Part shown: positions 1 through 54,357 of the stretch, piece after piece
How the letters are laid out: every line of letters begins with the position of its first letter
How positions within the stretch are numbered: the first letter of the stretch is position 1
The notes under the pieces: model-generated
Told to the model about the DNA's origin: nothing
Seen by the model: only the letters and a program-made list of their open reading frames with translations
Database searches by the model: none
Origin: Chthoniobacterales bacterium
GTDB lineage: Bacteria > Verrucomicrobiota > Verrucomicrobiia > Chthoniobacterales > UBA6821
Direction: 5' to 3'
Length of the DNA stretch: 54,357 bases
Assembly (NCBI GenBank): GCA_026461395.1
Contig: JAPJNA010000048.1
Location: forward strand, 93,300-147,656
Translations under genes and position numbers: made by a program

Positions 1-195
1 AAACATCGCCTCGTTCACCCAGGCTACGCCTGTCGAACGGGCCCGCTTGAAGCGGATCTTAGGACAGAAGACCTCAAGCCCCAGTTCTCCGCGGAGCAGT
101 CGAGTCGCCACACCTTCCTGCTTGGGTCTGGTTTTTACGCAGTACCAGAGCAATTCATGAGAAAATTGGGGAGCAGATGTTTCTGGGGCTGACAT
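1..195 (-). CDS. NusG/RfaH-like transcription antitermination protein, N-terminal fragment (runs off the left edge)
   Basis: Not in the ORF track because truncated. Reverse complement from ATG at 195 reads MSAPETSAPQFSHELLWYCVKTRPKQEGVATRLLRGELGLEVFCPKIRFKRARSTGVAWVNEAMF, open to the edge; WYxVKTxPxQE...LEVFxPxIR is the NusG N-terminal domain pattern. Confidence 0.72.
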   Translation of the reverse strand, partial: MSAPETSAPQFSHELLWYCVKTRPKQEGVATRLLRGELGLEVFCPKIRFKRARSTGVAWVNEAMF

Positions 196-269
196 TTCGC
201 TATCCTGCCATGATTGATCACATCCCGCAATGCACTCGCAATTGTGGCGAAATCGTGACATAGCGAATC

Positions 270-1154
270 TTGGAGAAATCGAAGTTAGGTTTTACACAAC
301 ATCTTGTGTCTGATGAAGAACTCTACCACTACAGGAGCGTTTGGATCTCCGATGTGCATCTGGGCACCCGCGGATCGCAGGCGACGGCCTTGCTGGGGTT
401 CCTCCGCACGTTCGAGTGTGACACGCTCTATGTCGTTGGTGACCTAATCGATATATGGGCGATGAAGCGCGGTGTCTACTGGACCCAGGAGCACAGCGAC
501 GTGATCCAGAAAATCCTGCGCAAAGGCCGCAAGGGCTCCAAAATCATCTACATCCCGGGCAATCATGACGAGCGGATCGCCGATTTCACGGGTGACTATG
601 CCAATGTCCACATCCAGTCGCGTGCCTTTCACACGACCGTCGATGGCCGGAAGCTTCTAGTGGCGCACGGCCATGAACTCGACACTGTTGTCCAGAACCT
701 CGGATGGTTGGCCCATGTGGGCGATATCGGCTACACCCTGCTCTTGCAGCTCAACGGCCCGGTGAATTTTTTCAGAAGGCTGGTCGGCCAGGGTCACTGG
801 TCGCTGAGCGCCTACGTGAAGAGCGGCGTGAAGAACGTGGTGAACTTCATCGGCGGTTTCGAGGAGTCGATGGTGCACTTCGCCTCCGACGCTGAGGCCG
901 ACGGGATCATCTGTGGTCATATCCATACGGCCGCGATGCGCAAGATCAAGGAGCTCGATTACTACAACACCGGTGACTGGGTGGAGAGCCTCACAGCGCT
1001 TGTAGAAGAGGATGATGGTAAGCTCAAGCTACTCAAGTTCTCCTCCTCCGGGGAGCTTATCCAGACGCTGGCCGTCTGCGGATCCACGGAGGGGATCGTT
1101 GTGAATGAAGAGCCTTTCATTCCTGAATTCCCAGCTGAACCGCTCGCAGTCTGA
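270..1154 (+). CDS. UDP-2,3-diacylglucosamine diphosphatase-like (LpxH-type) metallophosphoesterase
   Basis: SDVHLGT...VGDLID...PGNHDE...VAHGHELD...CGHIHTA metallophosphoesterase motifs; TTG start in the supplied ORF. Confidence 0.85.
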   Translation: MEKSKLGFTQHLVSDEELYHYRSVWISDVHLGTRGSQATALLGFLRTFECDTLYVVGDLIDIWAMKRGVYWTQEHSDVIQKILRKGRKGSKIIYIPGNHDERIADFTGDYANVHIQSRAFHTTVDGRKLLVAHGHELDTVVQNLGWLAHVGDIGYTLLLQLNGPVNFFRRLVGQGHWSLSAYVKSGVKNVVNFIGGFEESMVHFASDAEADGIICGHIHTAAMRKIKELDYYNTGDWVESLTALVEEDDGKLKLLKFSSSGELIQTLAVCGSTEGIVVNEEPFIPEFPAEPLAV

Positions 1155-1202
1155 AAAAACTGGCGGGACTCCCCGTCACAGCTTATTTAGATAGGCTGTT
1201 CG

Positions 1203-1556
1203 ATGACCATCTGCCTGCTCAAATCCAAGATCCATCGCGCCGCAGTCACGGGCGCCTCCGTCGACTATGAGGGAAGCCTCACTATTGCCTCCGATCTGGC
1301 GGAACGTGTCGGCCTGCTACCTTACGAGAAGATCCTGGTTGGGAATATGGGGAACGGGGAGCGCTTCGAGACCTATGTGATCTATGGCCCTCATGGATCT
1401 GGAGCCATCGAGCTCAATGGAGCCACCGCCCATCTCGGTAAAATCGGTGATAGGCTTACGATCATGTCCTATGCATGGCTCTCCGAGCAGGAGGTTGCCC
1501 GTCATAAACCCTTGGTGATCCTGCTCGACGAGAAGAACGCCGTGATCAGGGCCTAG
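1203..1556 (+). CDS. panD: Aspartate 1-decarboxylase
   Basis: 117 aa; LLKSKIHRAAVTGASVDYEGSLTI with the Gly-Ser self-processing site, NGATAHLGKIGDRLTIMSY. Confidence 0.96.
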   Translation: MTICLLKSKIHRAAVTGASVDYEGSLTIASDLAERVGLLPYEKILVGNMGNGERFETYVIYGPHGSGAIELNGATAHLGKIGDRLTIMSYAWLSEQEVARHKPLVILLDEKNAVIRA

Positions 1557-1557
1557 G

Positions 1558-1585
1558 GTATTTCGTATTTCGTATTTCGTATTTC
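1558..1585. repeat. Four perfect tandem copies of the heptamer GTATTTC between convergent genes
   Basis: Read directly: GTATTTC GTATTTC GTATTTC GTATTTC; starts right after the panD stop and overlaps the MFS stop at 1584-1586. Confidence 0.97.
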
Positions 1586-2831
1586 ATTGAGGAGCGGCCC
1601 CGACCGGCACCCGTTTTGTGAGGGGAAACCAAGGGATCAGGAATATCCCGCAAGCGCAGAGGATCCCGCAAAGGGGAATCGCGAAGCCGATGCCCATGCG
1701 ATCAGCTACCCAGCCGGCAATCCAGCTACCGATGGCAAGCGATCCCTGGAATGTCATGAGATAGAAGGAAATCGTTCGGCCCCGTACCCAATCCGGAGAG
1801 CAGAGCTGCACGGAGACATTGTGGTTCACGGCGACGACGATCCAGCAGAGGCCGCCGCCGAACATAGCCATGGCGACAAGTGTCGGGCTTCTTCCTAAAC
1901 CCACAACAACCACGCAGGCAGAAAAAATACCCAAACAGACGCCCACCATCGTATCGATCGGGAAGCGCCGCCTCATCACAGGGATAAAGATGGCCCCGAG
2001 GACTGATCCGACGCCGAAGGCACTCAGGAGAATTCCATAACCCGTGGCACCGGTTCCCAAATGGTCGCGTGCCACGACGGGAAGTAGCGCCAGAACTCCA
2101 GATCCCGTCAGCATGAAGAAGCAGGTGCGCAGCAGGATGCCCCTGATAAGTGGCGTTTCCTTCAGGAATTTCCAGCCCTCCTCCAACGAGTGGAGCACGA
2201 CTCGAGGGGTTGCTTTTCCTTTTGATTGGGGAACGAGATGAGAGGGAACGCGCCAGAGTCCTGCGAGCACGGCCAAAAAAGAGAAGGCATTGATGGCAAA
2301 GACCCAAGCTGCTCCCAAGGCACCCACAAGGAAACCTCCCAGCGCCGGACCGATCGATCGGGCGAGATTGAAGCTGATGCTATTAAGCGAGACGGCGGCG
2401 GCGACCTTATCCCGGGTCACCAGATCCTGAAGCAGGGTCTGCCATCCTGGCAGATGGATCGCCGAACCCATACCCAGCAGGAAAAGCAGCACCAGAAGTT
2501 GTATGGGGCGCAAATGCCCATTCCAAGTCATCACCGCCATGAGACCGGCCATGGTCATCATCCAAAGCTGGGCTCCAACCAGCAGCCTGCGCCGGTTGAC
2601 AAGATCGGTCAGCACTCCGCCGGCCAAGCCAAGTAGAAAGGCCGGAAGGCTAGCCGCCGTCTGGACCAGGCCAATCAGGAGAGGGGATGTTGTCAGTGTC
2701 GTCATGAGCCATGCTGCCGCGGCCGCATGCATGAGAGTCCCCAGATTGGAGAGGAAGTTGGCAATCCAGAGATCCCGAAACTCAGGCTGGCGAAGGGGGG
2801 CAATGCCAGAACCGAAAAGCTTGTCGCTCAT
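1584..2831 (-). CDS. MFS transporter (EntS/DUF894-like)
   Basis: Multiple hydrophobic segments, PLRQPEFRDLWIANFLSNLGTLMHAAAAAWLMT, GGVLTDLVNRRRLL. ORF open to 2885; MSDKLFG (2831) is the likelier start. Confidence 0.88.
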   Translation of the reverse strand: MSDKLFGSGIAPLRQPEFRDLWIANFLSNLGTLMHAAAAAWLMTTLTTSPLLIGLVQTAASLPAFLLGLAGGVLTDLVNRRRLLVGAQLWMMTMAGLMAVMTWNGHLRPIQLLVLLFLLGMGSAIHLPGWQTLLQDLVTRDKVAAAVSLNSISFNLARSIGPALGGFLVGALGAAWVFAINAFSFLAVLAGLWRVPSHLVPQSKGKATPRVVLHSLEEGWKFLKETPLIRGILLRTCFFMLTGSGVLALLPVVARDHLGTGATGYGILLSAFGVGSVLGAIFIPVMRRRFPIDTMVGVCLGIFSACVVVVGLGRSPTLVAMAMFGGGLCWIVVAVNHNVSVQLCSPDWVRGRTISFYLMTFQGSLAIGSWIAGWVADRMGIGFAIPLCGILCACGIFLIPWFPLTKRVPVGAAPQ

Positions 2832-2948
2832 CGGAAGATGAAAAGTCCCAGATGCCTCATAGTGATATGGGAGGCATCCTCCCATGAAAGCCTTGTTTCG
2901 GGCGAGTGGGATCAGCTCGCCTTGGCAGACTGGCTTAGCCAGTAGAAT

Positions 2949-3149
2949 TTAACGCTTGGCTATTGCCGCGTTGACCACGGTCTTAGTCTTCTGCGCCTTG
3001 GCTTTCACTTTCAGTGCAGCTGCTTCGTGGTGATGCTTGTCGAGACCGTCAGCGCTCAGGTCACGATCCTGTCGCGAAGTATGAACCCGGTTTTCCATAG
3101 CTGCTTCGCTTTTGATCCGGGTGTTTGATTTGTGGGATGTGGTACTCAT
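2949..3149 (-). CDS. Small Lys/His-rich hypothetical protein (66 aa)
   Basis: Isolated 66-aa ORF with ATG start and no competing ORF; no family recognised. Confidence 0.4.
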   Translation of the reverse strand: MSTTSHKSNTRIKSEAAMENRVHTSRQDRDLSADGLDKHHHEAAALKVKAKAQKTKTVVNAAIAKR

Positions 3150-3294
3150 AGGTTACGAGTTCATCTTCCTTCAGAAGCAAAACAATTCAACCGAGATGGG
3201 CTAATCAATCGACTTATTCACAACCTCGGATCATCAACAAAAGTTGATGGAAACTGACATAGGTGTCCCCAGATCAGAACGACAGATTCGATGC

Positions 3295-3359
3295 AGGGCT
3301 AGGTACGCGAGAGCCGCTGTAGTTCTCCTACAGCAAGCGAGTAACACAACCTTAGCCCT
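3295..3359 (-). repeat. Hairpin element copy 1, 3' of gyrA
   Basis: Outer stem AGGGCTAGG/CCTTAGCCCT (one bulge) and inner stem GCTGTAG-TTCTC-CTACAGC; shares conserved internal segments with 46867-46970. Confidence 0.7.
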
Positions 3360-5928
3360 CTACGACTTCGTCTTCTTTTTGTGATACCACCGGTGCAATT
3401 CCCTGCAGTTTCTCCCCCTCGGGCAGATTGATCAGACGCACGCCCATGGCATTCCTGCCGGTCTCGCGGATCTTGTCGACGGGAGTGCGGACCATCTGAC
3501 CACCGGAGGTAATCAGCATAATCTCGTCGGAATCAGTGACGGAGAGCGCTCCGACCACGCACCCCACCTTGTCCCCGGTCTTCATGGTGATGATGCCTTT
3601 GCCGCCGCGCGATTGCTTGCGGTACTCCTCGAAGGAGGTGCGTTTGCCGATACCGTTCTCGCCTGCCACAAGCAGCATGCAGTCGTTGCGGACAAGGCTG
3701 ACGGAGACGACCTCGTCGCCTTTATTGGGACGAATGCCCCAGACACCGACGGTCTTGCGACCCTGGTCGCGGAGCTCTTCTTCGCTGAAGCGGATACTCA
3801 TGCCCTCCTTGGTGACTAGGACAACCTCGTCGTGGCCGTCCGTGAGAGACGCGGAGATAAGGACATCCCCCTCCTCGATCTCGATGGCGATGATGCCTCC
3901 CTTGCGGATGTTGGAGAAGTCTCCGAGGTTCGACTTCTTCACAATGCCACTGCGTGTGGCGAAGAAAATGTGCTTCTCGGGATTCCAGGTGGTCTCGACA
4001 CCTCCTGCACCACCGCTGGTAGTAGACTCGATGCGAAGTGTGGCGGCGACCTGTTCACCCGACTGGAAGTTGAGGATATTCGCAATGGAGCGGCCCTTGG
4101 CTGTACGACTCATTTCGGGAATCTCATGTACTCTCTCGACGTAGCAGCGGCCTGTCTTTGTGAAGAAGACAAGGTAGTCATGCGTGCTGGCGGTAAAGAG
4201 ATGCTCGACGAAATCACCCTCCTCAGCATCGGTCTGAGCCTCACGCGTAGTCATTCCAATGACTCCCTTGCCACCACGCTTCTGCGAACGGTAGGCGCTG
4301 ACGGCTGTGCGCTTAATAAATCCCTTGTGGGTCACGGTGATAATACAGCCTTCGTTGGCGATCAAATCTTCAATGGAGATCTCTCCCTCCTCTGGAACAA
4401 GTTCCGTTAGGCGGGGGCCGGCGTGCTTGTCACGGATCGCCTTCAGCTCGGTCTTGATGATCGTAAAGACGCGCTCTTCGCGGGCCAGGATATCGACCAG
4501 GTCAGCGATCGTGGAGAGAAGCTGCTGATACTCGGTGTTGAGCTTGTCTCGTTCAAGGCCAGTGAGCTGGTAGAGGCGCAACTCGAGGATGGCATCGGCC
4601 TGAGGCTCGCTGAAGCAATACTGCCCCTTCTCATTGAGCCGGGACTCCTGACGGAGCAGGATGCCGAATTTCTCGATCTCCTTCTTCGAGAACTCGATGG
4701 CCAACAGGCGTGTCCGGGCCTCGTCGCGGTTCTGGGAATCGCGGATGATCTTGATGAAGTTGTCGAGATTCGCGAGGGCGATCAGGTAGCCCTCAAGCTT
4801 CTCGGCGCGGGTCTCGGCCTCACGGAGGAGGAAGCGGGTGCGACGTAGGATGACCTCGCGGCGGTGCTCGATGAAGCAGGCGATGGCTTCCTTGAGCGAA
4901 AGGAGCTTCGGACGCCCGCGGTCGATCGCCAGCATCGAGATCGAGAAGGAGGACTCGAGCGCGGTGTGCTTGTAGAGGTTATTGATAACGACCTTTGGAA
5001 TAGCATCCCGTTTGAGCTCGATGACAACACGGGTGTTCTCGTCAGACTCATCGCGGATAGCGCTGATGTCGGTGATGATCTTCTCGTTCACGAGACCTGC
5101 GATGCGCTCGACAAGGGTAGCCCGGTTGACGTTGTAGGGAATCTCAGTGATGACGATCTGCTCGCGACCGCCCTTGATCTCCTCCACGCCGGCACGTCCT
5201 CGGACCTTCACGGAGCCACGCCCGGTCTCGAAGTATTGCCTGATACCGCCGACGCCGCAGAGCTGGCATCCCGTCGGGAAGTCAGGACCCTTGATGTGCT
5301 TCATCAACTCGTCGAGCGTGATGTCGGGATTATCGACCTGGGCACAGACCGCATCGATCGTCTCGCCGAGGTTATGCGGAGGGATATTGGTCGCCATGCC
5401 GACCGCGATGCCAGTGCCACCATTGACGAGAAGGTTCGGGATCGATGCTGGGAAAACGGTCGGCTCCTCGCGTGTGTCATCGTAGTTCGGAACGAAATCG
5501 ACCGTGTCGTGATCCATGTCCTCCATGAGGACAGCGCCGAGGGGCCGCAGGCGTGCCTCGGTGTAACGCATAGAGGCCGGAGGGTCACCTTCGACGGAAC
5601 CGAAGTTGCCCTGCCCCTCGATGAGAGTCTCGCGCATTGCCCAGGTCTGGGCCATGTGGACGAGAGTGGGATAGATCGCCTGGTCACCATGGGGGTGATA
5701 GTTACCCATCGTCTCTCCAACGATCTTGGCGCACTTGAGGTGCTTGCGAGTCGGCATGACCCCGAGCTCGCTCATGGCAAACAGGATGCGGCGCTGGGAG
5801 GGCTTCAGACCATCGCGGGCATCGGGAAGCGCCCGGGAAATGATAACCGACATGGAGTAATCGAGGAAGGATCTGGAAATCTCTTCGGCGACATCGATCG
5901 GTTCGACTTTTTCGTTCTGGTTATACAA
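3352..5928 (-). CDS. gyrA: DNA gyrase subunit A
   Basis: 858 aa; SRALPDARDGLKPSQRRILFAM, ASMRYTEARL catalytic Tyr, YRSQKRGGKG (GyrA-box-like), C-terminal repeats. Confidence 0.97.
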   Translation of the reverse strand: MYNQNEKVEPIDVAEEISRSFLDYSMSVIISRALPDARDGLKPSQRRILFAMSELGVMPTRKHLKCAKIVGETMGNYHPHGDQAIYPTLVHMAQTWAMRETLIEGQGNFGSVEGDPPASMRYTEARLRPLGAVLMEDMDHDTVDFVPNYDDTREEPTVFPASIPNLLVNGGTGIAVGMATNIPPHNLGETIDAVCAQVDNPDITLDELMKHIKGPDFPTGCQLCGVGGIRQYFETGRGSVKVRGRAGVEEIKGGREQIVITEIPYNVNRATLVERIAGLVNEKIITDISAIRDESDENTRVVIELKRDAIPKVVINNLYKHTALESSFSISMLAIDRGRPKLLSLKEAIACFIEHRREVILRRTRFLLREAETRAEKLEGYLIALANLDNFIKIIRDSQNRDEARTRLLAIEFSKKEIEKFGILLRQESRLNEKGQYCFSEPQADAILELRLYQLTGLERDKLNTEYQQLLSTIADLVDILAREERVFTIIKTELKAIRDKHAGPRLTELVPEEGEISIEDLIANEGCIITVTHKGFIKRTAVSAYRSQKRGGKGVIGMTTREAQTDAEEGDFVEHLFTASTHDYLVFFTKTGRCYVERVHEIPEMSRTAKGRSIANILNFQSGEQVAATLRIESTTSGGAGGVETTWNPEKHIFFATRSGIVKKSNLGDFSNIRKGGIIAIEIEEGDVLISASLTDGHDEVVLVTKEGMSIRFSEEELRDQGRKTVGVWGIRPNKGDEVVSVSLVRNDCMLLVAGENGIGKRTSFEEYRKQSRGGKGIITMKTGDKVGCVVGALSVTDSDEIMLITSGGQMVRTPVDKIRETGRNAMGVRLINLPEGEKLQGIAPVVSQKEDEVVEG

Positions 5929-5991
5929 GGTATTGGGCCTAAGGGGTGGTTTGAGATTGAGTCCCTACAATATATAGGAGCGAAGCAGTGC

Positions 5992-6085
5992 GGGGAAAGT
6001 ACGAAAGTGGAAAAGTCAAATGTTCCAACTGATAACACTGGGCGTATCGGGGAAACCTTCCCACTTTTTCACCTTTTACTTTTGC
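5992..6085. repeat. Inverted pair of quasi-tandem GGAAAAGT-type octamers between gyrA and lpxD
   Basis: Left GGGGAAAGTACGAAAGTGGAAAAGTC (5992-6017); right CCTTCCCACTTTTTCACCTTTTACTTTTGC (6056-6085), reverse complement GCAAAAGTAAAAGGTGAAAAAGTGGGAAGG. Confidence 0.75.
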
Positions 6086-7089
6086 ACCAACTTCTCGAGC
6101 TCCTTAACCCTGTCATACAGTTTGTGGAGCTGGGAAATATAGAAATTTGTCTGCTTGAACTCCTTCATCGGCTTGGCAGGGGCGCCAATCAACATCGAGC
6201 CCGCTGGGACATTCTTGGAGACACCGGCTTTGGCTCCCAGCACGGCCTTATCACCGATTTCGATATGCCCGGCGAGGCCGACCTGCCCCGCTAGAGTGAC
6301 ATAGGAGCCGATCCGCGTGCTTCCAGAGATCCCGACTTGGGAGCAGATGATGGTGTGAGAACCGATCTGCACATTGTGGGCGATCTGCACCAGATTATCG
6401 ATCTTACTCCCCTCGCCGATAATGGTGCGTCCGAAGCGGGCGCGGTCGACGGTGGTATTGGCTCCGATCTCGACGTCATCACCGATCTCAACAATGCCGG
6501 TCTGGGGAATCTTGACATGGCGTCCCTCCTTGAACTCGTAGCCGAATCCACACGATCCGATAACTGCACCCGGTTGAAGAATGACGCGGTTGCCCAGAAT
6601 GCAACGCTCGCGGATGATCGCTCCGGGATGTAAATGACATCCCTCACCGAGATGCACCTCACTGCCGATGAGACATCCAGCTCCGATCACGGAACCGGAA
6701 CCGATCACGGCTGAATCCCCGATCACGGCCAGTGGCCCCACGGAAACCCGCTCACCTAGTTTTGCGGAAGAAGAGACGACAGCCGAAGGATGGATGCCGA
6801 GTTCAGCCACCACTTCGGGTGGCGCAAAGGCCGACACCACGGAGGCGAAGGCCGTGGAGGGATTTTCAACATTCAGGAGTACCGGTCCGATCTCCTCTCT
6901 AAACTCCAGAGGAACGAAAACTGCACTAGCCTTGCTCAGACGGAGTTGGGCCAGATAGCGGGGGTTTCCGAAGAAAGTGATGTCACCCGGGCGAGCCTCC
7001 TGCAAGGAGGCAACACCTGTGATTTCCAACTCGCCCGAACCGGTCGGGGCCTCGAATCCCGCGAGTACTGCTAATTCCAGCAGTCTCAT
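6076..7089 (-). CDS. lpxD: UDP-3-O-(3-hydroxyacyl)glucosamine N-acyltransferase
   Basis: Hexapeptide repeats, [33 protein letters not shown] signature. Confidence 0.96.
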
Positions 7090-7122
7090 GGGAAAGTGAA
7101 CCGTGGCAACGGGGTTGCCGGA

Positions 7123-7719
7123 TTATTTCGCGGCGGCGGTCTTAGCCGGGGCGTTCTTGTTCAGTGTCGTGATCACGTCCTGACTGAAGTCGAGATCATC
7201 ACGGGAATAGAGAATAACGGGTACGGCGCCGGCGCTCAATCCGGATTTGTCAAAGACGATGTCATAGCCCTTGGCTTTCACAAGATCGTTCACGGTCTTC
7301 ATGATGTCGTCGACGATGTCCTTGCGCATACGGAGGAACTGATCCTGAAGTCCCTTCTGCTTGGAGGTGCGATAGTCAGCAATCTCCTTGTCGAGTGCGC
7401 GTGCGGCAGCAACTTTGGTCTGCAGATCCTTTTTCTTGGCTTCAGCGTCATCTTTAGCCAGGCCGGGTTTCTGGATGTCGGTATTCAGCTGACTGATATC
7501 CTTCATGCTGGCCTTGAGGGTTTCCACACGTCCATTCAGGTCGTCATTGGCCGTCTTCTCAGCGGCAGAATATTTGTCTTGGGCGTCCTTGGTCTTGTAG
7601 TACTCGCTGAAGACACGGTTCATATCGACGGTGCCGAATTTAACCTGTGCATTGGCGAAACCAGCGCCACCAAGGACGAAAAGTGCCGCGAGCAAAGAGA
7701 TACGGGTGATGGATGTCAT
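7123..7719 (-). CDS. OmpH/Skp-family periplasmic chaperone
   Basis: Signal peptide, KFGTVDMNRVFSEYYKTKDAQDKYSAAEKTANDDLN; located between lpxD and bamA. Confidence 0.88.
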   Translation of the reverse strand: MTSITRISLLAALFVLGGAGFANAQVKFGTVDMNRVFSEYYKTKDAQDKYSAAEKTANDDLNGRVETLKASMKDISQLNTDIQKPGLAKDDAEAKKKDLQTKVAAARALDKEIADYRTSKQKGLQDQFLRMRKDIVDDIMKTVNDLVKAKGYDIVFDKSGLSAGAVPVILYSRDDLDFSQDVITTLNKNAPAKTAAAK

Positions 7720-7760
7720 GATGTGATGAGTTAAAAATTAAGTCGTACTTATAGTCAACA

Positions 7761-10172
7761 CTAGAAGGTATAGCCAACATTAAATTGAAACTGGCCGCTT
7801 GTCCTATTCCATGAGTCGGTCATGACAGGATAACCCCAGTCGATACGAATCGGTCCAACCGGCAAATCGATGCGTGCTCCGATACCGACGTCGCCGTTCA
7901 GTCCGCCGGAATTGTAAGATTGCCCATTTGCAGCGGTGGTAACGGACTGTGGATTGATATCCCACGCATTGGCATTCACATAACCCCAATCTGTAAAGAT
8001 CGCTCCTCGAAGACGTGGGATGATCGGAAAGGTCAACTCTGCGGTTCCATAGAGCGAGGTGCTGCCACCGACAGGATTTCCGTAAAAATCCTTGGGACCA
8101 ACACCTCTGAAGACGAAGCCGCGCATGTCGTTGGCACCACCAAGGTAGAGTTGGTCGAAGATCGGTGGAGTATTTGTCCCCTGTGTGCCACTTCCCCAAG
8201 TATTTACCACACCCACGGAACCCTTTGTGAGGAGAATCATGTCCCACGGAAGGGGAAAATATTTCTTAGCATCGAGCGAGATGCCGTAATCCTGGACTGT
8301 TCCGCCAAGCCCGCCTCCAGCCACGAATCCAGTCAGGTTAATCGACTGCCCCTTACGCGTGAGAAAGAGACTGTCGCGGTTATCAAAATCAAACCCGAGC
8401 AAGATACAACTCTTCGTGTAAATGGAGTTGTTGGCAGCATTCTGAATGGCCCCCTGTTGCTGTTGTTGCGAAGTCACACCCTGACCGTTTCCGTAATTGC
8501 CTGTTAAATTGTAAATATTGATATTCTCAAGGCGGTATTCTCCGCGCAACGCAGTAAAGGGAGACAGTGCCTTGCGGGCTTGAAGCGCTCCGCCGAGGTT
8601 CGACTGGCTGTAGACCGGACTCAAGAAAGTAGCGGCATGGTAGTAAAACTCGCCGCCCACGGAGACCTTGTACCCCATGAACCACGGCTCGGTGAGGGAC
8701 ATGGTGAAATCCTGACGCTGCAGACCGTACTGGCCGCGGATACGGAAACGCTGCCCGGCACCGGTGAAGTTGGGCCAGTTGAGGAGGTCGAAGTTGGACT
8801 GCTGTATTTCTGCAAATCCAACCAAACTATCGATGGAGCTGAAGCCGGCTCCAAAATTGAAAGATCCGGTCTTTTTCTCATCAACGATGACATCGAGATC
8901 CTTTCGGCCCGGAACCAAGGTATCCACAGGCACGGTGTCGACCTTTGAAAAGTAGTTGAGATTCATCAACCGAGTCTTGCTGACGTCGACCAGCGTGGTG
9001 TCGAAGATTCCTCCGGGTTGGACGGCCAATTCACGGCGGATGACTTTGTCCTTGGTCTTCGTATTGCCCTGAACATTGATCAGATTCACATACGACTGAA
9101 CTCCTTCATCTATGCGATACGTGAGATCTATCTGTCCTTGGCCGGCGGGGGTGATCTGCGGTTGGGCGACCATGTCGACATAACCTCGTGAACCGTAGTA
9201 ATCGCGGATTTTCTTCAAATCAGCACCCATACCATCCGGCGTGTAGAGGGATCCATTCCTCATCTTGAGGTAGCGAACCAGATCAGCAGGAGACAGGATG
9301 GTGGCACCGTCGATGGCGAGCTTGTTTACGCGGTACTGCGTTCCCTCGGATATGGAAACCACGAGATCGACACCCTTGCCGTTCGGCAGCGGCGTGGTCT
9401 GGACATCGGAAACACGCATGTCTGCAAATCCCTTATTCTGGTAGAGGGTGCGTATCGCTTCCTTGTCCTCGTCCATCTGGGAGGGGGTGAGGCGCCCCGC
9501 CTTGGTCAGGAAAGAAAGCAGGTTGGCCGTCTTGGTCTTCATGACCTTCATCAAATCCTTCGGAAGAACCGAGTCATTTCCGGTAAAGGAGATACGGCGA
9601 ATAACGAGCTTTGGCCCCTCATTGATTACAAAAGCGACCTTCGTCTTCTTGTCGGGAAGCTCCGTGGACCTCGTATCGACCTTCACCTCGCTATAATTCT
9701 TATCCTCATAAAGCTTGAGGATCTTCTGACGGTCATCGTTGAGTCGCTCGTCGCTGAGGGGCTCGCCCGGCTTGGTCGCGATTTCCTTACGGATCTTTGA
9801 GTTGGGAATGGCCTCCGCCCCCTCGATAATCACCTCGCCCACGGTAGCCCGTCCCTGGAGTAGAACAGTCACCTTCAGTCCTCCGGCGATCGGTTCTGCA
9901 AAGATACGGGCGTTGGAAACCTGACCCGTGGCATAGAGAGACTTGATATCCTCTTCGACAAGACGATCGTTATAAAGCGCGCCCGGCTTGGTCGCCAGAT
10001 TGTCCAGGACACGTTGCTTACTGAGCGTAGTCGGTCCCACGAACTGGACATTGATCTCCTGAATCAACGGAGCCTGACCTGGAACTTGGGCATCCAATCG
10101 CGCTCCGGGCAAAAAAACTAAAACTGCCGCTACTACAAGTCGTGCAAACCAGAAAATACGAAGGGACTTCAT
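7761..10172 (-). CDS. bamA: Outer membrane protein assembly factor BamA
   Basis: 803 aa; POTRA repeats, YLGGANDMRGFVFRGVGP, C-terminal FQFNVGYTF beta-signal. Confidence 0.96.
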   Translation of the reverse strand: MKSLRIFWFARLVVAAVLVFLPGARLDAQVPGQAPLIQEINVQFVGPTTLSKQRVLDNLATKPGALYNDRLVEEDIKSLYATGQVSNARIFAEPIAGGLKVTVLLQGRATVGEVIIEGAEAIPNSKIRKEIATKPGEPLSDERLNDDRQKILKLYEDKNYSEVKVDTRSTELPDKKTKVAFVINEGPKLVIRRISFTGNDSVLPKDLMKVMKTKTANLLSFLTKAGRLTPSQMDEDKEAIRTLYQNKGFADMRVSDVQTTPLPNGKGVDLVVSISEGTQYRVNKLAIDGATILSPADLVRYLKMRNGSLYTPDGMGADLKKIRDYYGSRGYVDMVAQPQITPAGQGQIDLTYRIDEGVQSYVNLINVQGNTKTKDKVIRRELAVQPGGIFDTTLVDVSKTRLMNLNYFSKVDTVPVDTLVPGRKDLDVIVDEKKTGSFNFGAGFSSIDSLVGFAEIQQSNFDLLNWPNFTGAGQRFRIRGQYGLQRQDFTMSLTEPWFMGYKVSVGGEFYYHAATFLSPVYSQSNLGGALQARKALSPFTALRGEYRLENINIYNLTGNYGNGQGVTSQQQQQGAIQNAANNSIYTKSCILLGFDFDNRDSLFLTRKGQSINLTGFVAGGGLGGTVQDYGISLDAKKYFPLPWDMILLTKGSVGVVNTWGSGTQGTNTPPIFDQLYLGGANDMRGFVFRGVGPKDFYGNPVGGSTSLYGTAELTFPIIPRLRGAIFTDWGYVNANAWDINPQSVTTAANGQSYNSGGLNGDVGIGARIDLPVGPIRIDWGYPVMTDSWNRTSGQFQFNVGYTF

Positions 10173-10322
10173 GGATCGTTAGTGAGATCGATTGGGGAAA
10201 TTATAGGGAATCAGAGAAGAGGCACGCTTTGGTGATGGCAAGAGCCCGCAATTAGATGAGGGAGGGGGGTGCTGTGGTCAAGACGCTATTTTTTCAATGT
10301 CTAGAGAATGGTTAAGGAATGG

Positions 10323-11114
10323 CTAGACGAGTTCTTTTAAAATTGCCGAAATTTCCGCAAGGTTCGTGATGGTGTGGTCCGGAGTGACCTCCGCTTGTTC
10401 CTCGGAACCGGGAACCCGGATCCAGATCGAACGAATGCCCGCGTTCCGGGCTCCCACAATATCGCGCTCCAGGCTGTTTCCGACCATCACCGCCTCATCG
10501 GCTGAAACTCCGAGTTCTGTAAGCAGACGATGAAAAATCTCCGGCTTGGGCTTTCCTATCCCATGCTCGCCGGAGACCGCAATGGCCTGAAAAAATGGTT
10601 CCAGCCCCGAGGACGCGATCTTCTCACGCTGCAGATCAGGCGCGCCATTGGTCAGGAGGGCAAGCTTGTAGGAAGGGGAGAGTTCAGCCATCAGTTCCCT
10701 TGCACCTGGCAGCAACCGCTGACGGGCACGGCGGGTGGCGGCAAATTCCAAGGAAAGCATCACAGCAGCATCTTCTGAGGCATTCGTTTCTTGGGCGGCA
10801 AGAGACTTGGCAAAGACCTCGACCCGGTAAGCGGTCGCCCATTCCCTCAACGCCGTCAACTCGGGGGAATCCCCAGTAAATCCTCCCCAGAGACACTCGA
10901 AGGCACTGATCCCAATCGAGCGACAGAAAGGGCGACTCTCTCCCTCTGCCCAGAGAGATCGGGCAATCGCCATGGCGTCGGTCGCAAAACGAGCGGGTAC
11001 AACTTCAAAACGAGCTGAGGCCACCGCAGCAACATGGGCAAAGGTTTCGTGAGAGACCGCCTCGTCGACGGCTAAGGTATCATCAAGATCAAAGAGAAGG
11101 GCGCGAATTGCCAT
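10323..11114 (-). CDS. HAD-superfamily hydrolase
   Basis: LLFDLDDTLAVDE, LLTNGAPD, GKPKPEIF, VMVGNSLERDIVGARNAGIRSIWI HAD motifs. Confidence 0.92.
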   Translation of the reverse strand: MAIRALLFDLDDTLAVDEAVSHETFAHVAAVASARFEVVPARFATDAMAIARSLWAEGESRPFCRSIGISAFECLWGGFTGDSPELTALREWATAYRVEVFAKSLAAQETNASEDAAVMLSLEFAATRRARQRLLPGARELMAELSPSYKLALLTNGAPDLQREKIASSGLEPFFQAIAVSGEHGIGKPKPEIFHRLLTELGVSADEAVMVGNSLERDIVGARNAGIRSIWIRVPGSEEQAEVTPDHTITNLAEISAILKELV

Positions 11115-11193
11115 AAGAAGGAATCATTGCCTGCAACGAACATCCTGAACGAGAAAAAAGACCTCTGGCGTTCTTTTTCCTCTTCGCTGGGTG

Positions 11194-12951
11194 CTAAGCT
11201 CGTTGCTTTTCCCGCTTTGTAGATAAAACAGCTTCAACTTTCCCCAGCGGAAGGCAATTCACGACATCTGCCTTGGTCAGCCAACCCTTGCGAGCGATCC
11301 CGACTCCGTAGATGAGATCCTGAAGTCCGTAGGTTGTATGCGCGTCGGGGTTAATCGCACACTTCACACCTTTTTCCTTAGCGAGGGGCCACCAGCGCCA
11401 GTCCATGTCGAGCCTCCACGGGCTGGCGTTGATCTCAATGATCGTTCCCGTCTCGGCGGCGACATCGATAACAGCGGGGATATTCACCGGGTAAGCGTCT
11501 CGGGAGAGAAGCAAACGTCCCGTGAGATGTCCCATGATCGTGACATGGGGATTCCTGATCGCACGGATAATCCGCTCGGTCATCGTCTTCTCATCGGCTG
11601 TGAAGCCCGAGTGGACGGAGGCAACCACATAATCGAGCGTGGCCAGCACCTCGTCAGGGAAATCAAGATCCCCTTCCTTTAGGATATCGCATTCGGTACC
11701 CGCGAAGAGCCGGAAGCCGGCTTCTTTGAATTCCTCGGAGTCATTCAGCTCCCGGATCTCAGCCACCTGTTCGGCCAACCTCACGGCGTCCAGTCCGTGT
11801 GCCTGGAAGGAACTCTTGCTGTGATCGGCAATACCGAGGTATTCGAGACCAAGGTCGATTGCGGCGCGGGCCATCTCGATCAGGGAATTCTTTCCGTCGC
11901 TTGCCGTGGTGTGGCAGTGGAAGGTACCCCGCAGATTACTCCATTCGATAAGATCGGGTAGCGTCCCTGCCTCCGCCGCGGCGATCTCCCCCCTATCCTC
12001 TCGGAGTTCCGGGGGGATGAAATCCAGGCCAAGTGATTTGTAGAGTCCCTTCTCGTCACGGATGGCCGGTGGTTGCTCGGCGCCCTCGGCTACGGAAAAT
12101 CGGTACTCGTTGAGCGACCACCCCTGATCGAGCGCACGGCTGCGCAAGCGGATATTGTGTTCTTTACTGCCGGTGAAATAGACCAAGGCGAAAGGGAACT
12201 CCTCCGGCTTCACCACCCGCAGATCACACTGCACTCCGCCTTGGAGACGGACACTCGACTTGGTGGGACCGCTGACAATCACCTCCTCGACCAAAGGATG
12301 GTCGATAAAGAATGCCGAGACCTCTTCAGGATGCTTGGAGGAAACAAGAATATCGAGATCCCCGATCGTCTCCTTTCGACGGCGAAAGCTTCCTCCTTCG
12401 CTGATCTGCCCAACAGCCTCATGGGCGCGCAGATCGGAGAGAAGTTGCTCCGCCAGCGAGGCCACGACATTGATCCGGAATCGTCCGGCATGCTTGCGAT
12501 GATCCTCGATCGCCTTCAGAAGCTTGGTCTGGGTCTTCTCTCCGAATCCCGCTAAATCAGCTGCCTTACCCTCTGTACAGACTCGTTCCAGATCCTCCAC
12601 TGAAGAGACTCCAAGCTGGTCGTGGAGAGCTTTGATTTTCTTCGCCCCCAGTCCTTGGAGCTCAAAGAGCTCGAAGATCCCCTCGGGAAAAGAGCCCTTC
12701 AGTTCCTCATAGTAGGTCAGCTTCCCCGTCGTCACCAACTCGGTAACCTTCTCCGTGATCGCCTTGCCAATCCCCTCGATTTCAGCAAGACGTCCTTCCT
12801 CAACGATTTTTTCGATCGGTTCGCTCAGCGACTCAAGGGCGCGCGCGGCATTCGTATAGGCACGGATCTTGAACGGGTTCTCCCCTTTAAGTTCAAGCAA
12901 CTGGGCGATGTGCTCCAGGATTTCACCGACATGAGCTGGTGTTTCGGACAT
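11194..12951 (-). CDS. polX: DNA polymerase/3'-5' exonuclease PolX (Pol X + PHP domain)
   Basis: N-terminal HhH/Pol beta-like region, GSFRRRKETIGDLDILVSS, C-terminal PHP motifs FHCHTTASDGKNSL, GIADHS, INPDAH. Confidence 0.93.
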   Translation of the reverse strand: MSETPAHVGEILEHIAQLLELKGENPFKIRAYTNAARALESLSEPIEKIVEEGRLAEIEGIGKAITEKVTELVTTGKLTYYEELKGSFPEGIFELFELQGLGAKKIKALHDQLGVSSVEDLERVCTEGKAADLAGFGEKTQTKLLKAIEDHRKHAGRFRINVVASLAEQLLSDLRAHEAVGQISEGGSFRRRKETIGDLDILVSSKHPEEVSAFFIDHPLVEEVIVSGPTKSSVRLQGGVQCDLRVVKPEEFPFALVYFTGSKEHNIRLRSRALDQGWSLNEYRFSVAEGAEQPPAIRDEKGLYKSLGLDFIPPELREDRGEIAAAEAGTLPDLIEWSNLRGTFHCHTTASDGKNSLIEMARAAIDLGLEYLGIADHSKSSFQAHGLDAVRLAEQVAEIRELNDSEEFKEAGFRLFAGTECDILKEGDLDFPDEVLATLDYVVASVHSGFTADEKTMTERIIRAIRNPHVTIMGHLTGRLLLSRDAYPVNIPAVIDVAAETGTIIEINASPWRLDMDWRWWPLAKEKGVKCAINPDAHTTYGLQDLIYGVGIARKGWLTKADVVNCLPLGKVEAVLSTKREKQRA

Positions 12952-13044
12952 GGTTTTGTGGTTTGGCGCAGTGCTTCGTTTTCCTGCGCTCGCAATATCA
13001 GTCCTGCGGCGACGGTATGCCAGCGCAGCTAGAAACCAGAAACC

Positions 13045-13518
13045 TTATTGAACTTTGAGAAGTTCGATGTCGAAGATGAGTGTGCTATCCGGCGCTATGA
13101 CTCCACCGGCACCGCGCGATCCGTAAGCCAGATTTGACGGGATGAAGAGTTCTATTTTGCCACCCTCCTTCATCAACTGCACACCTTCGGTCCAGCCGGG
13201 AATGACTCCGTTGAGAGGAAAGGAGATTGGCTCGTTTCGCTTGTAGGAGCTGTCGAACTCAGTGCCGTCGATCGTGGTGCCACGATAGTGAACAAGGACG
13301 GTATCGGTGGCCTTGGGGCTCTTGCCGTGACCTTCGGTGACGACCTTGTACTGGAGACCGCTCGGAGTGGTGTGGACGCCGGGCTTGCTGGCGTTCTCTT
13401 TGAGGAATGCCTGACCGACTTCGAGGTTGTTGGATTGAGACATGAGATGAGTTGGGTTGAGGATGAGTGAGATGGCCACAGTAAGAGCCACGGTAAGGAA
13501 TTTGAAAGATCGGTTCAT
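13045..13518 (-). CDS. FKBP-type peptidyl-prolyl cis-trans isomerase, secreted
   Basis: Signal peptide; VLVHYRGTTIDGTEFDSSYKRNEPISFPLNGVIPGWTEGVQLMKEGGKIELFIPSNLAYG. Confidence 0.95.
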   Translation of the reverse strand: MNRSFKFLTVALTVAISLILNPTHLMSQSNNLEVGQAFLKENASKPGVHTTPSGLQYKVVTEGHGKSPKATDTVLVHYRGTTIDGTEFDSSYKRNEPISFPLNGVIPGWTEGVQLMKEGGKIELFIPSNLAYGSRGAGGVIAPDSTLIFDIELLKVQ

Positions 13519-13538
13519 GGGAAAAGTGTGTGAGCTAA

Positions 13539-14786
13539 TTATCCTTCAAACTCGCAAATCACAACTGAGGAGTTATGACCGCCGAAGCCGAAGGAGTTGC
13601 TAAGGGCCACCTTGACTTTGACCTCGCGTGCCTTGTGCGGGACATAGTCGAGATCGCACTCGGGGTCGGGATTATCGAGATTTATGGTGGGAGGGACGAT
13701 CCCTTCGCGCATGGCGAGGGCGCACGCGGCAAGCTCAATGCCGCCAGCCGCACCCAGAAGGTGACCCGTAACAGACTTGGTGGAACTGATAGGCACCTTG
13801 TAAGCCTGGGCCCCGAAGGCATCCTTGATCGCCTTGGTCTCGCAGATGTCGCCGATCGGCGTGGATGTGCCATGGGCGTTGATGTAGTCGACCTCTTCGG
13901 GAGTGACCTTGGCGTGCTTCATCGCAATCTGCATGCACCGGCTAGCCCCCTCTCCCTCGGGTCGTGGGGCGGTCATGTGGTAGGCATCCGCAGTGGCGCC
14001 ATAGCCAACAAGTTCACAGTAAATTCGCGCGCCGCGCTTCTTCGCATGCTCGAGCTCCTCGAGAATAACGATACCGGCTCCCTCGCTCATGACAAATCCG
14101 TCGCGGTCCTTGTCAAATGGGCGTGATGCATTCTCGGGTGCGTCGTTACGGGTGCTGAGAGCTCGCATGCAGGAGAATCCGGCCACACCGAGGGGCGTGA
14201 TGGTCGCCTCGGCTCCGCCCGCAATGAAGGCGTCGGCATCACCGAACTTGATGATACGCCAGGCCTCACCGACAGAATTATTAGCCGTTGCGCAGGCGGT
14301 GACGATCGCCATGTTCGGGCCGCTAAAGCCGTACTCCATGGAGATGAGACCACTGGCCATATTGCTGATGATCATCGGAATGGTGAAAGGGGAGAGCTTG
14401 GTCGGCCCCTTCTCAACAAGCCTGCGCGCCTCGGTCTCAAGGCTCTGGAATCCCCCAATGCCGCTTCCCACGATGACTCCAAAACGTTCCTTGTCGACTG
14501 TCTCGAGATCGAGTCCGGAATCATCCAGGGCCAGTCTGGTTCCGGCCATGGCAAACTGTGCAAATCGATCGGCTCGTCGCGCATCCTTCGGTGTTTTGAA
14601 CCAGTTGGTCGGCTCGAATCCCTTCACTTCCCCAGCGATCAAGCAATCGAATCCGGTCGAGTCGAAATTCTCGTAGCGTGTGATGCCTGACCGGCCTTCA
14701 ATGAGGTTCTTCCAGAAGGTGTCGAGATCCGAACCCACTGGACTGATAACTCCGATACCGGTGATGACAACTCTGCGTTCGCTCAT
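13539..14786 (-). CDS. fabF: Beta-ketoacyl-ACP synthase II
   Basis: VVITGIGVISPVG, TACATANNSVGEAW active-site Cys, NAHGTSTPIGD, KSVTGHLLGAAG. Confidence 0.97.
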   Translation of the reverse strand: MSERRVVITGIGVISPVGSDLDTFWKNLIEGRSGITRYENFDSTGFDCLIAGEVKGFEPTNWFKTPKDARRADRFAQFAMAGTRLALDDSGLDLETVDKERFGVIVGSGIGGFQSLETEARRLVEKGPTKLSPFTIPMIISNMASGLISMEYGFSGPNMAIVTACATANNSVGEAWRIIKFGDADAFIAGGAEATITPLGVAGFSCMRALSTRNDAPENASRPFDKDRDGFVMSEGAGIVILEELEHAKKRGARIYCELVGYGATADAYHMTAPRPEGEGASRCMQIAMKHAKVTPEEVDYINAHGTSTPIGDICETKAIKDAFGAQAYKVPISSTKSVTGHLLGAAGGIELAACALAMREGIVPPTINLDNPDPECDLDYVPHKAREVKVKVALSNSFGFGGHNSSVVICEFEG

Positions 14787-14944
14787 AGAAAAGATTCGCC
14801 AGAAAATGGCGTTCGGAAAGTCAATCTAAGTGGGACACCCTTGGCAACCATGGAAAAAGGATGAGGGATGAAAGGGGCTCCCCCATCCAAGCATGGGTCA
14901 ACTTGTGCCTTGCGAAACGGGCGTATCGGATGTCTCTTTGATCC

Positions 14945-15358
14945 ATGGACACGCCCCCTCCACTGAACCGTCCGGAAAACTCTCAGCCGACCATCCAGAC
15001 GGACCTCGCCTCTTCCTCGGAATCCGCCCGCTCCTGGTGCATAGGTCTCCATCTCTCGGGCCTCTCGGGACTGATCCTGAGTTTCGCCCTGGCTCATATC
15101 GTGGTACCGCTGGTGATCTGGCTAGTTAAACGGGCCGACAGCCCGGAGATCGATTCGACCGGCAAGGAGGTGCTCAATTTTCAGATCTCCTACACAATCT
15201 ACAGCCTGATAGCGGGAGCTCTCTGCTTCGTGCTAATCGGCTTCCTGATCCTGCCAATCGTACTCATCGTCTGGCTAGCCTGCATCATCATCGCCGCAGT
15301 GAAGACCAGCAACGGCGAGAGCTATCGCTATCCCTACACGATCAGCTTCCTAAGATAG
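14945..15358 (+). CDS. DUF4870-like membrane protein
   Basis: HLSGLSGLILSFALAHIVVPLVIWLVKR...KEVLNFQISYTIY, three to four TM segments. Confidence 0.8.
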   Translation: MDTPPPLNRPENSQPTIQTDLASSSESARSWCIGLHLSGLSGLILSFALAHIVVPLVIWLVKRADSPEIDSTGKEVLNFQISYTIYSLIAGALCFVLIGFLILPIVLIVWLACIIIAAVKTSNGESYRYPYTISFLR

Positions 15359-15429
15359 GGAATAAGACATTGGAGAAGGCCATGGTGAGTGTCCTGCCCC
15401 GATTACCAACGCCCTATTGCCCATACCCG

Positions 15430-15450
15430 AATTCAGCCTTTGGCTGAATT
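15430..15450. other. Perfect hairpin AATTCAGCC-TTT-GGCTGAATT upstream of ssrA
   Basis: 9-bp perfect stem with 3-nt loop; no clear U-tract, so terminator status is unproven. Confidence 0.6.
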
Positions 15451-15495
15451 GTCTCTTGCGGATGAGCCTCCCCTGCGCCAATTTAAACACTCATA

Positions 15496-15851
15496 GGGGG
15501 CGTACTGGTTTCGACTCGAAGCTCATTACGCATTCTGCATGCCGAGGATGATTCGTTGGCCTCGTAAAAAATCGAGTCAAAAAAACTAAACGCAGATTAC
15601 GAAAATCTAGCTCTCGCAGCCTAAGGCTGTGACGCTGACACACTGACGCCTACTAAGTGTGAAGGCGACGCCAGTAGGCTGGCTCTCAGGCGGAAAGACC
15701 GCGCCGGGGGGTGAATCGATTTCGTGGTCGATCGGGGGAAAGCAGCGCGCCGCACCGTGGCCGACCCCTTAAATTCAAAGTGCGGTCAAGCATGTGGACG
15801 GGTGCCTGATAAGTTCCGGGGACAGGGGTTCGACTCCCCTCGCCTCCACCA
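15496..15851 (+). ncRNA. ssrA: Transfer-messenger RNA (tmRNA)
   Basis: 5' GGGGGCGTACTGGTTTCGAC; 3' GGACAGGGGTTCGACTCCCCTCGCCTCCACCA; acceptor GGGGGCG pairs with CGCCTCC; tag ORF ends GCTCTCGCAGCCTAA (ALAA*). Confidence 0.96.
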
Positions 15852-15945
15852 TTTTAATAATAAATCCCCCTCCGGGGGAGCCACAGGAAGTAGTGTGTGC
15901 TGTTTTCAAGTATACATTTCGCACGCCTCGAAGCTAAATAGCCGC

Positions 15946-16503
15946 ATGAATGGACCGTTCCCAAAACCCGCTTTCCTCGGACCCCTTGGACCTCTTGGAA
16001 CCCTGAGCCTGGCAGTTATCCTTTTTCTCTGCGGATGTGCCTCACAGGAAAAGAAGGACCCCACGGATGCGGCGGGCCAGATCAAGATGGGAGAAACCTA
16101 TTCTGTCGGCACGTGGAAGATTCTCCAAAACGATGAAACGGCTGCAGAGTGGTACCGAAAAGCCGCTCTGCAGGGCGATCACGAGGGGGAATATCGTCTT
16201 GGTCTCTGCTATGAACGCGGCCTTGGCGTTCCCAAGAACGAGGCTCTCGCGGCAAAATGGTTTTCGAAGGCCGCGCAAGGCGGGAATGCAAACGCCCAAT
16301 ACGAACTGGGAGACTGCTACAGGCTGGCTAAAGGAGTCGGAACCGACATTCCAAAGGCCTACTTTTGGTGCAACCTCGCGGCAGCTTCGGGCAATGAGGA
16401 TGCCAGCGAGGCCAGGGATGCTCTGGCAAGGCGCCTGACGGAAGAGGAAATACGCCAGGCCCAGCGCCAGAGTCAGGAGTTTTGGAACAAGTCGAAGGGA
16501 TAA
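15946..16503 (+). CDS. Sel1-repeat lipoprotein
   Basis: ORF opens at 15724 inside tmRNA; in-frame ATG at 15946 gives a lipobox (LFLCGCAS) and Sel1 repeats (AAEWYRKAALQGDHEGEYRLGLCYERGLGVPKN). Confidence 0.85.
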   Translation: MNGPFPKPAFLGPLGPLGTLSLAVILFLCGCASQEKKDPTDAAGQIKMGETYSVGTWKILQNDETAAEWYRKAALQGDHEGEYRLGLCYERGLGVPKNEALAAKWFSKAAQGGNANAQYELGDCYRLAKGVGTDIPKAYFWCNLAAASGNEDASEARDALARRLTEEEIRQAQRQSQEFWNKSKG

Positions 16504-16607
16504 TCTGAATCTAGAGAAGCGCAGCTCTTCTTCATTGACACCCCTACGTTTCCCGATACTTTCATCCCTCCCGCTGCATCAACCAATAACCAACCGGGAT
16601 TTTCTCT

Positions 16608-17123
16608 ATGGCCACTTCCGAAGTCATCCTCACCGAAGCCGTTCCCTCGCTGGGATCCGAAGCAGATATCGTCAAGGTACGTGCCGGCTACGCCCGCAAT
16701 TTCCTGATCCCCGGAGGCAAAGCCCTCGAGGTCACTCCCGCTTCCCTGCGCAAGGTCAATCACCTGAAGGCTAAGCGCGCCGAGCGCGAGGCCCGCGAGA
16801 TCAACGAAGCCGAGGCCGTCGCCGCGAAGATCAACAAGCTCCGTCTCAATCTGAAACTCGATACCGGTGAGACCGGCAAGGCTTTTGGATCCATCACGGC
16901 GGCTGACCTTCTCGAGCGTCTGATGGAAGAGATCAAGGGTCTCGTTCTTCCCAAGCACGCCATCGTGCTGGACCGTCCCCTCAAGGAGAGCGGTGAGCAT
17001 CAGATCCCGGTGAAGATTCATTCCGAAGTGATCGCCACCCTCCGCGTTGAGATTGCTGCTGCTCCCAAGGTGGAGCAACCCGTTGATGAGGAAGAGGCCG
17101 GCACCCGCCGTCCCCGCCGCTAG
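16608..17123 (+). CDS. rplI: 50S ribosomal protein L9
   Basis: EVILTEAVPSLGSEADIVKVRAGYARNFLIPGGKAL. Confidence 0.97.
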   Translation: MATSEVILTEAVPSLGSEADIVKVRAGYARNFLIPGGKALEVTPASLRKVNHLKAKRAEREAREINEAEAVAAKINKLRLNLKLDTGETGKAFGSITAADLLERLMEEIKGLVLPKHAIVLDRPLKESGEHQIPVKIHSEVIATLRVEIAAAPKVEQPVDEEEAGTRRPRR

Positions 17124-17173
17124 TCCTCGGCATCCTCTTCAGAAGGCGCAGAGGCGTAAAATCTTTCCCTGAC

Positions 17174-18664
17174 ATGGCAGAAGGTCCACAGGACGGCCCT
17201 GCCCAGGTCAGCACGACACCCGAGGGTGTCGCCTCCAAAACCCCACGCCGTGGGGTTTCTGGATCTCAGAGTCCTGGGGGATTCTCTCAAGGTCAGCGCC
17301 TTCCGGAATCACACCGTCCCCTACCTGCCAGTCTTGATGCGGAGAAAGGTGTCCTCTCTTCCATCCTCCTCTCCCCGAAGGATACACTCACTACAGCCAT
17401 CGAGAAGGGGATCAATGATCAACACTTCCACCATCCCGCTCATGGGACGATTTATACGGTCCTAGAAGATCTCTGGAAGAAGAATAGTCCGATCGACCTG
17501 ATCACCGTCACACAGACCCTAGCGGATAGGAATCTCCTCGAGCAGGTCGGAGGACCGGCCTTTCTGGCAGGACTCCAGACCTTCCTGCCAACCGCCACCA
17601 ATGCCGAATACTACATCGACATTATGCGGGAGAAGCATCTTCTACGCCGCATGATTGCCGTCTGCACCGCTTCGGCAGCGCGCTGTTACGACGAGCAGGG
17701 GGATGTGAAGGCGCTCATCGATGATGTCGAGAAGGAGGTCTTCACAGTTGCCGAAGACCGTGTCCGGGGCGACTTGCCCGACATCAAGGAGCACATCAAC
17801 GCCGCCATCGATTCGATCGAAAAACTCTACCAGAACAAGGGTGAGGTAACCGGAGTTCCCACCGGATTTAAGGTTCTCGACAATATGACCAGCGGTATGC
17901 ACCCGAGCGAGATGATCGTCATCGCGGCGCGCCCCTCGATGGGCAAGACCGCCCTCGCGATGAACATTGCGGAGCATGTTGCCGTCGACAAAAACATCCC
18001 GGTTGCCGTCTTCAGTCTGGAAATGAGCGCCCAACAACTTGTCCAGCGTCTGCTTTGCTCGCGAGCCCGTGTGAACCTCCAGAGCATCCGGACAGGCCTC
18101 CTTCCGAAGAACGCTCACCAGAGTCTCTTCAAGGTCTCGGGGGAATTCGGCCAGAGCAAGATGCTGATCGATGATACGGCGGGACTCAGCATCAACGAAT
18201 TACGCGCAAAATCCCGACGTCTCATGGACAAGCACGGCTTGGGACTGATCGTCATCGACTATTTGCAGCTTCTGAAATCCCCCTCAAAGCGCGGACAGGA
18301 GAACAGGCAGATCGAGATCGCCGAAATCTCCGGAGGCATCAAGGCGCTTGCGAAAGAACTCAGCATTCCGATCATTGTCCTGGCACAGCTCAACCGTAAA
18401 TCCGAGGACCGGGGAGACGGGAAGCCACGCATCTCGGATCTCCGTGAATCCGGCTCCATCGAGCAGGATGCGGATGTGGTGGGACTACTCTATCGATCCG
18501 CCTACTATGCCAAAGATGATGAGGAGAAATCCGAGAAGGGTGGCGAGGCCGAACTGATCATCGCCAAACAGCGTAACGGCCCCACCGGCGAAGTCCCCCT
18601 CACTTTCCTGAGCGAGTTCACCCGCTTCGAGACCCGTGATATGACCCACGGGGAAGGGAATTAA
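17174..18664 (+). CDS. dnaB: Replicative DNA helicase DnaB
   Basis: DAEKGVLSSIL, IAARPSMGKTALAMNIAEH (Walker A), VIDYLQLL, LAQLNRKSE. Confidence 0.97.
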   Translation: MAEGPQDGPAQVSTTPEGVASKTPRRGVSGSQSPGGFSQGQRLPESHRPLPASLDAEKGVLSSILLSPKDTLTTAIEKGINDQHFHHPAHGTIYTVLEDLWKKNSPIDLITVTQTLADRNLLEQVGGPAFLAGLQTFLPTATNAEYYIDIMREKHLLRRMIAVCTASAARCYDEQGDVKALIDDVEKEVFTVAEDRVRGDLPDIKEHINAAIDSIEKLYQNKGEVTGVPTGFKVLDNMTSGMHPSEMIVIAARPSMGKTALAMNIAEHVAVDKNIPVAVFSLEMSAQQLVQRLLCSRARVNLQSIRTGLLPKNAHQSLFKVSGEFGQSKMLIDDTAGLSINELRAKSRRLMDKHGLGLIVIDYLQLLKSPSKRGQENRQIEIAEISGGIKALAKELSIPIIVLAQLNRKSEDRGDGKPRISDLRESGSIEQDADVVGLLYRSAYYAKDDEEKSEKGGEAELIIAKQRNGPTGEVPLTFLSEFTRFETRDMTHGEGN

Positions 18665-18666
18665 GC

Positions 18667-18848
18667 GGATAGGATCTAGGGATTAGGTAGTGGGGGATAG
18701 GGCATCGGGAATAGGTCATTGGATCTGGGGACGCCGTGTTCCGAAGCATCAGGAACAGGGGGGTCTGCATTTTTTCCGATACCCTTAACATTCACTTGGG
18801 GGTATCTTCCGCCCTATCACCTATTAGCTAAACCCTATAACCTAATCC
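18667..18848. repeat. Inverted pair of quasi-periodic GGATTAGG/GGATAGGG-type units between dnaB and adh
   Basis: Left GGATAGGATCTAGGGATTAGGTAGTGGGGGATAGGGCATCGGGAATAGGTC; right GCCCTATCACCTATTAGCTAAACCCTATAACCTAATCC, reverse complement GGATTAGGTTATAGGGTTTAGCTAATAGGTGATAGGGC. Confidence 0.72.
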
Positions 18849-18850
18849 AA

Positions 18851-19894
18851 ATGCTCCCCACCAAAGGCTACGCCGCCCAAAACGCCACATCACCCATCGC
18901 CCCCTTCTCCTTCGAGCGCCGCGAACCGGGTGACCACGACGTGCTCCTGACCATCTCCCACTGTGGGGTCTGCCACACAGACATCCACATGTCGCGCGAC
19001 GAGTGGGGTGGCTCACTCTACCCGATGGTTCCAGGCCACGAGATCATCGGAACGGTTCAGAAAGTCGGCTCTGCCGTCACGAAATTCGCTCCCGGTGACA
19101 GGGTCGGAGTCGGTTGCATTGTCGATTCATGCAGATCCTGCTCCTCCTGCGGGGAGGGCCTCGAGAGTTACTGTGAGAGTGGCTGCACGTGGACCTATAA
19201 CAGCAAAACAAGGGATGGATCAGCGTTGAATTTCGGCGGCTACTCGAATCAGATCGTGGTGGAGGAGCGCTTCGTCCTGAAGGTCTCGGACAAGATCGAT
19301 CCTGCCGCGGCGGCACCACTGCTTTGTGCAGGGATCACGACCTGGTCTCCGCTCCGCCACTGGAAAGTAGGCCCAGGCCATAAGGTCGGCATCGTCGGTC
19401 TCGGTGGACTCGGCCACATGGGAATTAAGTTCGCTCACTCCTTCGGTGCTCATGTCGTCTGCTTCACGACCTCCGCTGGAAAAACCGAGGACGCAAAGCG
19501 CTTGGGTGCCGATGAGGTGATCCTCTCGACAAATCCAGAGGAAATGGCCAAGGCGACTGGCACCTTTGACTTCATCCTCGACACCGTTTCGGCAAATCAT
19601 GACCTCAATGCCTACCTTGCCCTCCTGAAACGCGACGGGACCATGTGCCTCGTTGGTGTCCCTTCGGAGGCCGCTGCGGTTCATGCCTTCAGTCTCGTGG
19701 GAGGTCGCAAGCGACTCGTCGGCTCTCTGGTCGGGGGACTTCCCGAGACCCAGGAGATGCTCGACTACTGTGCTGAGCACGGGATTGCCAGCGATGTGGA
19801 AGTTATCCCGATATCCAAGATTAACGAAGCCTACGAACGCATGCTCAAGAGCGATGTGAAGTACCGCTTCGTGATTGATATGGCCACCCTCTAA
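18851..19894 (+). CDS. Zn-dependent, NAD(P)-dependent alcohol dehydrogenase (cinnamyl-alcohol/YahK-like)
   Basis: ISHCGVCHTDIHMSRDEWG...PGHEIIG, CIVDSCRSCSSCGEGLESYC structural Zn cysteines, GIVGLGGLGHMGIK. ORF opens at 18719; MLPTKGYAAQ start used. Confidence 0.92.
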   Translation: MLPTKGYAAQNATSPIAPFSFERREPGDHDVLLTISHCGVCHTDIHMSRDEWGGSLYPMVPGHEIIGTVQKVGSAVTKFAPGDRVGVGCIVDSCRSCSSCGEGLESYCESGCTWTYNSKTRDGSALNFGGYSNQIVVEERFVLKVSDKIDPAAAAPLLCAGITTWSPLRHWKVGPGHKVGIVGLGGLGHMGIKFAHSFGAHVVCFTTSAGKTEDAKRLGADEVILSTNPEEMAKATGTFDFILDTVSANHDLNAYLALLKRDGTMCLVGVPSEAAAVHAFSLVGGRKRLVGSLVGGLPETQEMLDYCAEHGIASDVEVIPISKINEAYERMLKSDVKYRFVIDMATL

Positions 19895-19927
19895 GCGGAG
19901 GAGGGCGTCACTGCCTTCTATCCCGGA

Positions 19928-20069
19928 GAGGCGCAGAGGCGCAGAGGCGCGGAGAGTTTTGCAGAAAATACTTTGATTGCATTGCAATCAAGTCGGCTTG
20001 GCTACGTTACGAACCGTATGCCTGTTCAATCCTTAAATCTTCCCCTGCAACTCTGCACCTCTGCGCGAG
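19928..20069. repeat. Inverted pair of GAGGCGCA octamer repeats flanking an inner TTGATTGCA-T-TGCAATCAA palindrome, between convergent adh and tatA
   Basis: GAGGCGCA GAGGCGCA GAGGCGCG GAGAG at 19928-19956; CTCTGCACCTCTGCGCGAG at 20051-20069; palindrome 19973-19991. Confidence 0.85.
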
Positions 20070-20077
20070 ATTTCCTT

Positions 20078-20392
20078 TCAGCTTTCGCTGCTTGGCTTTG
20101 ATTCAGTAGCGTAGGAAGGAGGAAGTGAGGGAGTTGTGGCGTCGGATTGGATGGGTGAACTGTTTTCCACAGTTGTCGACTGCATGCCTGCCGGGGACTC
20201 GATCTTCGGCAGAGGAGGAGCTCCGCTGATCTCCCGATGGAAGTCTTCCTTAGCCTTCTGCAGCTCTCCGAGGGCTTTGCCTATGCCGCGAGCCAGCTCC
20301 GGCAGCTTCTTGGGGCCAAGCAGTACTAGAGCCAAGATCCCGATGAAGATCCACTCCGGCGCCGCCGGCATTCCAAAGGCAAGGAAGAGCAT
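20078..20392 (-). CDS. tatA: Sec-independent translocase TatA/TatE-family protein
   Basis: PEWIFIGILALVLLGPKKLPELARGIGKALGELQKAKEDF. Confidence 0.92.
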   Translation of the reverse strand: MLFLAFGMPAAPEWIFIGILALVLLGPKKLPELARGIGKALGELQKAKEDFHREISGAPPLPKIESPAGMQSTTVENSSPIQSDATTPSLPPSYATESKPSSES

Positions 20393-20438
20393 ATAGAGGA
20401 ATCTAGCCTAGAACTCAGGAACTCAAAAAATGATTTTT

Positions 20439-21371
20439 CTAAGCTGAAAGCGTCGCGAGAGCAGCCTCCAGGGATGCTGTATCGGCGATACTGATAACCT
20501 CGGTTCCCTTACGAATCCGTCCGACGAGGCCGGCAATAACACCGCCGGGACCGAGTTCAAGGAAGCGGGTGATCCCAAGATGGTCGATCATGTACTCGAT
20601 GCTGGCCGTCCAGCAGACAGAACCGGTTACCTGATCGGCCAAAGACTGCCGAATGGCATCGGGCGATCCAGCGGGACGGGCATCGATGTTCGACACCACC
20701 GGAACTGACGGCATCACAATCGAGGTCTCCGCAAGCACAGCGCTGAGGCGCTGGTAGGCCGGCTCCATAAGACGGGAATGAAAGGCTCCGGCCACGGTAA
20801 GCTCGACGGCCTTGCGGGCGCCGTATTCCTTGGCCATGCCTACGGCCAGGGCAATCTTGGCCTTCTCACCGGAGATGACGATCTGACCGGGACTGTTGAA
20901 GTTGGCGACATCGACATCTGCGGCGGCTGCCAAATCACGAACCCCCTGCTCCTCCGCTCCGATGATCGCAGCCATGCCTCCCTCCGTTGCCTCGCAGGCC
21001 TCCTGCATGAATCGGGAGCGCTGATCGACCAGTCGCAAACCGGTCTCGAAATCAAAGGTGCCAGCGGCAGAATGCGCGGTAAATTCACCAAGGGAGAGTC
21101 CGGCGGCAGCATCGAAAGTAAGGTGCGGACACCTTTCCTTCAGGACAGCCAGCACGGAAAAACCATGCACATAAAGAGCCGGCTGGCAAACCGAGGTGCG
21201 AGTCAGGTCCTCCGCAGGCCCTTCAAAGGCAATCTGCGAAAGGGAATACCCCAAAATCGAGTCCGCCTTAGCAAAAAGATCGGCGGCGACAGGAAAGTTG
21301 GCGGCAAGATCCTTGCCCATGCCGACGGCTTGGGCACCCTGTCCGGAAAAAAGAAGTGCTGTTTTCATCAA
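20439..21371 (-). CDS. fabD: Malonyl CoA-acyl carrier protein transacylase
   Basis: LLFSGQGAQAVGMGKDL, AAGLSLGEFTA (GxSxG), VAGAFHSRLM. Confidence 0.97.
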   Translation of the reverse strand: MMKTALLFSGQGAQAVGMGKDLAANFPVAADLFAKADSILGYSLSQIAFEGPAEDLTRTSVCQPALYVHGFSVLAVLKERCPHLTFDAAAGLSLGEFTAHSAAGTFDFETGLRLVDQRSRFMQEACEATEGGMAAIIGAEEQGVRDLAAAADVDVANFNSPGQIVISGEKAKIALAVGMAKEYGARKAVELTVAGAFHSRLMEPAYQRLSAVLAETSIVMPSVPVVSNIDARPAGSPDAIRQSLADQVTGSVCWTASIEYMIDHLGITRFLELGPGGVIAGLVGRIRKGTEVISIADTASLEAALATLSA

Positions 21372-21385
21372 TTAATTGGTGACAG

Positions 21386-22186
21386 CTAAAAGTAAAAAGG
21401 GATTCCGGCTTTTGCAAAAGCCTCTTTCTGGTCCTTCAGATAAAGATCACCCAGGTGATCGAAACCGCCGGAAGCGCGAAAGGATTTCAGGAAGGCATTG
21501 ACCTGATCCCGGAGAGCCACCTCCCCAGGCCTTAGTCCGATAGCCCAAGACTCTTTCTGCACAGGCTGAAGCAGAGCAATGGTTTCAGTGGGGTGCTCCT
21601 GATGGTTTTTCCAGACGCTCATCTGGTCATAGAGGAATCCATCGGCCTTGCCTTGGGTGACCTCCATCACCGCAGAGGACTCTTTATCGAGGACCAGTAC
21701 CTTGGCCTGCTTGAGATGATCCAGAGCCCAAGCTTGGGCTGTGGTACCCTGCCGTACAGCAAGGGTTCGACCCGGTTGATCAAGAGCCCCTGTCCCAATA
21801 GCCCCATCCGTCAGGGTGCTTTTTTTACCGGCCAGAACGGCCAATCCGATCGAGAGATAAGGATCTGAAAAGGCGATCGTCTTTTCGCGCTCGGGCGTGT
21901 CGGTCATCGAAGAAATGATCAGGTCGATTTTCCCCGTCAGAAGCGAAGGGATCAACCCCGTGAACGGAATGTTCTCGATCCGGACGGGACGATGCAGGTA
22001 CTCACCCAGCGCATTCGCCAGATCGACACTGATACCGGTTGGGGCTCCCTGGGAGTTGATGGTTTCGAACGGAGGGTAAGAAAGATCCATTCCCACCACG
22101 AGCGACTTGTCCGCGGATGTCGTTCCCTTACCGCATCCTGACAAAAGCATGATCCCCAAGAAGAGGATGGTCAGGATCCTTATCAT
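21386..22186 (-). CDS. Amino-acid ABC transporter substrate-binding lipoprotein (SBP_bac_3)
   Basis: Lipobox LLSGCGK; VGMDLSYPPFETINSQGAPTGISVDLANAL; no permease or ATPase adjacent. Confidence 0.92.
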   Translation of the reverse strand: MIRILTILFLGIMLLSGCGKGTTSADKSLVVGMDLSYPPFETINSQGAPTGISVDLANALGEYLHRPVRIENIPFTGLIPSLLTGKIDLIISSMTDTPEREKTIAFSDPYLSIGLAVLAGKKSTLTDGAIGTGALDQPGRTLAVRQGTTAQAWALDHLKQAKVLVLDKESSAVMEVTQGKADGFLYDQMSVWKNHQEHPTETIALLQPVQKESWAIGLRPGEVALRDQVNAFLKSFRASGGFDHLGDLYLKDQKEAFAKAGIPFYF

Positions 22187-22192
22187 GGGCGT

Positions 22193-22256
22193 GGTTCAGG
22201 GTTCAGGGTTGGGGCTTTCGACTCTCGTCCCTCGACTCGGCCCTCCCTAAACCCGA
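22193..22256. repeat. GGTTCAG heptamer repeat with a partial inverted partner at the zwf 3' end
   Basis: GGTTCAG GGTTCAG GGTTGGGG (22193-22214), then CCCTCCCTAAACCC (22241-22254) overlapping the zwf stop. Confidence 0.6.
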
Positions 22257-23626
22257 GGCGCATGCCATCCGCCCGAAGGCAGGAGGACATCATTGACCTC
22301 TTCCGGACCCCAAGTCCCTGGCTTGTAGGGATGCACGGGAACCGCGTTGCCTAGGATATTCTGGACGATTCTCCAGCCTTCCTCCACGACATCCTGGCGG
22401 GCAAAGAGAGCCTGATCTCCCTGAATCGCATCACCGATGAGACGCTCGTAAGGAGTCATCTCATCAGGTTGCTGGTCGACGACCTTGAGTTCCATCGGCT
22501 CACCGACCATGCGCTCACCATCGATCTTGACCTGCATACCGAGTGCAATCTCGATGCGCGGCGAGAAGAGAAAGCGGACGTAGTTATGCATCGGGGCCTG
22601 CTGGTCTGGGAAAACGACCAGCGGCGGACGGTGAAACTGAACCCGCACCTCGGTGGCAGAGACGGGTAGATTCTTGCCAGCACGAATGTAAATTGGCACG
22701 CCTTGCCAGCGCCAGTTATCGACAAAGACACGGACGGCCGCATAGGTCTCGGTGGTACTGTTAGGGGCGACTCCAGGTTCTTGTTGATATCCCTCGAACT
22801 GACCACGAACGAAATCATTGGGGGAGATGGTACGGATGGAGCGAAAGAGCTTCACCTGCTCGTCACGGACACGTTCCTTATCGGGCCAGAAGGGAGGTTC
22901 CATGCAGAGGAATCCGACCACCTGCATAAGGTGGTTCTCGATCACATCACGGAGGCAACCAGTGGCGTCGTAGAAGGCGCCGCGTCCATCCACGCCGAAG
23001 GACTCGGCCATGGTGATCTGAATATTGCTGATGTGGTTGCGGTTCCAGACTGGCTCGAAGAAAGCATTAGCAAAGCGGGTGTAGAGGACATTCTGCGTCG
23101 CCTCTTTGCCGAGATAATGGGCGATGCGGAAGACCTGACGTTCCTCAAGGACCTCGTGAAGGATATGATTGAGAGCCTCGGCGGAAGCCTTGTCATGGCC
23201 GAATGGCTTCTCAACCACGACGCGGGTGTCGTCATTGATGCAATCAGCTGCCTTGAGCCCCTTGGTCACCCTTCCGAAGAGAACAGGTGGTATCGCCAGA
23301 TAATGGATGGGCCGTTGAGCACTCCCCAGAGCCTTCTTCAGCGCATCAAAGGTTGCAGGATCGCCGTAGTCACCATCGACGTACTGGAACCCATCCGCAA
23401 ACTTCTTGAAGTTTTCCTCATCCACGCCGCGTCCGTAGGTCGTGATGCCCTCACGGGCACGCTCGATAACCTGCTCCCGTGTCATGCCACTCTTGGCGAC
23501 CCCGATCACAGGCCCCTCAAGCACCCCTCGGCGGTAAAGCGCCTGAATCGTGTCGAAGAGTTTTTTGTGAGCCAGGTCCCCGGTCGCTCCGAAGAGAACC
23601 AGCGCGTCGCTTTTGAGTGCAGACAT
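22247..23626 (-). CDS. zwf: Glucose-6-phosphate dehydrogenase (catalytic-motif Asp replaced by Ala)
   Basis: FGATGDLAHKKLF, RIAHYLGKEATQNVLYTRFANAFFEPVWNRNHISNIQITMAE, DVIENHLMQV. Confidence 0.93.
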   Translation of the reverse strand: MSALKSDALVLFGATGDLAHKKLFDTIQALYRRGVLEGPVIGVAKSGMTREQVIERAREGITTYGRGVDEENFKKFADGFQYVDGDYGDPATFDALKKALGSAQRPIHYLAIPPVLFGRVTKGLKAADCINDDTRVVVEKPFGHDKASAEALNHILHEVLEERQVFRIAHYLGKEATQNVLYTRFANAFFEPVWNRNHISNIQITMAESFGVDGRGAFYDATGCLRDVIENHLMQVVGFLCMEPPFWPDKERVRDEQVKLFRSIRTISPNDFVRGQFEGYQQEPGVAPNSTTETYAAVRVFVDNWRWQGVPIYIRAGKNLPVSATEVRVQFHRPPLVVFPDQQAPMHNYVRFLFSPRIEIALGMQVKIDGERMVGEPMELKVVDQQPDEMTPYERLIGDAIQGDQALFARQDVVEEGWRIVQNILGNAVPVHPYKPGTWGPEEVNDVLLPSGGWHAPRV

Positions 23627-23656
23627 GATGTTGATTCCGAAGGAAATATCTTGGGA

Positions 23657-24676
23657 TTACTTGGAGTCAGCGGGCTTCTCGTGGTGACCACCAAACTCGA
23701 AGCGCATCGCGGAGCAAACCTTGTCAGCGAAGAGAGCAAGATTGCGGCTGGAGAAACGCTCGTAGAGGGCGGTCGTGAGAACGGGTGCCGGCACTCCCTC
23801 CTCGATGGCCGCCTGGATGGTCCAGCGCCCCTCGCCGGAGTCACTGACACGGCCGCCGAAGGTGGCGAGCTCAGGGTCGGTGGCCATGGCATCGGCGGTA
23901 AGATCAAGCAACCAGCTTGCGACGACACTACCACGGCGCCAGACCTCGGTGATCTCAGGGAGATCAAGGTCGTATTGGTAGTTCTCCGGATCGCGAAGCG
24001 GGGTGGTCTCAGCGTCGATCTCACGCTGGACCTTGCCGGCGTTTGCGTTCTTGAGGATGTTCAGACCCTCGGCGTATGCAGCCATGATGCCGTACTCGAT
24101 GCCGTTGTGTACCATCTTGACGAAATGCCCTGCACCTGAGGGGCCGCAATGGAGGTATCCCTCCTCAGCTGTTCCCTTACGGGTTCGGCTCGGAGTCACA
24201 GGGGCATCTCCCTTGCCGGGAGCAAGCGCCTTGAGGATCGGGTCGAGATAGCCGACGGCCTCGTTGGAACCGCCGATCATCTCGCAATAGCCCCGCTCAA
24301 GGCCCCAGACACCGCCAGAGGTGCCGACATCGACATAGGAAACACCCTTTGCAGAGAGTTCCTTGGAACGGCGGATATCATCCTTGTAGTACGAGTTGCC
24401 GCCGTCGATAAGGATGTCCCCCTTGACGAGCAGGGGAGCGAATGTGGCGATGGTGTCATCAACATAAGCAGCTGGAATCATCATCCAAACAGCCTTGGGG
24501 CCGGTCAGTTTGCTAACGAGATCGGTTGGATCCTTGGCCGCAATGGCTCCCTTGGAAGCGAGATCCTGAATAGCAGCATCGCTGCGATCCCAAACGACGA
24601 CTTCGTGACCTGCCTTGATGAGGCGGAGAACCATATTGGCTCCCATTCTTCCGAGACCGACCATTCCGATGCGCAT
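23657..24676 (-). CDS. gnd: 6-phosphogluconate dehydrogenase (decarboxylating)
   Basis: MRIGMVGLGRMGANMVLRLIKAGHEVVVWDRS; GPSGAGHFVKMVHNGIEYGIM; GEGRWTIQAAIEEGVPAP. ORF opens at 24766; MRIGMVG start used. Confidence 0.95.
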   Translation of the reverse strand: MRIGMVGLGRMGANMVLRLIKAGHEVVVWDRSDAAIQDLASKGAIAAKDPTDLVSKLTGPKAVWMMIPAAYVDDTIATFAPLLVKGDILIDGGNSYYKDDIRRSKELSAKGVSYVDVGTSGGVWGLERGYCEMIGGSNEAVGYLDPILKALAPGKGDAPVTPSRTRKGTAEEGYLHCGPSGAGHFVKMVHNGIEYGIMAAYAEGLNILKNANAGKVQREIDAETTPLRDPENYQYDLDLPEITEVWRRGSVVASWLLDLTADAMATDPELATFGGRVSDSGEGRWTIQAAIEEGVPAPVLTTALYERFSSRNLALFADKVCSAMRFEFGGHHEKPADSK

Positions 24677-24825
24677 AGTGTGTGTTCCTTGGATTTGTGG
24701 GTTTATGTGAACCTTTGTCTTTATAGCGGATAATGTTTGCGTCAAGCATGGCCTTGGAATCTTCACGTCACTTCTCCGACACTTTTCCTAATGCGACGAT
24801 TTCCCGGCACTGCTATCAGATAGTT

Positions 24826-25560
24826 ATGACCAACCGAACAGGCATCATTGCAGCGATGGATTCCGAACTCCGGAACCTTAAGGTGGCTCTCGAACATGAG
24901 CGCACCGAGACAATCGCCGGTCGTGAAATCCACTACGGAAGTCTGGAGGAGCAACCTGTCGCCATGGTTCTCTGCGGTTGCGGCAAGGTGAATGCCGCCC
25001 ACTCGGCCAGCTTGCTTGCGGGCTATGCCAAGGTTTCCCGAATCCTTCTCACTGGAGTTTCCGGAGGACTCGCCGAGGGAGTGAAGGTGGGCGACATCGT
25101 GATCGGGGATTCTTTTGTCCAGCATGACATGGATGCACGGCCCCTCTTTCCTCTCCATGAGATCCCCTTCGAGGGATTTTCAGTGATCGAGGCCGACCCC
25201 AGGCTCCGTCATCTGCTCGCCGCAGCCTCACTCTCCATGCTTGCTGAAAAGAGACTGCCCGAACTCGCAGAAGCACGTTCCTTCGAGGGCCTGGTTATCA
25301 GCGGGGATCTCTTCCTCTCCAACTGTGAAGTCCGCAAAAGGGTCTTGGAAGCACTACCGAAGGCCTTTGCCGTGGATATGGAGTCGGCGGCTATTGCGCA
25401 GGTCTGCAGGACAGCCGATATCCCGCTCGGCGTCATGAGGGTCATCTCGGACTCGGCCGATGGAAGCGCCCACATCGATTTTGCAAAATTCGTCGAGGAA
25501 ATAGCAGCCAAGGCGTGCGCGGAGACGGTCAGGCACGCATTACGCGCCTTGGCGCAGTGA
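24826..25560 (+). CDS. mtnN: 5'-methylthioadenosine/S-adenosylhomocysteine nucleosidase
   Basis: TGIIAAMDSELRNL; LTGVSGGLAEGVKVGDIVIGDSFVQHDMDARP; VDMESAAIAQVC. ORF opens at 24733; MTNRTG start used. Confidence 0.92.
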   Translation: MTNRTGIIAAMDSELRNLKVALEHERTETIAGREIHYGSLEEQPVAMVLCGCGKVNAAHSASLLAGYAKVSRILLTGVSGGLAEGVKVGDIVIGDSFVQHDMDARPLFPLHEIPFEGFSVIEADPRLRHLLAAASLSMLAEKRLPELAEARSFEGLVISGDLFLSNCEVRKRVLEALPKAFAVDMESAAIAQVCRTADIPLGVMRVISDSADGSAHIDFAKFVEEIAAKACAETVRHALRALAQ

Positions 25561-25569
25561 ATGCGTGCA

Positions 25570-26056
25570 GGCTTTTAGTCGTTTAGACTGAAGGCTGTTA
25601 GGGGAGACGGGTCACTTAATCCAAAATCCCCCAACCTTCCCGTCTTTCATACTCAAGGTGGCAATTAGGTCGTCGCCGCCGGACTTGAAACGAATACGCC
25701 AGAGGGTGACCTGATAGCCCTGCTGGTTGAGATCACCGAGATAGGCGATGTCATATCCATTCTTAAGCTTGGAACTCAGCTGGGAAACCACAGCTTCAAA
25801 CTGATCCTTACTCAATCCTCGAAAAGCAGCGTTCCCATCATCGACAAAGGAAGCGTAGTCATCGGCGACGATCGCCGTGATCAACTTCGTTGCCTCAGCC
25901 TGTGAACCAGAGGAGGCATCAGTAGCAAAAACAGAACAAGCCAGGACAAGGGCCGCCGAGAGTGGAAGAGTCAGAGTTTTCATTGCTTCTTACTATCAGT
26001 CTAACAGCCTAACAGCCTAATAGTCTTTCCTCTGCGTCTCTGCGCCTCTGCGGGAG
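25570..26056. repeat. Inverted CTAACAGC-type octamer repeats flanking a small gene; right arm abuts a CTCTGCG-type repeat
   Basis: Left GGCTTTTAGTCGTTTAGACTGAAGGCTGTTAGGGG (25570-25604); right CTAACAGC CTAACAGC CTAATAGT CT (26001-26026); then CTCTGCGTCTCTGCGCCTCTGCGGGAG (26030-26056). Confidence 0.8.
25612..25983 (-). CDS. Small secreted hypothetical protein (123 aa)
   Basis: Signal peptide MKTLTLPLSAALVLACSVFATDA; no family confidently recognised. Confidence 0.7.
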   Translation of the reverse strand: MKTLTLPLSAALVLACSVFATDASSGSQAEATKLITAIVADDYASFVDDGNAAFRGLSKDQFEAVVSQLSSKLKNGYDIAYLGDLNQQGYQVTLWRIRFKSGGDDLIATLSMKDGKVGGFWIK

Positions 26057-26076
26057 AACCCTCTGAGACTCCTTCC

Positions 26077-27564
26077 TTAAAACGTGACTCCAATCTGGGC
26101 ACCAAGCACGAGGGCATTTGGGATCGTTCCCGTGCCGCCTGGATTGATGATCCACTGCGCGTCAGGCTGGATGTAGGCGAACTTGGTCAGGTTGATGCGG
26201 TAGCCGAACTCATAGGCCAGTTCATACGTGGCATAACCGCCAGATGTGGCCTGATTGGCCTGGGCATAGTTGGAGCTGAAGTTGCCGTAGGCCACGCCGA
26301 AGATGGAGACATCCTGCGGACGGAATGGGATCATGCCGGTGTACACAAGACCACCATTGTACTGGAAGGGAACCTTGGCCGTATTCTGCTGAGGACAGAG
26401 CATGAAGGCGCTCCAGGCGGTGAGACCAGTGTCCTTGAAGGGATTCAGACGGTAGAGCATCTGATCGAAATGCCAGTAGAGACCATAGGCTCCGTTTTGG
26501 CGTTGGCTGCTCCCAAACTGCGGATAGGTCCAGGTGGAGTAGTAGCCTCCCATCCAGTAGTGGCCGGGAAGCCCGTGAGGGATGGCGTCGCTGGTGGAAG
26601 TAGCGAAGGTCTTTCCACTCTTCCCGTTCGCTGCGGCCGCTGACTTGCCATCAGTCGATTTGGCGGAGGTAGTGGGAGCAGGAGCGGCGGGCTTGAAGAA
26701 CTCATGGGCCCATCCGTACTGGCCGATGACCATGACTCCATCACCGGGGTTCATATCCCAGTTGAAGCCATGCATGTAGGACTGGGATACCTGAGGGGTG
26801 ACCTGGTAGACGCCCATCATTAACTCAGTCTCCTTGGTCACCAAAGCCCTCAGCCGTGAACCCCAGACGGCCCAAGGATAGGTGGTGAACTTACCGTTCA
26901 CAGGAAGCGACTGGGGGTTGCCGTCGATGCCGTTATTCATGTAGAGCCAGTAGAGGGGGGAGGAGGCGAAGTCATCACCAGCTGCCATGCGTCCGAACTT
27001 GAAGCTGAAGCGGTCGTCGCAGAAGCGCTGGTTGTAGGCGAGCCCGTAGAAGATGAAGCCTGTGCCTCCGTAGACCTGTTGGACGGTGAACTGGTTGCCG
27101 ACGTTCCGAGCGGTGAGGTTGTTTCCGTTGCGCTCGATACCGATCACACTCAGGGTACCGCCCTCATAGCCGAACAAGGGTTTGGACTGGAACTCCAGAT
27201 CGAAGGTGAAGTTATCGCAGTAGGTGAACCCGGCGCTTTTGCCGCCGACAGGGTTGCCGGCGAGGTTGGCCGTGTAGGAGACGGAGATATCAAGACCATG
27301 GTTCGCCAGCGTGTCACGGAGACCGAACCAGTTCATGGTCGCGTAGTCGGATTGGAACCAGTTTTTCGAGTTATCTCGATTTGAACGGTAAGGCTCCCAG
27401 AAACGCTGCATGTTCCAGTTCAGCTCGGGAATCTGATAGGGGATATCAAAGCGGAGCTCCTCATTGGGCGTGATCATGGCCGGCATGGGAATGTGGACGG
27501 TGGCCATGCCGGGAACCTCGTGGGTGGTGATCAGCGAGGCGGCGAAAAGAAGGGGAAGCATCAT
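26077..27564 (-). CDS. Carbohydrate-selective porin, OprB family
   Basis: WFGLRDTLANHGLDISVSYTANLAGNPVGG, GNQFTVQQVYGG, beta-barrel pattern ending VLGAQIGVTF. Confidence 0.88.
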   Translation of the reverse strand: MMLPLLFAASLITTHEVPGMATVHIPMPAMITPNEELRFDIPYQIPELNWNMQRFWEPYRSNRDNSKNWFQSDYATMNWFGLRDTLANHGLDISVSYTANLAGNPVGGKSAGFTYCDNFTFDLEFQSKPLFGYEGGTLSVIGIERNGNNLTARNVGNQFTVQQVYGGTGFIFYGLAYNQRFCDDRFSFKFGRMAAGDDFASSPLYWLYMNNGIDGNPQSLPVNGKFTTYPWAVWGSRLRALVTKETELMMGVYQVTPQVSQSYMHGFNWDMNPGDGVMVIGQYGWAHEFFKPAAPAPTTSAKSTDGKSAAAANGKSGKTFATSTSDAIPHGLPGHYWMGGYYSTWTYPQFGSSQRQNGAYGLYWHFDQMLYRLNPFKDTGLTAWSAFMLCPQQNTAKVPFQYNGGLVYTGMIPFRPQDVSIFGVAYGNFSSNYAQANQATSGGYATYELAYEFGYRINLTKFAYIQPDAQWIINPGGTGTIPNALVLGAQIGVTF

Positions 27565-27692
27565 AATGGATTCGGGGGTGAAACGTGAGAAAAGCGTGAA
27601 GTTCAGATGCCTTGCAACCTCATTTTAGGGAAGGCTTGGATTCCTTGACGCAGAGCTTGTCGAGGAATTCCTGCAAGGGCATGGTTTCTGTC

Positions 27693-28778
27693 ATGCGTCA
27701 CATTTTTGTCTCCGGTTGCTACGACATCATCCATGCCGGTCATGTGCAGTTTTTTCGGGAGGCGAAATCGCTGGGAGATTTTCTGACTGTTTCCTTTGCC
27801 TCGAGCGATGTCCTCTGGGCGCACAAGCAGCGGCGTTCTTCACTGCCCGACGAGCATAAGAAAGGGATCTTGGAAGCCTTGGACATGGTGGATCAGGTTG
27901 TTATAGGAACCGGCACCGAGCATGGGCTTGATTTCCTTGAGGATTTTCGACGTCTCCGGCCCGATGTTTTGGCAGTCACTGAGGACGACCAGTATAGCGA
28001 TAAAAAAAGGGAACTCTGTGCGGAGATAGGGGCCGAGTATGTCATCCTCCCAAAGACGCCTCCGAAATACGAACCAGTATCGACCTCTCAACTGGTGAAG
28101 TGGATCAGGGCGCCAAAGGATGCTCCGCTGAGGGTTGATTTCGCCGGCGGTTGGCTGGATGTCCCGCGTTATGCAAGACCGGGTGGTTTTATCGTGAACT
28201 GTGCCATCCAACCAAAGGTCTCCTTACGCGACTGGGGCTATGAGAGGAATGCCGGACTCGGCGGCAGCGGTGCCTGGGCATTGCTCAACGGCAACACCGG
28301 CGTTGACGAGGAAATCGGCCTTGGTGTCGGCTGGCAGGATCCCGCTGTGATCCGCGAAACCGGTCTCTGCGTCTGGCGCAGCAGCGTTAAGCCCTCACTG
28401 GAACTCAAAACCGACGGCACCATGCTTCAGGGGCTCATGGCCCTCTGGTGGAGCGGCAACTCCCATGACACTCCCGGCATGGCTGACCTGCGCCGCGACT
28501 ATGCCGCGATCGAAGCAGCAAGCCGCATCGCCCGTGAAGGCATCATTAAAAGCGATGTCCGGACACTTGGCCAAGGAGTTGCCGCCTCCTACGCCGCTCA
28601 ACTCGTCGAGGGGATGAAGCCTCTTCCCGAGGCAGTTGGCTGCCTCGGCCACAAATATTGCGGGGGAGGCTTCGGTGGCTACGCCCTCTACCTTTTTGAG
28701 AGCAGGGATGCGCGGAATACCTATGTGACAGCAAATGCATCCGCACGCGCCATCGAACCCTACTCCAACTGGGAGTAG
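27693..28778 (+). CDS. Fusion: HxGH cytidylyltransferase-like domain + GHMP-kinase-like domain
   Basis: N-term VSGCYDIIHAGHVQFFREAKSLGD...VSTSQLVKWI; C-term APLRVDFAGGWLDVPRYARPGGFIVNCAI, GLGGSGAWALLNG, KYCGGGFGGYALYLF. ORF opens at 27612. Confidence 0.83.
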   Translation: MRHIFVSGCYDIIHAGHVQFFREAKSLGDFLTVSFASSDVLWAHKQRRSSLPDEHKKGILEALDMVDQVVIGTGTEHGLDFLEDFRRLRPDVLAVTEDDQYSDKKRELCAEIGAEYVILPKTPPKYEPVSTSQLVKWIRAPKDAPLRVDFAGGWLDVPRYARPGGFIVNCAIQPKVSLRDWGYERNAGLGGSGAWALLNGNTGVDEEIGLGVGWQDPAVIRETGLCVWRSSVKPSLELKTDGTMLQGLMALWWSGNSHDTPGMADLRRDYAAIEAASRIAREGIIKSDVRTLGQGVAASYAAQLVEGMKPLPEAVGCLGHKYCGGGFGGYALYLFESRDARNTYVTANASARAIEPYSNWE

Positions 28779-28806
28779 AACCGCTCTTTCTTTTTGAGAA
28801 CGGCGC

Positions 28807-30090
28807 TCAGTGCGCCTTCAGCGCGTTCACGCTGGAGAGGATGCCCGAAATCATCGAGTAGGCCACCACGCCCACAAAAAGAGCCACAATCAAGATGACT
28901 GCGGGCTGGATCAGCGTGGTGAGATGTTGAATGCGAGAAGTCAGCTCGCGGTCGTAGCGCTTGGCGGCGCGGGCCAGAGATCCTGCCAGATCACCGGTCT
29001 GCTCACCGACCGCCAGGATATCAAGAAGGACCGGAGGGAAAAATCCGGTGCGGCGCATCGCCGAAGCAAGCGAGCTTCCCTCACGCACCATGTCGCCGAC
29101 TTTCTCGAGCAATCCCTTCAGATAGACATTTCCGGTTGCCGCACGCATCAGATCCATGGCCGAGAGCATCGTGACACCATTAGAGACCAAGGTTGAGAGA
29201 TTCTGCATTACTTCGGCATAGAAGCGGGCCTTCAGAACCGGTCCGACCACAGGTACATCGAGTTGGGCGCGGTGCCACCACGCCCGTCCAGCAGGTGTGA
29301 CAACCGCCATGCGCAACCCCGTGACGACTGCACCAATGAAGGCCGCGATCGCCCACCACCAATGAGCGCAGAAGAGACTGGTCGTGATCAGCGCCTGCGT
29401 AATCACAGGAAGCTTCTGTCCCGATTTGCCTAACAGAACCGAGAGCTGAGGTACCAAGAAGGTGAGGAAGATGAACATGAGTAGGATCGCCGAGGAGAAG
29501 ACGATTGCGGGATAGACAAGTGCTGAAGTCACCTTCTTGCCTAGCTCCCCAACCATTTCTAGGTGGGCACACTGGCGCTTCAAGATCTGGGGAAGCACGC
29601 CGCCTGCTTCACCTGCAGCGACTAGGTTGCAGTAGAGGGGATCGAACGACTTGCCACAGCTCCGTAGAGCCTTGGAGAAACCGACGCCCTCGCGCACCAG
29701 TTGGCGTAGATGGGCGGCCACGATTTTCACTGGCGATTTCTCCTGACGTTGCTCAATCACCTTGAGGGCCCCTTCAAGCTGCAGCCCAGCATCTAGAAGC
29801 TCCGCAAGCTCCTCGGTGAAGAAGAGCAACTGAGGGGTGGTCAGCTTCGGTAGATTGTCGGCAGAAGGCACCTCTCCGGCCTTTGCCTTGGCGGCACTGG
29901 GAGAAGAGGATCCGAAGAACGACTTCTTTGAAGCTGAGGAAGAGGTAGCCACTCCCTCCTCGACAACCTTGCTAGGCTGTAAGCCGCGCTCGCGTAACTT
30001 GCGGTAGGCATCCGATCCTGAGAGCGCCTCGATACGACCACCCTCGGAACGACCGGCTGCGTCTTGGGCTTTGAAAGAAAAGAAAGGCAT
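28807..30090 (-). CDS. Type II secretion/type IV pilus inner membrane protein (GspF/PilC family)
   Basis: MPFFSFKAQDAAGRSEGGRIEALSGSDAYRKLRERGLQP; tandem T2SSF domains; AVGEQTGDLAGSLARAAKRYDRELTSRI. Confidence 0.93.
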   Translation of the reverse strand: MPFFSFKAQDAAGRSEGGRIEALSGSDAYRKLRERGLQPSKVVEEGVATSSSASKKSFFGSSSPSAAKAKAGEVPSADNLPKLTTPQLLFFTEELAELLDAGLQLEGALKVIEQRQEKSPVKIVAAHLRQLVREGVGFSKALRSCGKSFDPLYCNLVAAGEAGGVLPQILKRQCAHLEMVGELGKKVTSALVYPAIVFSSAILLMFIFLTFLVPQLSVLLGKSGQKLPVITQALITTSLFCAHWWWAIAAFIGAVVTGLRMAVVTPAGRAWWHRAQLDVPVVGPVLKARFYAEVMQNLSTLVSNGVTMLSAMDLMRAATGNVYLKGLLEKVGDMVREGSSLASAMRRTGFFPPVLLDILAVGEQTGDLAGSLARAAKRYDRELTSRIQHLTTLIQPAVILIVALFVGVVAYSMISGILSSVNALKAH

Positions 30091-30140
30091 TGAGAAATAC
30101 GGTTAAGGCATACCCATCGATCCCGAGCTCAACGAAGGTG

Positions 30141-31955
30141 TCAATTGTATTTCGGATTTGGTGACAACCCGGGGGACGATGTTCCTGCCTTCAATAGTAA
30201 TAGTGAGATTCTTGTGACACCTTCGTCGGCAAGCGTGCTCTTCGGATAGCGATGCTGCAGGTTCAGATAGAGCCCAAGAGCAACACCAGGGGATGATTGC
30301 TCGATCCGAGCTACCTTAGCCAATCCCTCAGCAAGTGGCTCTACCCCAGAAAGCATCTCCTGCTGAAGGGCTAATAGCTTCTCCTGATCCGGGTAACGAA
30401 GGCTGAGGGTTTTAGCCAGTTCCCAAGCGCCGACCCGGTTACCCAGATCCAGAAATCGGCGTGAACGCTCCATCCCGTCACGAAGTTTGGATGCCTCATC
30501 CAGAGCTTCCTTAAACTGAGCGCGTCGTACGGGAAGATCTCTCAATGCCGCCTCAAGGCGGAATCGCTCTTGCTCAATTTCACAAATCCTGTGAGCGGCG
30601 TATAATCGGTCGAATTCATCGATGCTTGAATGCTTGAGTTCCGCACTGCCGGCGAACTCCTTGACTAAGGCGGGAAGATCCGGATTCTTGGGCCAGCTCT
30701 CCTCGGCAAGTTTCATCTCCTTAAGCATCTCGGTCATGTTTGCTGCTTGGCCGACTCGCCTTGCCGCTGCGAGATGAATGCCTGAAAGCGATTTGGACGC
30801 TTGAATGGAGGCCCGGTATGACGCGCCGTCGAAGTCTGAGGCCTGAGCCTCCATCTCCATCACGACAGCCAATGCGGCCTCGCAATCCTTCTCGGCAAGT
30901 AATTGATCCAAATGACGCTGTAACTGCAGAAAATAGAGGATTCTCCCTCTGGAACTTTCAGGATAAGAGATCATCTCCAAGGTCCTACCTCCCCTGGCAA
31001 AAGCTGCCATCAGGTGCCGCGATGCCTCGATGGTCGCATGACCATCCAGGAGAGTTGTGCAACTGGAGAGCAAATCACGAACAGTCTGCTGGCTCTGGGT
31101 AGCTAGGAACTCAAGGTAGCTTAAGTTGGCCTTCCCACCTTCCGGTGCAATTTCAAGCATAGCCTCCTGACCGAGACGCAAGGATGGACTCCAGTCAGCG
31201 AAGAGTCCGCGATAAAAACGGACCGTAAGGATCGCCTCGATGTAGTCCCCCTGCTCAAGAAAACGAAGAGCCAGTTCCTGCAGTTCCAATCGCACCTGCA
31301 ACTCGCTCACCTCATCTCCCAGTCCGATACGGGCAAGTTCGTTCTCGATCTCCGAGAGTTGAAGAGCTTTTTTGCTCGGTGTGGAGACGGGAACCGGAGT
31401 TGATTTGATCGTTTTCGGTCCGGCACCCTCCCTTCTCAACTGCTCCTGTTTCCGCTCGATCCGTACATTCCAAGAAAGAATCTCTTTCTGCCGTAGTAGC
31501 GCCGCCTCGGAGGCCCCGGGATTTTTTTGCCCAGAGAGAACCATGGAGGCCTTGACCACGGCACGGAGTAGATTATGGCACCGATTCTGATCCAAGGGGT
31601 CGGCGGCTAGTTGCTGAAGGATCTGATATGCCTTGCCCAGATCCTGAGGGGAAGTAACCCCGGGCCCTAATTGACGGGAGCAATCGCGCAGGAGCAAGGA
31701 ACGTCGCTCGGCTGCCTCTTTGGAAACGGGAGTGGCTGCAAGATAATTCTCAAAGGCCTGCCGAAGGGCTGATTGATCGACCACCTCGCAAACTCCCTCA
31801 TGCCAGCGCATCAAACCCTCCATGTCGACTGCCTTAGGATCATCGGCCGCCATCAGTGGTAAAAAAAACAGACAACCAATCCACCCTGAGGTCCACCCGG
31901 CAGAAAGAGTTCGTAAGCCCTTAAGGAACCGCGGTTCCTGAATCCGACTTCTCAT
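30141..31955 (-). CDS. Hypothetical secreted helical-repeat-like protein (604 aa), paralogue of 31980-34124
   Basis: N-terminal hydrophobic segment; C-terminal half aligns by eye with the 714-aa neighbour. Confidence 0.8.
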   Translation of the reverse strand: MRSRIQEPRFLKGLRTLSAGWTSGWIGCLFFLPLMAADDPKAVDMEGLMRWHEGVCEVVDQSALRQAFENYLAATPVSKEAAERRSLLLRDCSRQLGPGVTSPQDLGKAYQILQQLAADPLDQNRCHNLLRAVVKASMVLSGQKNPGASEAALLRQKEILSWNVRIERKQEQLRREGAGPKTIKSTPVPVSTPSKKALQLSEIENELARIGLGDEVSELQVRLELQELALRFLEQGDYIEAILTVRFYRGLFADWSPSLRLGQEAMLEIAPEGGKANLSYLEFLATQSQQTVRDLLSSCTTLLDGHATIEASRHLMAAFARGGRTLEMISYPESSRGRILYFLQLQRHLDQLLAEKDCEAALAVVMEMEAQASDFDGASYRASIQASKSLSGIHLAAARRVGQAANMTEMLKEMKLAEESWPKNPDLPALVKEFAGSAELKHSSIDEFDRLYAAHRICEIEQERFRLEAALRDLPVRRAQFKEALDEASKLRDGMERSRRFLDLGNRVGAWELAKTLSLRYPDQEKLLALQQEMLSGVEPLAEGLAKVARIEQSSPGVALGLYLNLQHRYPKSTLADEGVTRISLLLLKAGTSSPGLSPNPKYN

Positions 31956-31979
31956 GGCAAAAGGTCAGGCTATTCCTTC

Positions 31980-34124
31980 CTAAGAGGCATCCGGCATGAT
32001 GAGCCTGACAATGCGCTGAATCCCCTGCTTGGAGAGATCACTCATCGGATAGCGGCTCTGGGAGCGAAGGTACCAGGCGAGCGAGGAGCCGTATTCCTTC
32101 TTCTCCTCGTCGCTCTTGGCCTGCCTGATGTCATGGACAAAGTCGGGAGCCTGAGTGGTGAGATCCGCCCTGAGTTGCCCGAGCTTCTGGTCGTCCGGAT
32201 AGTGGCCGAACGTGACTTCAATCCCTTCCCAGGCACCGGCGTAATCCCCGCGGCGAGCGATCTCCTGCGAACGCATGATCGAGGTCTCGATCTCCTGCAT
32301 CCGGGAAAGAACGTTGCGGAGTTTCTCCTTTCGTTCGGACTTCCTGTTCGAATCGTCCATGGCGAGCGCGGCGATGTACTTTTCCTTGTCGTCGAAAATC
32401 TGCCGGTAGTTGTGCTGGCTATCAAGCTGGTCAAAGTCGCTCACCGCCTGGACCTGAGGGCTAGCCTTCTCGGAAACCTTGGTCATGTCGGTGGAGAAGG
32501 ACTGGATCTCGGGATTATTCGGCCAAATGGCCGCGGCGCGGGTGATCTCGGCCTGAACCGTCTGGAGATCTCCCCTTGATGCGGCGACACGTGCCTGGGC
32601 GATGTGCAGACTGCTGGCGGTCCTGACACCTTGGACATTGGCCATGATCTCCACGTCATCGAAACCGGGATTCACCTTTTTCATCTCCGCCACGACGGCG
32701 GCGACAGCATCGATATTTCCGGAGTTGGAAGAGTTAACGAGCTTGTTGCAGAGTTGCGCGTATTTCAGCGTCTTTCTCTTCTCATCCTGGGTCAGGAGAC
32801 GGACGCTAGGAAGATATTCACCCTTGGTGAAGAGTGAGGCGAGTTGAGTACCCGCGCTCTCAAGTTCGTTCTGCTCGAGAAGGTATTTGTAGACTTTCAC
32901 CCCTTCGTTCACGTCGCGGATGATCTCATTAGCGACCCCGTCGAGCTGGCTCAGGGTCTTGAAGGTCTTGCTCATCGTCCTCATGCCACTGGAAACTGCG
33001 TTCATGAGACTCTCGACACTGGCGTTTTCCAGACCGAACTGAACCCCTGAGCCTGAAAGGGCCATGCCATCCATTGCTGAAGTATTATTGCCGACGCCCG
33101 CCGAGGCACCTCCCGATTCCGCCGAGGTTCCTGCCCCCGAGCGTCCCCCATCACCACCGGCTGCGGCCGCCCCCTTGGGATCTCCTTTGGCAATGACTTT
33201 AAGCTGCCCGGCATCCTTGTTGTAACCCAGTTTCTCGGCCATCTGTTCGAAGCTCCGAATCGATTGGTCCCCGTCATCGAAGATGGCGCGGTAGAAGCGG
33301 TTTGCAATGATCACATGCTGGTAGCGCCGCTGGACGAAAAGCTGAAGGATCAGGGACTGGAGTTGGAATTTCGCGCTCGACTCGGCGCTGGCGATCCGCA
33401 GCTTGTTCTTCTCAATGGTCTGGCCCAGGGAGGCCAGTTCCCGCTTGGTGGGCTCCATCCGCGCATCGCGCTCAATATCCTGATTTTTGTTGTAACTCTC
33501 GGCATCGTTTTTTCCGACCGAGGACTGGTCCAGGGGGCGCGCCCTCGCTGACTGGAGGTTGTTATACTCGGCGATCTTGCGTTGCCGCTCCAAGTCGACG
33601 TTCTGCTGGATCAGCCTGGTGATCTCGGTCCGGACATTCGCTGCCGTGTAAACGGCATCGTGGATCGTGCTGCAGATGTTGGCATCACTCTCGAATTCGG
33701 AAGCCTTTGACAGGAGATTGAATGCCTCGTCCTGATTCTTCTTCGTGGCATTGCCCGGTGACAGTAACTCCATGATCCTCTCGATCCGCTGGCGGTATGC
33801 CTTGGCATCCTCGGAAGTCTCCGCAGGGGCGTTTAGGAATTTTTCGAACTGGGCGGCGAAAGCCGGATTATTCCAGAGTGACAGGAATGTGTTCGGCTTC
33901 ATGTCCACCACGTTCTTCCTGCCCGCCAAGCTGGCATCAGCCATTCCCTGCTTGCCAATCGCCCTGTTGTCGGATGCACCGGTCAGGGAGTTACCCTGAC
34001 GATACTGCTGACCTCCTTCCTTGATTGTCTCGGCACTACCTTGCTGTTCTTGCTGCGCCTGAAGGCCCGCCGGCAGAACGGGCAGGATGACTCCGCAGAT
34101 CATAATGAAGATCGGGCGCTTCAT
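31980..34124 (-). CDS. Hypothetical secreted helical-repeat-like protein (714 aa)
   Basis: Signal peptide MKRPIFIMICGVILPVLPAGLQAQ; central Gly/Ser/Ala-rich linker; start overlaps the upstream stop (ATGA). Confidence 0.82.
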   Translation of the reverse strand: MKRPIFIMICGVILPVLPAGLQAQQEQQGSAETIKEGGQQYRQGNSLTGASDNRAIGKQGMADASLAGRKNVVDMKPNTFLSLWNNPAFAAQFEKFLNAPAETSEDAKAYRQRIERIMELLSPGNATKKNQDEAFNLLSKASEFESDANICSTIHDAVYTAANVRTEITRLIQQNVDLERQRKIAEYNNLQSARARPLDQSSVGKNDAESYNKNQDIERDARMEPTKRELASLGQTIEKNKLRIASAESSAKFQLQSLILQLFVQRRYQHVIIANRFYRAIFDDGDQSIRSFEQMAEKLGYNKDAGQLKVIAKGDPKGAAAAGGDGGRSGAGTSAESGGASAGVGNNTSAMDGMALSGSGVQFGLENASVESLMNAVSSGMRTMSKTFKTLSQLDGVANEIIRDVNEGVKVYKYLLEQNELESAGTQLASLFTKGEYLPSVRLLTQDEKRKTLKYAQLCNKLVNSSNSGNIDAVAAVVAEMKKVNPGFDDVEIMANVQGVRTASSLHIAQARVAASRGDLQTVQAEITRAAAIWPNNPEIQSFSTDMTKVSEKASPQVQAVSDFDQLDSQHNYRQIFDDKEKYIAALAMDDSNRKSERKEKLRNVLSRMQEIETSIMRSQEIARRGDYAGAWEGIEVTFGHYPDDQKLGQLRADLTTQAPDFVHDIRQAKSDEEKKEYGSSLAWYLRSQSRYPMSDLSKQGIQRIVRLIMPDAS

Positions 34125-34534
34125 GGTTTGTTCGCCTCCTCGACCTTGAGTAATCCATCCTCAATCACCTTTACCTTCATCAGGTAGTGCTGGCCCTTCT
34201 GGATAGTCAGACCACCAAGCGTTGGCGGCACCAGCACGGGAAGAACTACGGGTGCTCCTCCCTGAGTCTGCTTTTTCAACACCACGGAAAAGAGACGTCC
34301 CTTCGTCGGAGAGTTTCCGAGTGCAGAATCGATCTCGGCATCAATCTTGTAGGTATTGCCACGGAGCGAGTTGGCATTGTCGTAATAGATTGAGGCGTTC
34401 AGTTCTTCGATGGTCCTCAGTGAGGCATCCCCTCCGTTCTGTTGCAGTCCGTAAAAACCGCCCCCTGCAGCAAGTAGGACGAGAAGCATAATCAGCCAGG
34501 GGGGGAGTCCTTGGGGCTTTTTTTGGCGGGACAT
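34121..34534 (-). CDS. Small membrane-anchored hypothetical protein
   Basis: MSRQKKPQGLPPWLIMLLVLLAAGGGFYG: single N-terminal TM; ORF opens at 34609. Confidence 0.75.
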   Translation of the reverse strand: MSRQKKPQGLPPWLIMLLVLLAAGGGFYGLQQNGGDASLRTIEELNASIYYDNANSLRGNTYKIDAEIDSALGNSPTKGRLFSVVLKKQTQGGAPVVLPVLVPPTLGGLTIQKGQHYLMKVKVIEDGLLKVEEANKP

Positions 34535-34565
34535 CTTTTTACCATCATGCTGGCTTACAAGAAAT

Positions 34566-35312
34566 TCAAACCGAATCGACTGCCCCAATGATTTCCCCGC
34601 CGGGCTCAAGCCGGCGGATTTTTTTTAAATACCGCGTGCCGTCGTGGCCGAGCGTCTCGGGATCTATGACGGGACCGCCAAAGAAGCGGTCCCAAAAACG
34701 CTCCAAGGAGTGGGGAGCCAATGCATCGGACAAACATGCCTCCAAAGCCCTTTCATAAAACTCTAGGGATCTACTCCTCACACCCTCTCTGGAAACCGCG
34801 AACTGGGCACCGCCCCGGAAGTGGAATAGATCAGGAGATGGGCCTCCGAATATGAGTTCGTACAAACTGCCCGTAGAAAGCTCGACCCGTTCGGGATTCT
34901 TGCTCCAGGGAACAAACAGGCGCCGTCCTTGAGGATCGTCGGTGTCTTCCAGAAACCCGTACCATAGAAAAGGGCTTGGGATTTCCTTTCTCTCGGCCAA
35001 GGCTTTCAGCCGTTCGTGCAGGTCGGGGGCGTGGTCAAAAGGATGCCCTTGGCAGAAAACGGTGACATCAGCCAGTGAATCAAACCTCGTGATGAGATGG
35101 GTGAGATAGGTGTGGGCTTCCCTGCCTGTATTCAGAAGAGTTACCACGGACATCCCTTCTCTTCCGATAAGACTCTCCGGCAATGCCTGCGTGACTCCCT
35201 TGTCATAGACCGAGATACGGAAGGATGCCGGCACTCTCTTGAGCCACCGGAGATCCTCCTCATGGCGCGCGACAACAAGTTCTATCGAACAATCCTCGGA
35301 AAGAGACGTCAT
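34566..35312 (-). CDS. DUF3431-like protein
   Basis: SIELVVARHEEDLRWLKRVPASFRISVYDKG...NTGREAHTYLTHLITRFDSLADVTVFCQGHPFDH. ORF opens at 35378; MTSLSEDCS start preferred. Confidence 0.75.
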   Translation of the reverse strand: MTSLSEDCSIELVVARHEEDLRWLKRVPASFRISVYDKGVTQALPESLIGREGMSVVTLLNTGREAHTYLTHLITRFDSLADVTVFCQGHPFDHAPDLHERLKALAERKEIPSPFLWYGFLEDTDDPQGRRLFVPWSKNPERVELSTGSLYELIFGGPSPDLFHFRGGAQFAVSREGVRSRSLEFYERALEACLSDALAPHSLERFWDRFFGGPVIDPETLGHDGTRYLKKIRRLEPGGEIIGAVDSV

Positions 35313-35376
35313 TGCGTTCTTTTTCTTAATGAGCTTGGCGAAGGGAGGCCAGATCCAATAGAAGTCGAATCTTCCC

Positions 35377-36135
35377 ATGAATATTCTGATCCTAGCAGCT
35401 GGATATGCAACACGTCTCTATCCCCTCACCGAAAACAAGGCCAAACCCCTGCTCGAAGTAGCGGGTAAGCCAATGATCGAATGGGTGCTCGACAACCTCG
35501 CCCCGATTCCCGACATCAATCGGGTCTATGTCGTGACGAACAACAAGTTCGCCAAGGCTTTTGAGGAATGGGCAGCCGGGTATAAAGCAAAGGGACACGG
35601 CGGGGACAAAATGGAGTTCACTATCGTCAACGACGGATCCACATGTGATACCGACAAACTCGGAGCAATCGGCGACATCCACCACGTTCTCAAGACTCAA
35701 GACATCACGCACCAGGATCTGCTGGTTGTTGCGGGGGACAATCTCTTCAGCCAGCCCGTTCCGGAATTCGCGGAGGCTGCCAAAAATCATCCCGCCACCC
35801 TCGCCCTCTACGACGTGGGGAATCTTGAGGAGATTCGAAAATATAACAATGTCTCCATCGACGCCGAGGGTGTGATCACCCACTTCGAGGAGAAACCGGC
35901 CCACCCGACCACCACCAAAACCGGCATTGCTCTTTACTATTACCGCAAGGATGTCCTCCCGCTCATCAATACCTATGTCGCGGAGGGAAATAACCCCGAT
36001 CAACCGGGGCGCCTGATTCAGTGGCTCTATACGAGGGTCAAGGTGGGCACTTGGGACGTTCCTGGTACTTGGTTCGATATCGGAAGCAAGGAGACCCTGA
36101 TCGAGGCCAATGAGGTCTTCAAAAAATTCGCCTGA
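35377..36135 (+). CDS. Sugar-phosphate nucleotidyltransferase (RmlA-like NTP transferase)
   Basis: MNILILAAGYATRLYPLTENKAKPLLEVAGKPMIEW; VVAGDNLF; GTWFDIGSKETLIEA. Confidence 0.94.
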   Translation: MNILILAAGYATRLYPLTENKAKPLLEVAGKPMIEWVLDNLAPIPDINRVYVVTNNKFAKAFEEWAAGYKAKGHGGDKMEFTIVNDGSTCDTDKLGAIGDIHHVLKTQDITHQDLLVVAGDNLFSQPVPEFAEAAKNHPATLALYDVGNLEEIRKYNNVSIDAEGVITHFEEKPAHPTTTKTGIALYYYRKDVLPLINTYVAEGNNPDQPGRLIQWLYTRVKVGTWDVPGTWFDIGSKETLIEANEVFKKFA

Positions 36136-36240
36136 AATTCAGGCTCAGCGTGATGACTCGGGACTAGCTTCCCGCCCCTAGAACACTGAGCTTTGGGAAT
36201 AGATCCCTCGGCTCAGGGCGGATAATTGGGCTTTCGATTC

Positions 36241-36414
36241 TTAAGCCAGCTTGAGCCTCTTACTTCCGTGGCGAGTTTTAGCGACGACGCTCCCACGGCG
36301 GAAGAGATCTTGGATGGCAGCCAGTGTCTCGCGCTCGTTCCGGGCGTAGCTGGAGACGGCGGCGACAAGGTCGCCGAGTGAGGTGATGTGGTTAGGGGTG
36401 CTGTGTGTTTTCAT
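36241..36414 (-). CDS. Small conserved-looking hypothetical protein
   Basis: ITSLGDLVAAVSSYARNERETLAAIQDLFRRGSVVAKTRHG; start taken at MKTHSTPNH. Confidence 0.55.
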   Translation of the reverse strand: MKTHSTPNHITSLGDLVAAVSSYARNERETLAAIQDLFRRGSVVAKTRHGSKRLKLA

Positions 36415-36482
36415 GGCGTGTTCTTTCTGAAGAGTAAGACACATAGCCGGCGGAGGATGTTCAAAATAGTTGCAGTCTGAAA

Positions 36483-36523
36483 CTCTCCTCTCGCACCCCT
36501 CGCACCTCTCCCCTCACCCTCCC
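36483..36523. repeat. C-rich quasi-repeat of CTCGCACC-type units upstream of the ExbB-like gene
   Basis: CTCTCCTCTCGCACCCCTCGCACCTCTCCCCTCACCCTCCC. Confidence 0.6.
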
Positions 36524-36602
36524 GATGCTAACCGGACAAGGTGCAAGCCTTGCTTGTCTCTACATCTCGGATATGCTCCAAGCATCCCCAATCAGGATTC
36601 GC

Positions 36603-37418
36603 ATGCATTCAATATCCGCTAAACGATCCAGACTCCACGGTATCTTCACTCCCTTTATTGTTGGAGCCATTGCCGTCTCTTCAGCGATGGCCGTGGAGAC
36701 GAATGCCCCGACGGCACTCTCTTCTCTTCCCTCACTTGCCTCTCCTGCCACGATGACATCCGGGAATCCGGAAACGCTGCTCAAACTTCTCTCGGCCGGA
36801 GGCTTGGTGATGGTCCCCCTACTGCTTCTTTCCGTGATCACGCTGGCGTTAATCCTTGTCTATCTCGTTACTCTCAGGAGAGGTGCCGTGGCAGGTTCCA
36901 GGTTCATGACGACAGCCGAGACGCTGCTCGGCAAAGGAGACCTTCTGGGTCTCCTAGCCATTGCCAACAAACACCGTGATATAGCGACCTCGATCCTCAC
37001 AAGAACACTTGAATTTCTAGCCAGTCATCCGGTGGCCACGGACGATCAACTCCGGGAAATCGCGCAGACAGAGGGAAGCCGCGAGGCCTCGCTGCTAAAC
37101 CAGCGCGTCGCCTGGCTTGCCGACATCGCCACTGTGGCCCCGATGCTAGGACTACTCGGGACAGTTTTCGGCATGATCCGGTCCTTCAGTGTGATGGCCA
37201 ACGATGTGGTCGCTTCCCGCCCGATGTTGCTGGCGGAGGGTGTGGCTGAGGCCCTTGTCGCAACAGCAGCGGGACTCGTTGTCGGCATTCCTGCGATGAT
37301 CGCCTACGCTTGGTTCCGTGGGAGGGTTCAGGAAATGATCTCCGAAATGGAAGGGGTCACCTCCCTTCTGCTGGTGAAGCTCGTGATCGCCAGGAAAAAT
37401 TCGCAGACACCCCGCTGA
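36603..37418 (+). CDS. MotA/TolQ/ExbB proton channel family protein
   Basis: VAWLADIATVAPMLGLLGTVFGMIRSF...LLAEGVAEALVATAAGLVVGIPAMIAYAWFRGRV. ORF opens at 36525. Confidence 0.93.
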   Translation: MHSISAKRSRLHGIFTPFIVGAIAVSSAMAVETNAPTALSSLPSLASPATMTSGNPETLLKLLSAGGLVMVPLLLLSVITLALILVYLVTLRRGAVAGSRFMTTAETLLGKGDLLGLLAIANKHRDIATSILTRTLEFLASHPVATDDQLREIAQTEGSREASLLNQRVAWLADIATVAPMLGLLGTVFGMIRSFSVMANDVVASRPMLLAEGVAEALVATAAGLVVGIPAMIAYAWFRGRVQEMISEMEGVTSLLLVKLVIARKNSQTPR

Positions 37419-37433
37419 TCTCCACCGTCTGCC

Positions 37434-37868
37434 GTGAATTTCCGCACGCGCCTACAACCGGAGCCACGGGGCTTCCTGATTGCCCCGATGGTCGACATCC
37501 TGCTCGTGCTACTCGGGTTCTTTATGCTCACGTGGAGTTTTGCGCGACAGGAACGGGAACTCGACGTCCAGATGCCCTCGGCAGGCGAGGCTAAGGAACA
37601 GCGGCGCTCCGTCGGCGAGGTAATCGTGAATGTGAAGGCCGATGGCAGTCTTGTCATGAACCGTCGAAACATGACTCCGGACGAGCTTTTGACGGCGCTT
37701 TCACGGATCGCCGCGCTCTACCCCGACCAGGCGGTGGTGCTACGCGGAGATCAGCGCGTCGACTACGGACACATCGTCCAGACACTCGATCTCTGCCGGA
37801 AGGCCAAGATCTGCAATATCGCCTTCGCCACGGCAAGCCCAGAAGCCCCCTCTGCCGCCAGTCCCTAA
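37434..37868 (+). CDS. ExbD/TolR-family biopolymer transport protein
   Basis: FLIAPMVDILLVLLGFFMLTWSFARQERELDVQMPSA, conserved TM Asp; GTG start. Confidence 0.9.
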   Translation: MNFRTRLQPEPRGFLIAPMVDILLVLLGFFMLTWSFARQERELDVQMPSAGEAKEQRRSVGEVIVNVKADGSLVMNRRNMTPDELLTALSRIAALYPDQAVVLRGDQRVDYGHIVQTLDLCRKAKICNIAFATASPEAPSAASP

Positions 37869-37874
37869 GTCTCC

Positions 37875-40559
37875 ATGATGAATAGTAAAAGGAAGGAAAG
37901 GGGCTCCGCTCTACTTTGGGTAGTCCTTAGCACCACGATCGCCCTGATCGGACTTCTGGGATTCACGGTAACGCTCTACGGACAGTCGCTCTCACCAGAA
38001 CCAGAAGTGCGCCGCGCCCTTCCTGTGATGTCGACTTCCTTGCCGACTGCGAGTGCGGCTGCGAGTTCGACTGCGACTCCGGTCATGAGGGCCCTGCCAG
38101 CGAATTCGACGACTTTGCCGTCACCCCTCCACTCAGCGTCTGTTGAGACTCAAACGATTCCTTACACTCCTAGCACCGCATCCACGAAATCCACGGCATC
38201 CACGACATCGGCGACCTCCGTTGATGCACCGGGCAGTATCCGCCTCACCCCTAGCGCTGCAACCGATCCCTCGGTGCTGGCGTCATCCCAGCTTGCAATC
38301 GCCGACGGATGCTATTCAAGGAAACAGCCAGAGCTGGCCATCCCCGAATATGAAAAATTCCTGATCATGGCGTCGCGAAACTCAGTGGATCGGGAACGTG
38401 CCCTTTACCGCTTGGGGGAATCACAGCGCCAAATGGGTAGCATGGCCGCTGCGGAGAGCAGCTTCCTGAAGCTGATCGCCGAATACCCCAACGGTCAGTA
38501 CGTCCCCTCCTCCTCGTTCCGCCTTGGTGAGATAAGGGAGTCGCGGGGTCAGCATTCCAACGCGGCGGATAATTTTGCGGTGACTGCCAAGGGTGCCACT
38601 GATCCCTCGATCCGAATTGCCGCTCTCTACCATCAGGCACTCTGTCTGGAAAAGAGCGGTCACCAGCGGGAGGGAGAGATTCTTTTCCGCTCGGTGGCCT
38701 CGGAAAAACAGCTCGGAACGGCACCCAATCCCTACCGTACTCCCACCCTGATGCATCTGGCCTCCTTGGCCACTAACTCGGGTAACAAAGAAGAGGCTCT
38801 GGCCAATTATCGGGAAATCATGGCTGCGGAAACCAAAGGGGAGATTTTTTCCGAAGCAGCCCTCAAAGCGGCTCAGATCGAATTCGAGCGCGGTCATCCA
38901 GAAGAAGCGCGAAAACTGTTTGATCAAGTAGCTTCCTCAAAAGACTCGGGACGCTGGCAAAGCATTGCTGCACTGGGCTCAGTGCGTCTGGCCGCCCAGT
39001 CCGGTGACAACAGTGCGGTTCTGCGGACCTCGGAGAGCACCCTGGCCGTTGATTCCGAAAACAAACCGGAAATCCTGCTCCTCCAGGCGAATGCCCTCAG
39101 AAAAACGGGAAAGAACTCCAAGGCCCTTGAGAACTACGATGCAATCATCAGGGAATATCCTGGGAGCAAGGCCTCCTCCGAGGCTCCGTTTCAACGCCTC
39201 CTGGCGCTCCATGCCATGCGGAACCCGGATCTCGCCGCGGAAATCGATCACTACCTCCTGACAGCAAGAGACGCCTCTGACAGGGCACGCGCCCAGTTAC
39301 TCAAGGCCGAGGCCACCCTCATGGCGTCGAAGTATGTCGAAGCAGCCCTGCTCTATCACGACCTCCCGGTCAAAGACCTGCCGCCGACCGCAAAGCCAGA
39401 CATTCTTTACAAGGAGGCTTGGGCGCTCATTCAAGCGAACACTCAGGCCGCAACAGATCAGTCCAAACCCGTTGACCCAGCCCTGCAGGTAGAGACGATC
39501 GCGGCTCTGACGCGCTTCATTGAGTCCTGTCCTGATGACTCGCGGACTCCGGCCACCCTGGCTCAACGAGGACTCCTGAACCTCAGGCAAAAGAATTTCG
39601 AGATGGCTGCAACTGATTTCACATTGCTTGAGACCCGCTACCCAAAAGCTCCCGAACGAGAACTAGCTCTCCATCAAAAGGCCCTCCTGCTCGGGCAGCT
39701 GCAGAAGAGTGATGAGATGGTCGCCACATTTACCCAACTCATCCGTGACTATCCGAAATGCAGCGCCGCCCCGGAGGCCCATTACTGGATCGGACTGACA
39801 GCCCTAGACCGCAAGGATTATACCACGGCCGTCACAGAGCTTGCCGAAGCCCGCAAGGGAGATCCCAAACAGTTCGGAGAGCGGGCCGGGCTTCGGATCT
39901 TGCTTGCCCGTTATGATCAGAATGACGTGGGAGAAGCCTCGCGCGAGGCCATGGCCTTAAAGCCAGCACTCATTCCTCCCGAGGTCGGACGTTGGCTAGG
40001 TCTTAAAACCATGGAAGCCGGTGATCCCGCGAAGACCGAACACTTTCTAGCCCCTCTTGTGAAAGCAGGCTTACCTGGCAATACGGATTCAGAAATCCAG
40101 GGCACGCTGGCCCAGTCACTCATCCTACAGAATAAACTCAAAGAGGCACAGATACCCGCTGCCGCCTACCTGAAACTAGCCAAGGATCCAGCAGCCAGGG
40201 CCAAGGCCCTACTAATGAGCGCGGCGATCCAATACTCGCTGAAGGATCTAAACTCTGCCTCATCCATGGTGGAGGAGGTGATGCTTCTGCAACCGGAGGG
40301 GCCAATCAACGCGGAGGCCCGGATCCTGAGCGGTGATCTGCTGGTCGCGAAACAGGACTACGCTGGGGCCGCTAAGGCATACATCACGGTTGCCGTGCTT
40401 TACGATGACGCCGCTCTGGCTCCCAAGGCGCTGGCGCGAGCCGCAGATGCCTATCGCCGAGCTGGTAATGAAGCCGAGGCTCAGAAAACACTAGACGAAC
40501 TCCACAAACGTTTCCCAAATTTTTCGAACCATCCCGGTCCGTTAAAATCAAAACCATGA
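37875..40559 (+). CDS. Large TPR-repeat protein (894 aa), YbgF/CpoB-style repeats
   Basis: N-terminal TM, Ser/Thr/Ala-rich spacer, then many TPR units (ERALYRLGESQRQMGSMAAAESSFLKLIAEYPNGQYV...). Confidence 0.88.
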   Translation: MMNSKRKERGSALLWVVLSTTIALIGLLGFTVTLYGQSLSPEPEVRRALPVMSTSLPTASAAASSTATPVMRALPANSTTLPSPLHSASVETQTIPYTPSTASTKSTASTTSATSVDAPGSIRLTPSAATDPSVLASSQLAIADGCYSRKQPELAIPEYEKFLIMASRNSVDRERALYRLGESQRQMGSMAAAESSFLKLIAEYPNGQYVPSSSFRLGEIRESRGQHSNAADNFAVTAKGATDPSIRIAALYHQALCLEKSGHQREGEILFRSVASEKQLGTAPNPYRTPTLMHLASLATNSGNKEEALANYREIMAAETKGEIFSEAALKAAQIEFERGHPEEARKLFDQVASSKDSGRWQSIAALGSVRLAAQSGDNSAVLRTSESTLAVDSENKPEILLLQANALRKTGKNSKALENYDAIIREYPGSKASSEAPFQRLLALHAMRNPDLAAEIDHYLLTARDASDRARAQLLKAEATLMASKYVEAALLYHDLPVKDLPPTAKPDILYKEAWALIQANTQAATDQSKPVDPALQVETIAALTRFIESCPDDSRTPATLAQRGLLNLRQKNFEMAATDFTLLETRYPKAPERELALHQKALLLGQLQKSDEMVATFTQLIRDYPKCSAAPEAHYWIGLTALDRKDYTTAVTELAEARKGDPKQFGERAGLRILLARYDQNDVGEASREAMALKPALIPPEVGRWLGLKTMEAGDPAKTEHFLAPLVKAGLPGNTDSEIQGTLAQSLILQNKLKEAQIPAAAYLKLAKDPAARAKALLMSAAIQYSLKDLNSASSMVEEVMLLQPEGPINAEARILSGDLLVAKQDYAGAAKAYITVAVLYDDAALAPKALARAADAYRRAGNEAEAQKTLDELHKRFPNFSNHPGPLKSKP

Positions 40560-41215
40560 AAAACCAGAAGAGCCTTTTTCTCGTTTCGCTTATTCTTTTT
40601 TTCTTCCTAGACACCTGCCTGATGCCTGCAGTGCTCATGGCCAAGGGGACAAATACCACCTCGCCGACTCCGGTGACTCTCACAGCGACCAATGTGCCCA
40701 CATCTCAAGTAGCTACCAATGCAGCCACGACCCCATCCCTGATCGCGCATGATTTGACAGAGATTCACGGATCCATCTCCTTGCCAAAGGAATGGACCCT
40801 TCTTCCCGGTAAACTGCTGGAGGGAGATGTCCTGCTCGCGACCAAGGAAAAGATTTCCGGAGAGAACGATCCCTACACCACCGGTCTGAGCATGACACTC
40901 GACCGCAACGGGGCCAAGGATTCCGGTCAAAAACCGACGGAATACGCCATGAGTCTGGCGCGTGAGGCCCATGATAAGGCGGGTGACGAGGCCTCTCCAC
41001 TCCGGGAGTCTCAGAACGGCCCCTTCCATGAAATTCGCTTCGACTTCCCGATTGCCGGGGACCTACCCCTGCAGATCACCGAGGTACTGCGTGCCAATGA
41101 AAAGACAGGAACGCTTGCCGTCATTCTCTGGCAATCTCCGAAGGAGGAAGCACTCGCCCTGCAGGGCCTCCGGGATACTGTTCTCGCTGGCCTCACCCTG
41201 GATCCCGAAAAATGA
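40556..41215 (+). CDS. Secreted hypothetical protein (219 aa)
   Basis: Signal peptide; ATGA overlap with the upstream TPR gene. Confidence 0.78.
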   Translation: MKNQKSLFLVSLILFFFLDTCLMPAVLMAKGTNTTSPTPVTLTATNVPTSQVATNAATTPSLIAHDLTEIHGSISLPKEWTLLPGKLLEGDVLLATKEKISGENDPYTTGLSMTLDRNGAKDSGQKPTEYAMSLAREAHDKAGDEASPLRESQNGPFHEIRFDFPIAGDLPLQITEVLRANEKTGTLAVILWQSPKEEALALQGLRDTVLAGLTLDPEK

Positions 41216-42390
41216 GCATACTGCGAGCCTACAAAAAGAGGCGGGGTAATCTTCCTGCGTTCCTGCTGTTTCTCTTCGCCTTGGCGCTTGCTGTTGGCGG
41301 CATCGCCTTCTGGCGAATGATGCAACCCAAGCACCTCTCGCAATCCCCCCAGACACATTCCGGCTGGTCGGCTTTGCAGGAACAGAAAGAGCGTCCTCCT
41401 CTTGCCTTGGCCTCCGATCGTTCGCTTGAGGCAATGGACCGTGAATTCACCGATCTGGTAGAGCATGTGATCCCCTCCGTGGTCAGTATCACCACCACGA
41501 CGGCACCGGACCGCGATGCGTTGATCCGCCAATTCTTCGGCCTTGGTGGCGGCAATGTCAGTCAGAACAACAAGATGGGCTCGGGTATGATTGTCTCTCG
41601 GGAAGGTTACATCGTCACCAACTGGCATGTCGTCAAAGGCGCCTCACAGGTCACCATCCAGTTGAACGACGGCCGTTCTCTTCCCGCATCGTTCGCCGGG
41701 GCCGATCAGCGTTCCGATATCGCCGTCCTGAAGGTCGCCACCGAGGGACTCGAACCGATCGCCTTCGGAGACTCGGAGTTGGTCAAGGTGGGCCAAATGG
41801 TCTTTGCCGTAGGCAATCCCTTCGGACTTCAGGAAACAGTGACCCAGGGGATTATCAGCGCCAAGGGTCGCCGTACCGTCAGCGAGGCTGCCAATGAGTT
41901 TTTCCAGACCAGTACCACCATTAACCCCGGTAACTCGGGCGGTCCCCTTGTTGACATCCACGGGAAGGTCATCGGCATCAATAACTTCATTCTCAGCAGG
42001 AGCGGCGGCTCGGAGGGGATCGGATTTGCAATTCCCTCCAATGTGGCACGGCGTGTCTACGAGGACATCGTTCAGCGTGGACGCGTGATCCATCCCTGGT
42101 TCGGGGTCGTCATGCGCCCCTTGAATGCCAGCCTAGCAAAACAACTAGGACTGCCGGACACAAATGGAGCCTTGGTCGCCGCCACACTGGCTGGATCGCC
42201 TGCAGAACGTAGCGGTCTGGTCGGCGGCGACGTGATTATCTCCTTCAACAATCACCCAATTCGCGATGGGAAAGACCTGCGCAATCGCGTGGCCGAGGCC
42301 GAAGTAGGTCCACCCACAGGCATTGGGATTCTCCGGGCGGGAAAACCACTCCAGCTCAGTGTCTCCATGATCGAGGAGCCATCCAATTAA
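41212..42390 (+). CDS. HtrA/DegP-like serine protease, one PDZ domain
   Basis: Triad: TNWHVVKG, SDIAVLKV, NPGNSGGPLVDIHG; PDZ GSPAERSGLVGGDVIISFN; ATGA overlap with upstream gene. Confidence 0.95.
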   Translation: MSILRAYKKRRGNLPAFLLFLFALALAVGGIAFWRMMQPKHLSQSPQTHSGWSALQEQKERPPLALASDRSLEAMDREFTDLVEHVIPSVVSITTTTAPDRDALIRQFFGLGGGNVSQNNKMGSGMIVSREGYIVTNWHVVKGASQVTIQLNDGRSLPASFAGADQRSDIAVLKVATEGLEPIAFGDSELVKVGQMVFAVGNPFGLQETVTQGIISAKGRRTVSEAANEFFQTSTTINPGNSGGPLVDIHGKVIGINNFILSRSGGSEGIGFAIPSNVARRVYEDIVQRGRVIHPWFGVVMRPLNASLAKQLGLPDTNGALVAATLAGSPAERSGLVGGDVIISFNNHPIRDGKDLRNRVAEAEVGPPTGIGILRAGKPLQLSVSMIEEPSN

Positions 42391-42498
42391 TCCGAAATTC
42401 TTCCCGCTCCCCGTGGCGTCTTCACTCCCATCCTTCAAACATCCGGCTCCCCCACGCTTGCGAAGTCAGAGCCTTCGGAACTAGATTCTTCTTTGGTC

Positions 42499-43272
42499 AT
42501 GTCTTCAGATAACTCCACCGGAACATTGCGTGCACACCGTAGTACTCAGGTCCGCTTGGCACTCTGGGTCCTAGGGGTAATCGCCCTGATCGAGTTAATC
42601 CTGGCAGCGATCGCACTTGCGCCCCGTTTTGTTTCCGGACTGCGGGCTGGCAGCTCTCCCGCTCAGTCGATGGTGGAAGCATCATCGCCTCCCATTTCTC
42701 CCACTCCGAGCCAACCAACTACTCCCCGGTCACCGGTCTCTCTGCCGGCAAACCAGCAGACCGCGGACATCGCTCTAGGGAATTTCCCTGTTAATCCACC
42801 AGTCAATAACTCCACCCTCAAGCAAATCCTGGCCGACCAGAAGGCGGAAACACCTCTCAGGCAGCCACCCGCCGATGCGGCGGTCAACGGGGAAGCCCCC
42901 CTTAAGATCGTTAATGCCCGCCTTTCGAATACAGAGGATGGGTCCAAAAAGCTTCAGGTGGCCATCAAGGCGAACTCTCAAGAGCAGATCGACAGCGCCC
43001 AGGAAAAGGTTCAGGTCTACTTCTACGATCAGGATGGAGATGAGATCGTTCCGAGTAAGGCGCAAGTCACCTCCAAGTGGCTGAACTGGCAAAATGGGGA
43101 ACCGCAGCTTGTGGAGGTGACCTACCTCCCTGAATCCGTGGATCCGGGCGTTAAATTCGCCGGCTATGTCATTGCCGTCTATTACAAGGGGGATCTTCAG
43201 GACTGCCGCGCACAACCCGCACGACTCCAGAAACTTTTCGAGCCCAAGTACTATATCGGCACGGACGAGTGA
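42499..43272 (+). CDS. Membrane-anchored hypothetical protein with Pro/Ser-rich linker
   Basis: TM LALWVLGVIALIELILAAIAL; beta-rich C-terminal domain. ORF opens at 42493 (TTG). Confidence 0.75.
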   Translation: MSSDNSTGTLRAHRSTQVRLALWVLGVIALIELILAAIALAPRFVSGLRAGSSPAQSMVEASSPPISPTPSQPTTPRSPVSLPANQQTADIALGNFPVNPPVNNSTLKQILADQKAETPLRQPPADAAVNGEAPLKIVNARLSNTEDGSKKLQVAIKANSQEQIDSAQEKVQVYFYDQDGDEIVPSKAQVTSKWLNWQNGEPQLVEVTYLPESVDPGVKFAGYVIAVYYKGDLQDCRAQPARLQKLFEPKYYIGTDE

Positions 43273-44282
43273 TGCATCGCATGCCTACCACCGTGCCCCG
43301 GGCGATCTCCTTCGTTTTCGCCTTGTTTCTGGCGCTGATCGTCTTCCTTCCGACGAAGCTCCATGCCCAGATCCTAGTGGATCTCTCCATCAAGCGGTCG
43401 ATGTACATCGCCTATGAACCACTTCTGGCCACCGTGCGGATCAGCAATCTCTCAGGCAACCCCCTGCTGCTGGCAGACGTGGAGGGAAAGAAGTGGTTCG
43501 GATTCCAGGTGGAGACCCTTGACGGTCGTCCCATTCCTCCCTCCAACCCCGACTATGAAATCGATCCGATCAAGGTCGGCCCCGGGGAATCGCTCACCCG
43601 TACCATTAATTTGGTTCAGCTCTACCCGATCACCGACTTCGGCTCCTACCGGATCAGGGCAAGCGTCTACTCCGCCGAGCTCTCGAACTATTTCAGCAGC
43701 CCCCCACTCACCATCGAGATCACCGAAGGACGCCTCCTCTGGCAACAGACTGTGGGAGTGCCTGCAAGGGACGGGATCCGAGGAGGAAGCCGCACCATCA
43801 GCCTCCTGTCCCACCGCCTGACGGAGCGTACAGATCTCTATCTGCGGATTGCGGACAAGGATGCCGGGATTGTCTACTGTACCCACCGACTCGGGGACTA
43901 TATCTCCTACGGAAAGCCCGACATCATGCTCGACGCCTCCAATATTATCCATGTGCTGCAGAACAACATCCCTCACGAATTTATCTACACGAAGGTCGGT
44001 CTGGACGGGAAGATCCTAGCCCAGCTTTCCTACAACGCTCCTAAATCACGTCCTCAGCTCAAGCGCTTCGAGGATGGCACCATATCCGTCGTGGGAGGTT
44101 CTCTGTTCGACCCCAAAGCCACCCCGACACCCGGCATCATTCCCAATCTCTCCGACCGACCCGTACCGCTGCCAACACCGGAACAGCCGAACCCTACGAC
44201 GAAGAAGGGTGATAAAAAACATCCCTCTCCTCTACCCACACCTGCTCACACTCCCGTTCCCGCCTCCATTAAAATCGATTGA
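43272..44282 (+). CDS. Secreted hypothetical protein with Pro-rich C-terminal tail
   Basis: Signal peptide ISFVFALFLALIVFLPTKLHAQ; TGATG overlap with upstream stop; tail PTPEQPNPTTKKGDKKHPSPLPTPAHTPVP. Confidence 0.75.
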   Translation: MHRMPTTVPRAISFVFALFLALIVFLPTKLHAQILVDLSIKRSMYIAYEPLLATVRISNLSGNPLLLADVEGKKWFGFQVETLDGRPIPPSNPDYEIDPIKVGPGESLTRTINLVQLYPITDFGSYRIRASVYSAELSNYFSSPPLTIEITEGRLLWQQTVGVPARDGIRGGSRTISLLSHRLTERTDLYLRIADKDAGIVYCTHRLGDYISYGKPDIMLDASNIIHVLQNNIPHEFIYTKVGLDGKILAQLSYNAPKSRPQLKRFEDGTISVVGGSLFDPKATPTPGIIPNLSDRPVPLPTPEQPNPTTKKGDKKHPSPLPTPAHTPVPASIKID

Positions 44283-44337
44283 GGCATTTCCAAAGCCCCT
44301 CCTCTTGACTAGGAGGAGTTTCCGTCGATAAATACTA

Positions 44338-44979
44338 GTGCTCATGTCACTCCTTTTCATCAAGCGACCACAGCAATTCATCCAGGTTGCCCTTGCCTGC
44401 ATGGCCATGCTGATGCTCGGCGCCTGCGCCTCTTATGATAGCCGTTTGAACTCCTCGGCCACCCAGTACCTCGGCACCGACGGCTCGATCATCACAAGGA
44501 CCTCCACGGCCTCGCTAGCCGACCGGATCTCCTACTGGGCTGATGAATCAGCGAATGGCCCTGGCCATATCGTCATCAACATCAGCCAGCAGAAACTCTT
44601 TTACTACAAGGGAGGGAAACTTGTCGGCATTTCCGCAGTCTCAACCGGCAAGGATGGACACGACTCGCCAGTGGGTAATTTCAAAGTCCAGAAGAAGGAA
44701 AAAGAGCATGCCTCCAATCTCTACGGCGACTTCGTCGACGCCTCTGGCACTGTGGTGGTAAAGAACGTCGATGCTATGAAAGACAAGCCTCCTGAAGGCA
44801 CTCACTTTCAGGGCTCTTCCATGCCGTGGTTCATGCAATTTGCTCCGGGTGTTGGAATGCACACCGGCTTCTTGCCGGGAATCCCAGATTCCCATGGTTG
44901 CATCCGGCTGCCCGACAGAATGGCCAAGATTTTCTATGAGGTGACACCTCTTGGAACGCCAGTCAGCGTCGAGAAGTAG
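44338..44979 (+). CDS. L,D-transpeptidase (YkuD) lipoprotein
   Basis: Lipobox MLGACAS; HIVINISQQKLFYYKGGKL; MHTGFLPGIPDSHGCIRLP catalytic motif. Confidence 0.93.
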   Translation: MLMSLLFIKRPQQFIQVALACMAMLMLGACASYDSRLNSSATQYLGTDGSIITRTSTASLADRISYWADESANGPGHIVINISQQKLFYYKGGKLVGISAVSTGKDGHDSPVGNFKVQKKEKEHASNLYGDFVDASGTVVVKNVDAMKDKPPEGTHFQGSSMPWFMQFAPGVGMHTGFLPGIPDSHGCIRLPDRMAKIFYEVTPLGTPVSVEK

Positions 44980-44988
44980 GGGCGCCGC

Positions 44989-45088
44989 GGGCTTTTAGCC
45001 TGTTGGACTTTTAGACTTTTGGGATCTTGTACCAACTATCCTGTTTGCTGGCACCTAACAGCCTAACAGTCTAATAGTCTATAAGCCC
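44989..45088. repeat. Second inverted pair of CTAACAGC-type octamers, between ldt and aroB
   Basis: Left GGGCTTTTAGCCTGTTGGACTTTTAGACTTTTGGG (44989-45023); right CTAACAGC CTAACAGT CTAATAGT CTATAAGC CC (45055-45088). Confidence 0.85.
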
Positions 45089-45096
45089 CGACTTCT

Positions 45097-46179
45097 ATGC
45101 CTTCCTCAGTGATCACTGTCCCCGTTCCGCTTCAGGACTCACCTTATGAGATCCTGATCGGCTCCGGAATACTTTCCCTAGCTGGAGAACTGGCGGCCAA
45201 GGTCGTGAAGCCATGCCGATGCGTATTGATCTCGGATGAAATCGTCGCCCCTCTCCATGCGCAAGGAATCCTCGAATCTCTCCGGAGTGCCGGCTTTGAA
45301 CCCCATCTGCTAACAATCCCCGCAGGCGAAGCCTCCAAGTCGATGGCGGTTGTGGCTGATCTCTGCGACCAGATGATCCAGCTGGGCTTGGATCGCAAGA
45401 GCGCTCTCTTCGCACTCGGCGGAGGTGTTGTGGGGGATCTGGCCGGATTTGTTGCCTCAATCCACTACCGAGGCATCCCCATTATCCAGCTGCCAACGAC
45501 GGTCGTAGCCCAGGTCGATAGCTCCATCGGAGGAAAGACAGGCGTAAACAGCCCTCTGGGAAAAAACCTGATCGGCACCTTCCATCAGCCCCGACTTGTG
45601 CTCTCCGATACAGCCACTCTCTCCACTCTTCCAGAGCGGATCTTCCAGGAAGGACTTGCCGAAGCGATCAAGCATGCCGTGATCGCCGATGAGCCCATGC
45701 TTGATTTACTCCCTTTTGATCGCTCCGCGGATCTGAGTCCCCTTATCGCACGGAATGCCGCCATCAAGGCCCGCATCGTCAGCGAGGATGAGTTCGAGAC
45801 TAAGGGAACGCGCGCCCTTCTGAACTTCGGTCACACCATCGGTCATGCCATCGAGTCTGTCGCGGGCTATGGGAAACTCTCTCATGGGGAATGCGTCGCG
45901 ATCGGGATGATTGCCGCCCTCGATCTCTCCGTGCGACTGGCAGGACTACCCAGCGATCAGGCCGTCCGCGTAAAGGATGTTATTATTGCCTGCGGCCTTC
46001 CAACCACCATCCCCGCCGATCTTCCGACCGGCGCTATCCTCGCCGCACTAGCCCGAGATAAGAAATTCGATGCGGGCGCCATCCGCTTCGTTCTAACCCC
46101 AAAACTCGGCTCAGCCTTGATCAGCGACAAGGTGACCCTTGGCGATGTGACAGACATCATAGAAAGGCTTCAGTCCTAA
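45097..46179 (+). CDS. aroB: 3-dehydroquinate synthase
   Basis: ALGGGVVGDLAGFVASIHYRGIPIIQLPTTVVAQVDSSIGGKTGVN; LLNFGHTIGHAIE. Confidence 0.97.
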   Translation: MPSSVITVPVPLQDSPYEILIGSGILSLAGELAAKVVKPCRCVLISDEIVAPLHAQGILESLRSAGFEPHLLTIPAGEASKSMAVVADLCDQMIQLGLDRKSALFALGGGVVGDLAGFVASIHYRGIPIIQLPTTVVAQVDSSIGGKTGVNSPLGKNLIGTFHQPRLVLSDTATLSTLPERIFQEGLAEAIKHAVIADEPMLDLLPFDRSADLSPLIARNAAIKARIVSEDEFETKGTRALLNFGHTIGHAIESVAGYGKLSHGECVAIGMIAALDLSVRLAGLPSDQAVRVKDVIIACGLPTTIPADLPTGAILAALARDKKFDAGAIRFVLTPKLGSALISDKVTLGDVTDIIERLQS

Positions 46180-46189
46180 AAAAACCGGG

Positions 46190-46591
46190 TCACACGGAAC
46201 CCAGCAATTTACGCAGCAGAGCCGTAGTTTGATCTCGATCAAACTGACTCGAAGCTACTTGGAGAACAAGGTCCTCCCAAGCATCAGCATCGAGTGTTTC
46301 GTCGGGTAGAAAGTTATTTTCGCTTAAAAAGACAAGACACGTGGCTAGAGCCACCCTTTTATTCCCGTCAATAAAGGGGTGGTTGCGGCACAGATAGAAA
46401 AGATAGGCAGCCGCCAATTCGATGGGATCGGAAAAAAGCGGCTCCCCCATCATGGTCGCCTGGGGAGCGGCGATGGCAGATTCCAGAAGAGCCAGATCCC
46501 GAAGACCAGGTGATCCGCCGTGTGCTTCCAGAACCTCTCGATGGACCGCTTTAACCGCATCCACCGACGGGTGGAAAAACGGTCCCTTCAT
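46190..46591 (-). CDS. Death-on-curing (Doc/Fic-fold) family toxin
   Basis: HPFIDGNKRVALATCLVFLSENNF Fic/Doc motif; VHREVLEAHGGSPGLRDLALLESAIAAPQATM. Confidence 0.93.
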   Translation of the reverse strand: MKGPFFHPSVDAVKAVHREVLEAHGGSPGLRDLALLESAIAAPQATMMGEPLFSDPIELAAAYLFYLCRNHPFIDGNKRVALATCLVFLSENNFLPDETLDADAWEDLVLQVASSQFDRDQTTALLRKLLGSV

Positions 46592-46815
46592 GACAGCCGC
46601 TTGAAGAGATCCGCATTCTTTCCGATCAATCGCTTTGCCGTCGCAGCCGCTTGCTCAGTATTGATCACGGGGCGGATTGGCGTGATGACAAGCGAACCCC
46701 CATCATGGACAGTAACCGAAACCTGATCTCCAACCTTCAGACGCGCCAACTCCATTAGTGCTGTGTCGAAGATCAACCCTTGAGAGTTCCCTATCTTAGA
46801 AATCGTCTTAGTCAT
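46588..46815 (-). CDS. AbrB/MazE/SpoVT-type antitoxin
   Basis: TISKIGNSQGLIFDTALMELARLKVGDQVSVTVHDGGSLVITP; overlaps the toxin start by 4 nt (ATGA). Confidence 0.88.
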   Translation of the reverse strand: MTKTISKIGNSQGLIFDTALMELARLKVGDQVSVTVHDGGSLVITPIRPVINTEQAAATAKRLIGKNADLFKRLS

Positions 46816-46866
46816 GCAGTAAAACTAAGTTTAACTAGGGTGCCAGTCAAGTCCCTACCTGATCCC

Positions 46867-46970
46867 AAGGCTCGCAAGCTTGGATGGATAACAAGGCGTG
46901 AGAGCGAAGCGGTAGTATCCCCTACCGCAAGTGATCAACAACGCAGCTAGCCGCCAAGATCGGGAGCCTT
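46867..46970 (-). repeat. Hairpin element copy 2, 3' of fabH
   Basis: Outer stem AAGGCTC/GAGCCTT, inner stem GCGGTAG-TATCCC-CTACCGC; GCTCTCRCG-type segment shared with copy 1 (minus strand). Confidence 0.7.
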
Positions 46971-46981
46971 AGCCCAAAGGG

Positions 46982-48001
46982 CTACCACTCGACGACTGTG
47001 GAGGCCCAAGTAAGCCCCCCCCCAAACACCACCATCAAGATCTTATCACCCCGCTGGAAGCGGCCTGAGCGCGCGGCCTCGTCGAGAGCGATGGCGACAG
47101 CTGCTGCTGAGGTATTGCCGTAGCGGTCGAGATTGACCATGAAGCGGTCCATGGAGACATCGAGCCGGTCGGCAATGGCCTCGATGATGCGGAGATTGGC
47201 CTGGTGGGGAATGAAGCAGGCGATCTCGTCAGCTGAGACGTCGGCATCGGCAAGTGCCTGCTGGGAGGCGCTGACCATAGCGGTTACGGCGTGCTTGTAG
47301 GTCTCGCGGCCGTTCATCCTCATGGTGGCGGGATTTTCTGCGTAGGTGGGGGAGTTCGCCGGATGGGCACTGCCTCCGCCAGGAATATAGAGGATCTCGG
47401 CCAGCTTTCCGTTGCTCCCCATGCGGGAGGAGAGGATGCCGCGCGATCCTTCGCGATGACGGAGGATGGCGGCGCCGGCACCATCCCCGAAGAGAACGCA
47501 GGTATTCCTGTCGGTCCAGTCGACGATGCCTGAGAGCTTGTCAGCTCCGATCACAAGCACTGTCTTATAGGTGCCGGAGGCAATGTACTGGCGGGCCGTC
47601 TCTACTCCGAAGAGGAAGCCGGAGCAGGCGGCGGAAATGTCAAAGCAGGCAGCATTTACAGCGCCGATCTTGGTCTGAACCAAGCAGGCGGTGCTTGGAA
47701 AGAACATATCCGGCGTGCAGGTCGCACAGATGATCAGATCGATCTCCTCCGGACTGATACCGGCATTCTCGATCGCGGCTTGGGCCGCACGGGCCGCAAG
47801 TTCACTGGTCGGTTGTTCAGGACCAGCGATGTGGCGTTCGCGGATGCCGGTGCGTGACTGGATCCACTCGTCGCTGGTCTCGACCAACTTCTCCAGATCG
47901 GCGTTGGTCATCACGCTGTCAGGAGCGTAGCTGCCAGTGCCGATGATGGAGGCGCTGCGCAGGGGGAGCATGGGTCGGACGGGCGTGTTATCAGACGGCA
48001 T
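46982..48001 (-). CDS. fabH: Beta-ketoacyl-ACP synthase III
   Basis: SIIGTGSYAPDSVMTN; DISAACSGFLFG; CFIPHQANLRIIEA; YGNTSAA. ORF opens at 48037; MPSDNTPV start used. Confidence 0.96.
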   Translation of the reverse strand: MPSDNTPVRPMLPLRSASIIGTGSYAPDSVMTNADLEKLVETSDEWIQSRTGIRERHIAGPEQPTSELAARAAQAAIENAGISPEEIDLIICATCTPDMFFPSTACLVQTKIGAVNAACFDISAACSGFLFGVETARQYIASGTYKTVLVIGADKLSGIVDWTDRNTCVLFGDGAGAAILRHREGSRGILSSRMGSNGKLAEILYIPGGGSAHPANSPTYAENPATMRMNGRETYKHAVTAMVSASQQALADADVSADEIACFIPHQANLRIIEAIADRLDVSMDRFMVNLDRYGNTSAAAVAIALDEAARSGRFQRGDKILMVVFGGGLTWASTVVEW

Positions 48002-49079
48002 GGGACTCTTCCAAGGTTGAGTTATCTGAGGCAACAACTGTTACAGGGGCTGCTGCAGTCTGGGCCAGATGAGCATTCTTCAAATTGTAGGCTCTCACCG
48101 CCTCAACGATACGGGGATTCACCTGCTGCTCGATGAACTCGGTGGCAACGCGGATCGCGTTCTTGATGGCCAGCGGCGTGCTGGAGCCGTGAGCAATAAT
48201 ACAGATGCCGTTCACTCCGAGCAGGGGACTGCCACCGTAGTCCTCGTAGTTGGTTTTCTTACGGATGGCACGGAAGGCATTCCTGGCAATCCATGCGCCA
48301 AACATCCGGAAGGGAGTCTTAGTGAGTTCGTGCTTCAGCCAGCGAAAAACGGCGCCAGCAGTTGCCTCGGCGGTCTTCAGGACGACATTGCCGGTGAAGC
48401 CGTCGCAGAGGATCACCTCGACGGGATGCTCGAAAAGGTCGTGTCCCTCGATATTCCCCCGGAAATTTAGTGAGGAGGCCTTCAGGAGCTTGAAGACATC
48501 CTTGGTGAACTCGCTTCCTTTCACATCCTCGCCGCCGATCGACATCAGGCCGATCTCAGGATTGCTGTAACCGAGGACATGTTCAGAAAGGACCGAGCCC
48601 ATGATCGCGTACTGGAGAAGGTGGACAGGTCGGGCATCAACATTCGCACCGGCATCGATAAGGACGCAGACGTTCTTCTCGGTGGGAAGGTAGGAGGCGA
48701 TGCCGGGACGCTCAATTCCCTCGAGAGTGCGGAGCTTGATCGTTGTGGCCGCGACGGCGGCACCAGTATGACCCGCACTGACGATGGCGTCGGCATCACC
48801 CTTCTTGACCAGATCGACGGCACGGGCGACGGAGGAATCTTTCTTGCGACGGACGGAATCGACGGCCGCGTCGCTCATCTCCACAACCTGAGTCGTGTGG
48901 ACGATCTCGATCCTGGGATCACTACAGCCGAGCTTGGCCAACTCGGTCTTGATGGACGACTCGTCCCCGGTGAGGAAGAGCTTGGTGATCTTCGGGTACT
49001 CCCGGAGAGCCATAGCAGCCCCGGCGACCGTACTCTGAGGGGCGTAGTCACCCCCCATGGCATCGAGGGCAATCCTCAT
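47991..49079 (-). CDS. plsX: Phosphate acyltransferase PlsX
   Basis: MRIALDAMGGDYAPQSTVAGA; SAGHTGAAVAATTIKLRTLEGIERP; CDGFTGNVVLKTAE. Confidence 0.96.
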   Translation of the reverse strand: MRIALDAMGGDYAPQSTVAGAAMALREYPKITKLFLTGDESSIKTELAKLGCSDPRIEIVHTTQVVEMSDAAVDSVRRKKDSSVARAVDLVKKGDADAIVSAGHTGAAVAATTIKLRTLEGIERPGIASYLPTEKNVCVLIDAGANVDARPVHLLQYAIMGSVLSEHVLGYSNPEIGLMSIGGEDVKGSEFTKDVFKLLKASSLNFRGNIEGHDLFEHPVEVILCDGFTGNVVLKTAEATAGAVFRWLKHELTKTPFRMFGAWIARNAFRAIRKKTNYEDYGGSPLLGVNGICIIAHGSSTPLAIKNAIRVATEFIEQQVNPRIVEAVRAYNLKNAHLAQTAAAPVTVVASDNSTLEESHAV

Positions 49080-49172
49080 GATCCTGCGGCTACTGGTCCT
49101 GTTATCGTTACTGGGGCTGTCTGATTCCTCAATGGATGAGGTCGGAGAGCTAACCCGAGACGTTAATCCGCT

Positions 49173-49355
49173 TTATGCCACCTCGACATCAAGCACCTGA
49201 CGACCGCGGTAGGTACCGCAAGCGGTGCAGGCAGTGTGGGAATGAAGAGGTGCGCCGCACTGGGTGCACTTACCCAGCTTAGGGGCATGCCAGCGGTTTG
49301 CGGCCTTGCGGGTGCGAAGGCGCATCTTTGAAGTTTTACGTTTAGGTACTCCCAT
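49173..49355 (-). CDS. rpmF: 50S ribosomal protein L32
   Basis: MGVPKRKTSKMRLRTRKAANRW...CTQCGAPLHSHTACTACGTYRGRQVL. Confidence 0.95.
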   Translation of the reverse strand: MGVPKRKTSKMRLRTRKAANRWHAPKLGKCTQCGAPLHSHTACTACGTYRGRQVLDVEVA

Positions 49356-49824
49356 CGGATCGTGGTGTTTTGAGTTGGTCGAGTGCTTCCCAGATTGCAG
49401 GACGAGCCGCCTTCTCCATTGGCAAAGGAGCAGTGCGGGCACTCGCCGGGAAACGGGCGGGGCAGGTCTTTTCTCCACCTTGATCACATCGGGGATGTGC
49501 AGGCAGAAGGAGATGTATATCCTCCCTGACCTCGCGGGTCAAGTCCACTAATTCATTTCCGTCCAGCTCGATCTGGGTGGCAAATGGCTCGATCACGATC
49601 TCCCTCTCAAAGGGTTCCAGGCAGGAAACACAGGTCATCTTGACTTTCTGGGCCACGCTTCCAGTCGCAAAGAGCCCTCCCTCGGAGAGTCCCACATCGA
49701 GGGAATACTCTAGGGAACCAATCGGTTCGGCACCGGCCTCTTCGAGGCCCAGTGAGGAGGAATCCTGTTCACCCTCCAAATGCAAGGTGCCTCCCTCAGG
49801 AATCTGACGGATATGGACTTTCAT
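49342..49824 (-). CDS. DUF177/YceD-family protein
   Basis: VKMTCVSCLEPFEREI, FATQIELDGNELVDLTREVREDIHLLLPAHPRCD; immediately upstream of rpmF. Confidence 0.88.
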   Translation of the reverse strand: MKVHIRQIPEGGTLHLEGEQDSSSLGLEEAGAEPIGSLEYSLDVGLSEGGLFATGSVAQKVKMTCVSCLEPFEREIVIEPFATQIELDGNELVDLTREVREDIHLLLPAHPRCDQGGEKTCPARFPASARTAPLPMEKAARPAIWEALDQLKTPRSDGST

Positions 49825-49887
49825 ACGAGGACTCTACCCCAAGATCGACAGGGATGAAAGCGATGAAGGGGTTCAGGAATAAAAACT

Positions 49888-50019
49888 CGCGCAGAGGCGC
49901 AGAGGATTTAAAGAATTTTTTAGCATTCACTTTAACCAGAAATAGAAACTGGGGGGTTCCTGATGCTGGCTCACTCCTTCGTATTTTTTCTCTCTGCGCC
50001 TACGCGCCTCTACGGGAGA
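49888..50019. repeat. Inverted pair of GCGCAGAGG-type repeats between DUF177 gene and coaD
   Basis: CGCGCAGAGGCGCAGAGG (49888-49905) and TCTCTGCGCCTACGCGCCTCTACGGGAGA (49991-50019). Confidence 0.82.
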
Positions 50020-50045
50020 ATCTCTACCTGTCTCTCAGTTACTCC

Positions 50046-50534
50046 TTATTCTTTTGGAAATTTTTCTTTCAGGGATGCGAGGGTCGAGATGGAGACAAAG
50101 GGGGAAACATCCCCTCCCAGCCGGGCCACTTCCTTCACGATCCGGGAACTCAGGAAGATGCAATCTTCACGCGGCGTCAGGAAGATCGTCTCGATCTTCG
50201 GCTCTAAGCGACGGTTCGTCAGGGCCATCTGAAATTCAAACTCGAAGTCCGACACGGCCCGTAGTCCGCGGATGACCACAAAGGCCCCACGCCGACGGCA
50301 GAAGTCCACAAGGAGGCCGTTGAGGGGCTCCACGGTGAGGCCTTGGTGCTCCCCGACGCTTTGACGGATCAGCTCGACCCTCTCACTGGTGGTGAAGAGG
50401 GGGCTCTTTGCCTCGTTGTCGGCGACCCCAATGATCACCTCATCAAACAGGCCAAGCGAACGGGTGATCAGGTCGAGATGACCATTCGTGACCGGGTCGA
50501 AGCTTCCCGGATAGATCGCGCGTCTGTGGCTCAT
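50046..50534 (-). CDS. coaD: Phosphopantetheine adenylyltransferase
   Basis: AIYPGSFDPVTNGHLDLITRS; RGLRAVSDFEFEFQMALTNR; SSRIVKEVARLGGDVS. Confidence 0.97.
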   Translation of the reverse strand: MSHRRAIYPGSFDPVTNGHLDLITRSLGLFDEVIIGVADNEAKSPLFTTSERVELIRQSVGEHQGLTVEPLNGLLVDFCRRRGAFVVIRGLRAVSDFEFEFQMALTNRRLEPKIETIFLTPREDCIFLSSRIVKEVARLGGDVSPFVSISTLASLKEKFPKE

Positions 50535-50549
50535 AAAACAAGCAGAGGA

Positions 50550-52328
50550 TCACTCCCACTCGATGGTGGCGGGCGGCTTGCTGGAGACATCCAGCACACA
50601 GCGGTTCACACCCTTCACCTCGTTGATGATACGGCTGGAGATCTTAGCCAGCAGATCATACGGCAAACGCACCCAGTCGGCCGTCATTCCGTCCTGGCTC
50701 TCCACGACGCGTAGGGCGATCGTGTAGTCGTAGGTGCGCTCGTCACCCATCACCCCGACCGACTGAACCGGCAGAAGGACGGCGAAAGACTGCCAGACCT
50801 TAAAGTACCAGCCCGAGGCCTTCATTTCCTCAAGGACGATCGCATCGGCGTCGCGCACGATGCGGAGACGCTCCGGCGTGATCGCGCCGATGATGCGAAC
50901 GGCCAGGCCGGGGCCGGGGAACGGCTGGCGATCGACCACTTCCTGGGGAAGCCCAAGTTCGCGACCCACTTCGCGGACCTCATCCTTGAAGAGCTGACGC
51001 AGTGGCTCCACGAGCTCGAATTTCATATCCTCCGGGAGACCGCCGACATTGTGGTGGCTTTTGATGAGTGAGGCTGGATTCCCGGCGATGGAGACGCTCT
51101 CGATGACATCGGGATAGAGTGTACCTTGCGCAAGAAAGCGAAAGGGGTGCTTCGAGCCCTTCGCCGATTTCCGGAGCTCCTCGGCTGAGCGCTCGAAGAT
51201 GCGGATGAATTCGGTTCCGATGATCTTGCGCTTTTTCTCGGGGTCGGTGACTCCCTTGAGCTTACCGAGGAAGCGATCGGCCCCATCGACGATCTTTAGC
51301 CGGATTTTGAAGTTTCGTCCGAAAAGCTTTCCGACCGCATCCCTCTCCCCAGAACGCAGGAGCCCATTATCAACGAAGATACAGGTGAGCTGATCACCGA
51401 TCGCCTTGTGGATGAGTGCCGCCGCCACGCTCGAATCCACCCCACCGCTGAGCCCGAGAATCACGCGCCCGTCACCTACTTGGTCGCGTATCTGCGCGCA
51501 GATGCGCTCAATGAAAGACTCCATGGTCCAGTCACTCGGGCAACCGCAGATGCCATGGATGAAGTTCTGGATGATGGCCTTTCCCTTCGGGGTGTGGTGC
51601 ACCTCGGGATGGAACTGCATTCCATAAATTTTTCTTTTGGTATCAGCGATGACCGCATGGGGTGCGTTTTCGGTCTGCCCGATGGCAGTGAAACCCTTAG
51701 GCAATTTCTCAACGCGGTCGCCATGGCTGTTCCAGACATCGATCTTCTTGGATAACCCCTTGAAGAGCGGTGAAGCGCCGATGGTGGAAAGTACTCCCTT
51801 ACCATATTCACGGTGGGTTGAGCGCGCCACGGAACCACCCAGATCGCGGGAGAGAAGCTGCATGCCGTAGCAGATACCGAGGATCGGAAGGCCTAGATCG
51901 TAGATCGCCGGGTCAACTTTTGGAGCCTTCGGAGCGTAGACGCTTGCAGGCCCACCCGAGAGGATGATCCCCTTTACGGTCCCGTCAGCGATGATCTCGC
52001 TGGCCTTGGTTGTGTGTGGCAGGATCTCGGAAAAAACCCGGCACTCGCGTACGCGCCGGGCAATGACCTGCGTGTATTGGGATCCGAAATCGAGGATGAC
52101 GATCTTGGAGGTTGCCTTAGGTGTCTTAGGTGTCTTGAGGGCTTTTGGTGGTTTGGAAGGCTTGGGGGATTTAGCTAGTGACTTCTTGACTGCAGGTTTC
52201 ACAATTTTTTTAGACAGTTTGGACAAGTTTGGCATCTCGGTCGGAAAGGAAAAGGGTGTCGTCTGGGCTCTAAGTTGGTCTCTAGGTTGATCTCTGGGCT
52301 TATTGGAAGTCATTCCCAAATTGGCCAC
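50550..52328 (-). CDS. guaA: GMP synthase (glutamine-hydrolysing); start uncertain
   Basis: [57 protein letters not shown]; Lys/Pro-rich N-terminal extension precedes the GATase domain. Confidence 0.96.
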
Positions 52329-52500
52329 CCATATCGCCCTTCATCACCTTTTCGGTATACAGTTGTCCATTACCCTCAAGCCCCTTAACGGCTGTGTCGG
52401 CGACATCATCGACATCACTCTCAGTCGTGGCGCAACCGGTCAGACAGAAGGCAGGGATTATTATAAGGACGGAGGCGAGAAGAATTCTGAGAAGATTCAC
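52300..52500 (-). CDS. Small lipoprotein (66 aa)
   Basis: [40 protein letters not shown]: signal peptide with lipobox LTGC. Confidence 0.65.
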
Positions 52501-52585
52501 TCTGCGACCCTAAAAGATCCGATCCAGAAGGCAATACGGGAAGGATGGACAGAAAAGGATGAAAGCTGAAACCTGAGACCTGAAA

Positions 52586-53182
52586 ATGAAAAGTGGTATT
52601 CCTCCCGATCTGCTCTTGGAGGCCTATGCCTCGGGGATCTTCCCGATGGGGATGCCTGATGGGGAGATCCGTTGGTACTCGCCCGACCCCAGAGGGATCC
52701 TCCCGTTGGAGGAATTTCACACACCGCACGGACTCAAGAGGATTCTCAGAAAACGCAGCTGGGATGTTCGTATCGACACGGCTTTTCAAGAGGTGATGCA
52801 GGCCTGTGCGTCACGCGAAGAGACTTGGATTACGGAAGTGATCGCAGAGAGCTATACCCTCCTTTTTGAGAGCGGCCATGCTCATTCGGTGGAGGTCTGG
52901 CAGGATGACAAACTGGTGGGGGGACTCTATGGAGTCTCCATTGGCGGGGCCTTCTTCGGCGAGTCGATGTTTCACCGTGTCACCAATGCCTCGAAGGTCG
53001 CGCTCTGGCATCTCGTGGAGATCTTGAAAAAGGGGGGCTTTACATTGCTCGACAGCCAATGGACCACCCCCCACCTGGAACAATTTGGCGCCAGGGAAAT
53101 TCCACGAAGTGACTATCTGGAAAAACTGGCCGCGGCCATTACTCTAAAAACCACTTTCTCAAAGCCACTTAATTTCCTTTGA
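52586..53182 (+). CDS. aat: Leucyl/phenylalanyl-tRNA--protein transferase
   Basis: LLLEAYASGIFPMG; IRWYSPDPRGILPLEEFH; GGLYGVSIGGAFFGESMFHRVTNASKVAL. Confidence 0.96.
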   Translation: MKSGIPPDLLLEAYASGIFPMGMPDGEIRWYSPDPRGILPLEEFHTPHGLKRILRKRSWDVRIDTAFQEVMQACASREETWITEVIAESYTLLFESGHAHSVEVWQDDKLVGGLYGVSIGGAFFGESMFHRVTNASKVALWHLVEILKKGGFTLLDSQWTTPHLEQFGAREIPRSDYLEKLAAAITLKTTFSKPLNFL

Positions 53183-53213
53183 ACGTGGGGCAGGACGGCA
53201 ACGTCAAACCATC

Positions 53214-53330
53214 ATGACAGACACCCTCCTCAATATGACCCTCTCCCTTTTGGGTGGAGGCCTCACCTACCTGGCCCTCAACCATCTTGTTTCCAAGCAC
53301 GATCATTTGCCCGCAAAGGCCCAGAAATAA
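53214..53330 (+). CDS. Small membrane protein (38 aa), tentative
   Basis: MTDTLLNMTLSLLGGGLTYLALNHLVSKHDHLPAKAQK between aat and chrA; one hydrophobic segment; absent from ORF track. Confidence 0.35.
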   Translation: MTDTLLNMTLSLLGGGLTYLALNHLVSKHDHLPAKAQK

Positions 53331-53343
53331 TAACCCTACTCCG

Positions 53344-54357
53344 TTAGGGAAGCACTGTAATGCGGATCAGCACGTTCGCTATTCCACAGAGCAGGATAAT
53401 TGGAACGACGTCTGCTTTCTTGGTTTGAAGCAAGAGGAAAGCGATCGTGGCCAGTACGAGGGGAAGCACCGCGAAATGGCCGGCAGGCAGAAAGAGGGCC
53501 TCTGAGAACCAGAGGGCAAGGCATATGATCACAGCCGTCACCACGGCCCCGATCGAGGCAAGCGCACCCGCCATGCGAGGATTCCGCGCGATCCCTTCCA
53601 GATGAGGGGCCAATGAAAAAATCCAAAGGAAGCTTGGTAAAAAAAGAGACCAGACGGCTATCAGGCTTCCCAACGTCGCGGAAAATAGAGGCGATAGAAT
53701 GCCCGGGGCCTTGTAGCAGCCTAGGAAAGCCACAAACTGCAGGGCTATCAGTAGAGGGCCTGGAGTTGTCTCAGCAAGACCAAGCCCGTCCAGCATCTCC
53801 CCGGAGGAAAGCCATCCCCAGTCACCCGAGGCATGGAGCGAGACATAGGAGAGGGCTGCATAGGCTCCCCCGAAACTCAGCACCGCAACCTTGCCGAAGA
53901 AAAGCCCGACACGAAACGGCATCGCCTTGGAACCCAGCCAGAAGAACAGTCCCAGCATAGGCACTAGCCAGATCGCCAGGATGCTCAGGGCCATGCTTAG
54001 AGACGATAGGCAGGAGCTTATCCAACTCCCCGACCTCGATGGGAATTTCTCGGGGGACACTTCCGACGCCAAAGGTTTTTTGAGCATCAGCCCTCCGATT
54101 AAACCAAATCCCAGCACCACAACGGGATAAGGAACATGTGCCAGAAAGAGAGCAAAGGAAATCATAGCTATCAGCGCAAGAGGCCAACTGGTCACGGTCC
54201 GACGTCCAATCCTGAGCAATGCGGAGGCGACAATCGCCACCACAGCAGGCTTCAAGCCGTCAAAAAAGAAATGGAGCAATGGCCAGTCACGGCCAGTCAC
54301 GTAAAGCAGGCTTAGCACCCAGAGCAGCAGGACCGCAGGCAGCAGAAAGAGTACGCC
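53344..54357 (-). CDS. chrA: Chromate transporter (ChrA family), 5' end beyond the window
   Basis: Frame stays open to the edge (GVLFLLPAVLLLW before the listed GTG); GKVAVLSFGGAYAALSYV, DGLGLAETTPGPLLIALQFVAFLG. Confidence 0.88.
   Translation of the reverse strand, partial: GVLFLLPAVLLLWVLSLLYVTGRDWPLLHFFFDGLKPAVVAIVASALLRIGRRTVTSWPLALIAMISFALFLAHVPYPVVVLGFGLIGGLMLKKPLASEVSPEKFPSRSGSWISSCLSSLSMALSILAIWLVPMLGLFFWLGSKAMPFRVGLFFGKVAVLSFGGAYAALSYVSLHASGDWGWLSSGEMLDGLGLAETTPGPLLIALQFVAFLGCYKAPGILSPLFSATLGSLIAVWSLFLPSFLWIFSLAPHLEGIARNPRMAGALASIGAVVTAVIICLALWFSEALFLPAGHFAVLPLVLATIAFLLLQTKKADVVPIILLCGIANVLIRITVLP

Follow-up and report, generated by a model that had tools for sequence, protein, structure and literature searches.

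The window (the whole stretch of 54,357 nucleotides analysed here) contains arrays of short repeated units, several of which lie close to annotated genes (Table 1); tmRNA was the only known RNA family detected in it. The first-pass annotation had described many of these arrays. Its four perfect GTATTTC copies at 1558 were confirmed, as were inverted pairs at 5992-6090 (weak), 18667-18848, 19921-20068, 44989-45088, 49887-50017, and 25569-25591/25996-26018. Arrays were also said to touch stop codons, which is true of the MFS gene and of lpxD (overlapped by the weak pair), whereas the array beside zwf (22247-23626) is only near the stop. The repeat GAGGCGCA reported at 17143 is not an array, being a two-word match that is kept in relatives G004 and G002 and shrunk to GAGGCGTAA in G001 and G009, and CTCGCACC at 36483 is a weak case that both G004 and G002 lack. 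The right arm of the pair at 18667 lies inside a called alcohol-dehydrogenase ORF, near the ORF start. The family F arms at 25569 and 25993 flank a 123-aa ORF; G002 retains both arms, and in G001 they can still be recognised.

Table 1. Repeat arrays and array arms in the window, with their position, strand, and surroundings.
Feature	Position	Strand	Remarks
GTATTTC x4, perfect	1558..1585	+	Unpaired; last two bases within TGA of MFS gene (1584-2885, minus)
Weak inverted pair GGAAAGTACGAAAGTGGAAAAGTC / CCCACTTTTTCACCTTTTACTTTTGC	5992..6090	.	Right arm overlaps lpxD stop (6076)
Degenerate GGGATTAGG/GGGAATAGG heptamers, inverted pair	18667..18856	.	Loop conserved in G002, G001
Family A (GCGCAGAG octamer) inverted pair	19921..20068	.	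Between convergent genes
GGTTCAG heptamers + CGACTCTCGTCCCTCG stretch	22193..22234	+	13 nt from zwf stop
Family F (CTNTTAGN octamer) left arm	25569..25591	+	Just past stop of minus-strand 123-aa ORF 25612-25983
Family F right arm (CTAACAGC repeats)	25993..26026	-	Inverted partner of 25569
Family A arm CTCTGCGTCTCTGCGCCTCTGCG	26030..26052	-	Real GCGCAGAG arm; no inverted partner in own gap
Family F inverted pair; loop of 30 nt between 35-nt arms	44989..45088	.	Also present in G004
Family A inverted pair	49887..50017	.	
Family E heptamers (GCTGAAACCTGAGACCTGAAA)	52560..52585	+	Missing from the first-pass list

The genome comprises 2.03 Mb, and statistics were drawn from stretches covering about half of it. 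The first 20 stretches were picked for the GCGCAGAG repeat and are therefore biased; the later 40 stretches and the window form an unbiased sample (678 kb). Order-1 Markov shuffles served as the null for array counts. In the unbiased sample, 34, 30, and 11 intergenic tandem arrays were found at lags 7, 8, and 9, compared with 0.8, 0.4, and 0.3 in shuffles, and the excess was confined to these periods, with lags 10 to 13 giving 1, 3, 3, and 0 arrays. Octamers were about as frequent as the 34 lag-7 arrays, 9-mers occurred too, and periods 7 and 8 were nearly missing from coding DNA. About one-fifth of sampled gaps of at least 60 bp carried arrays, and three to five tandem copies of a 7-8-nt unit were found at many intergenic loci. 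The excess at lags 7 and 8 is strong, and the 7-8-nt arrays first noticed in the window are real and beyond chance; the 9-mers had been overlooked.

Each arm is 25-35 nt long and repeats a 7-, 8-, or 9-mer specific to its family three to four times in phase. The units are shared among loci, and about ten dispersed families recur around the genome. The proposal that each gap uses its own unit was ruled out by this recurrence of the unit families at scattered loci. Units similar to those of the pair at 5992 recur at loci L275, L279, and L105, and GAGGCGCAGAGGCGCA occurs 15 times in the genome under study, where its reversed control has no match, and is found in 10 of 15 congeners. Across three sampled congeners, the GCGCAGAG unit accounts for 35 inverted pairs, and an exact 23-mer of it is present in a dozen phyla. 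The arms of family A fit a 26-nt consensus in which positions 1-2 are invariant, positions 4-5 are nearly so, and inner positions degrade; the outer end is fixed as TC[C/G]CGC.

An inverted partner of the same unit lay within 400 bp of 23 of the 80 arrays in the unbiased sample, whereas a direct partner was found for only 2 of the 80, and the control gave 1 of each. Inverted likewise outnumbered direct partners in congeners G002 (12:0) and G004 (26:6). Loops between paired arrays span 21-233 nt. Approximately 70% of arrays had no detected partner, and the earlier statement that most arrays are paired holds for the window (6 of about 10) but not genome-wide (29%). Mismatches of family A arms were 4.17 within pairs and 4.49 between elements (p = 0.15). 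The two arms of a pair thus resembled each other no more than arms drawn from separate elements did, indicating that stem covariation, for which this comparison in family A was the test, was not seen. Equal differences within pairs and between elements are as expected if the family consensus holds each arm independently.

At the same gap, the arrays of close relatives differ in length and sequence, as do repeats of the Geobacter/Xanthomonas kind. Turnover between congeners was fast, with copy number changing by single units, arrays gained and lost, and other families occupying the same gap. Six of the eight tandem-like indels of at least 4 nt between congeners were 7-9 nt long. G004 has the family A pair at 19921, with a left arm of fewer units, and G002, G001, and G009 lack the pair; the GGTTCAG array at 22193 is one unit shorter in G002. 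In the gap orthologous to 44989..45088, both G002 and G001 carry unrelated heptamer arms. The gap of 49887..50017 holds an AAAAGTT array in G002 and is reduced to 22-34 bp without any array in G001 and G009, and that of 52560..52585 has GGGATATCGGCCATCGGGAATAGG in G002 and, in G001, an inverted pair of GGAACTCA. Some pairs are preserved, namely in the 44980 gap in G004, at 18667 in G002 and G001, and, for a 9-mer inverted pair at L016:1110, in G004 and G002. One 95-bp element is nearly unchanged across three species. The first-pass annotation thus survived the refutation that it had proposed for itself, given the strong lag-7/8 excess over shuffles, the 23:2 preponderance of inverted partners, and the preservation of several pairs in congeners.

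Starting from what was observed directly (the period-specific excess, dispersal, inverted pairing, the outer end of family A, single-unit changes, and gain, loss, and family replacement), we tentatively suggest that the arrays may represent short repeats of some ten families dispersed between genes, non-autonomous, putatively recognised in trans and remodelled by unit slippage. Such elements would behave in a MITE- or REP-like manner. A putative trans-acting factor would recognise each arm separately and keep the arms near the family consensus while the loop drifts; the arms would then lengthen or shorten via unit slippage, and insertions in coding DNA would be purged, so that the repeats would remain intergenic.

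Like MITEs and REP/BIME elements, the arrays are short, dispersed, and intergenic, have inverted arms, and are gained and lost between relatives. Conserved terminal inverted repeats, a MITE trait, are present in the 26-nt family A arm. Unlike in those elements, the loops are mostly not shared, the arms are phased 7-9-mers, and the genome itself lacks a RAYT. Full-length nhmmer matches overstated homology because the arms dominate the score, and the loops alone were then compared. Loops were homologous at non-orthologous loci in family D (94% over 31 nt), subfamily A1 (91% over 75 nt), and, weakly, family B. Most loops were non-homologous between copies, and the A1 copies also have flanking sequence in common, as if a larger repeat had carried them; both observations count against the suggested MITE- or REP-like behaviour. 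The single clean presence/absence site (L066:2517 versus L244:5662 in G004) is a 265-bp segment with the direct repeat C[CG]ATATCT at its borders. It reaches 50-75 bp past the arms, which therefore do not form its ends, and it could equally well have been deleted from G004. Target-site duplications, which also set MITEs and REP/BIME elements apart, were not found at arm ends in pairs of orthologous gaps that differ greatly in length, other gaps being too diverged. The RAYT/Y1 transposase (PF01797) was found once in G004, twice in G007, and not in the genome itself, and RAYT-driven REP elements were rejected on the latter ground.

A purely mutational origin, which we consider fairly unlikely, would have slippage in 7-9-nt steps make the arrays and template switching within a fork place a copy of an array close by on the opposite strand; the arrays would have no selected function and would survive only in unconstrained DNA. 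The unit-length indels between congeners and the exclusion of arrays from coding DNA are consistent with this, as are the heptamer dominance in bacterial SSRs and the polymerase-footprint slippage model (Mrazek 2007, as cited in PMC4679880 and PMC4692102). However, local template switching predicts arms more alike within a pair than elsewhere, which was not seen, and both the recurrence of one family consensus with a fixed outer end at dozens of loci and the same octamer in many phyla are left unexplained.

RNA folding bears on another explanation, that the arms are selected hairpins acting as 3'-end stabilisers, terminators, or RNase III sites, for which any stem-forming unit would serve. Four of six elements folded far better than shuffles (z = -5.1, -3.6, -6.9, and -9.4), while two were weak (z = -2.0 and -0.3), the latter being 5992..6090, whose fold did not surpass shuffles (z = -0.33). 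The presence of different families at one gap in sister species and the almost constant 95-bp element also favour hairpins, as does the higher share of convergent than divergent gaps with arrays in the repeat-enriched set (40% versus 10%, p = 0.0008). In the unbiased sample, however, the orientation bias was not significant (convergent 18%, tandem 23%, divergent 14%), and array enrichment at gene 3' ends was lost. Moreover, a terminator-like excess was not found in one 10-kb stretch (17-27 kb), where 8 stem-loops with U-tracts compared with 7.7 in shuffles and none came from paired arms, and the unpaired state of most arrays also speaks against hairpins. Terminators and 3'-end hairpins were rejected on the vanished orientation bias and the lack of arm covariation, and selected hairpins in general are unlikely. 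The first-pass annotation had argued for a generating process or a selected hairpin rather than one transposable family. Its premise is correct at the family level, since the ten or so families share one architecture despite unrelated sequences, but neither arm covariation nor, in the unbiased sample, a location at gene 3' ends lends support to a selected hairpin.

A further explanation, put forward for the Geobacter metallireducens look-alikes, is that the arms are paired sites bound by a global regulator or a DNA-bending protein. This would match the architecture (tandem 7/8-mers on opposite strands at variable distance; PMC2700814) and a consensus that holds each arm independently of its partner, but is quite improbable here, as about ten unrelated consensus units in one genome would require equally many specificities, the sites are often lost between species, and Xanthomonas repeats showed no link to gene function (PMC4692102).

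The arrays are best read as belonging with the inverted-pair short tandem repeats of Geobacter and Xanthomonas, here in multiple families. They also resemble cyanobacterial STRR (Calothrix) in having tandem heptamers in non-coding DNA and several units in one genome. To our knowledge, the STRR definition does not include inverted pairing, and none of the 17 cyanobacterial GCGCAGAG arrays retrieved was paired. Calothrix PCC 7601 has three STRR heptamer units, as cited in PMC4692102. Inverted pairing, which the first-pass annotation did not recognise as described, was published for Geobacter in 2009 (PMC2700814) and for Xanthomonas in 2015 (PMC4692102). In G. metallireducens, Aklujkar et al. 2009 described paired "global regulator binding sites" of classes 1-3, built from 3-5 copies of the octamers GTTGCTYN and TCTCCGTS[Y] or the heptamer MTYCTGA, and suggested IHF/HU combinations for them (PMC2700814). 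Opposite-strand pairs, variable distance, several classes per genome, and intergenic location are common to both systems. In contrast, the present arrays have other consensus units, presumably occur in another phylum, and include about ten families, 9-mers, and measured congener turnover. Rehm et al. 2015 reported the heptamers GGGAATC / GGGGA(C/T)T in Xanthomonas and Nostoc, with 70-75 inverted, convergently oriented pairs of about four units per Xanthomonas genome (PMC4692102). Those repeats are likewise intergenic, paired, and variable in length between relatives, but form one G-rich, G4-forming family, whereas here there are many families, most not G4-like. The scarcity between divergent genes reported for them was not significant here in the unbiased sample, and family replacement at orthologous gaps, seen here, was not reported there. 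TAACTGA heptamers of marine Beggiatoaceae, Cyanobacteria, and Bacteroidetes (MacGregor 2015; PMC4679880) also form many short intergenic arrays with one unit across distant phyla; unlike the arrays here, nearly all are direct (one indirect) and lie just upstream of start codons.

Reports of such arrays in bacterial genomics are scattered and unconnected, and appear under differing names. A widespread bacterial process might install 7-9-mer arrays as inverted pairs between genes, with units interchangeable and families differing per gap between sister species; GCGCAGAG would then serve lineages of a dozen phyla, its arrays being paired among Proteobacteria and Verrucomicrobia but unpaired in Cyanobacteria. 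This idea is speculative and fairly unlikely. The arrays turn over within a genus, yet the same unit recurs in distant phyla. A genus with 16 sequenced species provides a comparative system for counting gain, loss, family replacement, and unit slippage, and with turnover countable in this way, the old question of why bacterial DNA favours heptamers and octamers becomes testable.

Tandem arrays of 7-9-nt units were strongly over-represented between genes. In a 678-kb sample of the source genome not chosen for repeats (the window with stretches L051-L070 and L265-L284), intergenic arrays numbered 34, 30, and 11 at lags 7, 8, and 9, versus 0.8, 0.4, and 0.3 in shuffles; gene calls followed a simple longest-ORF rule, which leaves gap edges approximate. 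Lags 10 to 13 gave 1, 3, 3, and 0 intergenic arrays; lags 14, 16, and 21 are multiples echoing the same arrays. Coding DNA (611 kb) held 11, 8, and 20 arrays at lags 7, 8, and 9, the last lag being a multiple of three. With a partner defined by a local score of at least 12 within 400 bp, 23 of 80 arrays had an inverted partner and 2 a direct one, compared with 1 and 1 for random gaps. The direction was the same in two congeners, G002 (12 of 21 inverted, none direct) and G004 (26 and 6 of 69; control, 7 and 6).

The first-pass annotation had described 7-8-nt arrays, often as inverted pairs reaching stop codons, with a unit peculiar to each locus. Direct reading of the sequence bore out most of these arrays, including the inverted pairs and the extension into the MFS stop codon; the sites at 17143 and 36483 proved to be poor members. 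The units are not locus-specific: the arrays fall into recurring families, beside which singletons exist (Table). Contigs of congeners break at or near the arrays around window position 26000 (end of G002:C44, starts of G002:C7 and G004:C9), as if the repeats disturb assembly.

Table. Unit families and positions of features (plain numbers, window; L, sampled genome stretch; G, congener)
Feature	Position	Source genome	G004	G002	G001
Family A		8-mer GCGCAGAG			
Family B		8-mer GGAACTCA			
Family F		8-mer CTNTTAGN			
Family E		7-mer TGAAACC/TGAAGGC; related TGAATTA/TGAAGGA			
Family G		7-mer, GGGAATTGG-like			
TCGAGGG family		7-mer			
Family C		9-mer GGGATGAAG			
Family D		9-mer CACAAAAGG			
AACCACACC family		9-mer			
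MFS stop array	1558	GTATTTC x4			
Inverted pairs	5992/6085, 18667/18848, 19921/20068, 25569/26018, 44989/45088, 49887/50017				
Single arms	22193, 26030				
Poor site	17143	two-word match	kept	kept	only GAGGCGTAA (also G009)
Poor site	36483	weak	missing	missing	
Additional array	52560-52585	TGAAACC family			
123-aa ORF, no Pfam match	25612-25983	inverted family F arms on both flanks		arms kept	arms recognisable
tmRNA gene	15496-15851	only Rfam gathering-score match in window			
Alcohol dehydrogenase gene	18719-19894	present	missing (L091:2700-3000)		
Gap	L016:8504	family A pair	TGAAACC pair	no strong array	
Gap	L017:5416	A plus TGAATTA	A plus TGAATTA	9-mer pair	
Gap	44980	F	F	other heptamer arms	other heptamer arms
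Gap	52329	E	E	GGGAATAGG	B pair
95-bp 9-mer pair plus loop	L016:1110-1204, L231:1832-1924, L236:1681-1773				
~105-bp repeat	46867-46971; L063:10211	contains GCGGTAGTATCCCCTACCGC and AAGATCGGGAGCCTTAGCCC			
MITE-like repeat	L091 ~2990-3170, L020:13250, L243:14197	inverted ends near TAGAGC(A/G)TTTTTGATT			
GCTTGCCCGGCCGTTGCTTCGCATCCGTTACGGCTGCG in family A right arms	L004:1581-1649, L020:13416-13484, L106, L003:8829				

GAGGCGCAGAGGCGCA occurred 15 times in the source genome and never backwards; it was found in 10 of 15 congeners and in none of the other sampled genera of the order. Of 388 genomes in the phylum, 34 contained TGAAACCTGAAACCTGAA and about 4 its reversed control. The 23-mer CGCAGAGGCGCAGAGGCGCAGAG matched at least 118 stretches across phyla, contamination of single MAGs being possible. 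The matches listed came from Verrucomicrobia, Acidobacteria, Bacteroidetes, Proteobacteria, Chloroflexi, Spirochaetes, Cyanobacteria, Gemmatimonadetes, Armatimonadetes, Nitrospirae, Planctomycetes, and Lentisphaerae; among them, 30 of 84 had a partner in inverted orientation no more than 300 bp away. The paired matches were mostly proteobacterial, and their palindrome often extended past the array (gaac..gttc, cac..gtg). All 17 cyanobacterial loci counted among these matches were unpaired, and many cyanobacterial loci had a fixed 5' TCA in common.

Arrays also turned over between congeners. Among 57 orthologous gaps in G004 (about 90% DNA identity), 13 carried the same unit, 2 an array in the source genome only, and 1 a different unit; the corresponding counts among 43 gaps in G002 were 6, 8, and 2. 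More family replacements were found by eye than by this tally, and some chance coincidence of families in the same gap is expected because about one-fifth of gaps carry arrays. An intergenic 95-bp element was near-identical in three species that differ by 8-20% in the DNA flanking it; some copies are therefore strongly kept, and this pair is a candidate functional element. The stretch missing from G004, which includes the alcohol dehydrogenase gene, is flanked by the arrays at 18667 and 19928, and a repeat-associated deletion is therefore possible.

Arms were roughly 25-35 nt long, and the loops between paired arrays spanned 21-233 nt. Nearly every family A arm in the source genome starts with TC[C/G]CGC, a start favoured by the search itself, which used that consensus with at most 8 mismatches; inner units decay. 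Over 26 positions, family A arms differed by 4.17 mismatches within pairs versus 4.49 between elements (18 pairs; permutation p = 0.15), and by 4.20 versus 4.25 over three species (35 pairs). Thus, at moderate power, each arm keeps to the family consensus rather than to its partner, with a hint of within-pair concordance at position 3 (13 of 18 versus 9 expected). Loops compared without arms were mostly unrelated, except in D, A1 (a subfamily of A), and weakly B; A1 copies have more in common than the element itself, as if a larger repeat carried them.

We tentatively regard the elements as short non-autonomous dispersed repeats, whose arms would be kept to consensus in trans and whose lengths may change by unit slippage. 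Our confidence stays short of a firm preference because the analysis brought to light neither a mobilising enzyme nor a target-site duplication nor an arm-to-arm excision, and because the only clean filled/empty pair (L066:2517 versus G004) involves a 265-bp segment that exceeds the element and is bounded by C[CG]ATATCT. Slippage alone is a live alternative; tandem-like indels of at least 4 nt between congeners were 7-9 nt long in 6 of 8 cases, a small sample. Paired protein sites are another, and comparable pairs in Geobacter metallireducens were interpreted as putative sites for IHF/HU or other regulators (PMC2700814). Selected hairpins are also live. Of 6 folded elements, 4 had a stability well above that of shuffles, which is unavoidable for inverted arms. 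The lack of within-pair likeness weighs, at moderate power, against selected base pairing and against recent local template switching.

Other repeats were also noticed. The dispersed ~105-bp repeat has an 83% identical copy in the source genome and 75-84% identical copies at many loci in G001, G002, G004, and G009. In G004 the separate MITE-like repeat is inserted into the 19895 element, within its loop, and at other loci it surrounds family A elements. GCTTGCCCGGCCGTTGCTTCGCATCCGTTACGGCTGCG, a dispersed sequence of about 40 bp, recurs within the right arm of family A elements.

The arrays are of a kind already known. In Geobacter metallireducens, tandem 8-, 8-, and 7-mers form 24, 21, and 8 opposite-strand pairs (PMC2700814). 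Xanthomonas has inverted pairs built from about four GGGAATC units; they number 70-75, lie close to the 3' ends of genes, and have no assigned function (PMC4692102). Arrays of TAACTGA are known from Beggiatoaceae, Cyanobacteria, and Bacteroidetes (PMC4679880). What is new here is how many families there are, that periods 7, 8, and 9 occur together, and that arrays turn over between sister species.
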